Positions 1-61,405 of a stretch of DNA of 61,405 nucleotides are shown here, one piece after another. This stretch comes from Flavisolibacter sp. Lineage in GTDB: Bacteria > Bacteroidota > Bacteroidia > Chitinophagales > Chitinophagaceae. The stretch's first letter is position 1. Each line of letters opens with the position of its first letter. The notes beneath the pieces were generated by a model. It ran no database searches and had not been told where the DNA came from. It worked only from the letters and a program-made list of their open reading frames with translations. A program made the translations under genes and the position numbers. Location of the stretch: positions 1-61,405 of the forward strand of contig JAQBNG010000047.1 in the NCBI GenBank assembly GCA_028288675.1, written 5' to 3'.

Positions 1-166
1 TGTTTCCATGAAATTTTTTAGTGGCTTACAATTAAAGCGTTAAGAGTTCTTTGGAATAAGCTGTGATAAATCTGCTTTGGCTTCATTTCCTTCTGACAAA
101 AATTCAACTCGTTCTCAAGGCTTTTCAACCTTGCATCTAAATTTAATATAACGATAAACTGCTTTT

Positions 167-736
167 ATGGCCTACAAAGGAAAAATAATAACTAACCCTG
201 TTAACAGGCAGTCCATTGAATTTGTTACCACGTCAAAAGACAGCAATGGTAAGCAGTTAGAAATGATAGCAACCTGGGCGCCCCATTCCATTAAGCCGCT
301 TGAACATTATCATCCGCGGCAGCATGAAAAGTTCAGCGTAGTGGAAGGAGAGTTGACGAAATTATTAAATGGAAAGACTTGCGTACTAAGCCAGGGCCAG
401 TCTGTTGATATTCCGGCTAAGGCTGCACATGCCATGTGGAATAACTCCGATAAGAAGGCGGTGGTAAAATGGAAAGTGCTCCCGGCCATGCGAACCCAGT
501 ATTTTTTGGAAACCGGTGTAGGACTTGCCGTCGACGGTAAAACAGGAAAAAATGGAATGCCGGATATTTTGCAAACTTCATTGCTGGCTCAAAAATTCAG
601 GAAGGAGTTTCGTATTTACAAGTCGCCTTACCTTATGCAGCGAATTATTTTTATTCTGCTAACTCCTTTTGCTTTGCTAAGCGGAAAAAAGGCGGTTTAT
701 AAAAAGTATCTTGATCAGGGACTGCTGCCGCGTTAA
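167..736 (+). CDS. Cupin-domain protein
   Basis: A small soluble protein whose residues 20-110 form a cupin barrel. The His-rich metal-binding stretch EHYHPRQHEKFSVVEGE is the classic cupin motif 1, and a later PAKAAHAMWN supplies the second-motif His. Cupins of this type bind a metal ion and may act as dioxygenases, isomerases or sensors, so the substrate cannot be read from sequence. The C-terminal third (about residues 125-189) is not cupin. It contains a hydrophobic stretch (IIFILLTPFALLSG), so the protein may associate with the membrane. It begins at the first ATG and is followed by a separate receiver gene 116 bases downstream. Family assignment is secure; function unknown. Confidence 0.8.
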   Translation: MAYKGKIITNPVNRQSIEFVTTSKDSNGKQLEMIATWAPHSIKPLEHYHPRQHEKFSVVEGELTKLLNGKTCVLSQGQSVDIPAKAAHAMWNNSDKKAVVKWKVLPAMRTQYFLETGVGLAVDGKTGKNGMPDILQTSLLAQKFRKEFRIYKSPYLMQRIIFILLTPFALLSGKKAVYKKYLDQGLLPR

Positions 737-852
737 AAATTTGATGGCAACCGTATTAGAACGATTTTTACATTACTTTGCTACCGTGAAAAAACGGATA
801 ATCTTTTATTATTGCCTTTGAAACCCGGCTCTAAAAATTTAAACTGATAAAA

Positions 853-1236
853 ATGTCAAGCCCTGCACTCCAACCTGTAAAAGCAAAAAAGATTCTTATA
901 ATTGAAGATGAAGGTGATATGTGTTTATTATTGAACATTATTCTGAACGGCAAAGAAATGGAGCTGGATCATGTAAAAGACCTTTCAACCGCCGCGGATT
1001 ATTTAAAGAAAGAACAACCGTCGGTAATTATACTGGATAACAAATTACCCGATGGTTTTGGGGTTGATTTCATCTCCTTTATTAAAAGTAATTACCCTGC
1101 TATTAGAATCATTATGATCTCTGGATTTGATGGCTCTGCTAAAGACGTTGCACTAGAAAACGGTGCTGATATTTATCTGGAGAAACCTTTTACCAAAGAC
1201 CAGCTTTATACTTCAATAAAAGGTTTGTTGAATTAA
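853..1236 (+). CDS. Stand-alone response regulator receiver protein
   Basis: A single receiver (REC) domain with no output domain. Visible hallmarks are the acidic pair E18-D19, the phospho-acceptor D62 in IILDNKLPDG, and the conserved Lys110 before Pro in LEKPF. Such CheY-like proteins pass a phosphoryl group within a phosphorelay or act by protein-protein contact. No kinase gene is adjacent, so its partner is probably encoded elsewhere. The first ten residues precede the fold. A hairpin with a T-rich tail follows about 25 bases after the stop, so it is likely a short or monocistronic transcript. Confidence 0.9.
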   Translation: MSSPALQPVKAKKILIIEDEGDMCLLLNIILNGKEMELDHVKDLSTAADYLKKEQPSVIILDNKLPDGFGVDFISFIKSNYPAIRIIMISGFDGSAKDVALENGADIYLEKPFTKDQLYTSIKGLLN

Positions 1237-1260
1237 CCTCGCTATAACTTTTGTTACAAT

Positions 1261-1297
1261 AACAGGCATGGGTGAAACTCTTATGCCTGTTTTGTTA
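1261..1297 (+). terminator. Rho-independent terminator after the receiver gene
   Basis: Perfect 9-bp inverted repeat AACAGGCAT / ATGCCTGTT (1261-1269 and 1283-1291) with a 13-nt loop and a T-rich tail. It lies 24 bases after the receiver gene's stop codon. Confidence 0.7.
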
Positions 1298-1433
1298 TTT
1301 AATAATGCGGAGGCAAAGAAGGTGATAAGAATCAACAACAATGCGCATCACATTTTCAAGACCTAATTATTACTCATTTCCGATGCCCGAGCTCTAAGTA
1401 GTTTTTCTTCTTAGCTAATGTTTTGCTATCTCC

Positions 1434-1943
1434 TTAACCCAAGACTTTCTCCATCACCATAAATTCCAATGGCTGTTTGGCTATACCGAATTTAGGATCA
1501 GCCGGGAAGGGTTGTCTTTCGCCGGTATCTGCGTAGCCTTTACGCAAATAATAAGCAATTAATGTATCTCTAACCGTAATAACGGTCATTTTAATTTTTT
1601 TACAACCAAGGTCTTTTGCACTTTCTTCTGCAGCCATTAGAAGTTTTGCACCCAGGCCTTTTCCTTGCAGTGCAGGTTGTACAGTGAGCATTCCTAGATA
1701 CAGCTCATTATCATGCTTTTCGAGGTACACGCAAGCTTGCAAGTCCTTTCCATCCTCTGCTGCTAAAATCATAGCGTTCGGGCTATTCAGCATTTCATTT
1801 AAAGATGCTTCGCTGGTACGAATGCCATCAAGGAGGTCTGCTTCAGTAGTCCATCCTTTCCTGGAACCCTCACCGCGGTAGGCACCGTTAACAAGTGCAT
1901 TCAGTGCCGGAGTATCTGCTGTAGTAGCCTTCCTGATAATCAT
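1434..1943 (-). CDS. GNAT family N-acetyltransferase
   Basis: A 169-residue GCN5-related acetyltransferase that would move an acetyl group from acetyl-CoA to an amine. The beta-strand and acetyl-CoA pyrophosphate-binding loop are visible as MLTVQPALQGKGLGAKLL (Q-x-x-G-x-G/A pattern, about residues 84-101), followed by a C-terminal Y-L-R-K-G-Y typical of the fold. Length matches one GNAT domain. The substrate is not predictable. It is convergent with the receiver gene and has no operon partner. Confidence 0.88.
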   Translation of the reverse strand: MIIRKATTADTPALNALVNGAYRGEGSRKGWTTEADLLDGIRTSEASLNEMLNSPNAMILAAEDGKDLQACVYLEKHDNELYLGMLTVQPALQGKGLGAKLLMAAEESAKDLGCKKIKMTVITVRDTLIAYYLRKGYADTGERQPFPADPKFGIAKQPLEFMVMEKVLG

Positions 1944-2127
1944 TTTGCTAAGATAATGTCGTGAAGCAATAAATTAATTGACTCAAAAACTTCGAACAGG
2001 AGCAGCTATAAACAGTTCATATTATAAATAGACAGGTCTGAACAACAATTTTGGGCAGGCTTATCTGTAGCCCGAAAACATCTGTGATAGATGGTGTTTA
2101 TAGCAAAAAACACCAAATATTACATCC

Positions 2128-2154
2128 TTGTTGACTTTTAATAACGCATCTTTG
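2128..2154 (+). promoter_or_regulatory. Candidate Bacteroidota-type promoter
   Basis: TTG at 2128-2130 and CATCTTTG at 2147-2154 resemble the Bacteroidota -33 TTG and -7 TAnnTTTG elements, with one mismatch in the -7 box. The spacing of 16 is a little short. It lies 45 bases before the ATG at 2200. Confidence 0.35.
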
Positions 2155-2199
2155 CGACATTCCGCCTTTCTATTATTTTTTAATATTTCAAGAATTATT

Positions 2200-2559
2200 A
2201 TGTACACAAAAGTTTGGGCTAAATACCTGCCCGTCATCCGCATTGTTTTAAAAAGATCTTTAACATCAGAGCAAATTCTTTCTCTGAATGCACCGGATTT
2301 TGAAAGAGCCGGAATGACCCGTAAATCAGGTTATAAATTTCTTATCAAGTTTAAAGAAGGAAAGATGGGTAATGTTATCATTGACCTGCCTTTAGCTTCA
2401 AGTCTTGCCAGTGCATTGTTGCACGATGAGGCCATAAAAGATTTGCTTAAGCAAAACGAATTTCATATCAGCCTGAATCCTAAGTTTGAATTAACCATCA
2501 AGCATATTCAGCATTTTGGCGTATTAGAGGAAGCGGCTCAGGAAGTTGAGAATGCCTGA
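2200..2559 (+). CDS. Conserved-looking hypothetical protein (119 aa)
   Basis: I do not recognise a named family. The ATG at 2200 is chosen because an upstream in-frame ATG at 2128 would place the -7-like element inside the gene, and the residues it would add look like untranslated leader. The protein is soluble, with no signal peptide or membrane segment. It has a basic N-terminus, a central IIDLPLASSLASALLHDEA stretch predicted helical, and an acidic C-terminus. It is followed 87 bases later by another small cytoplasmic protein in the same direction, and the pair may share a transcript. Confidence 0.6.
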   Translation: MYTKVWAKYLPVIRIVLKRSLTSEQILSLNAPDFERAGMTRKSGYKFLIKFKEGKMGNVIIDLPLASSLASALLHDEAIKDLLKQNEFHISLNPKFELTIKHIQHFGVLEEAAQEVENA

Positions 2560-2646
2560 TATTGAATAGAATAATTAACGAACTGTTTCTCAAAAAGGAC
2601 CAGGGAAAGGTTCTGTTGATAATAATTAATTTTTAGATCTAACTCT

Positions 2647-2862
2647 ATGGAGCAATTTACAAGAACGATCAAAGGGAGTGAATTTGAATTCCGCGGATTT
2701 ATGGAAGGTGAGAATGAGGTATGCCGCGTTAGTGTTGACAACCAGAGTTTCAAAATGATCGTGAACGAACAGGATGAATGGCATATCTGGCAGCAGGTGC
2801 CTTCGTGGATAAAAAATTTGGAGCCTGAATTAGCTAAGGCAATTGAGGAAGCTTACTGCTAA
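2647..2862 (+). CDS. Small hypothetical protein (71 aa)
   Basis: A 71-residue soluble protein without a recognised domain. The N-terminal half alternates charged and hydrophobic residues as a beta-sheet would (FEFRGFMEGENEVCRVSV). The C-terminal half ends in a helix (LEPELAKAIEEAY) and contains the Trp-rich core WHIWQQVPSW. It starts at a clear ATG after a 5' untranslated stretch and ends 45 bases before a strong terminator, which supports it as the last gene of a transcript. Function unknown. Confidence 0.6.
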   Translation: MEQFTRTIKGSEFEFRGFMEGENEVCRVSVDNQSFKMIVNEQDEWHIWQQVPSWIKNLEPELAKAIEEAYC

Positions 2863-2907
2863 AGCAACTCTGAACTCAATACGTAAAAACTCTTAAAGTA
2901 ATAACAC

Positions 2908-2943
2908 AAAAAACCCAACTACTTCTCGTGGTTGGGTTTTTTT
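2908..2943. terminator. Bidirectional terminator
   Basis: AAAAACCCAAC and GTTGGGTTTTT arms flank an 11-nt loop, with an A-run on the left and a T-run on the right. It can therefore end the rightward small genes and the leftward YraN-type gene's convergent partner. It lies between convergent genes. Confidence 0.85.
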
Positions 2944-3014
2944 ATAAGCTATTAACCCCGTCGTATCAAGGTAAATTTAATTGATTTTTGTACTGTGCGC
3001 TTTGCCTTGGGTAA

Positions 3015-3374
3015 TTATTCAACGGTTACATCCTCAATGAAAAAGTACTCTGTAGGCTTGCCAGGCGGGGCTGTAATAGCTAAAATATCTAAGTGAAAAT
3101 TGTCATGCTGAGGGTTTAAAAATAAGTACTGGTCAATAGCCTTTAAAAGATCTTTTATCTTCTTTTGATTCACTGCTTCTTCGGGATATCCGCCCCAGTT
3201 AGAAGAGCGGTATTTGACCTCAATAAAATGAAGCAGGTTATTCTTGGTAGCTATCAAATCAATTTCATAATGCGAGAAGCGCCAGTTATGTTGTAGAATG
3301 GTAAAGCCGTTTTGTGCAAGCCAGGTTGCTGCTAATTTTTCGCCGGCTTTACCGGCATCAATATGCGTAGCCAT
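3015..3374 (-). CDS. YraN family (UPF0102) nuclease-fold protein
   Basis: A 119-residue member of the UPF0102/YraN family, which has a restriction-endonuclease-like fold. The conserved elements are visible: GKAGEKLAATWL at residues 8-19, the acidic residues of YEIDLIA (E37, D39) and the IEVKYRSS strand (E52, K54), together forming a D/E-x-K nuclease-type site. The cellular role of YraN proteins is unsettled; genome maintenance or natural transformation have been suggested. The ATG at 3374 is preferred over a TTG one codon earlier. It is divergent from manA, with only 38 bases between the two starts. Confidence 0.88.
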   Translation of the reverse strand: MATHIDAGKAGEKLAATWLAQNGFTILQHNWRFSHYEIDLIATKNNLLHFIEVKYRSSNWGGYPEEAVNQKKIKDLLKAIDQYLFLNPQHDNFHLDILAITAPPGKPTEYFFIEDVTVE

Positions 3375-3412
3375 CAATTATCTTTAAACCAAATTAATCA
3401 ATTCTTACCTCA

Positions 3413-4612
3413 ATGGAGAACGTTTATAAAGTAAAAGGTGTGGTACAACATTATAACTGGGGCGGCAAAGAATTTATCCCGCAATTGTTAGGAATAAATA
3501 ACAAAGAGGGAAAGCCATTTGCCGAGTACTGGATTGGCGCACACCCTAATGCACCGGCTGTGCTGGAAGACGAAAATATTTTGCTCCAGGCACTAATAAC
3601 CGAAAATACTACTGGAGTTTTAGGGCAAAGGGTTGCTGCACGTTTTGGATCATTACCTTACCTATTTAAAATCCTTGATGTTCGCCAGATGCTTTCTATC
3701 CAAGTGCATCCTTCAAAGGAGTCTGCAATTGAAGGATTTAAAAAAGAGAATGAGGCTGGCATTGCTTTAACAGCCCCCAATAGAAATTACAAAGATCAAA
3801 ATCATAAGCCGGAACTGATGGTGGCGCTCAGTGATTTTTGGCTGCTGCACGGGTTTAAAAACGAGAACGAATTAAAAAATATTTTTCAAAGAATTCCAGC
3901 GTTTTCTTTTTTGCAGGCTTCTTTTAAAAAAGGCGGTTATAAGGCATTATATGAAGAAGTGATGACGATGCAGCAGGATAAAGTGGATGAAGTTTTGGCT
4001 CCTTTAATGAAAGAAATCCTTCCGCGTTATCAAAACGAAACATTGCAAAAGAGCGACGAACATTTTTGGGCGGCAAGGGCAGTGCTTACTTTTTGTAAAG
4101 AAGGTTTTTACGATAGGGGGATTTTTTCAATTTACTTATTTAACCTGCTGCACTTAAAACAAGGCGAAGGAATTTACCAGCCTGCGGGGTTGCCTCATGC
4201 TTATTTAGAAGGACAAAATGTAGAAGTAATGGCTGCCTCGGATAATGTGCTAAGAGCAGGCTTAACCGACAAGCATATTGATGTTGCCGAATTAATGAAG
4301 CATGTAAAATTTGAAGCCACGCGTCCTAACATTATAAAAGCCAGAAGTGCTGCTGAACAAAGTTTTGAGGCACCGGTAGACGAGTTTTTGTTAACGAGAT
4401 TCCTCATAAAAGAAACGGTTTCTTTTTCGGCGGAAAGTGCCACCATTATTTTTATTTACGAAGGTGAAGGAAGCATTAACTATGGGGAGCAAGCAATTGC
4501 TTTAAACAGGGGAGAAGCCGCACTGGTGCCGGCAGGCAAAGATGTTTCTGTTATTTCCTCTTCTGCTTCCCTTATATTTTTCAGCGTCACAACACCGATG
4601 GATAAAAATTAA
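3413..4612 (+). CDS. manA: Mannose-6-phosphate isomerase, class I
   Basis: Interconverts fructose-6-phosphate and mannose-6-phosphate, linking glycolysis to GDP-mannose and other mannose donors. Zinc ligands of the type I enzyme are present: Q97 and H99 in LSIQVHPSKE, E134 in HKPELMVAL and H262 in AGLPHAYLEG. The protein is 399 residues, the usual length for the E. coli-type enzyme, with a cupin-like C-terminal domain. It stands alone, divergent from the YraN gene and followed 48 bases later by a membrane protein in the same direction. Its own metabolic partners are not nearby. Confidence 0.95.
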   Translation: MENVYKVKGVVQHYNWGGKEFIPQLLGINNKEGKPFAEYWIGAHPNAPAVLEDENILLQALITENTTGVLGQRVAARFGSLPYLFKILDVRQMLSIQVHPSKESAIEGFKKENEAGIALTAPNRNYKDQNHKPELMVALSDFWLLHGFKNENELKNIFQRIPAFSFLQASFKKGGYKALYEEVMTMQQDKVDEVLAPLMKEILPRYQNETLQKSDEHFWAARAVLTFCKEGFYDRGIFSIYLFNLLHLKQGEGIYQPAGLPHAYLEGQNVEVMAASDNVLRAGLTDKHIDVAELMKHVKFEATRPNIIKARSAAEQSFEAPVDEFLLTRFLIKETVSFSAESATIIFIYEGEGSINYGEQAIALNRGEAALVPAGKDVSVISSSASLIFFSVTTPMDKN

Positions 4613-4632
4613 AATCAGTGAGTCAATCTTAT

Positions 4633-4640
4633 TATTTTTG
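4633..4640 (+). promoter_or_regulatory. Candidate -7 element TATTTTTG
   Basis: An exact match to the Bacteroidota TAnnTTTG -7 element, 20 bases before the ATG at 4661. No convincing TTG -33 element is seen upstream, so confidence is low. Confidence 0.3.
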
Positions 4641-4660
4641 CCGCCTTAACGCAGTTACTT

Positions 4661-5230
4661 ATGAAATTGAATAAATCTGTTTTGCTTTCTTTCGGGCTAT
4701 TGATCTTAGCTTGTTCTTTATACCGTGTGTGGCCGGAAAGACCTTTTGGCTTTGCTCCTCAATGGGCAATGGCTGTATTTGCCGGTGCGGTAATTAAAGA
4801 AAAAAAGTGGGCCTTTTTGTTTCCTTTGCTTTCCATGTTAATTTCAGATACAGTGTATCAAATTTTATATAACAATGGCACTTCGCAGATATGGGGGTTT
4901 TACCAGGGGCAGTGGAGTAATTATCTTCTGTTTGCATCCTTAACTGTTTTTGGTTTTATGATCGCCCAACGCATCACATTTAAAAACATTTTGGCCGCTT
5001 CTTTAGCAGCTCCGTCGGCTTTTTTCCTTATCAGCAATTTCATGGTATGGATCGGCGGCGGCGGTTATAGCCGACCTAAAACATTTGAAGGATTGATGAT
5101 GTGCTATACGGATGGTGTGCCCTTTTATCAAATGAGTTTATTAGCCACGCCTGTTTTTAGTGGGGTATTGTTTGGTGTATATTTCCTGGTAAATCAAAGG
5201 GCATTGCAAGTGAAGAAGCAAACAGTGTGA
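4661..5230 (+). CDS. DUF6580-type integral membrane protein
   Basis: A 189-residue protein with about five hydrophobic segments (near residues 8-24, 33-60, 88-105, 112-135 and 158-180). The N-terminal RVWPERPFGFAPQWAMAVF and the SNFMVWIGGGGYS motif are typical of the family annotated DUF6580, a putative substrate-binding membrane component of vitamin-transporter type. The substrate is unknown and no energising ATPase genes lie beside it. A hairpin terminator follows 27 bases after the stop. Confidence 0.75.
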   Translation: MKLNKSVLLSFGLLILACSLYRVWPERPFGFAPQWAMAVFAGAVIKEKKWAFLFPLLSMLISDTVYQILYNNGTSQIWGFYQGQWSNYLLFASLTVFGFMIAQRITFKNILAASLAAPSAFFLISNFMVWIGGGGYSRPKTFEGLMMCYTDGVPFYQMSLLATPVFSGVLFGVYFLVNQRALQVKKQTV

Positions 5231-5257
5231 GTATAAAATCGAGACAAAATATAGAAG

Positions 5258-5283
5258 TCCTGCTCATGTAGCAGGATTTTTTT
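5258..5283. terminator. Bidirectional hairpin terminator
   Basis: TCCTGCT (5258-5264) pairs with AGCAGGA (5270-5276) around a 5-nt loop and is followed by eight or more T. It sits between convergent genes and touches the last codon of the leftward RNase H gene. Confidence 0.8.
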
Positions 5284-5762
5284 TATAACTGCAGATTGTT
5301 TATATCCATCTCATACCCTTCATCCACAGGCAAATTTTTTCCATCAGCTGCTGTGGTAGCCAACACATCGCAACGGTTATTAAGTGCATTTTCAGCATGG
5401 CCTTTTACCCACACAAACTTTATATGATGCTGTTTATATAAATTATAAAAGCGCACCCACAGGTCTTTGTTTTTTTTGCCTTTGGCGAAGTTGGTAGCCA
5501 GCCATTTATTTAGCCAGCCTTCATTTATGGCTTTTACTATATACTGGCTATCGGTGTAAATGGTGATATTTAAGCTTGGCTTTTTCAGAGCTTCCAGTGC
5601 TGCAATTACACCCATTAACTCCATGCGGTTGTTAGTGGTTTTTCTGTAACCTCCTGACAGTTCTTTACGTTTATCGCCATACAGCATAACAGCGCCATAG
5701 CCTCCCGGCCCGGGGTTTCCACGGGAGGAGCCATCGGTGTAAATGGTGATAAGTTGACTCAT
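5283..5762 (-). CDS. rnhA: Ribonuclease HI
   Basis: Degrades the RNA strand of RNA-DNA hybrids during replication and R-loop removal. The four catalytic acidic residues are visible: D10 (IYTDGSSRGNPGPGGYG), E48 (NNRMELMG), D71 (YTDSQYIV) and D132 (NNRCDVLA). His122 in KGHAENALNN is also present. At 159 residues it is the usual bacterial length. Its ATG overlaps the stop of the upstream YiiX-like gene in an ATGA, so the two are translationally coupled although their functions are not obviously related. Confidence 0.96.
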   Translation of the reverse strand: MSQLITIYTDGSSRGNPGPGGYGAVMLYGDKRKELSGGYRKTTNNRMELMGVIAALEALKKPSLNITIYTDSQYIVKAINEGWLNKWLATNFAKGKKNKDLWVRFYNLYKQHHIKFVWVKGHAENALNNRCDVLATTAADGKNLPVDEGYEMDINNLQL

Positions 5763-6472
5763 TCTCCGGGAAGGTATTTAAGTTGAAACTGCATTACCAG
5801 AGAGCATCCAGGTATTCTATAAAGATTGTCAATAGTGATGATCTTCCTTTCTGCAATTGTTTTTTTAGAAACTTGTTTTTTAAAATAATTATACAAAGCC
5901 GGTTGCATTTTTACCGGTATGGTCACCGGTTTAAATTTAATTCTTTCATTAGTAGCCGCCCCAACTGCATTACTGATCATTTCCGAACAATACATTTCCT
6001 TAACAGTGCGTAAGTCGTATAACCTATCGAAGTGTAAATTCTCTTGCTTATATTTTTCTATTGATGATACTGTTGCAGTTTTTTCGACGGCAGTAAAATT
6101 ATAACGATACAAAGCACACTTTAAATTTTTTGCAGGATTTAAAAAAGAGTCAATAGGAATATATTGGATACCATCTCTATCCGATTCATCGGGAGCGATG
6201 TGCGCCACCAGTTTTTCCGCTCCTTTTTCAACGATCATTCCCGCATGAGAATAGGACTGATCTACCTCATTAAGGTATTTGATTTGATAGCTAAGCAAAT
6301 CATCCCCCAACCGCACAAGCAAATCGCCTGATGAAGCTATTCTTTTCAGGCTGTCTAAATTTTCTAAGACCTGCCCTTCTTTTGAAAGTGGCGACAGTTT
6401 TTCGTCAGCTAATTTTTGTTTACAAGTACAAAAAAGAAGTACAACGATAAAAAGTAGAAGTGAGATTTTCAT
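5759..6472 (-). CDS. YiiX/YebB-like N1pC/P60 cysteine hydrolase, exported
   Basis: A permuted papain-like hydrolase of the YiiX family. The His of SYSHAGMI (H76) and the Cys of MYCSEMISNA (C162) are in the permuted order expected. The domain opens with GDLLVRLGDD. Family members may cleave lipids, amides or peptidoglycan cross-links; the substrate is not known here. The N-terminus is a signal peptide, and the Cys near residue 17 in FCTCKQ may be lipidated. It is the first gene of a two-gene unit with rnhA, overlapping by four bases. Confidence 0.82.
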   Translation of the reverse strand: MKISLLLFIVVLLFCTCKQKLADEKLSPLSKEGQVLENLDSLKRIASSGDLLVRLGDDLLSYQIKYLNEVDQSYSHAGMIVEKGAEKLVAHIAPDESDRDGIQYIPIDSFLNPAKNLKCALYRYNFTAVEKTATVSSIEKYKQENLHFDRLYDLRTVKEMYCSEMISNAVGAATNERIKFKPVTIPVKMQPALYNYFKKQVSKKTIAERKIITIDNLYRIPGCSLVMQFQLKYLPGE

Positions 6473-6503
6473 AATAACAATTGCCGCTAAAGCGATAAAA
6501 TAA

Positions 6504-6534
6504 AAGAGGCTGTTGCAACCTGCAACAGCCTCTT
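6504..6534 (-). terminator. Strong 14-bp terminator hairpin
   Basis: Perfect inverted repeat of 14 bp (AAGAGGCTGTTGCA / TGCAACAGCCTCTT) with a 3-nt loop. Read on the minus strand it is followed by TTTATTTTAT, so it ends the leftward transcript of the two lipoproteins. Confidence 0.88.
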
Positions 6535-6550
6535 CAAAAAAATTTTCTAT

Positions 6551-7342
6551 TTATGGATGAATAAATGAAAGGCTATCAATGCCCACAACCGAAGGATAAT
6601 TACCTCCGTTGCCACCAAACACTCCTGCATCAGCAGCCAGGTAGCGAAAGGCAAATCTGCCATTAGTTACAGGAGCAGCTAAGCCACTGATATTGATTGT
6701 ATATTTTCTCCATGCCCTTGGATAACCCGCAGGGTCGTTATTTGCATATGTTGAATTTATATCCAGTAAAACGTTGGTAAAGCCTCCTACCGAAGTGGGA
6801 GTATTTCCTACATCGCTGCTGCCGCCGCTTGCATAATTAGCCCTTACCTCCATACGGTCTCTGGTAAAAACAGGGTAATCTGAATCAAATACGGCACGGG
6901 TATAGAAAACAATCTGGTCACCGTTTTTCATTGGCACCTGTGGCGAAATTAACCATGCACTGATATCCCCTGTTCCGGTAAGTGCGTCATTAACAGATGA
7001 AGCATCGCAGCTAATAAAGTCGTTTGGCGAAGTGCTGGCACTGTAAGCAGGAAACCCAATAAATGGAACAGGTGCTAAAAATTTATACTGTACCAAACTG
7101 GCTGACTCATATCGTCCCTGTCTCCATCCACTTTGACCAATTGGTCTACTATTATTTTTAAATATCCAGCCTTTAGCGGTTAGATCACCGACGTTATTGA
7201 ATTCTTCAACAAACGAAATTGAGGGAACTACAGGAGTAATAGTTTCTGTCGGGGCGACATAATCTTTTTCACAGGAAGCAAATAACAGGGTAGTAGCAAC
7301 AAATGCTGTTACTGCAAACAGATAGTGTAATTTATTTTTCAT
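6551..7342 (-). CDS. Choice-of-anchor J domain lipoprotein (paralogue 2)
   Basis: A 263-residue secreted lipoprotein. The signal peptide ends in the lipobox LLFASC, so it is probably anchored at the outer membrane. The rest is a jelly-roll-like choice-of-anchor J domain, shown by EEFNNV near the start, WLISPQVPMKNGDQIVFYTR in the middle and GRFAFRYLAADAG near the end. Such domains occur in surface-binding proteins of Bacteroidota, and the ligand is unknown. It lies 20 bases after its paralogue (7363-8100), with which it shares domain order and motifs, so they probably arose by tandem duplication. Confidence 0.8.
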   Translation of the reverse strand: MKNKLHYLFAVTAFVATTLLFASCEKDYVAPTETITPVVPSISFVEEFNNVGDLTAKGWIFKNNSRPIGQSGWRQGRYESASLVQYKFLAPVPFIGFPAYSASTSPNDFISCDASSVNDALTGTGDISAWLISPQVPMKNGDQIVFYTRAVFDSDYPVFTRDRMEVRANYASGGSSDVGNTPTSVGGFTNVLLDINSTYANNDPAGYPRAWRKYTINISGLAAPVTNGRFAFRYLAADAGVFGGNGGNYPSVVGIDSLSFIHP

Positions 7343-7362
7343 TCAAATTCTTTTAAGGATTA

Positions 7363-8100
7363 TTATTTTTTTACGCTTTGATATTGCACTCTATCAATGC
7401 CCACACCATTTCCATTGCAGGTTGCGCAAAGGCCTGCGTCGTTTACATAAAATCTAAAAGCAAAACGTCCTTTGGTTGGTCCATTCAGGCCAAATACTGT
7501 TCCTTCAAAACGTGTCCAGTTAGTAGGGTATGCGTTAGGGTCGGGAGTGGTTGTAGAAGAATAAATAAGTGTGGGGTTAATATCAAGTAGAGGAGTGCTA
7601 AAATCACCTGCATTATCACCCTGCCCTACATTTAAAGATTCATTGGAGGTATTGAGACGCAATTGCAAACGGTTACCATAATCGGTTGTGTCTGATGCAC
7701 CATCAAATTGATTCCACGAACGGGTATAAAAGGTGATCTTGTCGCCATTTTGCATTGTAATTAACGGAGAAATTAACCAGTTGCTGATAATGCCAGGTCC
7801 GCCACGCACTGATTCATAATCAGCACCGATGAATCCTACATAAGTGCCATTAGAGGAAAAAGCCGGAAACCAGGGGTTGATTGAGCCACCTTGCTGCCAG
7901 ATACTTGAGCCTTTTGGCACACTTGCATTTATTATTTTCCATCCCCTATTTAAGGTTGATGACACAGTATCGAATTCTTCAGTAAAAGATTGATCCGGCG
8001 TAGGAAGTGGTGTAGTTAAATATTCATCGTTTCTGCAAGATTGAAAAGTCGCGGCCAGGCCCACACAAAACAGGAATAACGTTACGTAGCTTTTTCTCAT
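7363..8100 (-). CDS. Choice-of-anchor J domain lipoprotein (paralogue 1)
   Basis: A 245-residue lipoprotein (lipobox TFQSC around residue 22) with one choice-of-anchor J domain. Shared landmarks with the neighbour are EEFDTV, NWLISPLITMQNGDKITFYTR and GRFAFRFYVNDAG. Unlike its neighbour it has a Cys pair (CATCNG) near the C-terminus. It begins 62 bases after the acyl-CoA carboxylase gene ends and may be co-transcribed with it, although no functional link is evident. A surface or envelope binding role is inferred from the lipoprotein signal. Confidence 0.8.
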   Translation of the reverse strand: MRKSYVTLFLFCVGLAATFQSCRNDEYLTTPLPTPDQSFTEEFDTVSSTLNRGWKIINASVPKGSSIWQQGGSINPWFPAFSSNGTYVGFIGADYESVRGGPGIISNWLISPLITMQNGDKITFYTRSWNQFDGASDTTDYGNRLQLRLNTSNESLNVGQGDNAGDFSTPLLDINPTLIYSSTTTPDPNAYPTNWTRFEGTVFGLNGPTKGRFAFRFYVNDAGLCATCNGNGVGIDRVQYQSVKK

Positions 8101-8162
8101 AATTATAAGTTAGAAAATTTGGAGCTGTGAAAATAGGGAAAAAAGTAATTGTAATTTTTGCT

Positions 8163-9758
8163 TTACACCTGAAAAACACCGGTTTTAAATTCAGACAATA
8201 AAGGCTGGTGATTAGCTGCGGCAAGACCTTCGGAAATTACGCTGCGTGTTGCTAAAGGATCAATAATTTCATCCACCCAGAGCCGTGCGGCTGCATAGTA
8301 AGGGCTCGTTTGTTTTTCGTACCGGCTCTTTATTTCGTTTAGCAGCTTTGCTTCATCTTCGGGAGTAATAACTTGTCCCTTTGCTTTTAGCGAAGCCACC
8401 TGGATTTGCAATAATGTTTTTGCGGCCTGGTCGCCGCCCATAACAGCAATTTTTGCCGATGGCCAGGCATAAATAAAGCGTGGATCATAAGCTTTGCCGC
8501 ACATAGCATAATTGCCGGCGCCATAGCTGTTGCCTATAATTATGGTGATCTTAGGCACTACTGAATTGGCTACTGCATTTACCATCTTTGCTCCATCTTT
8601 AATTATGCCCGAATGCTCACTGCGACTGCCTACCATAAAGCCCGTAACATCCTGCAAAAAAACTAAGGGGATTTTTTTCTGATTACAATTCATTATAAAA
8701 CGAGCTGCTTTGTCGGCGCTGTCGTTATAAATAACACCCCCCATCTGCATTTCGCCTTTTTTACTCTTTACAATCTTACGCTGGTTGGCTACAATGCCTA
8801 CGGCCCATCCATCTATGCGGGCATAGCCGCACAAAATTGTTTTGCCATAATCCTGTTTATATTGTTCAAATTCGGAGTTATCAACCAGGCGTTCTATCAC
8901 TTCAACCATGTCATAAGGCTTTGAGCCTTCAACAGGAAAAATGGTGTATAAATCTTTTGGATCTTTTGCCGGTTTTTTGGGTTCGACCCTGTCGAAGCCT
9001 GCTTTGCTTTTGTCGCCCAGTTTGTCCATTATTTTTTTTACCTGGTCTAAGCAATCTTCTTCAGTTTTAAATTTATAATCAGCTATGCCGGATATCTCTG
9101 TATGCGTTACTGCACCGCCTAACGTCTCTGTATCTATATCTTCTCCAATGGCTGCCTTTACCAAATAAGGTCCTGCTAAAAAAATGGAGCCTTGATTCTC
9201 CACCATCAATGTTTCATCGCTCATAATAGGGAGGTAAGCACCGCCCGCTACACAGGCACCCATCACAGCTGCTATCTGCACAATGCCTTTTGCACTCATT
9301 TGCGCATTGTTGTAAAAGATGCGACCGAAATGTTCTTTATCAGGAAAGATTTCATCCTGCATAGGAAGAAACACACCGGCACTATCAACCAGGTAAATAA
9401 CAGGCAAATTATTTTGCATGGAAATCTCCTGCAGGCGTAAATTCTTCTTTCCGGTGATAGGAAACCAGGCACCGGCTTTCACTGTTTGATCGTTGGCCAC
9501 AATTACACATTGCCGGCCGCTTACATAGCCTACACCTGCAACCGTACCGCCTGCAGGACAGCCGCCCACTGCTTCATACATTTCCCATCCCGCAAAGGCG
9601 CCGATTTCAATAAAAGAGGAATCTTTATCTATTAAGTAAGCAATGCGTTGACGGGGATTTAGCTTGCCTTTTTCGGTCTGTTTGGCCTGGGCTTTTTTGC
9701 CGCCTCCTTCGTAAACTTTTTGCAGGCGGGTATTAAGGTTTTCTACGAGAGTTTCCAT
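8163..9758 (-). CDS. Acyl-CoA carboxylase, carboxyltransferase (beta) subunit
   Basis: Carboxyltransferase subunit of a biotin-dependent acyl-CoA carboxylase, moving CO2 from carboxybiotin to an acyl-CoA such as methylcrotonyl- or propionyl-CoA. It is about 531 residues and contains both crotonase-fold halves: GGCPAGGTVAGVGYVSGRQC in the N half, and FLQDVTGFMVG and GNSYGAGNYAMCGKAYDPR in the C half. The LQDVTGFMVG pattern favours a methylcrotonyl/geranyl-CoA-type enzyme over propionyl, but substrate is not certain. The ATG at 9758 (METLVEN) is preferred; an ATG at 9791 would add 11 poorly conserved-looking residues. The biotin carboxylase alpha subunit is not in the window. Confidence 0.88.
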   Translation of the reverse strand: METLVENLNTRLQKVYEGGGKKAQAKQTEKGKLNPRQRIAYLIDKDSSFIEIGAFAGWEMYEAVGGCPAGGTVAGVGYVSGRQCVIVANDQTVKAGAWFPITGKKNLRLQEISMQNNLPVIYLVDSAGVFLPMQDEIFPDKEHFGRIFYNNAQMSAKGIVQIAAVMGACVAGGAYLPIMSDETLMVENQGSIFLAGPYLVKAAIGEDIDTETLGGAVTHTEISGIADYKFKTEEDCLDQVKKIMDKLGDKSKAGFDRVEPKKPAKDPKDLYTIFPVEGSKPYDMVEVIERLVDNSEFEQYKQDYGKTILCGYARIDGWAVGIVANQRKIVKSKKGEMQMGGVIYNDSADKAARFIMNCNQKKIPLVFLQDVTGFMVGSRSEHSGIIKDGAKMVNAVANSVVPKITIIIGNSYGAGNYAMCGKAYDPRFIYAWPSAKIAVMGGDQAAKTLLQIQVASLKAKGQVITPEDEAKLLNEIKSRYEKQTSPYYAAARLWVDEIIDPLATRSVISEGLAAANHQPLLSEFKTGVFQV

Positions 9759-10081
9759 AGTGGTGTTTTTGGTATCATCGTTGGCAATCATGTGGTCAAA
9801 GATAAAAGGCGGGTGCTTATCAACTTGAAAATGTTAACCCTCTTTTAGATTTATGCACGATGATATTTTGTATCACCAAATGATTTATAATTTGGAAGAG
9901 AGATTTAAATTTGGAATGCTGAGCGGGAGGGGGTGCACCCAAAGGTGCAATTTTAAAGGAGGTTGAAGGAGTTAGGGTTTTTAGTAACACAACGAACATA
10001 AAGGCATTCTCTGTATAACTCTTTGTCTTGGTGCCTCTGTGGTTTTATCTGCCGAATAGCGATAAGAACCCTGAAGAGTGA

Positions 10082-10116
10082 TTATTTCATGTCTTCCGCT
10101 GGAAGAAATGAAATAA
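10082..10116. repeat. Long near-perfect hairpin
   Basis: TTATTTCAT-G-TCTTCC pairs with GGAAGA-A-ATGAAATAA: 15 base pairs, one G/A mismatch and a 3-nt loop. There is no T-tail on either strand, so it is not an obvious terminator. It lies immediately before the dispersed repeat copy and 73 bases before the small acidic protein gene. Confidence 0.75.
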
Positions 10117-10121
10117 CAAAT

Positions 10122-10166
10122 CAAGGATTGCAACAGACGATTCATAGTAGTACTAAAGCTGGGTAC
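10122..10166 (+). repeat. Dispersed repeat, copy A (degenerate 5' half)
   Basis: Shares the 12-base block TCATAGTAGTAC (10142-10153) exactly with copy B at 28462-28473, then a GCTGGGTAC-like 3' end. The 5' half (CAAGGATTGC) is a degraded form of the CAAGAGTGCGACGC block of copies B and C. It ends 22 bases before the ATG at 10189. Confidence 0.6.
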
Positions 10167-10188
10167 ATAAAAATTAAAATTAAATTCT

Positions 10189-10419
10189 ATGGCTATTAAA
10201 GATTTAGATATAAGTGAAAACAAAGACAGGAATAGTAAAACAGATGAAGCGCAGCAAGACAGTCAGAACGCCACCGGTAACATTTTAGAAGAAGGCAAAA
10301 CAGCCAGCACTGTGGAAGTGAAAAATGCCCATGCTACCGGTGATGGAAGCTATGGCAGAAACGATGAAAGTTTGCCTGACGAAGATGCTGAAGTAAAAAA
10401 GGGCGAAAACAATTATTGA
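10189..10419 (+). CDS. Small acidic, probably disordered protein (76 aa)
   Basis: No recognised family. The 76 residues are almost entirely Asp, Glu, Asn, Lys, Ser, Thr and Gly, with no hydrophobic core, signal peptide or Cys, so it is probably intrinsically disordered and cytoplasmic. Stress-related hydrophilic proteins look like this, but that is only an analogy. It starts at an ATG after an unusual leader containing a hairpin and a dispersed repeat. It is convergent with uvsE, their stops being separated by five bases, and no terminator hairpin is visible between them. Confidence 0.6.
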   Translation: MAIKDLDISENKDRNSKTDEAQQDSQNATGNILEEGKTASTVEVKNAHATGDGSYGRNDESLPDEDAEVKKGENNY

Positions 10420-10424
10420 ATTTT

Positions 10425-11357
10425 TTATACGGCCTGAGTCTGCAGGTTGGCAGCTTCTGGTTTAATGGCTTTACTATCTACATCCTCCTGCTTGTATTTC
10501 AATAAGGAAAGTTCCTTCATTTTTGTTTCCAGCATTACATCCAGTGGTTTACCATACGTGTTTATTTTTTCATGCACCCAGTCAGAATGAGCTTCTTTTT
10601 TCGCTTCGGGGTTTTCGTATTCGCGCCTTGAGCTGGAGTAATGAAAAACAGGAGTAATGCTCCATGTTTTATATGCCGCATGAAAAGCTTCTTCTTCAGT
10701 TTGTGTACCCGGGTGAAGCCTGTGATGAAAATAATCGAACACGACTGGAATTCCAATCATTTCGTGTAATCGCACTAATTGCTCAACTGTATAAAGTCCG
10801 GGCTTATCATCATTTTCAATGGTAAGCCGTGCTCTTAAATTGGTTGAAAGCAAAGCAAAGTTTTGGGCAAAGCGTTTTATAGTTTCCTCTTTATCGCCAT
10901 AAGCTCCGCCTACATGAATATTGATCTTATTTTGAGGCGATACATCCAAATTCATAAGATCAAAAATTTGAGAATGAATTTCCAAATCTTTAATGGTATT
11001 TGTTAGGGTTGCGCCTACCCCCGCTACTTTGTTAAACGGCCCAGGATGTGAACTTATGCGTACCGGCATTTTACCACAGGCCTCTAACACTTCCCTGATG
11101 TCATTGTAGTGTGGCATATCGGTTATTTTGTATTCCGATGCCCAGGGGAAGAGTTCAGACGTAACCCTGAATACCTTGATATCGTTGGCTACATTCCATT
11201 CTAAAATTTTATACAAGCCTTGCACATTACTGAGTGCTAATTCCGATGCATAAGCAATGCCTTTTTCCAGAAAAGTTTTACGTATCATGCCACGGTTAGT
11301 AGTAATGCCTTCATCGGCAAGCGTAAGATTGATGCAGGCGTATCCTAAGTTCATCAT
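10425..11357 (-). CDS. uvsE: UV DNA damage endonuclease
   Basis: A UvdE/UvsE TIM-barrel endonuclease that nicks DNA 5' to UV photoproducts and other lesions, starting an alternative excision repair. The N-terminal GYACINLTL and the metal-binding IHVGGAYGDK, ENDDKPGLYT and FDYFHHRLHPG motifs are all visible. At 310 residues it is full length for bacterial UvsE. Two ATG codons sit in tandem at the start and either could be used. It stands alone between convergent and divergent unrelated genes. Confidence 0.93.
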   Translation of the reverse strand: MMNLGYACINLTLADEGITTNRGMIRKTFLEKGIAYASELALSNVQGLYKILEWNVANDIKVFRVTSELFPWASEYKITDMPHYNDIREVLEACGKMPVRISSHPGPFNKVAGVGATLTNTIKDLEIHSQIFDLMNLDVSPQNKINIHVGGAYGDKEETIKRFAQNFALLSTNLRARLTIENDDKPGLYTVEQLVRLHEMIGIPVVFDYFHHRLHPGTQTEEEAFHAAYKTWSITPVFHYSSSRREYENPEAKKEAHSDWVHEKINTYGKPLDVMLETKMKELSLLKYKQEDVDSKAIKPEAANLQTQAV

Positions 11358-11410
11358 GGTATAACTTTTCAGCAGGCAAATGGTTCAATTATAGCGCCAA
11401 GTCATAATGC

Positions 11411-11556
11411 AGGAGACAGAAGCCAGGAGACAGAAGGCAAGAGATAAAAAGAAGAATGGTTTTTCCAACGTTACTTTCATTGCCCAACTATTGGAGGGTT
11501 GAAATCTTCGAACATAAACCACCTTTCTGCTGTCTCCTGCACTCTGTCTCCTGATC
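11411..11556. repeat. Opposed CAGGAGACAGA arrays (inverted pair)
   Basis: Left arm (about 11411-11438) has two units of CAGGAGACAGAA. Right arm (about 11531-11556) has two units in complement (CTGTCTCCTG). The arms can pair across about 92 bases. Related units occur at 38881-38917 and 41760-41795. Confidence 0.65.
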
Positions 11557-11658
11557 ATTCATCTTCTAACAAAACCTTTGTAAAATGGTTGATTTTGTGG
11601 ACGTTTATTTTCCGGCTGTGGCTTATCTTTACGATTCATCAAAAAAAAGGAGGTATAC

Positions 11659-11706
11659 ATGACATCTGCAGAATATTCATGGAAACCTTCGGTTGGTATC
11701 GCCTAA
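11659..11706 (+). CDS. Possible 15-aa leader or micro-ORF with perfect Shine-Dalgarno
   Basis: ATG at 11659 opens 15 codons (MTSAEYSWKPSVGIA) and is preceded by AGGAGGT at 11648-11654 with ideal spacing. This is unusual in an organism whose other genes lack strong Shine-Dalgarno sequences. A second 14-codon frame begins at 11679. A terminator follows 44 bases after the stop. It may be a translated leader, a small RNA with chance ORFs, or nothing; coding status is unproven. Confidence 0.3.
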   Translation: MTSAEYSWKPSVGIA

Positions 11707-11732
11707 CCGGGTTGCTCCATTAAAATATCTGG

Positions 11733-11779
11733 GCGCTAAAAGCGCAGGAAAATCCCGCTTTAGAGCGGGATTTCTTTTA
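11733..11779 (+). terminator. Terminator with a small preceding hairpin
   Basis: AAATCCCGCT (11750-11759) pairs with AGCGGGATTT (11764-11773) with a TTAG loop, then a CTTTTA tail. A smaller GCGCT/AGCGC hairpin (11733-11745) precedes it. No ordinary gene lies upstream on this strand, which implies a small or non-coding transcript. Confidence 0.75.
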
Positions 11780-11814
11780 TTCAAAATTCAAATTTTCTAA
11801 AGTAGCTTACTAGT

Positions 11815-12849
11815 ATGAAACCGTGGCTGATTTTACTTGTGATGATGCTTTTATCTCGTTTTGGCCATGCGCAAGACGCTTCTTTTTCTTCTATCGACTG
11901 GAATGTACAAAACATAGAAGCTAAAACTCCTGATTCACTGGCACAATTGCTTACCCGGAATCATACTACAGAGTTAGCAAAAGTTCGGGCTATTTATAGC
12001 TGGATAACTAATCATATTGCCTATAATATGGACATCTTCAGGCGCAACCCCGGCCCTTATAAATATAGCCCCGATCCCCTGGATACTTCGGCGGTTTGGC
12101 CTTCCGGCGATGAGATGATTGCCCGCAAAGTATTGCGTAAACGAGTGGCGGTTTGCGATGGCTATTCACGCCTGTTTAAAGTGATGTGCAGCTATGCCGG
12201 TATTGAAGCGGAGATAGTGCAAGGTTATGGCCGTGTAAATGGCGGAGGCGATAAAAAATTCAGGACGAATCATACCTGGAATGCTGTACGTATTGACAGT
12301 GCATGGAAACTTTTGGATATCACCTGGGCCAGTGGTTATACTACTTATGCCGATGACTTTGTCCAAAAGCAGAACGACTTTTATTTCCTTACCCCTCCCG
12401 ATCAATTTATTACTGACCATTACCCCGAGGAATTAAGATGGACCTTGCTCGCCAACCCGCCTGCTCCTTATGAATTAAAGAAGCTGCCTTTCCGTAGTAA
12501 AAATTTCTTCAAATACGGGGTGAATTCTTATTTTCCTCAAAGTGGCATTATAGAAGCGGCAGAAGGTGATACCATCTTGTTTTCGGTGCAACTGAAAGAT
12601 GTGGCGAGAGCAAAAACAACAAGTGCTGATCCGTTTATGGATACGCTTTCATACTCACAATGGCCTCTAAGTTCATTTGTAAAAGCTGGCAGAGAAAACG
12701 GAAATTTTGTTTATTATTCTTATGTGGCAGAGCCGGCTGCTGAGTGGATAAACCTGCTTTATAATGATGATGTGATCATGCGGTACCGCATCAACGTTTC
12801 TATAAAAAAAGAAGCCGTAAATACAGTCTCGCTTCTTTCGCCAAACTAA
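11815..12849 (+). CDS. Exported transglutaminase-like protein
   Basis: A 344-residue secreted protein: signal peptide at residues 1-19 (cleavage after GHA), then a transglutaminase-core domain. The catalytic triad is visible: C114 in VAVCDGYSRLF, H153 in TNHTWNAVRI and D168 in WKLLDITWASGY. Bacterial members often act as cysteine proteases or protein cross-linking enzymes in the envelope. The last 120 residues form a separate beta-rich region with no clear match. It stands alone, with an intergenic stretch of 245 bases before the next gene. Confidence 0.87.
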   Translation: MKPWLILLVMMLLSRFGHAQDASFSSIDWNVQNIEAKTPDSLAQLLTRNHTTELAKVRAIYSWITNHIAYNMDIFRRNPGPYKYSPDPLDTSAVWPSGDEMIARKVLRKRVAVCDGYSRLFKVMCSYAGIEAEIVQGYGRVNGGGDKKFRTNHTWNAVRIDSAWKLLDITWASGYTTYADDFVQKQNDFYFLTPPDQFITDHYPEELRWTLLANPPAPYELKKLPFRSKNFFKYGVNSYFPQSGIIEAAEGDTILFSVQLKDVARAKTTSADPFMDTLSYSQWPLSSFVKAGRENGNFVYYSYVAEPAAEWINLLYNDDVIMRYRINVSIKKEAVNTVSLLSPN

Positions 12850-13094
12850 CCCATCTCCTTGAATTTATTTACTCTTGCAGCAGGTTCTTAGATGCCTATT
12901 GTATCGATAGTATTTGGTTCAGACGTATCTCCCGGTAGGCAGCAACCCGTGCCTCCACAATCACCACCGATTTTATGTTCATTAAATCATCTATCGCTTC
13001 TTGATAAGTGACTCTGACCAAATGCAGGTGGCGCCAACGACTTGTAAGCACCACTATTTAATCAACAGCACTGTTCATTCCCTAACTTGCCATA

Positions 13095-14948
13095 ATGAAT
13101 TGGTGGCAACGGCTTTTTAAAAAAAAGCAAAACAATACAACAACAACCGAGCAGCTAAGTTTAAAAGACCGGGTCTCTGCTCTTCGAAACCTTCCCCGCT
13201 TTTTTGGCCTGGTGTGGCAAAGTAGTCCGGGCATGATGATAGCCAATATGGCGCTGCGCATTTTACGTTCTGCCCTTCCACTGGCGATGCTTTATGTAGG
13301 TAAATTAATTATTGATGGCATCGTACATTTAAAAGATGCGGATACATCGCACAACTATTTATGGAACCTGGTAGCGATAGAATTTGGGCTTGCCATTTTA
13401 TCGGATATATTAAGTCGTGGCGTTAGTTTGTTGGATAGTTTGATAGGAGACTTGTTTGCAAACAGCACGTCCATTAAAATCATGCAACATGCTGCCCGGC
13501 TTGACCTGGAGCAATTTGAGGATTCGCAATTCTATGATAAGTTAGAGAGGGCAAGACAGCAAACTGTTGGAAGAACGATACTGCTTTCGCAGGTTTTAAG
13601 CCAGGTGCAAGATGCCATTACCATGGCTTTTTTAGCAGCAGGATTACTGGCGTTTAATCCATGGTTGATTCTACTTCTTTTGGTGGCGGTTGTTCCCGCT
13701 TTTTTAGGCGAATCACATTTCAATAATAGAAGCTATGCACTTAACCGCCGGCAAACTCCGGAGCGAAGGGAATTGGATTATATCCGTTATGTTGGTGCCT
13801 CCGACGAGACGGCTAAAGAAGTAAAAACCTTCGACCTGTCCGGTTTTTTTGTGGACCGCTTCCGCAGCTTATCAAACAAATTTTATGACGATAATAAAAC
13901 GCTTTCAAAACGGCGTGCAGGGTGGGGAACATTGTTCTCTTTTTTAGGAAGTGCCGGTTATTATGGAGCCTATGTGTTTATCATCGGGCAGGCTATTAAA
14001 GGTTCGCTTTCTATTGGGGATGTAACTTTTTTAGCGGGTTCGTTCCGACAACTAAGAGGCTTGCTCGAAGGCATATTAGGACGCTTTACTTCCGTATCGC
14101 AAGGTGCTATTTACCTCAAAGACTTTTTTGATTTTTTTGAGATTCAGCCACGAATAAAATTAGCTGCTGAACCACGGCCGTTTCCAAATCCTATGCAGGA
14201 AGGATTTGTTTTTGAAGACGTAGGCTTTAAATACCTCAATGCGGAAAGATGGGCAAACCGGCATGTGAATTTTACATTAAAAGCAGGAGAAAAACTTGCA
14301 CTGGTAGGAGAAAATGGAGCCGGTAAAACAACACTTGTAAAATTATTGGCAAGATTATATGATCCTACCGAAGGCCGCATTTTATTAGATGGCTATGATC
14401 TGAAAGAATATGATCTGGCAGATGTAAGAAGGGCCACCGGCGTCATCTTCCAGGACTTCCTGCGTTACCAAATGACGGCTTCGCAAAATATAGCCGTTGG
14501 CGACATTAGCGAGCAGCAAAATACACCTTTGATTATTTCATCTGCAGAGCAAAGTTTGGCTAGTACTGTTGTTGAAAAACTCCCCGGCGGCTACAACCAG
14601 CAATTAGGCAGACGCTTTAATAACGGAGTAGAACTCTCGGGGGGAGAATGGCAAAAAGTTGCTTTGGCAAGAGCCTATATGAAAGATGCACAACTGCTTA
14701 TTTTAGATGAACCCACCGCTGCCCTTGATGCCCGTGCAGAATATGAAGTGTTCCAGCGCTTTGCCGAACTAACAAAAGGCAAAACTGCGGTTTTGATTTC
14801 GCATCGCTTTTCTACGGTTCGCATGGCAGATAGAATACTTGTTTTAGTGAATGGAGAAGTGGCTGAAATTGGAAGTCACAGTGAGTTATTGGAACGTAAT
14901 GGGCGCTACGCTGAATTGTTTTTATTACAGGCAAAGGGGTATCAATAA
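13095..14948 (+). CDS. ABC exporter, fused permease and ATPase
   Basis: A 617-residue half-transporter: membrane domain in residues 40-350, then an ATP-binding domain. Walker A is GENGAGKTT (about 405-413), the signature is LSGGEWQKVALARA (about 513), Walker B is LLILDEPTAALD (about 533), and the switch His is in ISHRFSTV. The homodimer would export a lipid, peptide or small molecule across the inner membrane; the substrate is unknown. It has no peptidase domain, so a bacteriocin-processing role is unlikely. It is monocistronic. Confidence 0.92.
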   Translation: MNWWQRLFKKKQNNTTTTEQLSLKDRVSALRNLPRFFGLVWQSSPGMMIANMALRILRSALPLAMLYVGKLIIDGIVHLKDADTSHNYLWNLVAIEFGLAILSDILSRGVSLLDSLIGDLFANSTSIKIMQHAARLDLEQFEDSQFYDKLERARQQTVGRTILLSQVLSQVQDAITMAFLAAGLLAFNPWLILLLLVAVVPAFLGESHFNNRSYALNRRQTPERRELDYIRYVGASDETAKEVKTFDLSGFFVDRFRSLSNKFYDDNKTLSKRRAGWGTLFSFLGSAGYYGAYVFIIGQAIKGSLSIGDVTFLAGSFRQLRGLLEGILGRFTSVSQGAIYLKDFFDFFEIQPRIKLAAEPRPFPNPMQEGFVFEDVGFKYLNAERWANRHVNFTLKAGEKLALVGENGAGKTTLVKLLARLYDPTEGRILLDGYDLKEYDLADVRRATGVIFQDFLRYQMTASQNIAVGDISEQQNTPLIISSAEQSLASTVVEKLPGGYNQQLGRRFNNGVELSGGEWQKVALARAYMKDAQLLILDEPTAALDARAEYEVFQRFAELTKGKTAVLISHRFSTVRMADRILVLVNGEVAEIGSHSELLERNGRYAELFLLQAKGYQ

Positions 14949-15069
14949 AGAGAAGGATATAACAATTAATCAATCTAATCTTTGAAAAGATTTACTTAAT
15001 AGTAATGCTGTTATAACCAGGAAGCAAACAGCAAATCCATAGCAGCAATACCACATGAGAAACTACCCG

Positions 15070-15312
15070 TCATTTCCTGATCATCACTTTCCTAACCATG
15101 CCAATTTCAGCATTACTATTGGCGGGCTCAACGGTAACATAGTTCACTGCTTTTGATGTTGACCAGGTAAGCCATTTTTCCTGTGCATTAGGATAGCGTT
15201 TTACCATTTCAACTTTTATTAATGTTGCATCTACTATATCCGCTTGAATATCACGTTCTGTTGTACAGCTCAATATCGGGCAGCTTATCATCGCCAGCAC
15301 TATAGTTTTCAT
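15070..15312 (-). CDS. Small lipoprotein (80 aa), unknown function
   Basis: The start is set at the ATG at 15312, because from there the protein opens with a clean lipoprotein signal (MKTIVLAMISCPILSC, Cys16). Reading further upstream would add 43 residues that look like a signal and leader. The mature 65 residues are hydrophilic and start with TTERDIQADIVDATL. Short lipoproteins with the pattern VDATLIKVE...KWLTW occur in Bacteroidota, but no function is known to me. It is convergent with the ABC exporter gene, whose stop is at 14948. Confidence 0.65.
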   Translation of the reverse strand: MKTIVLAMISCPILSCTTERDIQADIVDATLIKVEMVKRYPNAQEKWLTWSTSKAVNYVTVEPANSNAEIGMVRKVMIRK

Positions 15313-15772
15313 GTTGTGTCTTTTTCTAAAAAAATTTTTTTGACCAGGGAGTGCAATTAAAAGCTTAAGCAGTAAAAGGTCGAAACAAAGGGCATTCCAT
15401 TTTATAACCCAACAGAACTTTATCTGAATATTTCTTCGCATTACTGAACGAATGCATTCAAACTTTTAATATGATCGCTTTGTATTTATTCGCAATAAAA
15501 ATTTTTAATGCTGCGTCGTGGTAACATAGTGGGGAGCACTATATTTTTTAGGCCACAATAAGAAGGAAGACTTTGTTTGCAACCAAAAATTCACATTCGT
15601 AAAACTATTGAAACTATTGCTGCGCTTAGATTACAAGTGGATAACTAAGCTTACTGGTTTTAAAACTTATTGCAGCTCTTTGCATCCTTTTTGTCTCTAT
15701 CCATACGCTTCCAATTTCTAACCTGCTCATGAGTAAATGCTGTTTTAAATTTTAAACTTAACCAGTAAAACC
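15313..15772. other. 460-base leader region of the SusC gene
   Basis: No coding region. It runs from the divergent small lipoprotein start to the SusC start. A 9-bp inverted repeat (15651-15659 with 15760-15768) brackets the last 120 bases. No sigma factor or anti-sigma gene is present here, unlike many SusC/SusD loci. Confidence 0.5.
15651..15768 (+). promoter_or_regulatory. Long-range inverted repeat ending at the SusC start
   Basis: TTACTGGTT at 15651-15659 is the exact complement of AACCAGTAA at 15760-15768, whose last base is four bases before the ATG. In RNA the two could pair and cover the SusC translation start. Nine base pairs over a 100-base loop could arise by chance. Confidence 0.35.
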
Positions 15773-18700
15773 ATGAGAAAACATCTATTCCTTTGTTGGC
15801 TTGTGATGCTATTATGCACCATCACAAAAGCTCAAACTACAGTAACAGGAAGGGTAACGGACGACAGAGGCGCTCCTGTTCCCTTTGCTACTCTCTCCGA
15901 GATTGGAACAACAAATTCTGTTGCGGCAGATTCAGCAGGACGATTTTCCATTAATGTAAGCCAGGGAGCAAGTATTGGTGTAACCGCTACCGGCTTCCAG
16001 GGGCAAACCCTAGTGGTAGCAGGACCTATTTTGAATTTTACTTTGGCAGCCGGGCAAAACAATTTGCAGGAAGTTGTGGTAACAGCGATGGGCATCAGGC
16101 GAAGCCGTAACCAGGTGCCCTATGCAGCTCAGCAAATAAGTGGTGATGAAGTCAGCAAGAACCGTTCTCCCAACTTTGTACAAAACCTTTCCGGTAAAGT
16201 ATCAGGGCTTGAACTGCGACAGGCAAATACATTAGGAGGTTCTACCAATGTTGTTGTACGCGGATTTAAATCTCTCTTCGGTAACAACCAGGCGCTGTTT
16301 GTAGTAGATGGTGTTCCTTTCGACAACTCTAACATCAATACCGGTAATCAACGCACAGGCCGTGGAGGTTATGACTATGGCAACACCGGTGCCGATTTCA
16401 ATCCTGATGACATTGAAACAATCACGGTTTTAAAAGGTGCCGCTGCAACAGCTTTGTATGGCTCACGTGCCGGCAATGGTGTTATTTTAATTACAACTAA
16501 AAAAGGCGTAAGAGGGGTAGGTGTTACCGTTAATTCCAGCTTTGGAGTTGGTAACATCGACAAATCAACTTTTGTAAAATACCAGAAAGAATATGGTGGC
16601 GGATACGGGCCTTTCTATCGTGATTTCACAGGTGATACCGACCTCTATTTCTGGAACCGGGATGTGAATGGTGATGGTGTTCGCGACAGGGTTGTTCCCT
16701 TAAGTGAAGATGCTTCATACGGTGGACGTTTTGATCCTAATTTACTCGTGTATCAATGGGATGCGTTTGATCCAACTTCTCCGAATTATAGGAAGGCCAC
16801 ACCATGGGTGGCTGCGCAGAATGACCCAAGTACTTTCTTTCAAAAATCACTGTCTTCCAATCAAAGCGTGTATCTCAATGCGGGTTCCGACAGGGGTACT
16901 TTTAAACTTGGTTATACCCGTACTGATGATAGGGGTATTTTGCCCAACAGTTCTCAAATAAAGAACATGGTTGATTTTGGGGGAACTTTTAATGTAACGT
17001 CTACAGTTACCGCAGGGGCTACCATTAATTATTCAAACATCAATGCAAAAGGAAGGTTTGGTACAGGTTATACAGGCTTCGGAAACGTAGCTGGTAACTT
17101 CCGGCAGTGGTGGCAAACCAATGTAGATATAAAGGATCAAAAAGAGGCTTACTTCCGCAATCGTAATAACGTTACCTGGAACTGGGCCAGTACCACAAGC
17201 CTGCGACCTATCTATTGGGACAATCCCTATTTCATGCGGTACGAAAATTATCAATCAGATACGAGAGACCGCTTTTTTGGAAATGTAAATGCCAACTGGA
17301 AAATTGCGAGCTGGTTAAATGTTTTGGGACGTGTTTCTGTTGACCGCTGGACTCAACTGGCCGAAGAGCGCATTGCAGTCGGAAGCACCGACGTTTCCGG
17401 CTATAACCGAACAAACCTTTCTTTCCGCGAAACCAACTTTGATTTGCTGGCCAATGCGGAAACAAAGCTTTCCACTGACTTTACGCTGCGGGGCTTGTTA
17501 GGAACAAACATTCGCCGCAATCTTATAGAGTCTATTTCAGCTACTACCAATGGTGGTTTGGTTACGCCAAGATTTTATGCACTTTCCAATTCGGCTAATC
17601 CACCAAACGCACCTACTGAATCGGTAGCTGAATTAGAGGTTGATGGTGTGTTTGCCGGTGCTACACTTTCGTGGCGTGATATGCTGACACTTGATGCAAC
17701 CATCCGCAGAGACCAGTCTACAACATTGCCGCAAGAGAACAATACATTTTACTATCCATCGGTTTCTTTAGGCTTTGCATTTTCACGGTTATTGCCAACA
17801 GCCACCTGGCTTTCGTATGGAAAATTTAGAGTAAACTATGCACAGGTGGGTAACAGCGCACCTGCCAACAGTTTATTTGATGTATATGGCGCCGTGCCAC
17901 AGTTTGGCTCACAAACACAATACACGGTGGCAAGTACAAAAAACAATCCTGCCTTACGGCCAGAGTTAACCAAAAGCGGTGAGATTGGTTTGGAAATGGC
18001 TTTCCTGAAGAACCGTGCCGGATTTGATTTTTCTTATTACGATGCACAGTCTTATAACCAGATCATGCCTGTTGCTATTTCTACTTCCACCGGTTATAGT
18101 GCGATGTATGTAAATGCAGGTACCATCCGCAACAGGGGTATTGAAGTGTCATTGAATGGTACCCCAATTCAAAGCAGAGATTTTTCATGGAATATGACGC
18201 TTAACTGGTCACGCAACCGCAACAAAGTTGAAGACCTTTATCAGGATCCGGCAACAGGTAATACAACTGAGAATCTTGTCCTTGGTTCTTTCCAGGGAGG
18301 CGTAACATTGAACGCAACATTAGGTCAACCTTATGGTACCATCCGCGGCTCCAATTTTATTTATACCAATGGAGAAAGAACAGTTGGCTCCGATGGACGC
18401 TATCTCATCTCCACCACTTCTAATGAAGTTATTGGTGATCCTAATGCAGACTGGATTGCAGGCCTGAACAATACCCTGCGTTACAAGAATGTTTCACTGA
18501 GCTGGTTGCTGGATATGCGACATGGCGGCGATGTTTTTTCACTGGATCTATACTATGGCTACGACACCGGTTTGTATCCTGAAACTGCAGGTACAAATGA
18601 CCTTGGCAATCCGTCACGTAATCCACTTTCACAGGGAGGTGGTGTAATAATGCCGGGAGTTACACAGGATGGTAAGCCTAATACCACCAGGGTAAGCAAT

Positions 18701-19003
18701 ACCGGTGCAGGTACATATGGTTACGAGTATAACCCTGCTGCAGCTTTTGTCTATGATGCCAGCTATTTAAAATTAAGAGAAGCTGTGCTTACCTATTCAT
18801 TGCCTAAGTCGCTTGTTGGAAGATTGAATCCATTCAAAGGAATCGACCTCTCTTTAATTGGCCGCAATCTTTGGCTCATCCATAAAAACTTACCCCATTC
18901 CGATCCGGAAGAGATTGTGAGTTCAGGTAATTTACAAGGCTACCAGAGTGGCGCTTATCCAACAACAAGAACAGTGGCAATTAACCTTAGATTACGATTT
19001 TAA
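15773..19003 (+). CDS. SusC/RagA-type TonB-linked outer membrane protein
   Basis: A 1076-residue TonB-dependent transporter that would carry oligosaccharides or peptides across the outer membrane. The signal peptide ends after ITKAQ; residues 22-95 form a carboxypeptidase-regulatory-like domain (VTGRVTDDRGAPVPFAT). The plug follows, with the LKGAAATALYGSRAGNGVI signature, and the remainder is the beta-barrel. There is no N-terminal STN domain, so it does not signal to an anti-sigma factor by itself. The SusD partner follows six bases later. No glycoside hydrolase is linked, so the substrate cannot be inferred. Confidence 0.93.
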   Translation: MRKHLFLCWLVMLLCTITKAQTTVTGRVTDDRGAPVPFATLSEIGTTNSVAADSAGRFSINVSQGASIGVTATGFQGQTLVVAGPILNFTLAAGQNNLQEVVVTAMGIRRSRNQVPYAAQQISGDEVSKNRSPNFVQNLSGKVSGLELRQANTLGGSTNVVVRGFKSLFGNNQALFVVDGVPFDNSNINTGNQRTGRGGYDYGNTGADFNPDDIETITVLKGAAATALYGSRAGNGVILITTKKGVRGVGVTVNSSFGVGNIDKSTFVKYQKEYGGGYGPFYRDFTGDTDLYFWNRDVNGDGVRDRVVPLSEDASYGGRFDPNLLVYQWDAFDPTSPNYRKATPWVAAQNDPSTFFQKSLSSNQSVYLNAGSDRGTFKLGYTRTDDRGILPNSSQIKNMVDFGGTFNVTSTVTAGATINYSNINAKGRFGTGYTGFGNVAGNFRQWWQTNVDIKDQKEAYFRNRNNVTWNWASTTSLRPIYWDNPYFMRYENYQSDTRDRFFGNVNANWKIASWLNVLGRVSVDRWTQLAEERIAVGSTDVSGYNRTNLSFRETNFDLLANAETKLSTDFTLRGLLGTNIRRNLIESISATTNGGLVTPRFYALSNSANPPNAPTESVAELEVDGVFAGATLSWRDMLTLDATIRRDQSTTLPQENNTFYYPSVSLGFAFSRLLPTATWLSYGKFRVNYAQVGNSAPANSLFDVYGAVPQFGSQTQYTVASTKNNPALRPELTKSGEIGLEMAFLKNRAGFDFSYYDAQSYNQIMPVAISTSTGYSAMYVNAGTIRNRGIEVSLNGTPIQSRDFSWNMTLNWSRNRNKVEDLYQDPATGNTTENLVLGSFQGGVTLNATLGQPYGTIRGSNFIYTNGERTVGSDGRYLISTTSNEVIGDPNADWIAGLNNTLRYKNVSLSWLLDMRHGGDVFSLDLYYGYDTGLYPETAGTNDLGNPSRNPLSQGGGVIMPGVTQDGKPNTTRVSNTGAGTYGYEYNPAAAFVYDASYLKLREAVLTYSLPKSLVGRLNPFKGIDLSLIGRNLWLIHKNLPHSDPEEIVSSGNLQGYQSGAYPTTRTVAINLRLRF

Positions 19004-19009
19004 ACACCC

Positions 19010-20449
19010 ATGATCATGAAAAAAATATTCTTTGTTTCTGTCTCCGTTTTGCTGCTTGCGGCATGTAAGAGAGACATTACCAATATAGACCCAAAAGCAC
19101 CGCAAACCGCGCCGCCCTCTGCCTTATTCACCAATGCACAGCGTGTGCTTACCAACACAGTCACATCTACAAACGTAAACCTGAATATTTTCAGGCTGAT
19201 CACGCAGCAATGGACGCAAACCACTTACACAGACGAAAGCAACTATAACCTAAGTACACGTAATATTCCGGAGAACCTTTGGACAGCGATGTACCGCGAC
19301 GTGTTGCGTGACCTGGAAGAAGCAAAACGGTTAACAACAACGCTGGAATCTGATACAGCCATTCGAAGAAACCAGATAGCTGTCAGCGATATTATGCAGG
19401 TGTACACCTGGTATTACCTGGTGACAACCTATGGTAATATTCCTTATTCAGAGGCATTGGACATTAACCGTACAGCACCAAAATTTGATGATCAGCGAAC
19501 AATTTTCATGGACCTGATAAGAAGGATCACGGAAGATATTGCTGCTTTACAAAGAAGCCCTTCTTCTGCTACTATTTTTCGTTCGGGAGAAACGGGTGCC
19601 GACGTTATTTACAATGGCAGTATAGCACAATGGATCCGCTTTGCTAATTCTTTTAAACTAAAAATGGGAATAACCATTGCTGATGCCGATCCGGCCACAG
19701 CTCGTACAACTGTAGAATCTGCGGTAGCTGGTGGAGTGTTTAGATCCAATGCGGATAATGCGGTATTCCGGTATCTATCAGCCCCACCCAATACCAATCC
19801 TGTGTGGGTAGATGTGATACAAAGTGGCCGTAACGACTATGTAATAGCCAGTACGTTTGCTAATACCGTTACCACTTTAAATGATCCGCGGGCTTCTGCC
19901 TTTTTTACTGCAGATCCAACAGGTGGTTATTCAGGTGGAACACCAGGAGAAAGTAATACGTTTGAAACATTCTCTCATACTGGCACTGTCACTACACAAC
20001 AGAACACACCTGCTACGCTGTTAAGCTATTCTGAAACAGAATTTAACCTGGCAGAAGCTGCACAAAGAGGATGGAATGTTGGCGGTACAGCGTCGCAGCA
20101 TTATAACAATGCAGTTACAGCATCTATCCTTGAATGGGGAGGTACACAGGCACAGGCAACAACTTACCTGGAGCAACCTTCTGTAGCATATGATCCCGTG
20201 AACTGGCGGCAACGGATTGGCCAGCAAAAATGGATTGCATTATACAACAGGGGCTGGGATGCATGGATCGAACAGCGCAGATTGGATTATCCGCAACTGA
20301 CGGCACCATCGACGGCACTATCGGCCTATCCCTTACGGTTTACTTATCCTGTATCAGAACAAAACCTGAACCGTGTAAATTACGAGCAGGCATCGCAGGC
20401 CATAGGTGGCGATGTGGTAACCACCCGTTTGTTCTGGGATAAATTTTAA
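19010..20449 (+). CDS. SusD/RagB-type nutrient-binding outer membrane lipoprotein
   Basis: A 479-residue surface lipoprotein that forms the lid over the SusC channel. The lipobox LLLAAC lies about 20 residues in. The sequence belongs to the SusD-like_2 subgroup, with the N-terminal TNIDPKAPQTAPPSALF and the SYSETEFNLAEAAQRGWN helix typical of it. Members of this subgroup often bind peptides or small glycans. The start may be the ATG at 19010 or the one at 19016, two codons later; the second is preferred for a standard signal peptide. A terminator follows at 20479. Confidence 0.9.
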   Translation: MIMKKIFFVSVSVLLLAACKRDITNIDPKAPQTAPPSALFTNAQRVLTNTVTSTNVNLNIFRLITQQWTQTTYTDESNYNLSTRNIPENLWTAMYRDVLRDLEEAKRLTTTLESDTAIRRNQIAVSDIMQVYTWYYLVTTYGNIPYSEALDINRTAPKFDDQRTIFMDLIRRITEDIAALQRSPSSATIFRSGETGADVIYNGSIAQWIRFANSFKLKMGITIADADPATARTTVESAVAGGVFRSNADNAVFRYLSAPPNTNPVWVDVIQSGRNDYVIASTFANTVTTLNDPRASAFFTADPTGGYSGGTPGESNTFETFSHTGTVTTQQNTPATLLSYSETEFNLAEAAQRGWNVGGTASQHYNNAVTASILEWGGTQAQATTYLEQPSVAYDPVNWRQRIGQQKWIALYNRGWDAWIEQRRLDYPQLTAPSTALSAYPLRFTYPVSEQNLNRVNYEQASQAIGGDVVTTRLFWDKF

Positions 20450-20478
20450 AGTTTTCTCATTGAAGCATTAATCCTTAC

Positions 20479-20508
20479 GGGGGTCAGTTCTCTGACCCCC
20501 TCTTTTTT
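20479..20508 (+). terminator. Rho-independent terminator of the SusC/SusD unit
   Basis: Perfect 9-bp stem GGGGGTCAG / CTGACCCCC with a TTCT loop and a T-rich tail. It is 29 bases after the SusD stop. Confidence 0.92.
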
Positions 20509-20560
20509 GAATAATGCAGAAGTAATTGTATAAATCCAGAAGTTTTTTGTTCGGAAAAAG

Positions 20561-21535
20561 TTATAACCATCCTGACCGCCTGAACAAAAAATACAGGAGT
20601 GTACAAGCTCCTGCCGTAAACAGGATCACTGCGTAAAATCCATATTCTGATTCTGCTTCCGGGATAAAACTAAAGTTCATTCCATAGAAGCCAGCCACCA
20701 TAGTAGGCACAGCGATAATAGCCGCCCAGCCTGCAAATTTTCTTGAAACATCACTTTGCGAAATAGAGATAAGTGAGAAGTTAGCTTCCATCGCAGTGTT
20801 CAATAATTCCCTGGTATTTTCAACCATCTCATTAATGCGCACCACGTGGTCATATACATCGCGAAAGTACGGACGGGTTTCTTCAGAGATCCATTTAGCA
20901 TCTAACCGCATTAGCCGGTTGCAAATATCTACAAGTGGCGATACCGCCCTTCTTACTTCCAGCAGTTCCCGCTTTAGTTCATAGATCTGTTCCGTTGTTT
21001 CGCGACTAGGTTTTTCTTTAAAAATTTTATCTTCTATCGCCTGCAGTTCAAGTTCCATTTCATGCACTACCGGGAAATACCTGTCCACTATAAAATCCAT
21101 CACAGCATACAAAGCGAAGCCCTGGCCTTTACTTAAAAGGTCCGGTGTGCTTTCGCAACGATTGCGCACTTCTGAATAAGAAACTCCCGAGCCATGTCTT
21201 ATTGTAACAATGAAATTAGGACCAATAAAAAAATGTGTTTCGCCAAATTCGGTATGGCGGTCTTTGTCTATATGCGCAGTACGCAGCACGATAAAAATTG
21301 AATCGCCGTATAGTTCAACCTTTGGACGTTGGTGCGCATTATGGGCATCTTCCACAGCAAGGTCGTGCAGGCCAAACTCCTGTTGCACTTTGCTTAATAC
21401 TTCTTCTGATGGTTCATGCAAACCTATCCATATAAACTGGTCGGCGGCTTTAAGCACTTCGTGAACATCATCTAGTTCAACAGTGGCAATCCGCCGGCCG
21501 TTAGAATAGGCAGCGCAATTAATGATTTCTTTCAT
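20561..21535 (-). CDS. corA: CorA-type magnesium/cobalt transporter
   Basis: A 324-residue divalent-cation channel. The C-terminal two-helix membrane unit carries the diagnostic GMN motif (residues 285-287, in FYGMNFSF) followed by the acidic loop EAESEYG. The N-terminal cytosolic domain is normal for the family. CorA pentamers admit Mg2+ and sometimes Co2+ or Ni2+. It is convergent with the SusD gene and has no partner in an operon. Confidence 0.94.
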   Translation of the reverse strand: MKEIINCAAYSNGRRIATVELDDVHEVLKAADQFIWIGLHEPSEEVLSKVQQEFGLHDLAVEDAHNAHQRPKVELYGDSIFIVLRTAHIDKDRHTEFGETHFFIGPNFIVTIRHGSGVSYSEVRNRCESTPDLLSKGQGFALYAVMDFIVDRYFPVVHEMELELQAIEDKIFKEKPSRETTEQIYELKRELLEVRRAVSPLVDICNRLMRLDAKWISEETRPYFRDVYDHVVRINEMVENTRELLNTAMEANFSLISISQSDVSRKFAGWAAIIAVPTMVAGFYGMNFSFIPEAESEYGFYAVILFTAGACTLLYFLFRRSGWL

Positions 21536-21782
21536 TTCCTTATTTTGAGGACTACTGATTAAAAGTAAAAGGTTTATCCTGAATCGTGTCTGCTGTTGTT
21601 ATCAGCACTAAATTGATTATAGTTTTAGTTTTTGATCCGGCTTGTATGCAACAAGCATGTGCATAGTTGCCCTTTAATTCTTTATTATATTTCTGCCACC
21701 CCCGGCTTATGTCATCACAAACTGCTTACGAAGTTTACTTTTATTCTTTACTACATTTAATCCCTGATTAAACCCTCATGCT

Positions 21783-23021
21783 ATGATAAAATTATCTGTA
21801 GTTGGCCTGGTGATAGCATCGGCATTATTGTACGGCACTTCCAGGTCAGCTTTTATGTCATCAATTAAACCCAGCGCAGCCATTGCACCGAAAGCTGTGC
21901 TTAAAACAGGCGCCGATCAAACAGAAAAGTACCTGTCTTATTTAAAAGGAAAACGAATTGGCATACTGGGGAATCAAACCACTATTATTGGTAAATCACA
22001 CCTGGTAGATAGCTTGAAATCCCTAGGTATAACCATTGTAAAAGTGTTTGGACCCGAACATGGTTTTCGTGGGAATGCCAGCGCCGGTGTAAGGGTTAAG
22101 GATGAAGTAGATAAAGCTACCGGTATTCCTATCGTATCATTATACGGTGCCAAGCAAAAACCATCTAAAGCTGACATGGCCGATATAGACCTGATGATCT
22201 ATGATGCGCAGGATGTGGGTTGCCGTTTTTATACTAACATTAATGCATTGGCAAGACTCATGGAAGCCTGCGCCGAAAGTGGAAAAGAGTTACTTATTCT
22301 TGACCGGCCCAACCCCAATGGTTATTTGATAGATGGCCCTGTGCTTGACATGAAATTAAAGTCGGGAATAGGTATGTTTCCTATTCCTATGTCGCATGGA
22401 GTGACGGTAGGTGAATTTGCACAAATGCTCAATGGCGAAGGATGGTTGGCAGGCGGTGTAAAATGTAAAATAAAAATTATTCCGGTGGCAGATTATAACC
22501 ACGATATGCCTTACACGCTGCCGGTAAAACCATCGCCTAATTTAAACACGCAGCAGGCCATCATGCTTTATCCTTCCACCTGTTTGTTTGAAGGGGTTGC
22601 AGTTAATCATGGCCGTGGTACCCAGTTTCCTTTTACTGTATTTGGTAGCCCTGAACTGAAAGGCAAATACGACTTCTCCTTTACACCGGTAAGTATCCCC
22701 GGCATGGCTGAAACACCTTTGTATATGAACCAGGTTTGTTATGGCTTAGATCTGCGCAATTATAATGTGGAGAAGCTGCGAAGATCTAAGAAAATAAACA
22801 TCCAATGGGTAAAGGAATTATATAAAGCCTTCCCCAAAAAAGAAAGTTTTTTTGATTATAAGCAAAGTAAGGAAATGGGTAATGTTGATTTTCGCACCGG
22901 GGATTCCCGTTTTAAACAACAAATCATTGATGATGTGCCGGAAGCTGAGATGCGCAAAAGCTGGGAACCTGCTTTGAGCCAGTATAAGGTAATGCGGAAG
23001 AAATATTTAATTTACCCGTGA
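21783..23021 (+). CDS. DUF1343 exported protein, NamZ-like exo-beta-N-acetylmuramidase
   Basis: A 412-residue protein of the DUF1343 family, whose characterised member NamZ (YbbC) removes N-acetylmuramic acid from the non-reducing end of peptidoglycan fragments. Motifs include GILGNQTTIIG, the VFGPEHGFRGNASAG loop and IYDAQDVGCRFYT, which form the active cleft. The N-terminus is a hydrophobic signal region, so it acts outside the cytoplasm. Most of the length is the catalytic fold. It follows a divergent corA and is not linked to a MurNAc uptake operon here. Confidence 0.85.
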   Translation: MIKLSVVGLVIASALLYGTSRSAFMSSIKPSAAIAPKAVLKTGADQTEKYLSYLKGKRIGILGNQTTIIGKSHLVDSLKSLGITIVKVFGPEHGFRGNASAGVRVKDEVDKATGIPIVSLYGAKQKPSKADMADIDLMIYDAQDVGCRFYTNINALARLMEACAESGKELLILDRPNPNGYLIDGPVLDMKLKSGIGMFPIPMSHGVTVGEFAQMLNGEGWLAGGVKCKIKIIPVADYNHDMPYTLPVKPSPNLNTQQAIMLYPSTCLFEGVAVNHGRGTQFPFTVFGSPELKGKYDFSFTPVSIPGMAETPLYMNQVCYGLDLRNYNVEKLRRSKKINIQWVKELYKAFPKKESFFDYKQSKEMGNVDFRTGDSRFKQQIIDDVPEAEMRKSWEPALSQYKVMRKKYLIYP

Positions 23022-23205
23022 TTTTGTGAATACTATTTACCTGCTAGGATGGTAAAATATTTATTGTTTTTCTTTGGAATGCAGCTTTGATTTGGCTTCA
23101 ATAATGTTGTTTCTGGCCTGCTATTACACCGTGTGATCACCTCTGGCAAGATTCTTATACATCCAATAATCAGTATTTTAAATATCGACAATTAAATAAT
23201 TTTTT

Positions 23206-23757
23206 ATGATAGAAAACTTAAACAACCTGGTAAAAGAAAATGCACAGGATACAATCATCAACAATTCAGCTATCCCTAACGAAAAGAATGAAGAAGTTGT
23301 GAAGGAAGCCACTGCCTCTATTGAAGATTCTCTGAAGACATCTTTAGCCGGAGGAAATGTAAGCGAGGTGGTTAAATTATTTAATGGTACCCCGGAGGCG
23401 GTAACCACAAGTCCTGTTACGCAACAAGCTACCGGCAGTTTTATAGAAAAGCTGCAAACCCGCTTTGGTGTAAACTTTAAAGAAGCTACAAACATGGCTA
23501 ACAATCTAATTCCTAATGTGGTGAAAAAGCTGGTAAATAAAACATCCGACCCTGCTGATAAAACTTTCAATATTCAAAACATTTTTAATGAAGCCATTGG
23601 TGGAAAAACTATTGGAATGAACGTACAGGCGATGATGACAAAGTTTAAAACCGGTATGGATAAGGATGGCGATGGCGATGTTGACCTCCAGGACCTAAAA
23701 GCATTTTTTTCTGGTAGCGGCGGAGTAATGGACAAAGTGAAAGGTTTTTTTAAATAA
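23206..23757 (+). CDS. Small protein with an EF-hand-like calcium loop
   Basis: A 183-residue protein without signal peptide or membrane helix. Residues 152-163 (DKDGDGDVDLQD) match the EF-hand or dockerin calcium loop at positions 1, 3, 5, 6, 7, 8 and 12. The rest is mostly helical and low in complexity, with Asn- and Lys-rich stretches. It has no clear domain match to me, though it is similar in shape to small helical proteins of the YidB/DUF937 group. It is monocistronic and ends 143 bases before a terminator. Confidence 0.65.
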   Translation: MIENLNNLVKENAQDTIINNSAIPNEKNEEVVKEATASIEDSLKTSLAGGNVSEVVKLFNGTPEAVTTSPVTQQATGSFIEKLQTRFGVNFKEATNMANNLIPNVVKKLVNKTSDPADKTFNIQNIFNEAIGGKTIGMNVQAMMTKFKTGMDKDGDGDVDLQDLKAFFSGSGGVMDKVKGFFK

Positions 23758-23899
23758 GGGTTGAATATGAGGTTATATGTTTCATAAATAAGCTGTTTAT
23801 AATTAGCCATCAGTTGTGATCTATTGATGCAAGAGAAGCTATGTAACAAACTTGTTTTTAATAGTGGCATGGCGGTAAGAATATCCTTATTATATGTTA

Positions 23900-23934
23900 T
23901 AAACGGCTTTTTTATAGCCGTTTATTTTATTTTA
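23900..23934 (+). terminator. Terminator hairpin
   Basis: TAAACGGCT (23900-23908) pairs with AGCCGTTTA (23916-23924) around a 7-nt loop, then TTTTATTTTA. It probably ends the EF-hand-like gene, 143 bases upstream. Confidence 0.65.
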
Positions 23935-24028
23935 CAAATAAGGATATTATTTGCCCTCCCTTTTGGCTTTCATCTGTTTTGGATAAATAGAAATATTTAT
24001 ATTTATTATCCTGGTAAAAACATACAAC

Positions 24029-24775
24029 ATGAAACCCAATATGAAGTTTTCAGCAATGCTTGTGATCTGTACGGCCGCAATGGTTTTACTTTCCGCCCAC
24101 AAGCCTGTAACAATCGACACGAAAGATATTGTTGGCGCCTGGGGATATGGTCCTGTTGAAAACCGTACGGTAATGATTGCAACTGACAAAGTATTTTCTG
24201 TAGCAACCTATAATGTCCCCGGCAAAAAATTTATCAGTTCCTACGGTGGCACCTGGCGAATTGATGGTAATAAACTTATCAAAAAAATTGAGTGGAACTC
24301 CAAAGACAGCTTACAGGTTGATAAAGAAATTACACAGGATATACAACTAACAAGTGGAAAGCTTTTAGTACCTCAAGCCAAAGAAACCTGGGATCGTTTA
24401 GATGATGGTAAACCTGGAGAACTTATGGGAGCATGGATCATTACCGGCAATTTTAAAAATGATACAGCAGTAAAAAGAGGAAGCCCGTTCTATCCGCGCC
24501 GGACAATGAAGATACTTTCAGGAAAATATTTTCAATGGATCGCTTATAATGTGGCCACTAAAACGTTTATGAATGCAGGCGGCGGAACTTATACAACCGT
24601 GGGTGGAAAGTACACGGAGAAAATTGAATTCTTTACTAAAACAGCGGAAAGTGTTGGTAAAACACTGGCGTTTGATTATTCATTTGTAAATGGAGACTGG
24701 CGACATAGAGGGCAAAAATCTACGGGCGGCGAAATGGATGAATGCTGGTCGAAGCGGGAGACGGTGGAAAAGTAA
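24029..24775 (+). CDS. Exported protein with two lipocalin-like repeats
   Basis: A 248-residue protein with a signal peptide (cleavage after LLSA) and a duplicated domain. The first repeat starts with IVGAWGYG at about residue 34 and the second with LMGAWIITG at about 133. Each then has a strand pair and a GGTW/GGTY element (SYGGTWRIDG and AGGGTYTTVGG). The repeat structure suggests two small beta-barrels of lipocalin-like type that could bind a hydrophobic ligand. This is an inference from pattern, not a named family. No partner gene. Confidence 0.6.
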   Translation: MKPNMKFSAMLVICTAAMVLLSAHKPVTIDTKDIVGAWGYGPVENRTVMIATDKVFSVATYNVPGKKFISSYGGTWRIDGNKLIKKIEWNSKDSLQVDKEITQDIQLTSGKLLVPQAKETWDRLDDGKPGELMGAWIITGNFKNDTAVKRGSPFYPRRTMKILSGKYFQWIAYNVATKTFMNAGGGTYTTVGGKYTEKIEFFTKTAESVGKTLAFDYSFVNGDWRHRGQKSTGGEMDECWSKRETVEK

Positions 24776-24929
24776 AATTGGGTTAATGCAAACAGGTGAA
24801 AGCTTTTGTGTGAATGGAGAAAAACAGTAAGCGTTTCTACCCAAAACAACAGTAGTTATACTGGCTGAACCACTTTTCAGTTCTGTGAGCAGTATATTAC
24901 CGCCTAATCATTAACCCTAAAGTATCACT

Positions 24930-25373
24930 ATGAAATTTTGTTTTTTAGTAGTAAGTGCCACAGTATTGGTTGCAGCCTGTAATAACAGCCCGAAAGAAGT
25001 GGAAAGTACCACGCTCTTGAAAAGCGATTCTACTTTTGTTGTTCAGCCCGAACTCCCGGTTGTAAAAGAAGAAGCTACAATCCATGCAGCTCCTGTAGAA
25101 AAAAAGGCTGCTGTAAGAAAAAGCAACACTACCAGCAATTCTACAACAAGTACTGGAAGCAGTACATCCCAATCATCTAATACCGCAGCAGAAAAAAAGG
25201 GCTGGAGCAAAACAGCTAAGGGTGCAGTAATAGGTGGTGTTGTAGGTGCGGGAACCGGTGCTGTTGTTAATAAGAAGAACCGTGCAGCCGGTGCCGTTAT
25301 CGGAGGTGTTCTTGGTGCAGGTGCAGGGGCCGTTATTGGTAATGAAATGGATAAAAAAGACGGTCGTCATTAA
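24930..25373 (+). CDS. Glycine-zipper (YMGG-like) lipoprotein
   Basis: A 147-residue lipoprotein: signal peptide and lipobox VLVAAC (Cys17), then a Ser/Thr-rich low-complexity linker (residues 60-90), then a double glycine zipper. The zipper runs GAVIGGVVGAGTGAVVN and GAVIGGVLGAGAGAVIGN. Such zippers insert or pack against membranes and are found in envelope-stress and outer-membrane proteins. The precise role is unknown. A bidirectional terminator begins 20 bases after the stop. Confidence 0.8.
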   Translation: MKFCFLVVSATVLVAACNNSPKEVESTTLLKSDSTFVVQPELPVVKEEATIHAAPVEKKAAVRKSNTTSNSTTSTGSSTSQSSNTAAEKKGWSKTAKGAVIGGVVGAGTGAVVNKKNRAAGAVIGGVLGAGAGAVIGNEMDKKDGRH

Positions 25374-25392
25374 GCTAGGAGAAGAAGTTCAA

Positions 25393-25429
25393 AAAAGCGT
25401 AGCTCCAAAAGGCTGCGCTTTTTTTATTT
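25393..25429. terminator. Bidirectional terminator hairpin
   Basis: AAAAGCGTAGC pairs with GCTGCGCTTTT (one G-T wobble) around an 8-nt loop; flanking A and T runs serve both strands between convergent genes. Confidence 0.82.
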
Positions 25430-25470
25430 ACAATTTCAAGATATTAATTACCAAACGTTCCTTGAAACAA

Positions 25471-25821
25471 TTACTTTGTTCTGGCAGCCTCAAAACAGCC
25501 TTTTAGCACTGGGTCTATCTCAAGCTTACTGTCGTTAGCTACAACTTCGCCAGGATATTTGCCGCCTGTTTTTTCCCAGGCACATTCGCAGAAATTATCT
25601 ATTTGTTCCTCCTTTTCACTTTTAAGTGAATTGGCAGCATCAATATGACAGGTTAACATAAAACTGCTTTTGTTGTTGGTGTAGTCCGAAATGCCATCCT
25701 TGAATTCACTATTTCTCTTACCGGTTGTCTCTCCGGTTGATGATTCTTTATCACTTGTTTTATCGTTACTGTTACAAGAGATAAACGTTGCGAGAAGCAG
25801 GCAAAAAAATAATTGTTTCAT
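25471..25821 (-). CDS. Small lipoprotein of unknown function (116 aa)
   Basis: Signal peptide with lipobox TFISC (Cys16), then a polar Ser/Thr/Lys/Glu-rich linker and a small globular part with four Cys (CHIDAAN, NFCECAW, GCFEAA). Four Cys in an exported domain suggests two disulfides. No family recognised. It is convergent with the glycine-zipper gene. Confidence 0.6.
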   Translation of the reverse strand: MKQLFFCLLLATFISCNSNDKTSDKESSTGETTGKRNSEFKDGISDYTNNKSSFMLTCHIDAANSLKSEKEEQIDNFCECAWEKTGGKYPGEVVANDSKLEIDPVLKGCFEAARTK

Positions 25822-26266
25822 ATTTATTTTTTAAGGTATAAAAGGCAGTTTCAGCAAATGATTTATTGTCTTTTTTATAAGTGCAAAACGAAAGTTTTCT
25901 CTGTATCATTTACACCAGGTTCAGTATGTTCTTTATATAGAGGTATCTTTTCTGGGAAACCTGAAGTTATAATAAGTTTTAGAGGTGACATTCACTCATA
26001 TGATAAATGCAAAGCTTACTTCTGCATAAAGCAGGTGTCTCTTTCAAATAAAGAACTCATTGTTGTGCAGCAATAACGAAAACCATTTCTTTATTAAAGC
26101 ATTCAAAAGGCCTGCTGTTATTTGGATGGTATAGCAGCGTTTGTATATTGGAGCGCTAACTGTATTAAACAAAAACCAAGACCAAACTCTATGATCGTTT
26201 ACCGAAGCGCTGGCACAAAAAAGAGCTGCTATGGAACAGCCTTTTTTGTGCTATGAATTTGCGGTG
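25822..26266. other. 445-base gap, no gene supported
   Basis: An 87-codon open frame at 25813-26076 overlaps the start of the leftward lipoprotein gene, is Cys- and Lys-rich and has no domain, so it is not called. The right end holds a palindromic terminator at 26213-26251. Nothing else is recognised. Confidence 0.5.
26213..26251. terminator. Long palindromic terminator
   Basis: GCACAAAAAAG (26213-26223) pairs with CTTTTTTGTGC (26241-26251), with an inner GCTG/CAGC stem, one bulged A and an 8-nt loop. It lies 15 bases beyond the end of the leftward gene at 26267 and can end transcription on either strand. Confidence 0.75.
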
Positions 26267-26722
26267 CTATAGTTTAGCCACCACCTGCTTCTTAAGTTCA
26301 AGCTTTGTAAGAAGCTGGCTTGAAGGTTTTTCTTTGGAAGCATAATAGATAGTGCCCGTAGCCATTTTGCCGGATGCAGTTGCTATTTCTTTTACAGGCA
26401 ATTGCATAACTGTACTTTTTGTGTCGGCAAACTTCCAAACTTTAACCGGTTTTCCTTTTTCATCTGTGAGGGTAATGGTTCTTCCTTTGCCCGCAACGCC
26501 ACAATGGCTAAAGTGAATGAATAGCTGGTCGTTGCCATTTGCGGTATTTAGTGACAGTGGAGGAACACTTTCGGGCTCCGTTAGAAATTGCTCTACTACC
26601 AATTTGTCGTTAAGAAAGATGCGGTAAAAATCGCCACCCGGTTTAGTTGAAAATCCCTGGGAAAGGCCAGCGATCAAGAGGATGATAAACCCTTTACTAA
26701 AGGAATGAATTTTTTGTTTCAT
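26267..26722 (-). CDS. Exported protein of unknown function (151 aa)
   Basis: Begins with a signal peptide (MKQKIHSFSKGFIILLIAGL, cleaved near Ser/Thr 26). The mature part is small and beta-rich, with one internal Cys (SHCGVAGKGRTITLTDEKGK). No named family. Context gives no partner; a terminator lies immediately beyond its end. Confidence is in the gene, not the function. Confidence 0.65.
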   Translation of the reverse strand: MKQKIHSFSKGFIILLIAGLSQGFSTKPGGDFYRIFLNDKLVVEQFLTEPESVPPLSLNTANGNDQLFIHFSHCGVAGKGRTITLTDEKGKPVKVWKFADTKSTVMQLPVKEIATASGKMATGTIYYASKEKPSSQLLTKLELKKQVVAKL

Positions 26723-26942
26723 AAAAAATGTTTTGTGTTAGGAAATAACTTTCACCTAAAGGGAAGAAAAGATGGGGTGAAGCGAAAAAGTCTTTGACAT
26801 GTGGATTAGAATGCTTGATGTAGTGTCAGGTACCCATGCTTTGGGTTGGATAACGCTTTAAAACTATCGTTGAGAGATTACTGTTTGTGGATGTCAGCGT
26901 GAGTGCCAAGGAGCAGAACTTTGCTTATCATATTGCATACGT

Positions 26943-27701
26943 TCACTTATTTTCTAACCAAGCCACCAGCTCCTGCTTAATAGCTTCACCAATTATTTTT
27001 TGATTTGCAGGGTTCTTTAAAAAGTCATAGCTGGCTGCGTTATCCCCAATCTCCAGCAGCACACGGTAAGGCGCTGCATTTCTATTTTCATCTAAACTAT
27101 AAAAAGAAAGTTTGCCTGATGTTTCGCAACGGTAATCATTGCGGCCGGTTGTGCTGTCAAGCAATACGCCACGGTCTTCCATACCGGTTGCAGCGCAAAT
27201 AGCTTTTACTAAACGGGCGGCAAGTTCCCGGTTAGCGGCTTCAAGTTTATCCCCGTAATGAATATATCCCCAAACAGCATGGCGCTTTGTTCCGCCATTG
27301 TTATGTACAGCAATAAATACTTCAGGATGTTTTTTTGCAGCTTGCTGAAGCTCATAAGCATACCCGGATATTTTACCATCAAGGATCGCGGTGGTATGGT
27401 CAATCTTTGTATTGCTGCCAATATCGGCATGATGCAAATCTGGCCTTCCCAGGCTCCATACTTTGTATTCCTTCAATTTTGTGCTCTTTGAAGGAACGTT
27501 TAAAGACATAGCCGCTTCCACAATTCCATTACAGGTCTCAGCTTCACTAAAATCTTTTCCTGTATCTGTTTGATGTGAGGGCTGCCATACAACAGTTACT
27601 TTCTTTTTGCCTGTCGTAGCCTCATTAAAATCCTTTTCAGAAGTTGAAGTGCCATTTATAAAAAAGCTAAACCATAGGAGCAAAAAGGGAAATCGTATCA
27701 T
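26943..27701 (-). CDS. Exported N-acetylmuramoyl-L-alanine amidase (amidase_3 type)
   Basis: From the ATG at 27701, the protein is 252 residues and opens with a signal peptide (MIRFPFLLLWFSFFINGTS). An in-frame ATG at 27878 would add a 59-residue stretch without signal character that runs up close to the neighbouring divergent gene, so it is not used. Zinc ligands of the amidase_3 fold are visible: H43 (PSHQ), E55 (EAETC) and H133 (AVHNNGG); the catalytic Glu is E217 (LLEIGD). It would cut the amide bond between MurNAc and the peptide stem. The spacing H-E-H-E is normal. Confidence 0.75.
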   Translation of the reverse strand: MIRFPFLLLWFSFFINGTSTSEKDFNEATTGKKKVTVVWQPSHQTDTGKDFSEAETCNGIVEAAMSLNVPSKSTKLKEYKVWSLGRPDLHHADIGSNTKIDHTTAILDGKISGYAYELQQAAKKHPEVFIAVHNNGGTKRHAVWGYIHYGDKLEAANRELAARLVKAICAATGMEDRGVLLDSTTGRNDYRCETSGKLSFYSLDENRNAAPYRVLLEIGDNAASYDFLKNPANQKIIGEAIKQELVAWLENK

Positions 27702-27890
27702 ACACTTTTGTATTTGAAAAAGGTTGAAAGAAGCAATTGCCACCGCAAATTGAATGCAGCAATTCTTAAATAGCCTGTAGTTAGTCCGCGGCCTTCCTGG
27801 ACTTAAGTTACATTTCGCTGAAGTTTGCTTTAGAGCATTTGGATGTATTTGGTTATCGTTATATATTTCGGCAATCAAAACTAACCCGAA

Positions 27891-28325
27891 ATGCAGGAAC
27901 CGCTTTTCCCGACAACTATTTCACGAAAGCTTTATAATGAACGCTCCATACTTATTGGCACCTTTATCGGAGGCCCATTAGCCGGGGGTTATCTCATTGC
28001 CCAAAATTTTAAAGCACTTAATGATCCGGCAAAGGCGGTTAAAACGTGGATAGTTACCATCTTGGTTTTACTCCTTACAATGGCCACTGCCTTTGTGCCA
28101 GCATTGGATAAATTACCGACCTTCTTTTATTCATTTATATTCTGCATGATTGCTCATTTCATGGCGAAAAAATTCCAGGGCAGTAACATTCAGTTACACC
28201 AGGTAAGTGGTGGTCAGTTGTACAATACCTGGAGAGCCGTAGCTGCAGGAGTCATTTTTATGTTGCTGATGGTAGCTTTTATATTAGTCATTTCATACTT
28301 GCAGGATCCTTCTGTTTTTAAATAA
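27891..28325 (+). CDS. Small integral membrane protein (144 aa)
   Basis: Three hydrophobic segments (about residues 20-38, 52-72 and 115-137) with a short loop carrying an amphipathic KKFQGSNIQLHQVSGGQ. No recognised family and no signal peptide. It starts 190 bases from the divergent amidase start and may share a promoter region with it. Function unknown. Confidence 0.65.
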   Translation: MQEPLFPTTISRKLYNERSILIGTFIGGPLAGGYLIAQNFKALNDPAKAVKTWIVTILVLLLTMATAFVPALDKLPTFFYSFIFCMIAHFMAKKFQGSNIQLHQVSGGQLYNTWRAVAAGVIFMLLMVAFILVISYLQDPSVFK

Positions 28326-28434
28326 CGGATGCATGTTTTAATTTCATCGCTGATGGAAAAGAAAATAAATTCCACGTGCATTTAATTTTGATAGTACGGT
28401 CAAACACTGGATTTGGTGAATAGGATTTCCGGAT

Positions 28435-28486
28435 GTACAAGAGTGCGACGCAAGTAAAGTCTCATAGTAGTACCTCCGCTTGGTAC
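28435..28486 (+). repeat. Dispersed repeat, copy B
   Basis: Contains GTACAAGAGTGCGACGCAA (28435-28453), identical to copy C at 42932-42950, then TCATAGTAGTAC (28462-28473), identical to copy A. It ends in CTTGGTAC and lies between the ends of two convergent genes. Confidence 0.8.
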
Positions 28487-28494
28487 CTAAAATT

Positions 28495-30027
28495 TTATTT
28501 CACCTGCATCGCTTTTAAGTTGCTTTCATTTCCAGTACGGTCAACAGCGGTAACTGCTATCTGCGTTAGTGGCATTTTATTAGAGCCTGCAACTAATGTC
28601 ATATTTAACATACGGTCTTTGCGGTTCAAAATTTTATAACTCCATGTATTGCCATAGCGATGATAAACCACCCAGCGAAATACATCTGCCTCATTATTAT
28701 GGGTCCACGTTATTGCTAAACTGTCTCCCTGATTTGCTGTAGAAACCATAGGAGCATCCGGTGCTTTGTTATCGAGCCAGGGACTTGAAGGTATCAATGC
28801 ACCATCTTTATATGGGCCTGCCAGCAAGGCTTTGGAGAGATTTGTATTTGCTATATCGGATGTGATACTCCAATGCACCACGCCTTTACTTTGCGGCACT
28901 ATGCCCCTTGTTATCATGATCTGGTTAATGGTTTCGTCAACGGTTCTTCCGCTGGTATCGCGGCCGATAGAAATGCCCGGCCACAGGTGCCGACTTTTTG
29001 TGTTTTCGCCGGCCCACCAGCCAAGTAATACAGGAAAGCTTTGCGCCAGTCTTTTGATAGGCCAATAAAGTTGCGGCGTAAAATAATCTATCCATCCTTT
29101 GTTCAGCCAAAGCTTTGCATCGGCATACAGTACATCATACTGGTCGAACCCGCTGATAGATTCCGGATAGCCAGGCCGCCATATTCCAAAAGGGCTCAGA
29201 CCAAATTTTACATGCGACTTTTCTGCCTTTATTTCTTTGTAAAGGCGTTCAATTAAATCGTTCACACTTTTGCGCCGCCAGTCGCCTCGGGATAGGTTGC
29301 CACCACCATTTTTATATCCTGCCCAACTGGTGCTGTCGGGAAAATCTTCACCCTTGTTATAATCCGGGTAAGGATAAAAATAATCGTCGAAGTGAACGCC
29401 GTCAATATCGTAACGCTTAACAATATCCATCACAACATTTGTTGTTCTATCCTGCACAAATTTTTGTGAAGGGTCCATCCAGTAATAGCCTTGCCTGAGG
29501 TACAACACTTGCCCGGGATTTGTTTTTACAATGGAAGAATCGCTGATCGTTTTTCCACCTGCTGTGTGGTGTGCACGATAGGGGTTAAGCCATACATGCA
29601 GTTCCAGTCCGCGGTCGTGCGCCGCTTCTGTCCAAAATTGAAGCGGATCATACCAGGGGTCAGGTGCTTTGCCTTGTTCGCCTGTGAGGTAATAGCTCCA
29701 GGGTTCAAGGTCGCTTTTGTACAAAGCATCTGCCTGTGGTCTTACCTGTAAAATAACGGCGTTGAAATTATGTTGCTGTAAGTAGTCAAGTAATACAATG
29801 GCTTCCTGCTGCTGTTGTTCTGTGGTGAGTCCGGGCTTGCTTGGCCAGTTAATGTTGGCAACAGTTGCCACCCATGCAGCCCGAAATTCTTTCATGACTC
29901 TGGGTGTGTTGGTTGGAGCAACATTGGCGCCGGCTATATTACTTGCTGAAATGATTTTTGGGGCGCATGAATTAAAAAGGCAGGCAACAATAACGATTAG
30001 AAGGGCAGGCAAAAGTTTTTTTATCAT
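28495..30027 (-). CDS. DigH-like GHL10-family glycoside hydrolase lipoprotein
   Basis: A 510-residue lipoprotein (lipobox LFNSC) of the GHL10/DUF187 group. The core matches E. coli DigH (YddW), an enzyme that cuts denuded peptidoglycan glycan strands: EFRAAWVATVANINWPSK, ILQVRPQADALY, HVWLNPYRAHH, DGVHFDDYFYPYPDYN, DWRRKSVNDLIERLY and WPGISIGRD. The two Asp of HFDDYFY are probable catalytic residues by homology. A fibronectin-like C-terminal domain (from about residue 415, APDAPMVSTANQG) is extra. Peptidoglycan substrate is inferred from family; a plain sugar substrate is possible. Confidence 0.87.
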   Translation of the reverse strand: MIKKLLPALLIVIVACLFNSCAPKIISASNIAGANVAPTNTPRVMKEFRAAWVATVANINWPSKPGLTTEQQQQEAIVLLDYLQQHNFNAVILQVRPQADALYKSDLEPWSYYLTGEQGKAPDPWYDPLQFWTEAAHDRGLELHVWLNPYRAHHTAGGKTISDSSIVKTNPGQVLYLRQGYYWMDPSQKFVQDRTTNVVMDIVKRYDIDGVHFDDYFYPYPDYNKGEDFPDSTSWAGYKNGGGNLSRGDWRRKSVNDLIERLYKEIKAEKSHVKFGLSPFGIWRPGYPESISGFDQYDVLYADAKLWLNKGWIDYFTPQLYWPIKRLAQSFPVLLGWWAGENTKSRHLWPGISIGRDTSGRTVDETINQIMITRGIVPQSKGVVHWSITSDIANTNLSKALLAGPYKDGALIPSSPWLDNKAPDAPMVSTANQGDSLAITWTHNNEADVFRWVVYHRYGNTWSYKILNRKDRMLNMTLVAGSNKMPLTQIAVTAVDRTGNESNLKAMQVK

Positions 30028-30123
30028 GACAATTTTTTGAAGATGCTGAGATAAAAATAAAGATTGTTGATGGAGGGGGTGAAGAAAAGCAGCGTGTGGG
30101 GAGATAAGCCTCGCAACAAAACA

Positions 30124-30804
30124 TTACTTTTTTAGCGCAGCCGCAATATCGCCACTGTACCCCTCGCTGACAGGTACCGTTTTATTATTGATAGTAAGCT
30201 GGTGCTTTTCAACCTTATCAATTTTATTAATGGCTACAAGATAAGAGCGGTGCGTTCTTACAAATTTACCCGAAGGCAAAAGGTTCGCAGCTTCTAAAAA
30301 AGTGCTGCGGGAAAGAATATTTTTATCTCTCAAAACAAAAGTTACATAATTGCCGGCGGCTTCTAAATACAGTATTTCATCATAAAAAATTTTTACCTGC
30401 TCATATCCTGTTTTAATATATAAATGATCTGTGGCCTCCGTAGCGTTTCTAAAATTGTATAGCTCAAAAGCCTTGTTACAACCTTTAATAAAACGGGATA
30501 AAGAAAAAGGTTTTAACAGGTAATCCACTGCATCCATTTCAAAGCTTGTCGCTGCATGTTCGCTGTAAGCGGTGGTAAATATCAGCAGTGGTTTTTTACT
30601 TAAACTGTTGAAGAATTCAATACCGGAAATGTCGGGCATTTTTATATCGAGGAAAATCAGATCAACGCTTTCTTTTTGCAAATATTCCAATGCTTTGAAA
30701 GCATCCATAAACACTGCCTTCAGATCAAGAAAAGGAACTTTAGCGGCATGCGACTTAATGATCTCTAAAGCGATGGGTTCATCATCAATGGCAATTGCTT
30801 TCAT
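30124..30804 (-). CDS. LytTR-family response regulator
   Basis: A 226-residue regulator: receiver domain with D53 as phospho-acceptor (LIFLDIKMPDISG) and Lys in LLKPFSL, then a C-terminal LytTR DNA-binding domain (FVRTHRSYLVAINKID). The ATG at 30804 opens directly into MKAIAIDDEP; an upstream start at 30864 would add 20 residues overlapping the kinase gene. It follows the kinase by 31 bases on the same strand and forms a two-component pair with it. Confidence 0.92.
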   Translation of the reverse strand: MKAIAIDDEPIALEIIKSHAAKVPFLDLKAVFMDAFKALEYLQKESVDLIFLDIKMPDISGIEFFNSLSKKPLLIFTTAYSEHAATSFEMDAVDYLLKPFSLSRFIKGCNKAFELYNFRNATEATDHLYIKTGYEQVKIFYDEILYLEAAGNYVTFVLRDKNILSRSTFLEAANLLPSGKFVRTHRSYLVAINKIDKVEKHQLTINNKTVPVSEGYSGDIAAALKK

Positions 30805-30835
30805 GCAGGATATGTTATCATATAATTTGAATAGC

Positions 30836-32374
30836 CTAAGATAACTGTAACATAAGATGAACAAAAAAGTCTTTAGGTGTTTCCTGTATCACCAGCTCGT
30901 GCTTGCCTGGATATAATAGCTGCAAACGTTGTTTTACATTGGTAAGGCCGATGCCGCTTTTATCGGCCTCCGGGTCGTTGGCCAGGCTGGGGTGTCTGCT
31001 GTTACGCACATCAAAGTTAACAGAGCCGTTCTTTACTTCCAATGCAATGCTGATGTATGAAGGTTCGCGGAAGCTGATACCGTGCTTAAACGCATTCTCT
31101 ACAAAAGGGATGAATAACATTGGTGCAACCTGTATATCATTAAAAGTAGTTTCGATTTCCGTTTCGATCCTTATCTCCGGATTGGTAGCCGTGCGTAATT
31201 TTTGAAGGCTTATGTAATTGTTTAAGTAATCTATTTCGCGTATCAGCGATATTTTTTCCTGCATATTTTCCTGCAACATAAAGCGCATCATATCGCCTAA
31301 TTTTTGAACCGCTTCGCTGGTGCGGTCTGCGCCTTCCTGCAAAGCAGTTCCGTAAATAGTGTTCAATGCATTGAAAAGAAAATGCGGGTTGATCTGCGAC
31401 CGTAAAAAATCGAAACTGGCGGCCGATTGCCCCAGCTCTTTTTTTAAAACATTTAATTGTTCGTTGCCTTTCATATGCCGCTTATATAACAACCAGGTAA
31501 CTGGTACAGTTATAAACATCTGTAATACGGAGTTGAATATCCAAAGAGCTGCCAGTGGCGCAACATCATCATGTATCACCCCACCGACCACAAGCTTTAA
31601 TATAAGTCCCCACGCCATGAGGATTATAAAAAGTATCAGCGCATTTTTAAGGGCATAGGAAACAAAGGGATGTTTGTTGTTTAAAGAAGAAGGAATGAGC
31701 GTATAAAAGCCGGCCAGGTATAAAAGTATGGCGGACGGGATTGCTATGATCCATGCTGCAGTAGCAAGTCCCGGTGCGTTTTCCTGAACGATGAATAATA
31801 AAATAACCAGCCAGATAAATGTGGCAACAATTGCCTCGCGTCTTACAAACTTGTACTTGGCTTCAAGCCTTCCGGAAATAGCCAGCAGGTATAAGCTTAT
31901 GTATTTTATGATACTATAAATGGAAAATACCGAAAACAAGATGAATGTATGCTCTAATCCCTGGCTAAACATAATTTGTGCTGCTGGCTCCCGGGATGTA
32001 CTATAAATAAATGCTCTTAAATAGTAATCGGTGATCCCGAAGACTACTCCGAAAAGAACGATAATTAAAACAAACAATACGATATTGAACAGGACACGAT
32101 GCTTGCTTATCAATTTGGGAACGACAAAAAAGTTCAGGTATAAAGGGGCCAGAAAGAGTGTAAGATCCCGGATCAGTTGGGGAATGAAAAAGTGCTTATA
32201 AAATTGAAAAGGAAGGTTTGCTTCCTCAAAACTAGATTTATACGGCGCATTTTCCTGGTCAAAGGTTTCCATTATGAAGAAAAACAGCACGAAGGCAAAA
32301 ACTGTAGTAAAAGCCCAAAATTCAATCTTGGCAAAAGTGGTGTTTAGTTTTAATGCATTATTCATTGTATCCAT
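30836..32374 (-). CDS. LytS-type membrane histidine kinase
   Basis: A 512-residue sensor with about eight hydrophobic segments in the first 300 residues, no periplasmic sensor domain of note, and a His_kinase (LytS/YehU) module. The phospho-accepting His is H331 in SQINPHFLFNALNTIYG; the ATP-binding end is LVIQETPKDFFV, with a glycine region GIGLTNVKQRLQLLY. It partners with the LytTR regulator immediately downstream. The pair is divergent from a TonB-dependent receptor, a common arrangement in Bacteroidota. Confidence 0.9.
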   Translation of the reverse strand: MDTMNNALKLNTTFAKIEFWAFTTVFAFVLFFFIMETFDQENAPYKSSFEEANLPFQFYKHFFIPQLIRDLTLFLAPLYLNFFVVPKLISKHRVLFNIVLFVLIIVLFGVVFGITDYYLRAFIYSTSREPAAQIMFSQGLEHTFILFSVFSIYSIIKYISLYLLAISGRLEAKYKFVRREAIVATFIWLVILLFIVQENAPGLATAAWIIAIPSAILLYLAGFYTLIPSSLNNKHPFVSYALKNALILFIILMAWGLILKLVVGGVIHDDVAPLAALWIFNSVLQMFITVPVTWLLYKRHMKGNEQLNVLKKELGQSAASFDFLRSQINPHFLFNALNTIYGTALQEGADRTSEAVQKLGDMMRFMLQENMQEKISLIREIDYLNNYISLQKLRTATNPEIRIETEIETTFNDIQVAPMLFIPFVENAFKHGISFREPSYISIALEVKNGSVNFDVRNSRHPSLANDPEADKSGIGLTNVKQRLQLLYPGKHELVIQETPKDFFVHLMLQLS

Positions 32375-32627
32375 TGATAGTGCAATGCTAATTTATAAGA
32401 CGTGAGAAAGGATGCAGAAGTGATGGAACAGGCTTAATATGTGACGAAATCCCCTGTCAAATTTTCCATCCCCCCTGCTTTATCAATAACAACTTCCATC
32501 TGCTATTCATTTTTACAATTTTAGGCATTCCATCACATATTAAAAGGGGTTGAACACATACAAAATATACATGGGTTTATGTTGATTAACCTTGCTTCAT
32601 AATTATCAAAATCAAAAAATTATTATA

Positions 32628-35072
32628 ATGAATATTATGAAGGGTTCCATATTGGTAACATTATTTATCCTGCTTGTTTCAACTGCATTTGCACAGACGA
32701 CAGCTATGATTTCAGGAAGCATAATTAGTAACAACGTGAAAGCAGTCGGGGGTGCAACCGTTAGCCTGCTACGTGCCAAAGACTCTGCAACTGTTAAACT
32801 CTCTGTAGCCAGTAAGGAGGGTTCGTATGTGTTTGAAAACATTGCTGACGGAAAGTACCTGGTTGCAGTAACCGCCGTTGGGCATCAGAAAAGCTATTCA
32901 AACCTTATTGACATTAATGCCAAACAGCAAAATATACAACTCCCTTCTATTAGCTTAACCCCTGCGGCAAAGTCATTAACCGATGTCACTGTTACAACAA
33001 AACGACCTTTGATTGAGCAACGCATAGACAGGACAATCGTAAATGTAGATGCATCAATAACAAATGTTGGTACATCAGCATTAGAAGTATTAGAGAAGTC
33101 TCCGGGTGTAACAGTTGACAGAGACGGCAACATCAGTTTAAAAGGAAAAGCAGGTGTGCTTGTTATGGTTGATGGCAGACCAACACAATTGGGTGGAGCG
33201 GATCTTGCCAACCTGTTGCGTAACATGAATTCCAGTCAATTAGACCAGATTGAGATTATGACGAACCCGCCTGCACGTTATGATGCAGCAGGCACTTCGG
33301 GTATCATTAATATCAAAACAAAGAAGATTATTACAGCAGGTTTTAATGGTTCGGCAAGTATAGCTTATTCGCAGGGACGCTATCCGAAAACTGCTGAAGG
33401 CATCAACTTCAACTATAGAGAAGGCAAAATAAACCTGTTCACGGCTTTAAGCCACAACTACCAGAAAAGATTTTCAACTCTGAATATTGACAGAAACATT
33501 TTCAACAATAATACTAATACAATAGACAAGGTTTTTAACCAGGAGGCAAATAGAATTTCAGCAGGCCATTCTTATAGTGCAAAAATTGGCGTTGATTTTT
33601 TTGCCACCAGGAAAACCACAATTGGGGCCGTTGTAAATCTTAATTCACGAGGGACGTTATCAAGTAATCCAAACATCACAAATATTTCAAATGCTGCTAA
33701 AGATTTGGAAAGTGTAACAAAGGCTTTGGTTGATAATGACGCTGATTGGAAAAGCATCAGCACCAACCTGAACTTCAGAACATTACTGGATAAGAAGGGC
33801 AAAGAGCTCACTTCGGATTTTGACTTTGTAAGACATAGCTTGGGTAACGACCTGTTCATGGTAAACTCTTATACGAATGCAGCGGGTAACGAATACAGAA
33901 AAGCAGATACCTTAAAAGGGCTTTTACCGCAAAACATAGAAGTATATACTGCAAGAGTTGATTACTTACACCCCATAAGTAAGAATGCGAGGTTTGAAGC
34001 AGGTATTAAAAGTGGTATTGTAAAAACCGACAATAATGCTGTATACGATAGCATTCAGTATGGAAGAATTATTCACGACTTTAACCGTAGCAATCATTTC
34101 ATTTACGAAGAGAATATCAACGCAGCTTATGTGAATTTAAGTGCCCCGCTATCAAAAAAATGGAGTGCACAATTTGGCTTGCGTTTAGAAAACACAAATG
34201 CAAAAGGTACCCAGTTAACAACAGGCGAGACCTTTGACAGGCACTACACGCAGTTATTTCCAACAGCGTATTTTCAATACAAAGCCAATGATAAAAACAA
34301 CTTAGGGGCCAACTTCGCAAGGAGAGTTAGTCGCCCCAGCTATCAAAGCCTAAACCCTTTTATCAAGTTTATTGACAGGTACTCTTTTAGCCAGGGTAAT
34401 CCAGCCCTGAAACCTTCTGTGAGCAGCAATATCGAGGTATCTCATACATGGAAGAACCAGATCACGACAACGGTAAACTACACGAACATTAAAGATATTA
34501 TACATGAAATCATTCAGCAGAAAGGGCAGGAAGCGTACAATATGCCTGCGAATGTTTCCTCTCTTAACCAGGTTGGAATTTCAGTAAGTGCAAATAATCC
34601 AATCAATAAGTGGTGGACAAGTAACATCAACATTAATGTGTATAATGACAACTATAAAGGCATTGTAAACGGTGCGGTTATTGACCGGGCTGCCACAAGT
34701 TTCGTCATCAATGGAACACAGCAATTTAAAATAACTAAAACGATAACGGGTGAGATCAACGGTAGGTTTAGGAACGGATGGCTTGAAGGTGTGATGAGAA
34801 CAAATGCAGTAGGGCTAATAGGTGCAGGCATTAGTAAGCAAATTTTAAAAAACCAGGGAACAATTCGGCTGACAGCACGTGATATTTTTTGGACGCAAAG
34901 ATTAAAAGGCATAACCCGGTATGGTAACGTAGACGTTGAAATGCGCCAGTTTAGTGAAACACAAGTTGTAACAATTGGCTTTTCTTACGGCTTTAGTAAA
35001 GGAAAAAAGATCGCACCCGTAAAAAGAACGGCAGGCAGTGCTAATGAGGAGCAGAACCGTATCGGACAGTAA
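32628..35072 (+). CDS. TonB-dependent receptor, outer membrane beta-barrel family
   Basis: From the ATG at 32628, 814 residues: signal peptide (cleavage after TAFAQ), an N-terminal carboxypeptidase-regulatory-like domain, a plug region (VMVDGRPTQLGGADLANLLR, TSGIINIKTKK) and a C-terminal barrel with the OMP_b-brl-type strands. The first TTG 36 bases upstream is not used. It is a long barrel of the type linked to siderophore or nutrient import; ligand unknown. Divergent from the LytS/LytTR pair, whose control of it is a reasonable but unproved guess. Confidence 0.88.
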   Translation: MNIMKGSILVTLFILLVSTAFAQTTAMISGSIISNNVKAVGGATVSLLRAKDSATVKLSVASKEGSYVFENIADGKYLVAVTAVGHQKSYSNLIDINAKQQNIQLPSISLTPAAKSLTDVTVTTKRPLIEQRIDRTIVNVDASITNVGTSALEVLEKSPGVTVDRDGNISLKGKAGVLVMVDGRPTQLGGADLANLLRNMNSSQLDQIEIMTNPPARYDAAGTSGIINIKTKKIITAGFNGSASIAYSQGRYPKTAEGINFNYREGKINLFTALSHNYQKRFSTLNIDRNIFNNNTNTIDKVFNQEANRISAGHSYSAKIGVDFFATRKTTIGAVVNLNSRGTLSSNPNITNISNAAKDLESVTKALVDNDADWKSISTNLNFRTLLDKKGKELTSDFDFVRHSLGNDLFMVNSYTNAAGNEYRKADTLKGLLPQNIEVYTARVDYLHPISKNARFEAGIKSGIVKTDNNAVYDSIQYGRIIHDFNRSNHFIYEENINAAYVNLSAPLSKKWSAQFGLRLENTNAKGTQLTTGETFDRHYTQLFPTAYFQYKANDKNNLGANFARRVSRPSYQSLNPFIKFIDRYSFSQGNPALKPSVSSNIEVSHTWKNQITTTVNYTNIKDIIHEIIQQKGQEAYNMPANVSSLNQVGISVSANNPINKWWTSNININVYNDNYKGIVNGAVIDRAATSFVINGTQQFKITKTITGEINGRFRNGWLEGVMRTNAVGLIGAGISKQILKNQGTIRLTARDIFWTQRLKGITRYGNVDVEMRQFSETQVVTIGFSYGFSKGKKIAPVKRTAGSANEEQNRIGQ

Positions 35073-35132
35073 AATCTTTGTAGGTTGAAAACAAAACTTT
35101 TACTACTACCTAAATCTTTAAAATATATAATC

Positions 35133-35450
35133 ATGAATAACAAATCAGAAATAACAATCTATAACAAATCGCATGTTGGGAATGCAATCAGTTGGTTATT
35201 TGGCATAATTGCTTTTTTAATCGGCGTAATAAATACGTTTTGGGGCAACGACCCCCAGTTTGGAGTTTTTATAATTCTTCTTTCTTTTGCTTATTTTCTT
35301 CCGGTAAATGCCATTCTTAGAAAAACGCTCCGTTTTTCAATTCCTAAAATGGGAATAGTAAAAATCGTCCTTGGCATTTTTATTATTTGGGCAGCGTTGG
35401 GCGTGGGCGAATTGTTTGATAAGATAGAGCTGATGAAGATGGACCTATAA
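35133..35450 (+). CDS. Small membrane protein (105 aa)
   Basis: From the ATG at 35133, since an upstream TTG start at 35085 would add a poorly conserved stretch. Three hydrophobic segments: about residues 18-38 (ISWLFGIIAFLIGVINTFW), 43-60 and 75-92. It lies 60 bases after the receptor gene in the same direction and could be co-transcribed with it. No family recognised. Function unknown. Confidence 0.6.
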   Translation: MNNKSEITIYNKSHVGNAISWLFGIIAFLIGVINTFWGNDPQFGVFIILLSFAYFLPVNAILRKTLRFSIPKMGIVKIVLGIFIIWAALGVGELFDKIELMKMDL

Positions 35451-35497
35451 TTCTACATCACACTAAATAAATGCAGACAACCTTATATAAAACCATT

Positions 35498-36247
35498 ATG
35501 AAATACATCCTAATCACATTAATCTTCTTTGCTTGTAAAAACAATTCCGGGCAAAAGAACTATCCAGGAATTTCAACTGAAGTACTTGATACTATCACAT
35601 CAGCTCCGGCCAGAATTGTTGCAAACCCTTCTCTATTTGAGACTGCTTTTATTAAAGGAACCAAACAAAAAGTAAAAGATTCAAACTTCAACCTTTATGG
35701 GATAACAATAGGGAAGTTAAGGGTAGTTAGCGGCCATATTATAGCCTGTGACCCTTTGCATATCGATGAATATGGCATTCCTTTTACGCAGGTTTTTCCA
35801 ACGGGAGAATTTCCTGTTCAGCTTTCTATTGCTGAATTGGGTAACGAGGAAATGATTGCATTTGGGAGAATTAATTTTAGTGATGAGCCAGTTGTAAAGT
35901 GGGAATTTGCACTGCAGGAAGGACAACAGCCTCTTCCTGTTGGAGGTGAAGAAATGCATGGATATGGGGTAGATGCAGGCATAGTGGTTTTTTTTGATAA
36001 AGAGGCTAATAAGGCTTTAGACGAAGAGAAGTTAACAAACATGGACGCAGATTTATACAAAGAAATGGGTAAGCATAATCATGATCTGTGGAAATACGCA
36101 ATGTATAATGTGGCAGGACATAGCATGGCAGCTTTTACTACAGGTTTAGGCGATGGACGCTATGCCACTTATATAGGTTTTGACGCAAAAGGGGCGCCTT
36201 GTAGATTAGTAACAGATTTCGGTCTTTTTGATTGGAAGAACAAGTAA
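35498..36247 (+). CDS. DUF4241-type lipoprotein
   Basis: A protein of about 249 residues. The ATG at 35498 opens a lipoprotein signal (MKYILITLIFFACK); an earlier ATG at 35471 would add nine residues before it. The body carries DUF4241 landmarks: IIACDPLHIDEYGIPFTQ, FPTGEFPVQLSIAELGN and YGVDAGIVVFFD. DUF4241 proteins are of unknown function in several phyla, and an exported version like this one is less usual. It is followed by another small lipoprotein in the same direction. Confidence 0.75.
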   Translation: MKYILITLIFFACKNNSGQKNYPGISTEVLDTITSAPARIVANPSLFETAFIKGTKQKVKDSNFNLYGITIGKLRVVSGHIIACDPLHIDEYGIPFTQVFPTGEFPVQLSIAELGNEEMIAFGRINFSDEPVVKWEFALQEGQQPLPVGGEEMHGYGVDAGIVVFFDKEANKALDEEKLTNMDADLYKEMGKHNHDLWKYAMYNVAGHSMAAFTTGLGDGRYATYIGFDAKGAPCRLVTDFGLFDWKNK

Positions 36248-36307
36248 CGCTTTAAACAAAATAAGGCTTGCTGCTATGCCGGCCATTATCACAATTAATA
36301 TCCTGTT

Positions 36308-36664
36308 ATGCAAATTAGAAATCTTCTGCTGCTTTTGTTTATATGCTGTTTTGCCTGTAAAAATGCAAAGCAAGACGACAACGCGGAGAAGTTTGACAAA
36401 ATAAAATGGGTAGCAAAGAAGAATAACGAATTTCCATACAGAGATAAGATGCTTAAAGATTTAATTGACAATCATAAGTTGCATGGTTTAAAAAAAGAAG
36501 AGGTTATAAATATGCTTGGCCAACCAAGCCGTAGTGATAATGGCCACCTTTTCTATAAGATAGATCAGGAGTTGATTGGGAATATTTTTCCTCTTCATAC
36601 TAAAACGCTGGTAATTAAATTAAATAAGGATAGCACCGTAGAATGGAGAAAGATCCATGAATAG
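36308..36664 (+). CDS. Small BamE-like lipoprotein (118 aa)
   Basis: Lipobox FACK at about residue 17, then a small domain in which LHGLKKEEVINMLGQPSR resembles the two-helix start of BamE/SmpA-like modules, followed by a beta-sheet (HLFYKIDQEL). Similarity is by eye and short. It is the last of the rightward genes here; no convincing terminator follows within 190 bases. Confidence 0.6.
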   Translation: MQIRNLLLLLFICCFACKNAKQDDNAEKFDKIKWVAKKNNEFPYRDKMLKDLIDNHKLHGLKKEEVINMLGQPSRSDNGHLFYKIDQELIGNIFPLHTKTLVIKLNKDSTVEWRKIHE

Positions 36665-37066
36665 AAGAAAACTTTACAACAATAAAACCAGGGCAAACAA
36701 TGGCTTCTATTCAATAGTGGCTTGAAGGATAATTTCAAAAAGCGCCTGGTTCCTTTTTACTTCGATGTAAGGTTACTGACGATTGTTTTTAAGCAATCTG
36801 GCACCGCTAACAAAGTTTCAATTCAATGCTTGCTGATGAACAGCATTTGAGCCATTTATCAGTGCCAACTGATAAATGGTTACCGTTGCGTTGCCCCCTT
36901 GTTCTGCAAAAAAACTTTTCCCTTTTTTACCTTAATGAAATTGTGCCTGATAGATTTTAAAACAAGGAGCAGGAAGTCGTGATAAAATTGATGTGCCGGT
37001 AAGTACAACTTTAGTTTTTCAGTACCTCGTTCATGGAAATTATTGATCAATTTATTTAATGTTACC
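36665..37066. other. 402-base gap with a perfect inverted repeat
   Basis: No gene. The main element is the 11-bp palindrome at 36852-36879. A weak ACCAGG/CCTGGT pair near 36690-36755 encloses a 55-base loop and is not a convincing terminator. Confidence 0.5.
36852..36879. repeat. Perfect 11-bp inverted repeat
   Basis: CCATTTATCAG (36852-36862) and CTGATAAATGG (36869-36879) flank a 6-nt spacer. No T-run follows on either strand, so a protein-binding site or relic end is as likely as a terminator. It precedes a decayed ABC-2 permease gene by 188 bases. Confidence 0.75.
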
Positions 37067-37436
37067 ATGCGCCTGTCAATACTACTCCGCTCCAAGCTAT
37101 TAAAATCAAAAAGAACTGCATCCTTTTATTGGTTGATTATATCTGCTGCAATTATTGCTGTTTTATTATTGTTAGATGCAGGCTTCGATGGCATGTCGTC
37201 GCAAAACAGGGAGGATAGGTTTAATGCAATGTGCGGGGAAGGTTTTAAGAGGAAGAGGTTGGTGATATTTCCCATGTTTGTAGTTGTTGGCCTGGATGAT
37301 ATTACTGCAAAACGCTTACAAAATTAATGCAGGAAAATGGGTTTCTGCCCCACCTCAAAAGAGGTTAAAAGTGCTTGCCTCAAAATTTCATACTGTGCAT
37401 TTTCCCATGCAGGTATTGCTATCAGATATAGCCATG
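37067..37436 (+). pseudogene. Decayed N-terminus of an ABC-2 type permease
   Basis: The first frame (37067 to about 37290) reads LLRSKLLKSKRTASFYW, then one membrane helix (LIISAAIIAVLLLLDAGFDG) and KRLVIFPMFVVV. This matches the start of Bacteroidota ABC-2 permeases that open RSE-x-LKxKRTxxFW followed by a hydrophobic helix. From about 37284 the pattern continues in the next frame as QNAYKINAGKWVSAPPQK, comparable to their QIEYKNN-W-K-Q-SPQ loop. One frameshift separates the two, and the remaining four or more helices are missing. It is a relic. The assignment is by motif memory. Confidence 0.5.
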
Positions 37437-37444
37437 TATAACAA

Positions 37445-38785
37445 TCAGGAAAACTGCATCATAAAAACACTTCCCTTTCCTTCCACCGATTGCACCTGGA
37501 TAGTTCCTTTATGCAACATGATGATTTGTTTGCAAAGGCTGAGTCCAATTCCACTGCCGCTTTTCTTTGTGCTAAAGAAAGGGATGAATATTTTTTCTAT
37601 TACTTCTTCGGTCATGCCTTGGCCATTGTCTGCCACTTTTAAAATGATTTTTTTATCAAGGGTTTGATCGGCTGATAAAACAAGTTTAGGATGCTCTTTT
37701 TCTTTCACAGCCTCTAGTGCATTTACAATAAGATTAATGAAAACCTGTTCCAGCAAACTGGCATCCGCCTGCATTTGCAGGTCGGGGTTCCGAAGGATAA
37801 TTTCTACCTCTGTTCCCTTTTGTTCAAAGGTTGGCTGCATTAATTGATGAAGGTTCGCAAACAACTCCCGTACATAGATCTTCTTTAAGTTGAGTGTAGT
37901 TATCTTATTCAGACTGCGATAGGTTTCTGCAAATTTTAATAACCCTTCGCTTCTGCGTTTGATGGTATCAATACCTAATTCTAAATCTTCAACTGCATCA
38001 TTCTGCAATTGCGGAGCGGCTAACTGCAACCGGTTTTTTAAGGTGTCTGCAAGCGATGAAATAGGTGCTATGGAATTCATGATCTCGTGCGTCATCACAC
38101 CTAATAGTTTCTGCCAGGCTTTTGATTCTGTTTCATCCAGTGCCTCGTTTACATTTTGAAATGCAATAAGCTTATATTTTTTGCCATCTGTTTGAAAAGC
38201 AGTGGCGGAGAGAAGTGCTTTAAAAGCTGCTTTTTCTAAATGAATGGTAACAATCTTTGTCTCACCGGGCTTGATGGTGTCCACTTCTTCAAATAAAACC
38301 TTATCCCTTTTTATTAGTGAATGGATTGTTTTTAAGTAGGGCAGCTCCAGCAGTTTCTTTAGTGTTTCATTCATCCACACTACCTCGCCGCTTTCTAATT
38401 CGTAGGATAAAATGCCGGTGTCAACCAGCTCTAATATCTTTTGCAAATACTGGTACTGCGTTTCTTTTTCTTTACTGATAACTTTAAACGTAGTGTTGAT
38501 CTCGTTAAAGCCTTTGCGCAAGGGTTGTATATCTGAAGAGGCGTGCTTCACATCAAAATAGCGGGAGAAATCCCTGTAATGGACAGCCTCTACAAACTGG
38601 GCCAGTTCATCCTGCGTTTTTTTCTGAAATTTAAAAAACTCAATGAGTTGATAGAATAGAAACGGCGCCGATAAAGCCAACGGCAGGTACCACTGTTTCA
38701 CCAAAAAATAAGCAGCAGCAGTAAGAGTAACGAACAGCAAAGCCGTACGAAGAACGATTTTATTATAAGAGTTATTAAAAGTCAT
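37445..38785 (-). CDS. Two-component sensor histidine kinase (NtrB-like)
   Basis: Starting at the ATG at 38785, 446 residues: two N-terminal membrane helices (about 12-30 and 33-52), a PAS-like sensor (about 105-210), and a kinase core. H233 in VMTHEIMNSIAPISSLADTL is the phospho-acceptor; the N box is NLIVNALEAV, G1 is DNGQGM and G2 is GSGIGLSLC. The upstream ATG at 38848 would add 21 residues without a membrane helix. It lies 132 bases downstream of the NtrC-type regulator on the same strand and is its likely partner. The periplasmic part is almost absent, so sensing is probably from the membrane or cytoplasm. Confidence 0.92.
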   Translation of the reverse strand: MTFNNSYNKIVLRTALLFVTLTAAAYFLVKQWYLPLALSAPFLFYQLIEFFKFQKKTQDELAQFVEAVHYRDFSRYFDVKHASSDIQPLRKGFNEINTTFKVISKEKETQYQYLQKILELVDTGILSYELESGEVVWMNETLKKLLELPYLKTIHSLIKRDKVLFEEVDTIKPGETKIVTIHLEKAAFKALLSATAFQTDGKKYKLIAFQNVNEALDETESKAWQKLLGVMTHEIMNSIAPISSLADTLKNRLQLAAPQLQNDAVEDLELGIDTIKRRSEGLLKFAETYRSLNKITTLNLKKIYVRELFANLHQLMQPTFEQKGTEVEIILRNPDLQMQADASLLEQVFINLIVNALEAVKEKEHPKLVLSADQTLDKKIILKVADNGQGMTEEVIEKIFIPFFSTKKSGSGIGLSLCKQIIMLHKGTIQVQSVEGKGSVFMMQFS

Positions 38786-38880
38786 GTTGGGTGTTGCATT
38801 TACTGGCCGGATGAATAAAGCACACGTAGAAAATTTTCTATCGTTCAACTTATGTATCCTACTTACTTGGCTTTATGTAT

Positions 38881-38917
38881 TCTCCTGACTCCTGAATTCT
38901 GTCTCCTGTCTCCTCTC
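38881..38917. repeat. CAGGAGACAG-type repeat between regulator and kinase
   Basis: On the minus strand several units of AGGAGACAGGAGACAGAA and CAGGAGTCAGGAG are seen, part of a family also present at 11411-11556 and 41760-41795. It lies between the regulator's stop and the kinase's start. Confidence 0.7.
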
Positions 38918-40273
38918 CTAAATATCATACTTACTTAGCCTTCTGTACAAAGCCGTTCTTGTAATGCCTAATTCTTTGGCCGCTTTTGAAATATTACCAC
39001 TGTGCTTTTCAATCACTTTCAGGATCGTATTTTTCTCAACCGTACCAAGGTTGGAGTGTTCCACTCTTTCTTCTTCTACAAGTGCAGATTCTATAGGAGA
39101 GAATAAAATATCCCTGGCAAAAAGCACATCGCCTTCCACCATAATCACGGCTCTTTCCACAGCATATTGCAACTCCCTTACATTGCCGGGATAATGGTAA
39201 TTCAATAATTTTTCTTTTGCTGATTTATCCAGTTGCAGTTGTGGCTTCAGGTATTTGGCGCTGTAGATTTTGCTGAAATGTTCAGCCAGCAATAAAATAT
39301 CAGTTCCCCGCCTCCGTAAAGGCGGGACAACAATTTCAACCGTGTTGATACGGTATATTAAATCCTTGCGAAACTTGTTTTCATTCGCCAGTTCTGTAAT
39401 AGAAATATTAGTAGCACAAACCAGGCGTATGTCAATTGGCAAGGGTTCGTTTGTTCCTAACCTGGTTACCTGCCTGTTTTGCAAAACACTTAAAAGCTTT
39501 GCCTGTTGGTGTAAAGAAATGTTTCCTATTTCATCTAAAAATAAAGTGCCGGTATTTGCCGATTCAAACCTTCCTTCCCGGTCTTCCCTTGCATCTGTAA
39601 AAGCTCCTTTTTTATGCCCGAATAATTCACTTTCAAAAAGTGATTCGGTCAGGGCGCCAACATCCACTTTAATAAAGGGCTTTGTTGCACGATGAGAAAA
39701 ATGATGAATCGCTTTCGCAATCACTTCTTTGCCCGTTCCGTTTTCGCCAAGTATTAAAATGTTGGCATCGGTGGGTGCTATTTTTTGAACTTTATAAAAG
39801 ATATCCTGCATCACTTCCGACTCGCCTAACAATTCTTTTTCAAAAATAGATAGCCCGCTTTGTACCGCAGATGTGCCTTTTGTTTCTTTGCGTTTAACTG
39901 CTTCTTTAATGGTTGACAGTAATTTTTCGTTGTGCCAGGGCTTTACAATAAAATCGTAAGCACCTTCTTTTAAAGAACGGATCGCCAGGTCAATATCCCC
40001 ATACGCCGTGATCATAATAACAGATGCAGTTGACTTAAACTCCCTGATTTTTTTCAGCCAGAAAATACCTTCATTGCCGGTGTTAATGGAGCTGTTGAAA
40101 TTCATATCCAGCAGAATAACATCAAACTCCTGTTTCGCTAAAATAGAACGGATATTTTCCGGGTTCTTTTCTGTAATAATTTCTTTTACTTCAGGCTTAA
40201 GCAATAAGCGAACGGCGGTTAATACATCTACATCATCATCTATTACAAGTATCGAAGCAGTTTTTAGCGACAT
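38918..40273 (-). CDS. NtrC-family sigma-54-dependent response regulator
   Basis: Starting at the ATG at 40273, 451 residues: receiver domain (D56 in DVILLDMNFN), an AAA+ activator domain, and a Fis-type HTH (NISKAAKELGITRTALYRRL). Walker A is GENGTGKE (176-183), Walker B is LFLDEIG (244-250), and the sigma-54-contact loop reads GAFTDA (223-228) instead of GAFTGA. It lies divergent from the efflux operon that starts with the MacA-type gene, 235 bases away, and with the kinase downstream forms a pair likely to control that operon. The Gly-to-Asp change in the loop may be lineage-typical; I cannot test this here. Confidence 0.92.
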   Translation of the reverse strand: MSLKTASILVIDDDVDVLTAVRLLLKPEVKEIITEKNPENIRSILAKQEFDVILLDMNFNSSINTGNEGIFWLKKIREFKSTASVIMITAYGDIDLAIRSLKEGAYDFIVKPWHNEKLLSTIKEAVKRKETKGTSAVQSGLSIFEKELLGESEVMQDIFYKVQKIAPTDANILILGENGTGKEVIAKAIHHFSHRATKPFIKVDVGALTESLFESELFGHKKGAFTDAREDREGRFESANTGTLFLDEIGNISLHQQAKLLSVLQNRQVTRLGTNEPLPIDIRLVCATNISITELANENKFRKDLIYRINTVEIVVPPLRRRGTDILLLAEHFSKIYSAKYLKPQLQLDKSAKEKLLNYHYPGNVRELQYAVERAVIMVEGDVLFARDILFSPIESALVEEERVEHSNLGTVEKNTILKVIEKHSGNISKAAKELGITRTALYRRLSKYDI

Positions 40274-40358
40274 GTATTCAAACGGGGTTGTGGCAAGATG
40301 CGAATCTAACAATATGCCATCAATATAAGATTGTGAGAATGAAGGACTGAGCGTTTAT

Positions 40359-40411
40359 TGTTCGGAACGGACTGTATCAAAACCGGACACTTCCTGTTCG
40401 TATGCGAACAG
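40359..40411. promoter_or_regulatory. Dyad CTGTTCG-TATG-CGAACAG, likely regulator site
   Basis: Perfect 7-bp dyad with a 4-nt spacer at 40394-40411. A second, imperfect site starting TGTTCGGAACG lies at 40359-40369, 35 bases upstream. Both share TGTTCG. Their position 54 and about 90 bases before the promoter-like element fits an NtrC-type enhancer. The regulator gene is divergent, so the site may serve both sides. Confidence 0.65.
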
Positions 40412-40463
40412 TTTCGTAGATTCAAAATTTCTTAAATTACTGAAAACCAAAGCGTAGACCGTT

Positions 40464-40478
40464 TGGCATTGTATTGCA
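40464..40478 (+). promoter_or_regulatory. Near-canonical sigma-54 promoter
   Basis: TGGCAT-TGTA-TTGCA resembles the sigma-54 -24/-12 pattern TGGCAC-N5-TTGCA. The GG and GC doublets are separated by nine bases instead of ten. It sits 30 bases before the GTG start of the adaptor gene, and is the only such candidate in this 235-base region. Confidence 0.45.
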
Positions 40479-40508
40479 TTACTGGTTTCAGTTACAAATT
40501 AATTAACT

Positions 40509-41762
40509 GTGGATAGAAAAATTGAAAGAAAAGGGTTAAGTAAAAAAACGGTTTACACAATAACAGGTATCGCTGCCTTAATCATTTTAATTGGTAGCAG
40601 CATTTATTATACCTCCGGTGGCTCAAAACTAAATGTAGAAGCAGAACGCATTACAATCAGTGAAGTAAAGAAAGGGGCATTTAAAGAGTTTATCCCTGTT
40701 AATGGAATTGTGTTGCCGCAAACAACAATTTATTTAGATGCCGTTGAAGGCGGCAGGGTAGAAGAGAAGCTGGTGGAAGATGGCGCTAACGTTAAAAAAG
40801 GTCAACCCATTCTCAGGCTATCAAATACTGATCTTGAACTTAGTTTGGTAAACCAGCAAACCTCTGTTTACAACCTGCTTACGCAAATGCAAATCGCAAA
40901 AAATGCGGCGCAACAAAACACCACGCAAAAGCTTAATCAAAAAACAGATGTGGAAAGTGCTTACAAAGAAGCTAAACGTATTTATGATCTGAACAAATAT
41001 TTATACGAACAGAAAGCCATCGGTTTGCAGGAATTTAAGCAGGCAGAAAATAACTACAACTACCAGATGGAAAGAATGAACCTGACAGATAGAATTTTGA
41101 AGCAGGATGTAAGTTCAAATACGCAGCAGGTTTCGCAGGCGCAACAATCTTACCAGGGCTCGCAAAATGCGTTAGGTGTGATGCGTAAAAAAGTGGGCGA
41201 CCTTGTTGTAAGGGCACCCGTAGATGGACAGCTAACATCATTAGACGCAGAGATTGGACAAAGCAAAAACAAAGGCGAGCGCCTTGGACAGATTGATATT
41301 ACCGACGGTTATAAAGTAAGGGTAGATGTGGATGAACATTATATCTCCCGTGTGTTTATTGGGTTGATGGGCGAAGCCACCGTTGCTGGCAAGGCCTACA
41401 AGCTAAAGATCACCAAAGTTTATACACAGGTAAACAATGGCCGCTTCCAGGTTGATATGCTTTTTGTTGATGGAGTGCCGGAAGGTATCCGTCGCGGGCA
41501 AACATTGCAAATAGGTTTGGCACTAAGCGATGAAACACAGGCGTTGTTATTAAGCAAAGGCGGCTTTTTTCAGCAAACCGGTGGAAGCTGGGTGTATAAA
41601 GTAACAAGCGATGGCAGCAAAGCGTATAAAGTTGATGTGCAGCTAGGACGCCAAAACCCTGATTATTATGAAGTGTTGAATGGTTTGCAGCCGGGGGATA
41701 AAATCGTTACATCAAGCTATGAGAACTATGGAAATATGCAGGAACTGGTGATTAAGAAATAG
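40509..41762 (+). CDS. MacA-like periplasmic adaptor (HlyD/RND-MFP family)
   Basis: A 417-residue membrane-fusion protein linking inner-membrane ABC permeases to a TolC-type channel. There is one N-terminal membrane helix (residues 15-33, TVYTITGIAALIILIG), then a lipoyl-like half (GGRVEEKLVEDGANVKKGQPI), a long coiled-coil hairpin (about 105-205), the second lipoyl half (VRAPVDGQLTSLDAEIGQ) and beta-barrel domains. It starts at GTG (40509), with no nearby ATG; this is the only GTG start called in the window. It opens the efflux operon, and no other adaptor is present in it. Confidence 0.92.
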   Translation: MDRKIERKGLSKKTVYTITGIAALIILIGSSIYYTSGGSKLNVEAERITISEVKKGAFKEFIPVNGIVLPQTTIYLDAVEGGRVEEKLVEDGANVKKGQPILRLSNTDLELSLVNQQTSVYNLLTQMQIAKNAAQQNTTQKLNQKTDVESAYKEAKRIYDLNKYLYEQKAIGLQEFKQAENNYNYQMERMNLTDRILKQDVSSNTQQVSQAQQSYQGSQNALGVMRKKVGDLVVRAPVDGQLTSLDAEIGQSKNKGERLGQIDITDGYKVRVDVDEHYISRVFIGLMGEATVAGKAYKLKITKVYTQVNNGRFQVDMLFVDGVPEGIRRGQTLQIGLALSDETQALLLSKGGFFQQTGGSWVYKVTSDGSKAYKVDVQLGRQNPDYYEVLNGLQPGDKIVTSSYENYGNMQELVIKK

Positions 41763-41795
41763 GAGCCAGGAGCCAGAATAGAGGAGCCAGGATAC
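41760..41795 (+). repeat. GGAGCCAGGAGCCAG repeat after the adaptor gene
   Basis: Three tandem GGAGCCAG units directly after the adaptor's stop. Same family as the intergenic purine-rich repeats at 11411-11556 and 38881-38917. Confidence 0.75.
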
Positions 41796-41842
41796 GCAAC
41801 TCGCATTTTCAGAAACCAACTATAACTATAAAACCAGCGTTT

Positions 41843-41989
41843 ATGAAACTGTTTTTTATTATCGGGATGTTATGCATCAATAATGTATCATCCCCAACAA
41901 AACCAAGCACCACTTCACGCATTTCAAAAAAAGAAATAAGGCCTTCTTATAAGCTGGCTCCTTCTATTTTAATTGTCGCCACTTACTAA
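41843..41989 (+). CDS. Candidate 48-aa exported micro-protein
   Basis: ATG at 41843 opens 48 codons ending at TAA 41989. The N-terminus is signal-like (MKLFFIIGMLCINNVSS). The rest is polar, rich in Ser, Thr and Lys, with a second hydrophobic end (LAPSILIVATY). It sits between the adaptor and ATPase 1 genes, 18 bases before the latter. It could be a structured leader peptide, a cargo or partner peptide of the transporter, or a chance ORF. No family is recognised. Confidence 0.35.
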   Translation: MKLFFIIGMLCINNVSSPTKPSTTSRISKKEIRPSYKLAPSILIVATY

Positions 41990-42007
41990 ACACAAATAAC
42001 TGTCATT

Positions 42008-42685
42008 ATGATAAAGATCAAGAACCTCGAGAAAATATACCGTACCGAAGACGTGGAAACTGTGGCGTTGAATAAACTTACAATTGATATTAGTGAAGGT
42101 GAATTTGTAGCTATAATGGGACCATCCGGTTGTGGCAAATCCACGCTGCTTAATATTCTTGGTTTGTTAGATGACCCGGACGGCGGAAGCTTTCAATTTA
42201 ACAGTATCGAGGTAGCAAAATTCAACGAACGCAAAAGAGCCGACCTGCGCAAAAAGAATATTGGCTTCGTCTTTCAAAGCTTTAACCTAATTGACGAGCT
42301 GACTGTCTTTGAAAATGTTGAATTGCCGCTTATTTATTTAGGTGTTTCAAGTGCGGATCGTAAACAAAGAGTAGAAAAAGTTTTAGATAAAATGCAGATC
42401 ATGCATCGCCGCAACCATTACCCACAGCAACTTTCAGGCGGTCAGCAACAGCGTGTTGCCGTAGCAAGGGCCGTAGTAAATAATCCTAAATTGATTCTTG
42501 CCGATGAACCTACGGGTAATCTTGATTCATCGAACGGTAATGAAGTAATGCAGTTGCTGACCGATTTAAATGAACAAGGGACAACTATCATTATGGTTAC
42601 TCACTCGGAGCATGATGCACGATACAGCCATCGGATTATACGTATGCTCGATGGGCAGACGGTGCTGGAGAATATTATGGTTTGA
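42008..42685 (+). CDS. MacB-type ABC ATPase 1
   Basis: A 225-residue stand-alone nucleotide-binding domain. All motifs are canonical: Walker A GPSGCGKST (38-46), Q-loop Gln90, signature LSGGQQQRVAVARA (142-155), Walker B LILADEP (162-168), D-loop GNLD (170-173) and switch His199 in VTHSEHD. It belongs to the LolD/MacB/FtsE group that powers FtsX-fold permeases. A normal MacB carries its permease on the same chain; here the permeases are separate genes. It is the likely ATPase for the six permeases that follow after a 313-base gap. Confidence 0.95.
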   Translation: MIKIKNLEKIYRTEDVETVALNKLTIDISEGEFVAIMGPSGCGKSTLLNILGLLDDPDGGSFQFNSIEVAKFNERKRADLRKKNIGFVFQSFNLIDELTVFENVELPLIYLGVSSADRKQRVEKVLDKMQIMHRRNHYPQQLSGGQQQRVAVARAVVNNPKLILADEPTGNLDSSNGNEVMQLLTDLNEQGTTIIMVTHSEHDARYSHRIIRMLDGQTVLENIMV

Positions 42686-42724
42686 AGCCTCACCCCCCAG
42701 CCCCTCTCCTCGCGGAGAGGGGAG
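42686..42724 (+). repeat. C-rich palindromic intergenic repeat
   Basis: CCCCTCTCC (42701-42709) pairs with GGAGAGGGG (42714-42722) across a 4-nt loop, preceded by CCTCACCCCCCAG. This CCCCxxxCCCCTCTCC-GGAGAGGGG form is a common dispersed Bacteroidota repeat. It follows ATPase 1's stop directly and could also pause or end transcription. Confidence 0.75.
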
Positions 42725-42931
42725 TACGACTCCGAAATTTGAATTGTTCTTATGATAACAGTTTCTGTATTCCTCGCTCCGTAGGAACGTTTTATGGTTA
42801 GAAAGAACAGTTGAATTTGGAGCAGCGTTCCATTGAAACGCCTGGTGCAAAAGCGGAAGAGGATGTTTTGAAATTGAATTACGATCGCTATCATTAAGCT
42901 ACTGCTATAATGCCCAATAGAATTACTGAAC

Positions 42932-42983
42932 GTACAAGAGTGCGACGCAAAGAACGATCATAAGAATTACTTCTGCTGGTTAC
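42932..42983 (+). repeat. Dispersed repeat, copy C
   Basis: GTACAAGAGTGCGACGCAA at 42932-42950 is identical to copy B, followed by TCATAAGAATTAC and a CTGCTGGTTAC end comparable to copy A's GCTGGGTAC. It ends 16 bases before the ATG of permease 1. Confidence 0.8.
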
Positions 42984-42998
42984 AAAAAAATATTTGCT

Positions 42999-45446
42999 AT
43001 GATTCGTAATTACCTAAAGATTGCCTGGCGCAACCTGATGAAAAATAAAGTTTTTTCTTTTATAAACATCTTCGGTTTAGCGGTAGGCCTTACCTGTTGT
43101 ATTCTTATTTCTCTCTACATCTATCACGAGACCAGCTATGACAAACACCTGCCAAACGGTGACCGGATCTACCAATTGGGCACCACTTTCATTGACCAGG
43201 GTGTTGAAGAAAAGGGTACCAATACATCAGCGCCTTTGGGAGCAATGTTGCAGCATGAATTTCCAGAGGTGGAAGCTTCCACAAGAATTTTGTCACTGTT
43301 CAGGGATGATAAAACGCTTTTCCAGGTAAAGAAAGCAAATGGAGCACTGGTATCTTTTTATGAAACAAAAGGCCTGCTTGCCGACTCTAACTTTTTTCAA
43401 ATTATTAATTACACATTTAAGGAAGGTAATCCGCAAACAGCACTGATTGCAGCTAACTCGGTAGTGATCAGCGAAGGCCTGGCTAACAAGCTTTTTGGCA
43501 GTGAAGCGGCACTCGATAAAATGGTACGAATCAGCAGCAGCACAAACGGTGATAGTACGTTTCGTGTGACTGGCGTTTTCGCTGCGCCTCAAGGTCCTTC
43601 ACATATTGATGCGAACTTCTTTATTTCATTCAGGGGTGGCAATATGAACGGCTTTGTTAACGACAATCCGAGTTTAGTCAACAACAATATGTTTAATACA
43701 TATGTGTTGCTGAAAGAAGGATCGGACGTAGTAAAGTTGCAGCAAAAGTTTCCTGCTTTTATTCAGCGCCATTTGGGAGAACAGCTAAAACAAATGGGTA
43801 AGCAACGAGCTTACTTTATGACACCTGTCGCTGCTATTCATCTATCCGGAATTGGTAGTGGCATTGCGTCTAACGGCAGTAAAACCACCTTATTTATACT
43901 TGCTTCTATTGCTGTTCTTACGTTGCTGATCGCCTGCATTAATTTTATGAACCTTTCCACTGCCAACTCAGCTAAACGTGCTTCGGAGGTTGGTGTTCGT
44001 AAAGTATTGGGTGCGCAAAAAGCTTCTTTGCTTCGCCAGTTTTTAGGCGAGTCGTTGGTGATGGCATTTATAGCACTAATATTGGCCGCTGCTATAACAA
44101 TTTTGCTGTTACCCATCTTTGAAAAAGTGGCCGGTAAAACACTCATCATTCCTTTTCAGCAAAAAATAATTCTTGGTGGCTTATTTATTTTGCTGGCCCT
44201 TGTTACAGGCTTGTTAGCCGGAAGTTACCCTGCGTTTTATCTCTCTTCTTTCAAGCCAATTAAAGTGCTAAAAGGAAAATTCAGTAATTCGCTGGCTGCT
44301 GTTTCACTGCGAAAAGGATTAGTTGTTTTTCAATTTGTGATTTCTATTGTTTTAATTATTGCTTCGGTTGTGATAGCTAACCAGATGCGTTTTTTACGCC
44401 TGAAAGACCTGGGCTTTGTAAAGGAGCAGCAAATTATTGTGCCCTTACGAACTGCTACAGCAAAGGATAATGCTTCGGCATTTAAGAATGAGGCATCCAA
44501 TCAAGCTAGCATTAGTTCTATTGGTGCAGGCATGGCTTACCCCGGTATATTTCATCCGCAGGACTGGCTAATGTACCCGCAGGGAAAAACAATGAATAAC
44601 TCCAAATCGGTTTATATCAACATGGTGGACGATAACTTTTTACAGACATTGGGTGTTCAATTAATAGCCGGAAGATTATTTTCCAAAGACTTTCCTGCAG
44701 ACACGCTAACCCGTTTTGTAGTGAATGAAGAAACGGTAAAAAGCTTTGGTTTTGCTTCGCCGCAGGCAGCCATAGGCAAATGGCTGGCGTTTGATTCAGA
44801 TGGAGAGCAACAGCAGTTTACTATCATCGGTGTGGTGAAAAACTTTCACTTTAAAGATCTACATGAATCCATTGAACCATTTGCAATGCGGTGGTATAAC
44901 GATGCTGGCTTTAATTATTTGCTTGCCCGTTCAAAGGGAGAAAATGTAAAACAATCATTGGCTGGTTTAGAAGCAACCTGGAAAAAGCTTAACCCTAATG
45001 AGCCGTTTGAATACAGCTTTCTCGATCTTGATTTTCAAAAAAATTATGAAGCCGAAGAGCGGCAATCGAGCCTTATCAACTACTTCACTATTGTGGCTAT
45101 CATTATTTCGTGCCTTGGGCTATTTGGCCTTGCCACGTTTACAGCAGAACAACGTACGAAAGAAATTGGCATACGCAAGGTTTTGGGTGCAAGCGTGTAC
45201 GGTGTAGTTGCTTTATTGTCGAAAGATTTTTTGAAGCTCGTGCTGGTAGCTGTTGTAATTGCTTCGCCGCTGGCGTGGTGGGGAATGACCAGGTGGCTGC
45301 AAAATTTTGCCTACCAAACATCCATCAGTTGGCAGGTGTTCGTCATCACTACCCTTATGGCCCTTTTCATTGCTTTCGCTACTATCAGTTTCCAGGCAAT
45401 CAGGTCCGCACTTGCCAACCCGGTAAAAAGTTTACGGACCCAATAA
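42999..45446 (+). CDS. FtsX/MacB-type permease 1 of 6 (815 aa)
   Basis: A fused double MacB-like permease with no ATP-binding domain. Layout: one membrane helix near residues 21-42, a periplasmic MacB-type core, three helices (about 295-318, 345-370, 390-415), a further helix (about 440-465), a second periplasmic core, then three C-terminal helices (from about 693). Two cytoplasmic ATPase-contact segments are RASEVGVRKVLGA (about 326) and RTKEIGIRKVLGA (about 719). The last residues NPVKSLRTQ match the other five. It would span the inner membrane as a complete core and partner with ATPase 1 and/or 2. First of six; substrate unknown. Confidence 0.9.
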   Translation: MIRNYLKIAWRNLMKNKVFSFINIFGLAVGLTCCILISLYIYHETSYDKHLPNGDRIYQLGTTFIDQGVEEKGTNTSAPLGAMLQHEFPEVEASTRILSLFRDDKTLFQVKKANGALVSFYETKGLLADSNFFQIINYTFKEGNPQTALIAANSVVISEGLANKLFGSEAALDKMVRISSSTNGDSTFRVTGVFAAPQGPSHIDANFFISFRGGNMNGFVNDNPSLVNNNMFNTYVLLKEGSDVVKLQQKFPAFIQRHLGEQLKQMGKQRAYFMTPVAAIHLSGIGSGIASNGSKTTLFILASIAVLTLLIACINFMNLSTANSAKRASEVGVRKVLGAQKASLLRQFLGESLVMAFIALILAAAITILLLPIFEKVAGKTLIIPFQQKIILGGLFILLALVTGLLAGSYPAFYLSSFKPIKVLKGKFSNSLAAVSLRKGLVVFQFVISIVLIIASVVIANQMRFLRLKDLGFVKEQQIIVPLRTATAKDNASAFKNEASNQASISSIGAGMAYPGIFHPQDWLMYPQGKTMNNSKSVYINMVDDNFLQTLGVQLIAGRLFSKDFPADTLTRFVVNEETVKSFGFASPQAAIGKWLAFDSDGEQQQFTIIGVVKNFHFKDLHESIEPFAMRWYNDAGFNYLLARSKGENVKQSLAGLEATWKKLNPNEPFEYSFLDLDFQKNYEAEERQSSLINYFTIVAIIISCLGLFGLATFTAEQRTKEIGIRKVLGASVYGVVALLSKDFLKLVLVAVVIASPLAWWGMTRWLQNFAYQTSISWQVFVITTLMALFIAFATISFQAIRSALANPVKSLRTQ

Positions 45447-45469
45447 AAATTTAAAAAATCGGTAACCAT

Positions 45470-45517
45470 GTATTGCCAGTGGTTCTACGATCATAACAAA
45501 GCAAGGAACGGCAATAC
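45470..45517 (+). repeat. Intra-operon hairpin between permeases 1 and 2
   Basis: GTATTGCC (45470-45477) pairs with GGCAATAC (45510-45517), with extra GTTC/GAAC pairing beyond a bulge. No T-run follows. It lies within the 116-base gap before permease 2 and might affect expression of the downstream genes. Confidence 0.45.
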
Positions 45518-45562
45518 TTTAATACTGGGAAAAGATTAGAAAAAACACTAAACATTTTTGAT

Positions 45563-47977
45563 ATGTTCAGAAATTATTTAAAAACAGCTTATCGCAATTT
45601 GCTCCGTTACAAGGGTTTTGCTGCTATCAATATTCTCAGTCTTACCATTGGCATCATTGGTTGCCTGGTGATTGGATTGTTTGTATGGGATGAAAAACAG
45701 TTTGATAAGAACATACCCGGTGCAGAAAATATCTACCGCATTTACGACGAAAGAAAAGATAATAATGCCACTACCTATCATGCACCTGTGGCGCCGGTAT
45801 ATGCCACGTTCATGCAACAACAATATCCCGAAGTGGATATAACGGCAAGGATGATGATGTTGGGGAATGATAGATTTTTAATGGAAGTTGACGGCCGGAA
45901 AGCTTATGAAGAAAAAGGAAAATTTGTTGACCCCTCTTTCTTCCAGGTGTTTTCTTTAAAGCTTAGTAAAGGTGATGCTGCAACCGCTTTGACAACACCA
46001 AAATCAATTGTACTGAATGAAGATTTGGCTAACCGTTATTTTGGTAAAGCAGACCCTGTTGGCAAAACAATTTATATTGATAAAGACACTTTTGAAGTAA
46101 AAGGTGTGATGGCAGGCCTGCCTTCACATTTTCACCTCGACTTTAATTACCTGATGCCCATTTCTGCCGCAGGTGTAGCTCCCGAAAGAATGCAGCGTTG
46201 GACATGGCATCAATTCTTCACTTACATAAAACTAAAACCCGGTACTAACGTTGAGCAACTACAAAACAAATTCCAGGCACAAGTCAAAAAACAGGTAGAG
46301 ATTATTGAGAGAAATTCAACCTTCCTGCCATTCTTTCAACCCTTGAAAGATGTTCATCTAAAGTCTGCGGATTTTATCTACGATAATGCCATCCGCGGCA
46401 ACGAGAGTTATGTAAAAGGCCTGACCATTATTGCCTTGTTTGTATTGGTCATTGCCTGCTTCAATTTTATCAACCTGGCAACGGCAAGATCATTCAGAAG
46501 AGCGAAAGAAATAGGTGTGCGGAAAGTGGTTGGCGCCGATCGCAGGCAACTCATTTTTCAGTTCATCATTGAAACCGTTTTGCTCTCTGTGCTTTCGATG
46601 GTGCTTGCTATAATCGCCACTTTGTTTATTGTTCCTGCTTTAAATGAATTTACCGGCAAGTCAATCAGCTTTAATCCTGTGGCCAATCCTGTAGTAGCAT
46701 TATTGATGCTTGCAGCAGGATCTGCCATTGGTGCGCTGGCAGGTGTTTATCCTGCTTTGGTGCTATCCGGTTTTCAGCCCATTAAAGTATTAAAGAACAT
46801 GAAAGTTGCAGGTGGCAGCAGCAGCTGGTTGAGGCCAGCGTTAGTAGTAGTGCAGTTTTCACTTTCCGTATTGCTGATTGTTTCAACCATTATCGTATAC
46901 AGGCAAATAAAATATTTAAACAACAAAGACCTTGGTTTTAATAAAGAACAGGTGCTTTACTTTCAAGTGAAGGGTGATGTTGGTGAGAAAGTGGAAGCTT
47001 TCAAGTCGGAGTTAAAAAAATCCCCGGGTATTGTATCGGTTACATCGGGTTATGGTTTGCCCGGCGATGCGTTTGCAGGCGATGGTGTCAGCATCGCAAC
47101 AAAAGATGGCATGAAGGAACAATCCGCCAACGTATTTCTTGCCGATCATGAGTATGTAAAAACGTTGGGATTGAAACTGATTGCCGGAAGGGATTTTTCG
47201 AAAGAAATGGCAACCGATGAAAGAGAGGCATTTATCATTAATGAAACGGCTGTAAAAGAATGGGGGTACGGCACGCCTGAAAAAGCTATCGGGCAGCCTA
47301 TACACTGGAATGAATGGAGCCCTGTTGATTCTTTAAACCCTGTGAAGGAAGGTAAAGTGATTGGGGTGGTGCAGGACTTTCATTACAAAAGCCTGCACGA
47401 AAAAGTAACCGCGTCAGTGATACAAATGTATCCCCGGGTAACAGCTACCGTTGCGGCAAAAATGAAGACTGCTGATATGAAGAACACTATCGCTTACATT
47501 ACAAAGACATGGAATGCGTTTGCTCCAGGATATCCGCTCGATTATAAGTTTATAGATGATAGCTATGGTAAGATGTATAAAGCAGAAGAAAGCCTTGGAA
47601 GCCTTATCTGGATATTTACCATCATGGCCATATTTATTGGCTGCATGGGATTATTTGGATTGGCTGCCTTTAGCGCCGAACAACGCATAAAAGAAATAGG
47701 CATTCGCAAGGTACTTGGCGCATCCGTCTTTAACATCACTGCTCTTCTATCAAAAAATTTTGTAAAGCTGGTTTTGATTTCATCATTGATTGCTTTCCCT
47801 ATTGCCTGGTGGGCTATGAATAAATGGCTGGAAGATTATGAATATCGCATTACGATCAGTTGGTGGGTTTTTGTTGTAGCCGGTGTTGCTGCTTTATTTA
47901 TTGCATTGCTGACAGTAGGGTTCCAGGCTATAAAAGCAGCCATCGCTAATCCTGTAAAAAGTTTACGCACAGAATAA
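45563..47977 (+). CDS. FtsX/MacB-type permease 2 of 6 (804 aa)
   Basis: Same eight-helix fused layout as permease 1. The ATPase-contact segments are RAKEIGVRKVVGA in the N half and RIKEIGIRKVLGA in the C half, and the chain ends NPVKSLRTE. The opening FRNYLKTAYRNLLRYKG is shared in form with all six. The periplasmic regions differ widely from permease 1 by eye, as expected if substrate or partner specificity lies there. It is 116 bases downstream of permease 1, while the next permease follows after only 11 bases. Confidence 0.9.
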   Translation: MFRNYLKTAYRNLLRYKGFAAINILSLTIGIIGCLVIGLFVWDEKQFDKNIPGAENIYRIYDERKDNNATTYHAPVAPVYATFMQQQYPEVDITARMMMLGNDRFLMEVDGRKAYEEKGKFVDPSFFQVFSLKLSKGDAATALTTPKSIVLNEDLANRYFGKADPVGKTIYIDKDTFEVKGVMAGLPSHFHLDFNYLMPISAAGVAPERMQRWTWHQFFTYIKLKPGTNVEQLQNKFQAQVKKQVEIIERNSTFLPFFQPLKDVHLKSADFIYDNAIRGNESYVKGLTIIALFVLVIACFNFINLATARSFRRAKEIGVRKVVGADRRQLIFQFIIETVLLSVLSMVLAIIATLFIVPALNEFTGKSISFNPVANPVVALLMLAAGSAIGALAGVYPALVLSGFQPIKVLKNMKVAGGSSSWLRPALVVVQFSLSVLLIVSTIIVYRQIKYLNNKDLGFNKEQVLYFQVKGDVGEKVEAFKSELKKSPGIVSVTSGYGLPGDAFAGDGVSIATKDGMKEQSANVFLADHEYVKTLGLKLIAGRDFSKEMATDEREAFIINETAVKEWGYGTPEKAIGQPIHWNEWSPVDSLNPVKEGKVIGVVQDFHYKSLHEKVTASVIQMYPRVTATVAAKMKTADMKNTIAYITKTWNAFAPGYPLDYKFIDDSYGKMYKAEESLGSLIWIFTIMAIFIGCMGLFGLAAFSAEQRIKEIGIRKVLGASVFNITALLSKNFVKLVLISSLIAFPIAWWAMNKWLEDYEYRITISWWVFVVAGVAALFIALLTVGFQAIKAAIANPVKSLRTE

Positions 47978-47988
47978 ATTACCACAGC

Positions 47989-50400
47989 ATGTTCAAAAAT
48001 TATTTTAAAACAGCTTTCAGGAACCTGGTCAAGCACAAAGTATTCTCAGCGATAAACATCTTTGGGCTTGCCATTGGTATTGCCGCTTGTTTGATGATCC
48101 TTCAGTTTGTGCGTTTTGAAAGGAGCTATGATGACTTTCATATAAATGGGGACCGCATCTTCCGTTTGCAGCAAGACCGATATAATGAAGGAAAGCTAAG
48201 TACGCAATGGGCAGGCGGGGCTGCCGGTGTTGGCGTGGCTGTGAAAGAAAGCATACCCGAAGTGGAAGCCTTTGCCAGGCTCAAATCAGCAGATGGTGTG
48301 GTGAGTTACGGGGAGAACAAATTCCGTGAGGAGAAAATGTATTTTGCCAATGACGGCTTTCTCCCGATGTTCTCTTATAACGTTATTCTTGGGAAAAAGG
48401 AAGGTGCGTTAAAAGAACCAAATACAGCTGTTATCACGACGGCTGTAGCCAAAAAATATTTTGGTAATGAAGATCCGTTGGGGAAAGTCATCAGCCTAAA
48501 TAAAGACGCGGATTTTAAGGTTACTGCTGTTGTTGCGGATATGCCACTCAACACGCATTTAAAATTCAGTGTGCTGTTTTCCTATCCCACCTATGTGGCA
48601 CTCACAAGTCCTGATGCGGAAACAACGTTTAACTGGGATGGCTTTCTGACCTATGTTTTACTGAAAGAAAGCGCTGATCCAAAAAAAGTGGAAGCAAAGA
48701 TTGCACAGGCGGTTGAAAGAAAAGTAGGAGAAGAATACAAAAAGAGAAATGAGTCGGTTGAATACAAACTTCAGCCCCTGAAAGACATTCATCTTTATTC
48801 GGCCTACATGTCTGAAGCAGAGCCAAACGGTGATGGAAAGGCAGTGAATTTCCTGCTGATCATTTCTATTTTTATCATTGTTATTGCATGGATAAATTAT
48901 GTCAACCTCTCTACAGCACGATCATTGGAAAGAGCACGGGAAGTGGGTGTCCGCAAAGTAATGGGTTCGTACCGTTTGCAATTAATTCGCCAGTTTCTTT
49001 TCGAGTCACTTTTGATTAATTTTCTCGCCGTTGTACTGGCGCTAATCATCATCGTCGCATCGTTGCCACTTTTTAATTCGCTGACAGGTAAGCAGATCAC
49101 TTTTTCTTTGCTTGCCGATGTTAGGTTCTGGCTTGCACTTGTTATCATTTTTATTGGTGGAACCTTTCTCTCCGGGTTATATCCTGCCTTTGTGCTTTCT
49201 TCCTTCAGGCCAATTGAAGTGCTAAAAGGAAAGTTGTCGAAAACGTCACATGGTGCGTGGTTGCGCCAGGCACTTGTCATTACACAGTTCGCCGCTTCTG
49301 TAGCCCTGATGGTTGGAACCTTTACTATCTATCGTCAATTAAACTACATGAAGAGCCAGGAGTTGGGTGTGGAGATCAATCAAACGCTGGTGTTTCGCGG
49401 ACCAAGTGTTACGGACAGTACGTATGAAAAGAAACTTTCGGCTTTTAAAAATGAATTACTTCTTCATCCTGCTATAAAAAAAGTCACTGCTTCCTCTGAT
49501 GTTCCGGGCAACAAAGTTGGATGGAATGCCGGCGGAATAAGGCTTGTTGGAAGTGATCCAAATAAATCGCAACAATACCGGGTGTTTGGAGTAGATCATG
49601 ATTTTATCGAGGCTTACGGATTGAAAATAGTAAAAGGAAGAGACTTTGATGAAAAGTTCGGATCCGATTCATCTGCCGTTGTTTTTAATGAAGCTGCTAT
49701 TAAACTATTGGGTGTAAACAAGCCCGAAGACGCCTTGAATAAGAAGATTGATTTCTGGGGCGAAGAATTTACAATTGTTGGTATTGTAAGCAATCATCAC
49801 CAGGAATCGCTGAAGCAGGATTTTGATGCCTACATCTTTCGTTTGTCCCCCAATGCTGATAACTACTATTCATTAAAAATAAATGCAGCCACCGGCTCTG
49901 TCAACGATGTTATTAAAACAGCAGAAAAAAAATGGGCAACGTTTTTTCCCGGCAACCCGTTTGAATACTTTTTTCTCAACGATCATTTTGCTGCACAGTA
50001 TAAAGCCGATGAGCAGTTTGGAAAAACCTTCGGGTTGTTCGCCTTTCTTGCCATCATTATCGCTTGCCTCGGATTATTTGGACTGGCTTCTTTTGTCACC
50101 ACACAACGCACAAAGGAAATTGGTATCCGTAAAATTTCCGGAGCCAGCATTTCATCCATTGTCGTGTTGCTGACAAGGGATTTTATCAAACCCATTTTAA
50201 TTGCATTTGCCATAGCAACACCCATCACTTATTATCTATTGATTCAATGGCTGCAGAACTATGCGTTTAAAACCGATGTGACATTCTGGATGTTCCTCAT
50301 TCCTTGCTTGCTGATTTTGCTGATAGCGGTGGTAACTGTCAGTACGCAAACTATCAGGGCGGCATCAGCCAGCCCGGTAAAAAGTTTACGAACAGAATAA
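47989..50400 (+). CDS. FtsX/MacB-type permease 3 of 6 (803 aa)
   Basis: Fused double-core permease. ATPase-contact segments: RAREVGVRKVMGS (N half) and RTKEIGIRKISGA (C half), the latter more divergent than in its paralogues. It ends ASPVKSLRTE, with Ala-Ser in place of Ala-Asn. Helix pattern and length match the others. It begins 11 bases after permease 2 and is followed by permease 4 after 12 bases. Confidence 0.9.
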   Translation: MFKNYFKTAFRNLVKHKVFSAINIFGLAIGIAACLMILQFVRFERSYDDFHINGDRIFRLQQDRYNEGKLSTQWAGGAAGVGVAVKESIPEVEAFARLKSADGVVSYGENKFREEKMYFANDGFLPMFSYNVILGKKEGALKEPNTAVITTAVAKKYFGNEDPLGKVISLNKDADFKVTAVVADMPLNTHLKFSVLFSYPTYVALTSPDAETTFNWDGFLTYVLLKESADPKKVEAKIAQAVERKVGEEYKKRNESVEYKLQPLKDIHLYSAYMSEAEPNGDGKAVNFLLIISIFIIVIAWINYVNLSTARSLERAREVGVRKVMGSYRLQLIRQFLFESLLINFLAVVLALIIIVASLPLFNSLTGKQITFSLLADVRFWLALVIIFIGGTFLSGLYPAFVLSSFRPIEVLKGKLSKTSHGAWLRQALVITQFAASVALMVGTFTIYRQLNYMKSQELGVEINQTLVFRGPSVTDSTYEKKLSAFKNELLLHPAIKKVTASSDVPGNKVGWNAGGIRLVGSDPNKSQQYRVFGVDHDFIEAYGLKIVKGRDFDEKFGSDSSAVVFNEAAIKLLGVNKPEDALNKKIDFWGEEFTIVGIVSNHHQESLKQDFDAYIFRLSPNADNYYSLKINAATGSVNDVIKTAEKKWATFFPGNPFEYFFLNDHFAAQYKADEQFGKTFGLFAFLAIIIACLGLFGLASFVTTQRTKEIGIRKISGASISSIVVLLTRDFIKPILIAFAIATPITYYLLIQWLQNYAFKTDVTFWMFLIPCLLILLIAVVTVSTQTIRAASASPVKSLRTE

Positions 50401-50412
50401 AACCTGCGTGTT

Positions 50413-52803
50413 ATGATAAGTAACTATTTTAAAATTGCTTTACGGCATCTCAAAAAAAACAAGCTCTATGCTTTTGTAAACATTGCAGGTTTGGCTATTG
50501 GTATAGCCAGTTGTCTGTTGATCGGAATTTACATCTGGCAGGAACTGAGCTATGACCGCTTTCATAAAAATGCAGAACGAATTACAAGAGTAACATGGCA
50601 ATACAATTTTGGCGATGCGGAAACCAAAACGGCAAATACAGGAACGAAAGTGGGCCCTCAATTCCGGCGCACCTTTCCAGAGGTAGAAACCTATGTTCGT
50701 TTATTAAAATATCCCCGCGTTTTAAAGTATGAGGATAAGGTTTTTGAAGAGAAGAATTTCTTGTATGGCGATTCTGCTTTTTTTTCAATGTTCACTTTCC
50801 CGCTACTGAAGGGAAACCCTGCTACCGTTTTAGATGCACCTGAAAAACTGGTGATGACACAATCTATGGCAAATAAATATTTCGGTAATTCTGATCCTAT
50901 CGGTAAAACCGTAAATGTAGGAGGTACAAAAGATTTCGTTGTTACCGGTATTGTGGCTGATGCGCCTGAAAATTCGCAAATACAATTTGATTTTATCGGG
51001 TCTTTTACAACGTTGAATGCTTCAAAAACAGAGAAGTGGAACGAAGCTAATTATATAACTTATTTGCTGCTTCAGCAGAAAGCGCAGTTAGCGCCTTTGC
51101 AGCAAAAGGTTGCCGAGTATGCTAAGAAAGTGGGGAAAGAGGAAATGCAGGTAGAGGGAAATAATTACATGACTTTCCACCTAGAGCCCTTAACAAAAGT
51201 GCATTTGTATTCGAAGCTTGATGATGGTCTTGAGCCAAACAACAACATTGTGTATATCTATATTCTTGCAGCGGTGGCCTTGCTGATACTGTTGGTGGCC
51301 GGTGTGAATTATACCAACCTTAGTACAGCGCAATCTGCTGGCCGTAGTGCAGAAATTGGAATGCGCAAAGTAATGGGAGCCAGGAAGTGGCAGGTGTTCA
51401 ACCAGTTTATCTGTGAATCTTTTGTTCTTACTCTTTTTGCCGTTATACTGGCCTTAGGATTATCCGCTATTTTGTTGCCTTATTTTAATGAGCTATCTGG
51501 AAAAGACTTAGAAAGGAAAATCCTGTTTTCTCCTTTAACCTTAGGTGGCCTCCTTATTCTGGCTATTCTTGTAACGTTCACAGCGGGTGCTTATCCCGCA
51601 TTGGTCCTTTCAAACAGTAAGATCATCCAAATACTTAAGTCCGGGTTTCGCTTGACCAGCTCTGGTGGTTTGCGTAAATCATTGATCGTATTGCAGTTCG
51701 TTATTTCAATCTTTTTAATTGTTTCCACCATCGTTATTCTACAGCAGCTTTCTTACATACAAAACAAAGCACTTGGTTATAATAAAGAGCAGGTGCTTGT
51801 ATTGCCTTTAGACGCTAAAGTCCTGGACCAATATGATGATTTTAAGCAAGCCTTTTCAAGAAGTCCGGGTGTTCTATCTGTTGGAGGCGCCTACGAGTCA
51901 CCAACGGATATTGGTTGGGGTGATGGACTGACAAGTGTAAGTGATGGAAAAAAAATCTCCATTAATGCATTACCGGCAGATGAGAGTATTGTAAAAACAC
52001 TGGAGCTGCAAATTATTGCAGGATCAGATTACACCCTGACCGATGTGCAGCAGTTTGATACTTCTGACAATGGAAATAATATCCGTTACCAGTTCATGCT
52101 AAATGAAAGTGCTGTAAAAGCGTTTGGCTGGACGCCGCAGGAAGCTATCGGTAAAAAAGTGGCCAAGGGAAGAGAAGGTGTGATAAAAGCGGTGGTGAAA
52201 GATTTTCATTTTCGCTCTTTTCACGAAGAGATTAAGCCGCTTGCCATTTTCCTTGACAGACAAATGTTAGGTTGTTTTTTTGTGAAGGTTGCCGATAATA
52301 ACCTGCCTGGTACATTAAGCTCTCTCGAGAAAACATGGAAACAAAGAGTGCCAAACCGGCCATTTGAATATAGCTTTCTGGATGAAGAATATAATGCACT
52401 GTACAAAACAGAGCAACGTACAGCAAGTGTATTTACAACTTTTTCCACACTGGCCATTTTACTCGCCTGCCTGGGTTTGTTTGCGCTGACAGCTTATGTT
52501 ATGGTGCAACGGACAAAGGAAATTGGCATCCGAAAAGTGTTTGGTGCCACTGTGACCGATATCCTTACCCTGGTTTCAAAAGATTTTTTGAAGCTGATAC
52601 TGATCTCCATGGTTATCTCCATACCTGTTGCATTGTATGCTATCAATATATGGCTGAAAGATTTTGCCTATCGCATTACTGTTGAATGGTGGGTGTTTCC
52701 ATTAGCAGGTTTATTGGCCATACTTATTGCCTTTTTTGCCATCAGTTACCAGGCAATAAAAGCGGCTGTTGCTAACCCTGTAAAAAGTTTAAGAACTGAA
52801 TAA
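50413..52803 (+). CDS. FtsX/MacB-type permease 4 of 6 (796 aa)
   Basis: Fused double-core permease, the shortest of the six. Contact segments are RSAEIGMRKVMGA and RTKEIGIRKVFGA; it ends NPVKSLRTE. The N half has RSAEIGM where the others have RAxE(I/V)G(V/I), so its first ATPase contact is the most changed of the set. It begins 12 bases after permease 3 and ends 10 before permease 5, so the block from permease 2 to permease 5 has the spacing of a co-translated unit. Confidence 0.9.
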   Translation: MISNYFKIALRHLKKNKLYAFVNIAGLAIGIASCLLIGIYIWQELSYDRFHKNAERITRVTWQYNFGDAETKTANTGTKVGPQFRRTFPEVETYVRLLKYPRVLKYEDKVFEEKNFLYGDSAFFSMFTFPLLKGNPATVLDAPEKLVMTQSMANKYFGNSDPIGKTVNVGGTKDFVVTGIVADAPENSQIQFDFIGSFTTLNASKTEKWNEANYITYLLLQQKAQLAPLQQKVAEYAKKVGKEEMQVEGNNYMTFHLEPLTKVHLYSKLDDGLEPNNNIVYIYILAAVALLILLVAGVNYTNLSTAQSAGRSAEIGMRKVMGARKWQVFNQFICESFVLTLFAVILALGLSAILLPYFNELSGKDLERKILFSPLTLGGLLILAILVTFTAGAYPALVLSNSKIIQILKSGFRLTSSGGLRKSLIVLQFVISIFLIVSTIVILQQLSYIQNKALGYNKEQVLVLPLDAKVLDQYDDFKQAFSRSPGVLSVGGAYESPTDIGWGDGLTSVSDGKKISINALPADESIVKTLELQIIAGSDYTLTDVQQFDTSDNGNNIRYQFMLNESAVKAFGWTPQEAIGKKVAKGREGVIKAVVKDFHFRSFHEEIKPLAIFLDRQMLGCFFVKVADNNLPGTLSSLEKTWKQRVPNRPFEYSFLDEEYNALYKTEQRTASVFTTFSTLAILLACLGLFALTAYVMVQRTKEIGIRKVFGATVTDILTLVSKDFLKLILISMVISIPVALYAINIWLKDFAYRITVEWWVFPLAGLLAILIAFFAISYQAIKAAVANPVKSLRTE

Positions 52804-52813
52804 ATGAATTAGC

Positions 52814-55228
52814 ATGTTCAGAAATTATTTAAAAGTCGCTTTTCGTTATTTGTCAAAACACAAAGGCTATACAGTTATTAATGTGTTAGGACTTGCCGTA
52901 GGCATTGCCTGCTGTATATTGATCATGCAGTTTGTAAAAAGCGAGTGGAGTTTTGATCGCTTCCATTCAAAATCGGAGAGGCTGCATAGGGCATGGCTGC
53001 AGGAACATTACGAGGGGCAAATATTCACCAATACCGTTACACCAATTCCTTTGGGGCCAGTGCTTCAAGCCCATTTGCCCGAAGTGGAATCTACCTGCAG
53101 GATAGCTGCAATGAGCCCACTTATTAAATACAACAACAATACATTTACCGACCCGGTGAACATGGTTGACAGCAACTTTTTTAAGCTGTTTGATTTTGAG
53201 TTAAAGCAGGGAAACGCCGGGAATCCGCTCCCTGGTAATAATTCTTTGATCATTACAGAAAGAGCTGCTAAAAAATACTTTGGGAATGAGCAGGCAATCG
53301 GCAAAAACCTTGAATTGCAATTGGGTGATGATAAAATCATATTCGCTGTTTCAGGAGTAGCGAAAAATGTTCCTTTGGAATCCAGCATCCAGTTTGACAT
53401 GCTGATACCTTTTTCAAACGCCAAATACCTCTGGAGTGAGGCTACCCGTACAAAAGCATGGTCTAATGTGGCGGTAGAAACTTATGTGCTGCTGAAAGAC
53501 GAAGTAAAGACAGCAACTGTTAATAGAAAGATTGCTTCCATCATGGATCCTTTAGTGGCTAAAAATTATAAGCCCGGCGAGTATACGGTGACGCTGCAGC
53601 CGATAACCGGCATTCACCTCAATAACGTTTTGCCGCAAGGCAATCAGCCGGTAAGTGATCCCAAGTATTCTTATATCATGGCTACTGTTGGCATACTGGT
53701 TCTTCTGATTGCCTGTATCAATTTTGTTACGCTTTCTATAGGGAGGTCAGTAACAAGGGCGCTGGAAGTTGGCGTAAGAAAAGTCCTGGGTGCGGAACGT
53801 CAGCAACTCATTCGCCAGTTCTGGGGCGAAGCCTTGTTGCTTACATTGATGTCTGTTATCATCGGTATTGCACTTGCTATTATTTTACAGAAGCCATTTA
53901 ACCAGTTGGCTAATCGTGAATTAACCCTGGCTGCAGATGGATTCACTATCTTATTTTGTTTTATCCTGGTTGTTGTTATCGCGTTGATAGCAGGTAGTTA
54001 TCCTGCGATTATTCTTTCCGGTTTTAAACCCATAGAGGTATTAAAAGGACGGCTAAGAGCAGGCAGCAATATGGGATTTTTCAGAAGGGCTTTGATAGTG
54101 GGGCAGTTTGTTGCATCCATTGTGATGATCATCGGCACCATCACCGTTGCAAAGCAACTTAGTTATTTGCGCACAAAAGATCTCGGGTATGATCGTGAAC
54201 ATGTAGTGATCGTAGAAACCAATAAAGGGCGGGCAGAAGGGAATCAGCTCGCACAAAGATTTAAGGTTGTGCTTAATCAAAATCCTGCGGTGATCAACAG
54301 CACCACTTCTTTATACAGCATGGCTGAATATGGATGGATGAATATGGGTTACATGGATAATAAAGATGCGTTCCGTCAATTCAGGTTCAATGCTGTTGAT
54401 GCCAATTTCGTTGATGCAATGGGACTGAAGATCATCGCCGGAAGAAAGTTCTCAGCAGATAATACTGCAGATTCAAATTACATTTTGGTTAATGAAGCGC
54501 TTGTAAAAGAATATGGCTGGAAGAACCCGTTAGGACAGCGCCTACCAGGTAAATATGGCCACCGGGTTCTTGGCGTTGTAAAAGATTTCCACATAGAATC
54601 GCTTCATAATCCTATTAAACCTGTAATGCTGGCCTTGAAACCCGATAGCATTTTTACTGGTTCAAGTGACGTAAGCTATAGCACTTCTCCCCAACCAAGA
54701 ATTTCCGTAAGGTTTCGTGGCGGAAACCTACAGGAGAACATTACTTTTTTAAGGTCAGCATGGAAGTCCGTTGCCGGCGACCAGGATTTTGAATACAGGT
54801 TTTTAGAAGATGCTTTGAACACGGCTTACCAGCAGGAAGAACGACTGGGAAAGATCGTTCGCTACGCTGCTTTCTTATCCATCTTTATTGCCTGCCTCGG
54901 ATTGTTTGGCCTGGCTACACTTATCGTTGTCCGCAGAACAAAAGAGATCGGTATTCGCAAAGTTTTAGGAGCTGATGTAACCAATATTGTAGGCCTGGTT
55001 TCTAAAGATTTCGTGGTGCTTGTTTTCGTTGCTTCCCTGGTGGCATTTCCGCTTGCGTGGTGGATGCTGCAAAAATGGCTGCAGGACTTTACATATCGCA
55101 TCAACATCCCATTATTTGCTTTTGCCGGGGCTGCATTGCTTACACTTTTGGTTGCTTTATTAACTGTTAGTTTCCAGGCAGTAAAAGCGGCAATGGCTAA
55201 CCCTATAAAAAGTTTACGAACAGAGTGA
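52814..55228 (+). CDS. FtsX/MacB-type permease 5 of 6 (804 aa)
   Basis: Fused double-core permease. Contact segments: RALEVGVRKVLGA (N half) and RTKEIGIRKVLGA (C half, preceded by Arg-Arg); it ends NPIKSLRTE. Its first 21 bases are identical to permease 2's (both encode MFRNYLK), supporting duplication within the array. It is the only member ending in TGA. A 51-base gap follows before permease 6. Confidence 0.9.
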   Translation: MFRNYLKVAFRYLSKHKGYTVINVLGLAVGIACCILIMQFVKSEWSFDRFHSKSERLHRAWLQEHYEGQIFTNTVTPIPLGPVLQAHLPEVESTCRIAAMSPLIKYNNNTFTDPVNMVDSNFFKLFDFELKQGNAGNPLPGNNSLIITERAAKKYFGNEQAIGKNLELQLGDDKIIFAVSGVAKNVPLESSIQFDMLIPFSNAKYLWSEATRTKAWSNVAVETYVLLKDEVKTATVNRKIASIMDPLVAKNYKPGEYTVTLQPITGIHLNNVLPQGNQPVSDPKYSYIMATVGILVLLIACINFVTLSIGRSVTRALEVGVRKVLGAERQQLIRQFWGEALLLTLMSVIIGIALAIILQKPFNQLANRELTLAADGFTILFCFILVVVIALIAGSYPAIILSGFKPIEVLKGRLRAGSNMGFFRRALIVGQFVASIVMIIGTITVAKQLSYLRTKDLGYDREHVVIVETNKGRAEGNQLAQRFKVVLNQNPAVINSTTSLYSMAEYGWMNMGYMDNKDAFRQFRFNAVDANFVDAMGLKIIAGRKFSADNTADSNYILVNEALVKEYGWKNPLGQRLPGKYGHRVLGVVKDFHIESLHNPIKPVMLALKPDSIFTGSSDVSYSTSPQPRISVRFRGGNLQENITFLRSAWKSVAGDQDFEYRFLEDALNTAYQQEERLGKIVRYAAFLSIFIACLGLFGLATLIVVRRTKEIGIRKVLGADVTNIVGLVSKDFVVLVFVASLVAFPLAWWMLQKWLQDFTYRINIPLFAFAGAALLTLLVALLTVSFQAVKAAMANPIKSLRTE

Positions 55229-55279
55229 CGTAATGAGTGGTCAGGATCACAAGTATCTCAAAATCAGAAACCTCTTCTT

Positions 55280-57706
55280 ATGTATAAAAATTATTTAAAA
55301 GTTGCCCTGCGCAACATGTGGAAGCAAAAGACCTTTTCGGCTATCAACATCGTTGGCCTTGCTACCGGGCTCTGTTGCTTTTTACTGATTACTTTATATG
55401 TATTGGATGAATTTAGTTATGATAAGTACAATGAAAAATCGGACAGGATTTATCGCATCAATGCGGATATACGTTTTGGTGGCAGCAATATGCATTTTAC
55501 GCAAACACCTGATGTAATAGGCGAGGTGCTGGAGAAAGATTATCCTGAAATAGAAACTTATACACGCATCTTTAATAATAGCGGAAACAAGCTTGTAAAA
55601 AAAGGAACTGAATATATTAATGAATCGGATGTTGCCCATGTTGACTCCACTTTTTTCAAGGTGTTTACACTTCCGGTAATTGCGGGCAATACACAAACAG
55701 CTTTACATGAACCTAACACGGTTGTTGTAACAAGATCAACGGCACTCAAATATTTCGGCCGCACGGATGTTATCGGGAAAGCTATTGAAACCAATGACAA
55801 CACTAAAACAAGCTATAAAATAACAGCGGTTGTAGAAGATGTGCCAAGAGCATCTCATTTCCATTTTAATTTTTTCTTCTCCATGAAAAATGTTGACTAC
55901 CAGTGGGGCCAGCATTTAAGTAATAATTTTCATACCTACCTGTTATTGAAACCAGGGATTGATGTAAACGCTTTTGAAAAGAAAGCTATGAATGAATACG
56001 TGGTAAACTATGTTCTGCCGCAGGCAAAACAGTTTATGGAAATTAGAAGCATGGATGATTTTGCAAAGGCTGGAAATAAACTGGAATACAGCCTGATGCC
56101 TCTCACTAAAATTCATTTATACTCCGATAGAAATTTTGAAATTTCACCTCCGGGAAATATTCAGTACATCTATATTTTTGGTGCAGTCGCTATTTTTATT
56201 TTATTGATTGCCTGCGTGAATTTTATGAACCTTACTACAGCCCGGTCGGCTAATAGGGCAAAGGAAGTAGGCATAAGAAAAGTGTTAGGTACGGAGCGAA
56301 AATTTTTAATTACGCAGTTTCTTTCAGAGTCAACATTAATGGTTGTTGTTTCCATGCTGATAGCCCTCCTTATAACATGGGCCATCTTACCACTATTCAA
56401 TGATGTAGCCAATAAAACCATAACGTTTAACAGGCTTGCATCCCCGGTTATTCTTCCCTTGCTTATCGTGCTGCCTTTTATTGTTGGCTTACTGGCTGGC
56501 AGTTATCCTGCATTTTATCTTTCTTCATTTAAACCAATATTAGTTTTAAAAGGAAGGCTGGGAAATAAACGGGGCGGGTTAAGAAGTGCGTTGGTGGTAT
56601 TTCAATTTGCTACTTCAATCATCCTGATCATTGGAACAATTGTCGTCTTCAGGCAGTTGAATTATATCCAAACAAAAGATATAGGGTACAAAAAGGAACA
56701 GGTTTTAATTATCAATGATGTGTATGCACTCCAAAACAATGTTGATGCCTTTAGGAACGAAGTACTTCAGTTGCCCGGTGTAAAAATGGGTACCATCAGC
56801 AGCTACCTACCCGTTTCTAATTCTTCACGCAGCGATAATACCTTTTCGAAAGAGGCGGTAATGGATTCTGAAAATGGCTTTAACATGCAAACATGGGCCA
56901 TTGATTACGACTACCTGGAAACGATGGGAATGGAAGTAGTGAAGGGACGAAATTTTTCAAAAGATTTTGGTGGCGATAGTTCCGGTGTTATTGTTAATGA
57001 GGCCACAGCTAAAATTTTAGGCTATGATGATCCTTTAGGAAAAAGATTATACAGAAGCGACTACAATGGTAAACCCACTGCCTACACTATCATCGGGGTA
57101 GTGAAAAATTTTAACTACGAATCGCTAAAGCAATCTATCGGTCCGCTTTCGTTTTTCTTAGAGAAAAATGCTGGTCTTGCTTCTTTTAAAATTGCAACAA
57201 CGGATCTGCCCGGCCTGCTTACATCAATCGAAGCAAAATGGAAAGCACTGGCGCCGGGAATGCCGTACAGCTACCGTTTCCTTGATGAGTCCTTCAATGA
57301 AATGTACCAGAATGAAAACAGGGTTGGAAAGATCGCTTTGATATTTTCAATCATTGCTATTCTTATCGCTTGTTTAGGGCTTTTTGGTTTAGCCGCTTTT
57401 GTTGCGGAACAACGGACAAAAGAGATCGGTATCCGGAAAGTATTGGGCGCCAGTGTAAAGGGGCTTGTCGGTTTATTATCGAAAGATTTTGTACGCTTAG
57501 TGTTTATCGCCTTTATCATTGCGGCGCCACTCGCCTGGTATTTTATGCAAAAATGGTTGCAGGATTTTGAATATAGAATCACTATCAACTGGATGGTCTT
57601 TTTAGCAGCAGGTATAATTGCCTTGTTAATTGCAATTGCCACTATCGCCTTCCAGGCTATCAAAGCAGCAATAGCTAACCCGGTAAAAAATTTACGGAGC
57701 GAATAA
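55280..57706 (+). CDS. FtsX/MacB-type permease 6 of 6 (808 aa)
   Basis: Fused double-core permease. Contact segments are RAKEVGIRKVLGT and RTKEIGIRKVLGA; it ends NPVKNLRSE. Like the others it has one N-terminal helix, three mid helices, one further helix and three C-terminal helices around two periplasmic cores. It ends two bases before the ATG of ATPase 2, so those two are probably translated together and may be the primary pair. Confidence 0.9.
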   Translation: MYKNYLKVALRNMWKQKTFSAINIVGLATGLCCFLLITLYVLDEFSYDKYNEKSDRIYRINADIRFGGSNMHFTQTPDVIGEVLEKDYPEIETYTRIFNNSGNKLVKKGTEYINESDVAHVDSTFFKVFTLPVIAGNTQTALHEPNTVVVTRSTALKYFGRTDVIGKAIETNDNTKTSYKITAVVEDVPRASHFHFNFFFSMKNVDYQWGQHLSNNFHTYLLLKPGIDVNAFEKKAMNEYVVNYVLPQAKQFMEIRSMDDFAKAGNKLEYSLMPLTKIHLYSDRNFEISPPGNIQYIYIFGAVAIFILLIACVNFMNLTTARSANRAKEVGIRKVLGTERKFLITQFLSESTLMVVVSMLIALLITWAILPLFNDVANKTITFNRLASPVILPLLIVLPFIVGLLAGSYPAFYLSSFKPILVLKGRLGNKRGGLRSALVVFQFATSIILIIGTIVVFRQLNYIQTKDIGYKKEQVLIINDVYALQNNVDAFRNEVLQLPGVKMGTISSYLPVSNSSRSDNTFSKEAVMDSENGFNMQTWAIDYDYLETMGMEVVKGRNFSKDFGGDSSGVIVNEATAKILGYDDPLGKRLYRSDYNGKPTAYTIIGVVKNFNYESLKQSIGPLSFFLEKNAGLASFKIATTDLPGLLTSIEAKWKALAPGMPYSYRFLDESFNEMYQNENRVGKIALIFSIIAILIACLGLFGLAAFVAEQRTKEIGIRKVLGASVKGLVGLLSKDFVRLVFIAFIIAAPLAWYFMQKWLQDFEYRITINWMVFLAAGIIALLIAIATIAFQAIKAAIANPVKNLRSE

Positions 57707-57708
57707 TT

Positions 57709-58398
57709 ATGATACAACTCGAACACATCTCAAAATGGTATAACACAGGGGCCGCCAGAACCTTTGTATTAAAAGACATCAACCTTACAATTAAAGAAGG
57801 GGAATTCCTTTCTATCATGGGCCCTTCCGGTTCAGGTAAATCAACCTTGTTGAATATCATCGGCATGCTGGACGCACCCTCAGAAGGCAGCTATCAATTC
57901 ATGGAGCAATCTGTTTTTACATTAAAGGAGAAACAGCGGATGGAGTTGTACAAACACAACATCGGTTTCATTTTCCAGGCCTATCATTTAATTGATGAAT
58001 TGACCGTTTATGAAAATATTGAAACGCCTCTTTTATATCAAAACATAAAAGGTGCCGAGCGTAAAGCTATGGTGGGAGATATTTTAGACCGGTTTAATAT
58101 GGTAGGGAAAAAAGACTTATTTCCTGCGCAACTTTCAGGCGGGCAACAGCAGTTGGTTGGTATTGCACGGGCCCTGATAGCAAAACCGAAAGTATTACTT
58201 GCCGATGAACCAACCGGCAACTTGAACTCTAAACAAGGAGAAGAAATTATGGAGTTATTTAAAAAGATAAATACGGAAGAAGGCATCACCATCATACAGG
58301 TAACGCATTCTGAAAAGAACGCAGAATATGGCAACTGCAAAATTGATTTACTTGATGGAAGAATTCAGCAACACATAAAAGAGAATAGCAGCTTATGA
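57709..58398 (+). CDS. MacB-type ABC ATPase 2 with altered D-loop
   Basis: A 229-residue stand-alone ATPase. Walker A GPSGSGKST (38-46), Gln90, Walker B VLLADEP (162-168) and His200 in VTHSEKN are intact. Two deviations from ATPase 1: the residue after the signature is Leu149 (LSGGQQQLVGIARA) instead of Arg, and the D-loop ends GNLN (Asn173) rather than GNLD. It starts two bases after permease 6 and its stop overlaps the channel gene's start (ATGA). Activity is likely but may be asymmetric if paired with ATPase 1. The deviation may be normal for this sub-family. Confidence 0.93.
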   Translation: MIQLEHISKWYNTGAARTFVLKDINLTIKEGEFLSIMGPSGSGKSTLLNIIGMLDAPSEGSYQFMEQSVFTLKEKQRMELYKHNIGFIFQAYHLIDELTVYENIETPLLYQNIKGAERKAMVGDILDRFNMVGKKDLFPAQLSGGQQQLVGIARALIAKPKVLLADEPTGNLNSKQGEEIMELFKKINTEEGITIIQVTHSEKNAEYGNCKIDLLDGRIQQHIKENSSL

Positions 58399-59729
58399 AA
58401 CGAATAGCAATTTTTGCAGGCATAGTGTGCACGTTGATAGCAGTGAAAGTATCAGCGCAAACAACCAACAGGTATAGTTTGCAACAATGTATTGATACCG
58501 CCCTCGCAAATAATATCCAGGTAAAACAAAACGGCTTATTGGCAGAAGCGGCTGGTGTTAATTTAAAGCAGGCGAGAGCGAATACATTGCCGGATTTAAA
58601 TGCTGAATTTAATCATGGCATCAACCAGGGACGTAGTATTGATCCCTTTACTAATACCTACGTAGATCAATCGGTAAACTATGCAGGATATGGAATTAAT
58701 TCAGGTATTGTACTTTTTAATGGATTGAGCTTGCAAAAAGCCATCAGGCAGAATGCCTATGCCTTTGATGCCTCCCGGATGGAACTGCAACAGGCAAAAG
58801 ATAACCTTACCTTAAATGTGATACTGGCTTACCTGCAGGTATTGAACAATGAAGATTTGCTCCTTGCTGCTGTCAAACAAAAAGAGCTTAGTGCAAAACA
58901 ATTAGAACGACTGGAAATATTAGACCGGCAAGGTGCTATTAGTCCCGCATTAGCTTCGGATGTAAAAGGCCAGTTGATGAATGATGAACTAACCATTCTT
59001 AACTTACGAAACAGTTTGGAAACTGCTAAGCTTGCCTTAGCGCAATTGATGAATGTACCGTATGATACGGGAATAGCTTTGGAGCGCATCAATGCAGAAG
59101 AGTTTCTTACTGCATATCCAAAAAACAGCAGTGATGTTTATCAAACTGCCCTGCAACATTTTTCTTTAATTAAATCAGTGGAGTTACGAAAAAGAAGTGC
59201 TGAGTATGCATTGCAATCAGCAAAGGGCTTTTTGTTTCCTGCACTTGTTTTGGGTGGAGGCATGCAAACAAATTATTCAAGCGTAGCTCAAAATATGGCT
59301 GGTAAAATTCCTTATAATGACCAGGTGAAAAACAACATTTTTTACACCATCAACCTGGGTTTGCGCCTACCCATCTTTAATTCATTCAGAACAAAAAATA
59401 CAATTAAGCTTGCGGATATTGCTGTGCGAAATAGTGATTTGATACAAGAGAATACAAAGCTCCAGTTGCGCCAGCAAATTGAGCAGGCACACCTGACTAT
59501 GAGCAACGCATATGAGAGGTATAAAACCCTGGTGGAACAGGTAGCGGCTTATACAATATCATTCAAAGCTGCGGAGGCCAGGTTCTCCGCAGGTGTAGGA
59601 ACATCGGTTGATTATCTTATCGCAAAAAATAATCTGGATAGGTCAAACATCAATTTAATTAGTGCGAAGTATGATTTTGTATTGCGGAAGAAGGTGCTGG
59701 ATTATTATCAGAATGCTGCTGCTAAATAA
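58395..59729 (+). CDS. TolC-like outer membrane efflux channel
   Basis: A 444-residue outer membrane factor. The signal peptide is cleaved after VSAQ (about residue 22). The sequence opens with RYSLQQCIDTALANN and has the duplicated coiled-coil organisation of the family, the second repeat around residues 245-430. It completes the tripartite pump with the adaptor at the start of the operon. Its ATG overlaps ATPase 2's stop by four bases, so it is translationally coupled, and it is the last gene of the operon. Confidence 0.93.
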   Translation: MKRIAIFAGIVCTLIAVKVSAQTTNRYSLQQCIDTALANNIQVKQNGLLAEAAGVNLKQARANTLPDLNAEFNHGINQGRSIDPFTNTYVDQSVNYAGYGINSGIVLFNGLSLQKAIRQNAYAFDASRMELQQAKDNLTLNVILAYLQVLNNEDLLLAAVKQKELSAKQLERLEILDRQGAISPALASDVKGQLMNDELTILNLRNSLETAKLALAQLMNVPYDTGIALERINAEEFLTAYPKNSSDVYQTALQHFSLIKSVELRKRSAEYALQSAKGFLFPALVLGGGMQTNYSSVAQNMAGKIPYNDQVKNNIFYTINLGLRLPIFNSFRTKNTIKLADIAVRNSDLIQENTKLQLRQQIEQAHLTMSNAYERYKTLVEQVAAYTISFKAAEARFSAGVGTSVDYLIAKNNLDRSNINLISAKYDFVLRKKVLDYYQNAAAK

Positions 59730-59751
59730 AGCTGTACCAGCTTAAATGAGA

Positions 59752-61224
59752 CTATCGTTCCCTTGTCTTCATTTCTTTTAAAATATGTCCTGAAACTTCC
59801 AGGCCGGTTCTTGCAATACCTGTCAACCACTTCACCTGCTCCCTTGGATTTTGTTTTATGTTTTGTATGATATTTTTTAAAAGCAGGCCTGTGTCTTTTG
59901 TTTTTTGCTCCCAGTGTTTTGGGCCCTGTAAAATACCCGATGTTGTGTTCACCCCTATATGAACGCCACCCTGTAAAATTGATTTTAAAATAAATGAGGG
60001 ATTTAATGCTTTGTAAGAGGGAAGCGTCCCATCAAAAATACCGGCTATGATGGAAGCATATTCTGCATCCGATTTTGCCCTTTCGAAAACAATCAACAAT
60101 ACTTCCATCCAGAGAGGTGTAAAAGTTCTGTTCCGCGTTACTTTAATTAGCAGGTTAGATACTGCCATGTCGTAAGCCATTTCTTTATGCAATTTCTTTT
60201 TGTAAGCTGTAAGTGCCGCTATTGAAAAATTGTTTTTGCGGCAACATTCAATAATGGTTTCCGAAGCCCACCGTCCGCTTAGCAAAGCATATTGAATACC
60301 ATCGCCGCTTAAGGGGTTGATTAAGCCGGCAGCATCACCAATCAATGCTAACCGTTCATTTACAACCTGGTGGGTTGGGCTTTGAAACGTAAGCGGCCAG
60401 CCGGAAATTTTCCCCCTTATTTTGCCATCGCCAATGCGTTGTGCTAAATTTTTATTTTTTTGAATCTGCTGAAGAAGCAATTCTTTTACATGCGTTTCAT
60501 TTTGCGGAAGCGTACTGGCAATCATGGCCGAACCCACATTAGCTGTTCCTTTGCCTGTAGGGAAAAACCAAAAAAGCCCTGGAAAATTTTCTTTTGAAAA
60601 GAAAATGTCGCAGCGGTCATCCGGGCCATTTACACCTTCAAAATAGGCTCTTAAACCAAGCAGCTGATACGCCTCATCGGGCTTGATGCCATGAAGGATC
60701 CGGGCTACAGTTGAATTGCTTCCATCGGCGCCGACGATCATTTTTGCTCTTATGTGATTGGCGCCATTACGCTCTTTTATTTCTGCTAAAACATACTCTT
60801 TATGTACCGTGTAGGAAGATAGCCTTGCATCTTCCAAATAAGCGGCGCCCATTTTTTTTGCCGCTTTATAGATCCAGTTGTCAAGCTGTAATCTCGGTAT
60901 TACCCTCCCCTGTAATAAATGATTTTCCGGTTTGGCAAGGCCTACGGATACTTTCTCGTCTTCTACAAACAGGGCTACATCATTTACAATATTTGCTTCA
61001 GAAAACTCTTTTAGATCAGTAATGCCTAAAGCCTGCAATTCGGTTAAGGCTACCCGGCTTACGGCATCGCCGCAGGTTTTATCGCGTGGAAATTTATAGG
61101 CTTCCACTATTATCACGCTAATGCCTTCTTTTGCCAGGTAATATGCAAGCGAACTGCCGGCTGGCCCACCGCCAATAATCAGTACATCGCAATCATATTT
61201 ATAAACGGGGCGAATGCTTATCAT
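59752..61224 (-). CDS. Geranylgeranyl-reductase-family FAD oxidoreductase
   Basis: A 490-residue flavoprotein. The FAD-binding motif is VLIIGGGPAGSSLAYYLAKEG (residues 14-34 region) with an Arg-Asp-Lys-Thr-Cys-Gly-Asp stretch (RDKTCGDAVSR) typical of geranylgeranyl reductases, and a second FAD motif LIGDAAGLINPLSGDGIQYA. Family members saturate double bonds in prenyl chains of lipids or quinones, using NADPH or a ferredoxin. The start is one base downstream of the partial polyprenyl synthase gene, so the two are an operon. The last 90 residues are an extra tail, partly helical, beyond the core. Confidence 0.87.
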   Translation of the reverse strand: MISIRPVYKYDCDVLIIGGGPAGSSLAYYLAKEGISVIIVEAYKFPRDKTCGDAVSRVALTELQALGITDLKEFSEANIVNDVALFVEDEKVSVGLAKPENHLLQGRVIPRLQLDNWIYKAAKKMGAAYLEDARLSSYTVHKEYVLAEIKERNGANHIRAKMIVGADGSNSTVARILHGIKPDEAYQLLGLRAYFEGVNGPDDRCDIFFSKENFPGLFWFFPTGKGTANVGSAMIASTLPQNETHVKELLLQQIQKNKNLAQRIGDGKIRGKISGWPLTFQSPTHQVVNERLALIGDAAGLINPLSGDGIQYALLSGRWASETIIECCRKNNFSIAALTAYKKKLHKEMAYDMAVSNLLIKVTRNRTFTPLWMEVLLIVFERAKSDAEYASIIAGIFDGTLPSYKALNPSFILKSILQGGVHIGVNTTSGILQGPKHWEQKTKDTGLLLKNIIQNIKQNPREQVKWLTGIARTGLEVSGHILKEMKTRER

Positions 61225-61225
61225 T

Positions 61226-61405
61226 TTAATATTCTCTGTTGATCATATAAATGATCATGGTTTCTATAAACTTTTTATCCTTTGAATCGGGCAGCTTTGA
61301 AAAGATAGTGTAGAACTCTTTCAAAGCTGCACCTGCCATATACTTAGCAGTGGTTCTTGCATAGTCAATGCTTTTATATTTTCCCATTCGTTTTAAAATC
61401 CAGGG
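61226..61405 (-). CDS. Polyprenyl diphosphate synthase, C-terminus only (partial)
   Basis: The last 59 codons of a leftward gene that enters from beyond the right edge. The end sequence includes MGKYKSIDYARTTAKYMAG, ALKEFYTIFSKLPDSK and a final FIETMIIYMINREY, the pattern that closes bacterial polyprenyl synthetases (helix, LPDSxxK, xFVIxRxY). The gene's stop lies one base before the start of the FAD reductase gene, and the functions fit together. Assignment rests on a 59-residue tail, so it is moderate. Confidence 0.6.
   Translation of the reverse strand, partial: PWILKRMGKYKSIDYARTTAKYMAGAALKEFYTIFSKLPDSKDKKFIETMIIYMINREY

Follow-up and report, generated by a model that had tools for sequence, protein, structure and literature searches.

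Background

Tripartite ABC pumps are regarded as having a fixed composition. Group II ECF importers, by comparison, have one energising module with two unlike ATPases for many interchangeable, partly dispersed substrate-specific proteins. The acidobacterial duplicated orphan permeases (ADOP, TIGR03434) are called orphan because no ATPase gene adjoins them. In E. coli YbbAP, a separate ATPase serves a fused double permease of the MacB type that bears two periplasmic domains; to our knowledge YbbAP has no adaptor, channel or permease repertoire. BceAB-RS modules, which lack a channel, combine one permease of the FtsX family with a kinase that is encoded in the same locus and is devoid of a periplasmic sensor domain. 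In the account of PMC5985334, MacB is a single polypeptide of an ATPase and a four-TM permease that works as a homodimer, YbbP has two extra linking TM helices, and BceAB is given no adaptor. DarBCD of the darobactin cluster is described in PMC9055067 as three transporter genes beside the peptide precursor and its enzyme, and PMC11573002 reports that ATPase-less double permease genes are numerous in some Bacteroidota, with 28 and 33 copies in two Dyadobacter genomes.

Here we describe a locus of Flavisolibacter sp. that is probably a MacB-type (type VII) ABC exporter, whose motor, adaptor and channel appear, from sequence comparison, to be common to a repertoire of exchangeable permeases numbering from 1 to more than 20 per array. 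If the permeases share this chassis, they are a natural experiment in type VII docking onto a common motor and in the swapping of specificity, and they suggest, in a form open to test, how double permeases that lack a dedicated ATPase gene are powered. Many exporters of Chitinophagaceae and related bacteria that have not been studied so far are also brought to notice; they may be linked to chemical competition. With narrow search terms, no description of such arrays was found among the open-licence papers searched.

Results and discussion

Gene content and spacing

The window, i.e. the whole stretch of 61,405 nucleotides that was analysed, belongs to a comparative set of 72 loci, of which 49 are closed: their retrieved sequence contains the adaptor, followed by ATPase 1 and then by ATPase 2. 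The original prediction placed one adaptor, two ATPases, six permeases and one channel at positions 40509-59729, and every gene was found where it was expected:

37445..38848, minus strand: histidine kinase (HATPase_c match; hydropathy; opposite-strand upstream ortholog in 58/72 loci)
38918..40312, minus strand: NtrC-type response regulator with receiver, sigma-54 AAA+ domain and Fis-type HTH (Pfam; divergent ortholog in 65/72 loci)
40395..40410: putative operator of the regulator, palindrome TGTTCGTATGCGAACA (motif TGTNCGNNNNCGNACA)
40509..41762, plus strand: periplasmic adaptor (membrane fusion protein, MacA/DarC/MexJ-like), GTG start (HlyD_3; RND_mfp TIGR01730 over cut-off; PDB relatives)
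42008..42685, plus strand: ATPase 1, canonical, with LSGGQQQR and D-loop TGNLDS (ABC_tran)
42745..42760: second site resembling the operator but weaker, TGTTCTTATGATAACA, between ATPase 1 and permease 1 (313-base gap)
42999..45446, plus strand: permease 1, double FtsX/MacB, 815 aa, group M (PF12704 + PF02687)
45563..47977, plus strand: permease 2, double FtsX/MacB, 804 aa, group J (PF12704 + PF02687)
47989..50400, plus strand: permease 3, double FtsX/MacB, 803 aa, group R (PF12704 + PF02687)
50413..52803, plus strand: permease 4, double FtsX/MacB, 796 aa, group G (PF12704 + PF02687)
52814..55228, plus strand: permease 5, double FtsX/MacB, 804 aa, group S (PF12704 + PF02687)
55280..57706, plus strand: permease 6, double FtsX/MacB, 808 aa, group B (PF12704 + PF02687; AlphaFold model)
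57709..58398, plus strand: ATPase 2, non-canonical, with LSGGQQQL and D-loop TGNLNS, without the aspartate (ABC_tran)
58395..59729, plus strand: outer membrane channel, TolC-like, its N-terminus hydrophobic and resembling a signal (OEP; hydropathy)

The coordinates bear out the short spacings proposed for permeases 2 to 5 (11, 12 and 10 bases for 2-3, 3-4 and 4-5), the gap of 2 bases between permease 6 and ATPase 2, and the 4-base overlap of ATPase 2 and channel; permeases 5 and 6 are 51 bases apart. One co-regulated unit had been proposed; three wider gaps had gone unmentioned (adaptor to ATPase 1, 245; ATPase 1 to permease 1, 313; permease 1 to 2, 116 bases), and because of them a single transcript is plausible rather than proven.

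Permeases, adaptor and channel

In a profile search all six permeases match MacB_PCD (PF12704) and FtsX (PF02687) well above the curated cut-offs, and their reading frames are intact and open over the full length. The predicted ATPase-contact motif is present in both halves of each (12/12), as E-V-G-I-R-K followed by ...QFL.ES in the N-half and E-I-G-I-R-K followed by ...LLSKDF in the C-half. Among the 435 permeases compared, an E-x-G-x-R-K-type motif is missing from one half in 52 and from both in one. The coupling segments are more conserved (mean 2.82 and 2.95 bits) than the periplasmic domains (1.63 and 1.61). Searching the window's genome with PF12704 gave six ORFs of ~800 aa, all at this locus, and four of 411-433 aa elsewhere; permease 6 as query recovered the same six.

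The AlphaFold model of permease 6 (pLDDT 85.2, pTM 0.80) has two MacB-like halves with one periplasmic domain each, and hydropathy indicates eight membrane segments. Its best Foldseek matches are YbbAP, MacB, a pneumococcal MacB-type transporter and LolCDE (TM-scores 0.23-0.48 to the query), so that the fold does not decide the substrate. BceAB is also among the matches. The two-half model, the eight segments and the existence of single-permease arrays support the earlier suggestion that each permease could be a full core. PF12704 and PF02687 in all six permeases, ABC_tran in both ATPases and the Foldseek matches to MacB, LolCDE, YbbAP and BceAB together place the locus in type VII (MacB/FtsX/LolC).

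The adaptor matches HlyD_3 and, above cut-off, RND_mfp (TIGR01730); the channel, which directly follows ATPase 2 in 44/49 closed arrays, matches OEP and scores below the TIGR01844 cut-off. The locus resembles MacAB-TolC in its adaptor, FtsX/MacB permease fold, ABC ATPase and TolC-like channel, with the same coupling and periplasmic domain families, but differs in that two unlike ATPases stand alone and that one adaptor is accompanied by several permeases, each a fusion with eight TM segments. ATPase and permease lie on separate ORFs, not on one polypeptide as in NF007826, and this model is matched only partially (permeases 18-59 bits, ATPases 204-226, cut-off 966). Double permease, adaptor and stand-alone ATPase are shared with DarBCD, and the adaptor and both ATPases have their best NCBIfam matches in the DarC and DarD models, although all DarBCD models score below cut-off (NF038008, 140-155/700; NF038010, 163/450; NF038007, 300 and 251/375 bits). 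On inspection by eye, with library comparison for a minority of the neighbours, no peptide biosynthesis genes were evident alongside the array among ORFs of at least 100 aa. TIGR03434 is the best NCBIfam model for 6/6 permeases (274.0-339.9 bits, below the cut-off of 622.3), and ADOP has the same double architecture; here, however, the ATPases belong to the frame. YbbAP, the top fold match, differs from the eight-segment permeases described here, which are direct head-to-tail fusions.

A constant frame around a variable repertoire

Across the 72 loci a frame of kinase-regulator, adaptor, ATPase 1, ATPase 2 and channel is mostly constant, while the permeases that it encloses vary. In the 49 closed arrays the two ATPases enclose from 1 to 11 full-length permeases. 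Eight further selected arrays extend over 29.5-78.9 kb, measured from the adaptor to ATPase 2, and three of these contain, by hand count, at least 22, at least 20 and at least 16 MacB_PCD places. At the other extreme stand the Sediminibacterium loci L255 and L257 and the array of G254, each with one permease, and G254 has more permeases elsewhere in its genome. Such permeases occur in 140/294 family genomes, 137 with the adaptor and the other 3 with ATPase 2, while permeases, adaptor and ATPase 2 are all absent from 153; in the host genus, 4/18 genomes lack both permeases and adaptor. This pattern is in keeping with a dependence of the permeases on the frame. Homologous arrays in related genomes, which had been considered possible, do exist, and the arrangement is not unique: it is widespread in the family, the adaptor being matched in 138/294 of its genomes (once per genome in 137 of the 138), and also occurs outside it.

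The 435 permeases fall into 103 groups, 46 of them singletons, and only one of the 25 largest has two members in one genome. Group B, to which permease 6 belongs, is one of the two largest (34 members). For 429/435 permeases the closest relative lies in another genome, and hence the arrays are not recent duplications; the median best identity is 38.8% within the own array versus 67.4% elsewhere. Even between genomes whose adaptors are at least 80% identical the median Jaccard index of permease groups is 0.20. The order of shared pairs is kept in 385/440 cases at this adaptor identity, in 682/1169 at 70-80%, in 110/212 at 60-70% and in 7/12 below 60%. Only 7/2510 permease orthologs exceed the identity of their adaptors by more than 8 points, and we therefore do not claim that individual permeases were transferred between genera; lineages may equally well have started from large ancient sets and lost different members instead of exchanging permeases one by one. 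Permeases of group A are usually found towards the front of the array (mean relative position 0.22; 0/500 shuffles as extreme), but the group was rejected as a conserved resident permease, being absent from the window, and the lone Sediminibacterium permease belongs to another group. At the level of sequence, the comparison shows that adaptor, both ATPases, channel and kinase-regulator recur as a frame around a variable set of permeases from old and distinct families.

Two unlike ATPases

Both ATPases match ABC_tran. In ATPase 1 the signature and D-loop, with its aspartate, are identical in 72/72 loci, whereas ATPase 2 lacks the D-loop aspartate in 49/49; the signatures read LSGGQQQR and LSGGQQQ(L/I), respectively, and 33 positions distinguish the two classes. 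Both ATPases retain the Walker B glutamate and the H-loop, a milder condition than the classical degenerate site. Such a consistent difference in catalytic motifs between partner ATPases is that of heterodimeric motors, and the two look like unequal halves of one asymmetric motor. Two separate, stand-alone ATPases are present as first noted; the D-loop makes unequal halves of one motor likelier than two spares. In the reports PMC4242082 and PMC7756269, change of the D-loop aspartate in one TAP subunit behaves like wild type and has no effect in ABCG5/G8, and by analogy its loss need not matter functionally.

ATPase 2 and adaptor occur together in 129 of the 294 family genomes, adaptor only in 9, ATPase 2 only in 3 and neither in 153. 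In several genomes ATPase 2 is distant from the array or on another contig. It was not found in 8/137 genomes with permease and adaptor, five of which have 390-630 contigs. Genomes G088 and G183 (rated 100% complete) and G281 (93%, 460 contigs), all without ATPase 2, have one permease each at cut-off, and L255 and L257, covered as loci, contain only adaptor, ATPase 1, one permease and channel. Because of these few cases, ATPase 1 may work without ATPase 2.

Proposed mechanism

ATPase 1 would pair with ATPase 2 as an asymmetric motor, to which the unequal N- and C-halves of a permease could offer two docking surfaces. Any one permease with motor, adaptor and channel would then make a full pump, its own pair of periplasmic domains picking the substrate in the periplasm or from the outer leaflet of the inner membrane. 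Movement driven by ATP would push the substrate through adaptor and channel, as in the mechanotransmission of MacAB-TolC. The kinase, which has no periplasmic sensor domain, probably monitors either the envelope or the transporters and, by way of the regulator, turns on the array. As for substrates, envelope-active amphiphiles (peptides, lipids, antibiotics of neighbours) are our guess. Interchangeable specificity on one adaptor-channel pair had been put forward for this locus, and the comparison of loci agrees with permease cores that can replace one another on a single adaptor, motor and channel.

Alternative explanations

One gene family repeated side by side may suggest an assembly artefact or ordinary recent tandem duplication, and six permeases in G045, G091 and G094 do have their best match within their own array. 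The mutual identity of the window's permeases is, however, 34-40%, nearly all best matches lie in other genomes, and the architecture recurs in single-contig genomes (e.g. G003, G145, G252 and G312); with the six frames open as well, neither pseudogenes nor artefacts are indicated, and we reject this explanation as having a negligible chance of being true. The tight packing of the genes (median intergenic gap 31 bases over 225 gaps) might instead reflect one obligate complex of all permeases in an array. This is very improbable and was also rejected, since the size of the sets varies between 1 and at least 22, their permeases come from different groups, and no group occurs in all 72 loci, the largest having 34 members. 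The two ATPases might each homodimerise and serve some of the permeases, giving two motors per adaptor and channel, in accordance with the canonical motifs of ATPase 1 and its presence in single-permease loci that have no ATPase 2 nearby. We regard such alternative motors as unlikely, given the missing aspartate of ATPase 2, its company with the adaptor in 129/132 genomes, its single copy per genome at cut-off whatever the number of permeases, and the presence of both unlike putative docking segments in all six window permeases.

Other readings concern function. As in BceAB-RS, the main task of the permeases might be to detect antimicrobial peptides or remove them from their targets and to inform the kinase, export being of lesser importance. 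The lack of a periplasmic domain in the kinase, its place in the same locus (58/72), the Foldseek match to BceAB and a secreted Toastrack-like gene inserted in 16/72 loci, a domain linked to envelope stress sensing in PMC11237479, are in line with this. The frame, on the other hand, includes an adaptor and an outer membrane channel, which favours transport across the outer membrane, and a mainly sensing role seems rather improbable. BceS and BceR, moreover, belong to families other than those of the kinase and regulator found here. Instead of expelling small toxic molecules, the system might traffic lipoproteins or lipids or take part in cell-wall signalling, like LolCDE, YbbAP or FtsEX, which would agree with the best fold matches; we consider this rather improbable, as large, fast-changing repertoires are ill-suited to housekeeping and permeases, adaptor and ATPase 2 are all absent from 153/294 family genomes.

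The chances seem about even that the locus is an export counterpart of group II ECF systems. A dedicated chassis of two unlike ATPases, adaptor, channel and its own kinase-regulator switch would then power a genome-wide pool of interchangeable double permeases, in the array and scattered, that turns over between related species like a variable defence repertoire. Such a pool would also account for the energy supply of the so-called orphan duplicated permeases found in other places. The likeness is only in the way of working, since ECF systems are importers with unrelated membrane proteins, whereas the common module here would be an exporter.

Regulator and upstream sites

A divergent kinase-regulator pair at 37445-40312 was not mentioned in the original prediction. 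The kinase ORF as listed starts with TTG, and the likely start lies further in; hydropathy shows two hydrophobic segments (~residues 30-51 and 55-69) with few residues between them and no periplasmic sensor domain. The loop of the regulator reads GAFTDA in 60 of the 65 loci with a divergent ortholog and GAFTGA in one, and was not found in four.

A first operator motif gave 5 perfect matches and 15 within one mismatch among 72 (control 1). The motif TGTNCGNNNNCGNACA, adjusted after inspection of these matches, is perfect in 14/65 upstream regions and within one mismatch in only 20/65, the window included (reversed motif 0; block shuffles 0.7). The site TGTTCTTATGATAACA has, by hand count, 3 mismatches to it. 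The genome contains no third exact match to TGTTCKTATGMKAACA, a pattern written from the two window sites themselves. The window's best classical sigma-54 site upstream of the adaptor has 5 mismatches; across the loci, a sigma-54 promoter-like site with at most 3 mismatches lies upstream of the adaptor in 17/65, an excess over the reversed control (5). Two RpoN genes are present in the window's genome.

Organization of the locus

The window is one entire contig from a draft genome of 4.74 Mb. Its transporter genes and their putative regulators are arranged as follows:

37445-40312, strand opposite to the array: histidine kinase and NtrC-type regulator (Pfam)
40509-59729, + strand: adaptor, ATPase 1, six permeases, ATPase 2 and TolC-like channel, in that order (ORFs and Pfam)

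All six permeases (796-815 aa) are open throughout and have both a MacB_PCD and an FtsX match in Pfam, and the segment E-(I/V)-G-(I/V/M)-R-K occurs in the N- and the C-half of each, in agreement with the original prediction of a double FtsX core with two contact segments per protein. The tight spacings from which one co-regulated unit had been proposed are also correct; since the genes are set apart at three places, by 245, 313 and 116 bases, a single transcript is plausible rather than proved. By eye, the operon gaps at 41763-41790, 42685-42723 and 45469-45517 contain short repeats or hairpin-like sequences, comprising GGAGCCAG repeats, a GC-rich hairpin and GTATTGCC/GGCAATAC arms.

Occurrence of the frame among relatives

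The adaptor was matched in 13 of 29 near genomes (E <= 1e-40) and in 138 of 294 Chitinophagaceae genomes (E <= 1e-90), its own genome being counted in both. For comparison of gene order we used 72 loci, consisting of the window and 71 fetched stretches: 11 of the 12 other Flavisolibacter genomes with a match (genome G001, split over two contigs, was excluded) and another 60 from the 138, selected so as to favour long contigs and cover diverse genera. The ORFs were labelled by their best BLAST match to the window proteins. The regulator lies upstream of the adaptor on the opposite strand in 65 loci and the kinase likewise in 58, the stretch being short in some of the loci that do not show them. 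The order adaptor, ATPase 1, ATPase 2 was found on the fetched stretch in 49 loci, in 44 of which the channel comes after ATPase 2.

In these 49 closed loci the number of full-length permeases between the ATPases ranges from 1 to 11: 1 (one locus), 2 (six), 3 (four), 4 (seven), 5 (six), 6 (nine), 7 (four), 8 (five), 9 (three), 10 (two) and 11 (two). Arrays of many fused permeases flanked by two ATPases, for which a search of related genomes had been suggested, are thus present in the family. Some permeases of G045, G094 and G260 are located between adaptor and ATPase 1 and stand outside this count. The remaining 23 loci either are truncated, by the contig or by the fetched length, or lack an ATPase 2 downstream within the stretch; G130 and G082 have it nearby on the other strand. 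In eight further picked arrays the distance between adaptor and ATPase 2 is 29.5 to 78.9 kb, while in four other genomes the two are separated by 95 kb to 5 Mb, and the frame is therefore broken up there. MacB_PCD places, of which one permease can yield two, number at least 22 (G240), 20 (G306) and 16 (G112) by hand count inside three of the eight long arrays; the same three genomes have 101-106 such places each, with many permeases of about 800 aa scattered beyond the array.

A fused permease was detected in 140 of the 294 family genomes (query permease 6, the last of the window array; E <= 1e-90), with the best three candidates per genome scored and per-genome numbers accordingly a minimum. 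The adaptor is present in 137 of these 140, the other three (G103, G150 and G295) have ATPase 2, and at the stated cut-offs no permease genome among the 294 was without both. Permease, adaptor and ATPase 2 are all missing from 153 genomes, and a single genome, G076 (83% complete), has an adaptor match and no permease match. Within Flavisolibacter, 4 of 18 genomes (G009, G011, G012 and G016) are without such a permease and all four are also without the adaptor; in G007 (84% complete) permeases are present and the adaptor was not found. This co-occurrence argues for dependence of the permeases on the frame. Fused permeases are found beyond the array too in frame-bearing genomes, and these may also be powered by the frame, because such permeases are missing where the frame is missing.

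Diversity and turnover of the permeases

We compared 435 permeases of >= 740 aa from 449 ORFs; the 14 shorter ORFs excluded comprise broken ones in G015, G241 and G303. The closest relative sits in another genome for 429 of the 435 (all but six, which belong to G045, G091 and G094), and the median best identity is 38.8% inside the own array vs 67.4% to another genome, which rules out that the array permeases are recent copies. Reciprocal best hits at >= 50% gave 103 ortholog groups, 46 of them single proteins, and only 1 of the 25 largest has two members in one genome. The permeases therefore appear, by sequence, to be old and distinct lineages.

Shared permease content by adaptor identity (genome pairs are not independent)
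Adaptor identity; median Jaccard of shared groups; order kept in shared pairs; neighbours still neighbours
>= 80%; 0.20; 385/440; 67/99
70-80%; 0.10; 682/1169; 75/264
60-70%; 0.07; 110/212; 26/73
Below; 0; 7/12; 1/3

Permease order in the more distant adaptor classes is near the chance level of 50%. Across the loci the frame seems constant and the permease content variable. Permease orthologs almost never exceed the adaptors in identity (by more than 8 points in only 7 of 2510 cases), and unequal loss and rearrangement would therefore account for the pattern no less well than transfer.

Architecture of the permeases

The AlphaFold model of permease 6 (56 sequences; pLDDT 85.2, pTM 0.80) is built of two MacB-like halves, each bearing a periplasmic domain, and hydropathy indicates eight membrane segments and no linking helices. 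YbbP, in contrast, is described with linking helices in part of PMC5985334. In Foldseek the model matches YbbAP, MacB, LolCDE and a MacB-type transporter of pneumococcus best; the TM-scores are modest. Judged from the model, a single permease can be a complete core, which bears out the proposal that each fused permease forms one by itself. Of the 435 permeases, 382 have a motif of the E-x-G-x-R-K kind in each half and 52 in a single half, while none was found in the remaining 1. The coupling segments reach 2.82 and 2.95 bits vs 1.63 and 1.61 for the periplasmic domains, and this conservation contrast suggests that the docking side is constant and the substrate side variable. At L251:6952-9489, two adjacent ORFs (416 and 420 aa) each match one permease half and contain its motif; a frameshift is possible.

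The two ATPases

ATPase 1 has a canonical signature and D-loop in 72/72 loci. ATPase 2 has the signature LSGGQQQL or LSGGQQQI in 49/49 loci, and its D-loop aspartate is absent from all of them (Asn in 46, His in 2, Ser in 1). The two classes are told apart by 33 positions, and 83 ATPase 1 and 7 ATPase 2 ORFs from 80 named loci and from stretches of other families, a set partially overlapping the first, agree. The D-loop lies at the interface between two ATPase domains, according to parts of PMC4242082 and PMC7756269; the former describes that a change of the aspartate in one TAP subunit uncouples transport and in the other subunit has no effect, and the latter that the change is without effect in ABCG5/G8. 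The substitution marks a difference between the ATPases and is alone no proof of unequal work, because the other TAP subunit and ABCG5/G8 are unaffected. The common motif of the two permease halves is flanked by different, conserved neighbours, and combined with the class differences this suggests that ATPase 1 and ATPase 2 sit as a pair on the two permease halves.

ATPase 2 and adaptor occur together in 129 of the 294 family genomes, the adaptor alone in 9, ATPase 2 alone in 3 and neither in 153. In the family search ATPase 2 was not found in 8 of the 137 genomes with permease and adaptor, which speaks against an absolute rule. Five of these (G057, G155, G163, G168 and G173) have 390-630 contigs; G088 and G183 (both 100% complete) and G281 (93%, 460 contigs) have a single permease at the cut-off. 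The Sediminibacterium loci L255 and L257 likewise contain kinase, regulator, adaptor, ATPase 1, one permease and channel, and no ATPase 2 in the locus. In these few cases ATPase 1 may suffice for a single permease, and ATPase 2 may accompany repertoires.

Regulation

A palindrome, TGTNCGNNNNCGNACA, is located upstream of the adaptor in perfect form in 14 of 65 loci and with at most one mismatch in 20 of 65 (window counted), whereas the reversed motif gave 0 and block shuffles 0.7, the motif having been adjusted after a first inspection of the same upstream regions. Matches cover the window and 10 of the 11 fetched genus relatives, one with a mismatch, and there is none in G005; a related site precedes permease 1 in the window. 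The palindrome is a fair candidate operator in the genus and a weaker one elsewhere. Hydropathy shows two membrane segments in the kinase, separated by hardly any residues. The sigma-54 contact loop of the regulator (window 38918-40312 and relatives) reads GAFTDA in 60/65 loci and GAFTGA in 1/65, although the genome of the window has two RpoN genes.

Comparison with known systems

Every part of the system belongs to a known kind. The curated cut-offs for MacAB-TolC, ADOP and DarBCD were not reached, and it is therefore no strict member of any of the three. In searches of an open-licence paper library we found no description of this arrangement, in which one conserved set of motor, adaptor, channel and regulator goes with permeases that are exchangeable. 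Group II ECF importers have one motor with two unlike ATPases common to many specificity proteins, and by this analogy the system would work most like a type VII tripartite exporter on the group II ECF importer principle.

Distribution beyond the family

Adaptor profile matches (E <= 1e-80) were obtained in 120 of 395 genomes across the phylum, 7 of the 120 belonging to Chitinophagaceae. Adaptor and ATPase 1 are present in all five stretches from other families (12-13 kb seen), permeases in four, and ATPase 2 too in one of those four. Of 502 named loci 80 were retained, many with Chitinophagaceae as their title; the adaptor's nearest relative among them is that of Flavisolibacter longurius (L182, 86% identity). 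Mucilaginibacter and Arcticibacter, members of another family, are also among the 80. At their loci L202, L234, L239, L253 and L258 a regulator, an adaptor and ATPase 1 are present. The adaptors share 66-72% identity with that of the window, and the loci may reflect either an old shared origin or transfer.

Other genes within the arrays

A secreted-looking protein of about 312-383 aa is found in 16 of the 72 loci, within permease arrays or between frame genes (for instance L016:8748-9782, L112:1061-2101 and L168:14194-15249). All 16 are linked by BLAST; a Toastrack DUF4097 match was obtained for three of seven scanned and no match for four. Toastrack is tied to envelope stress sensing in part of PMC11237479. 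Three loci have related genes inside the array (L099:4764-6239, L168:4741-6123 and L148:12532-13950), and both of those scanned match peptidase family S41.
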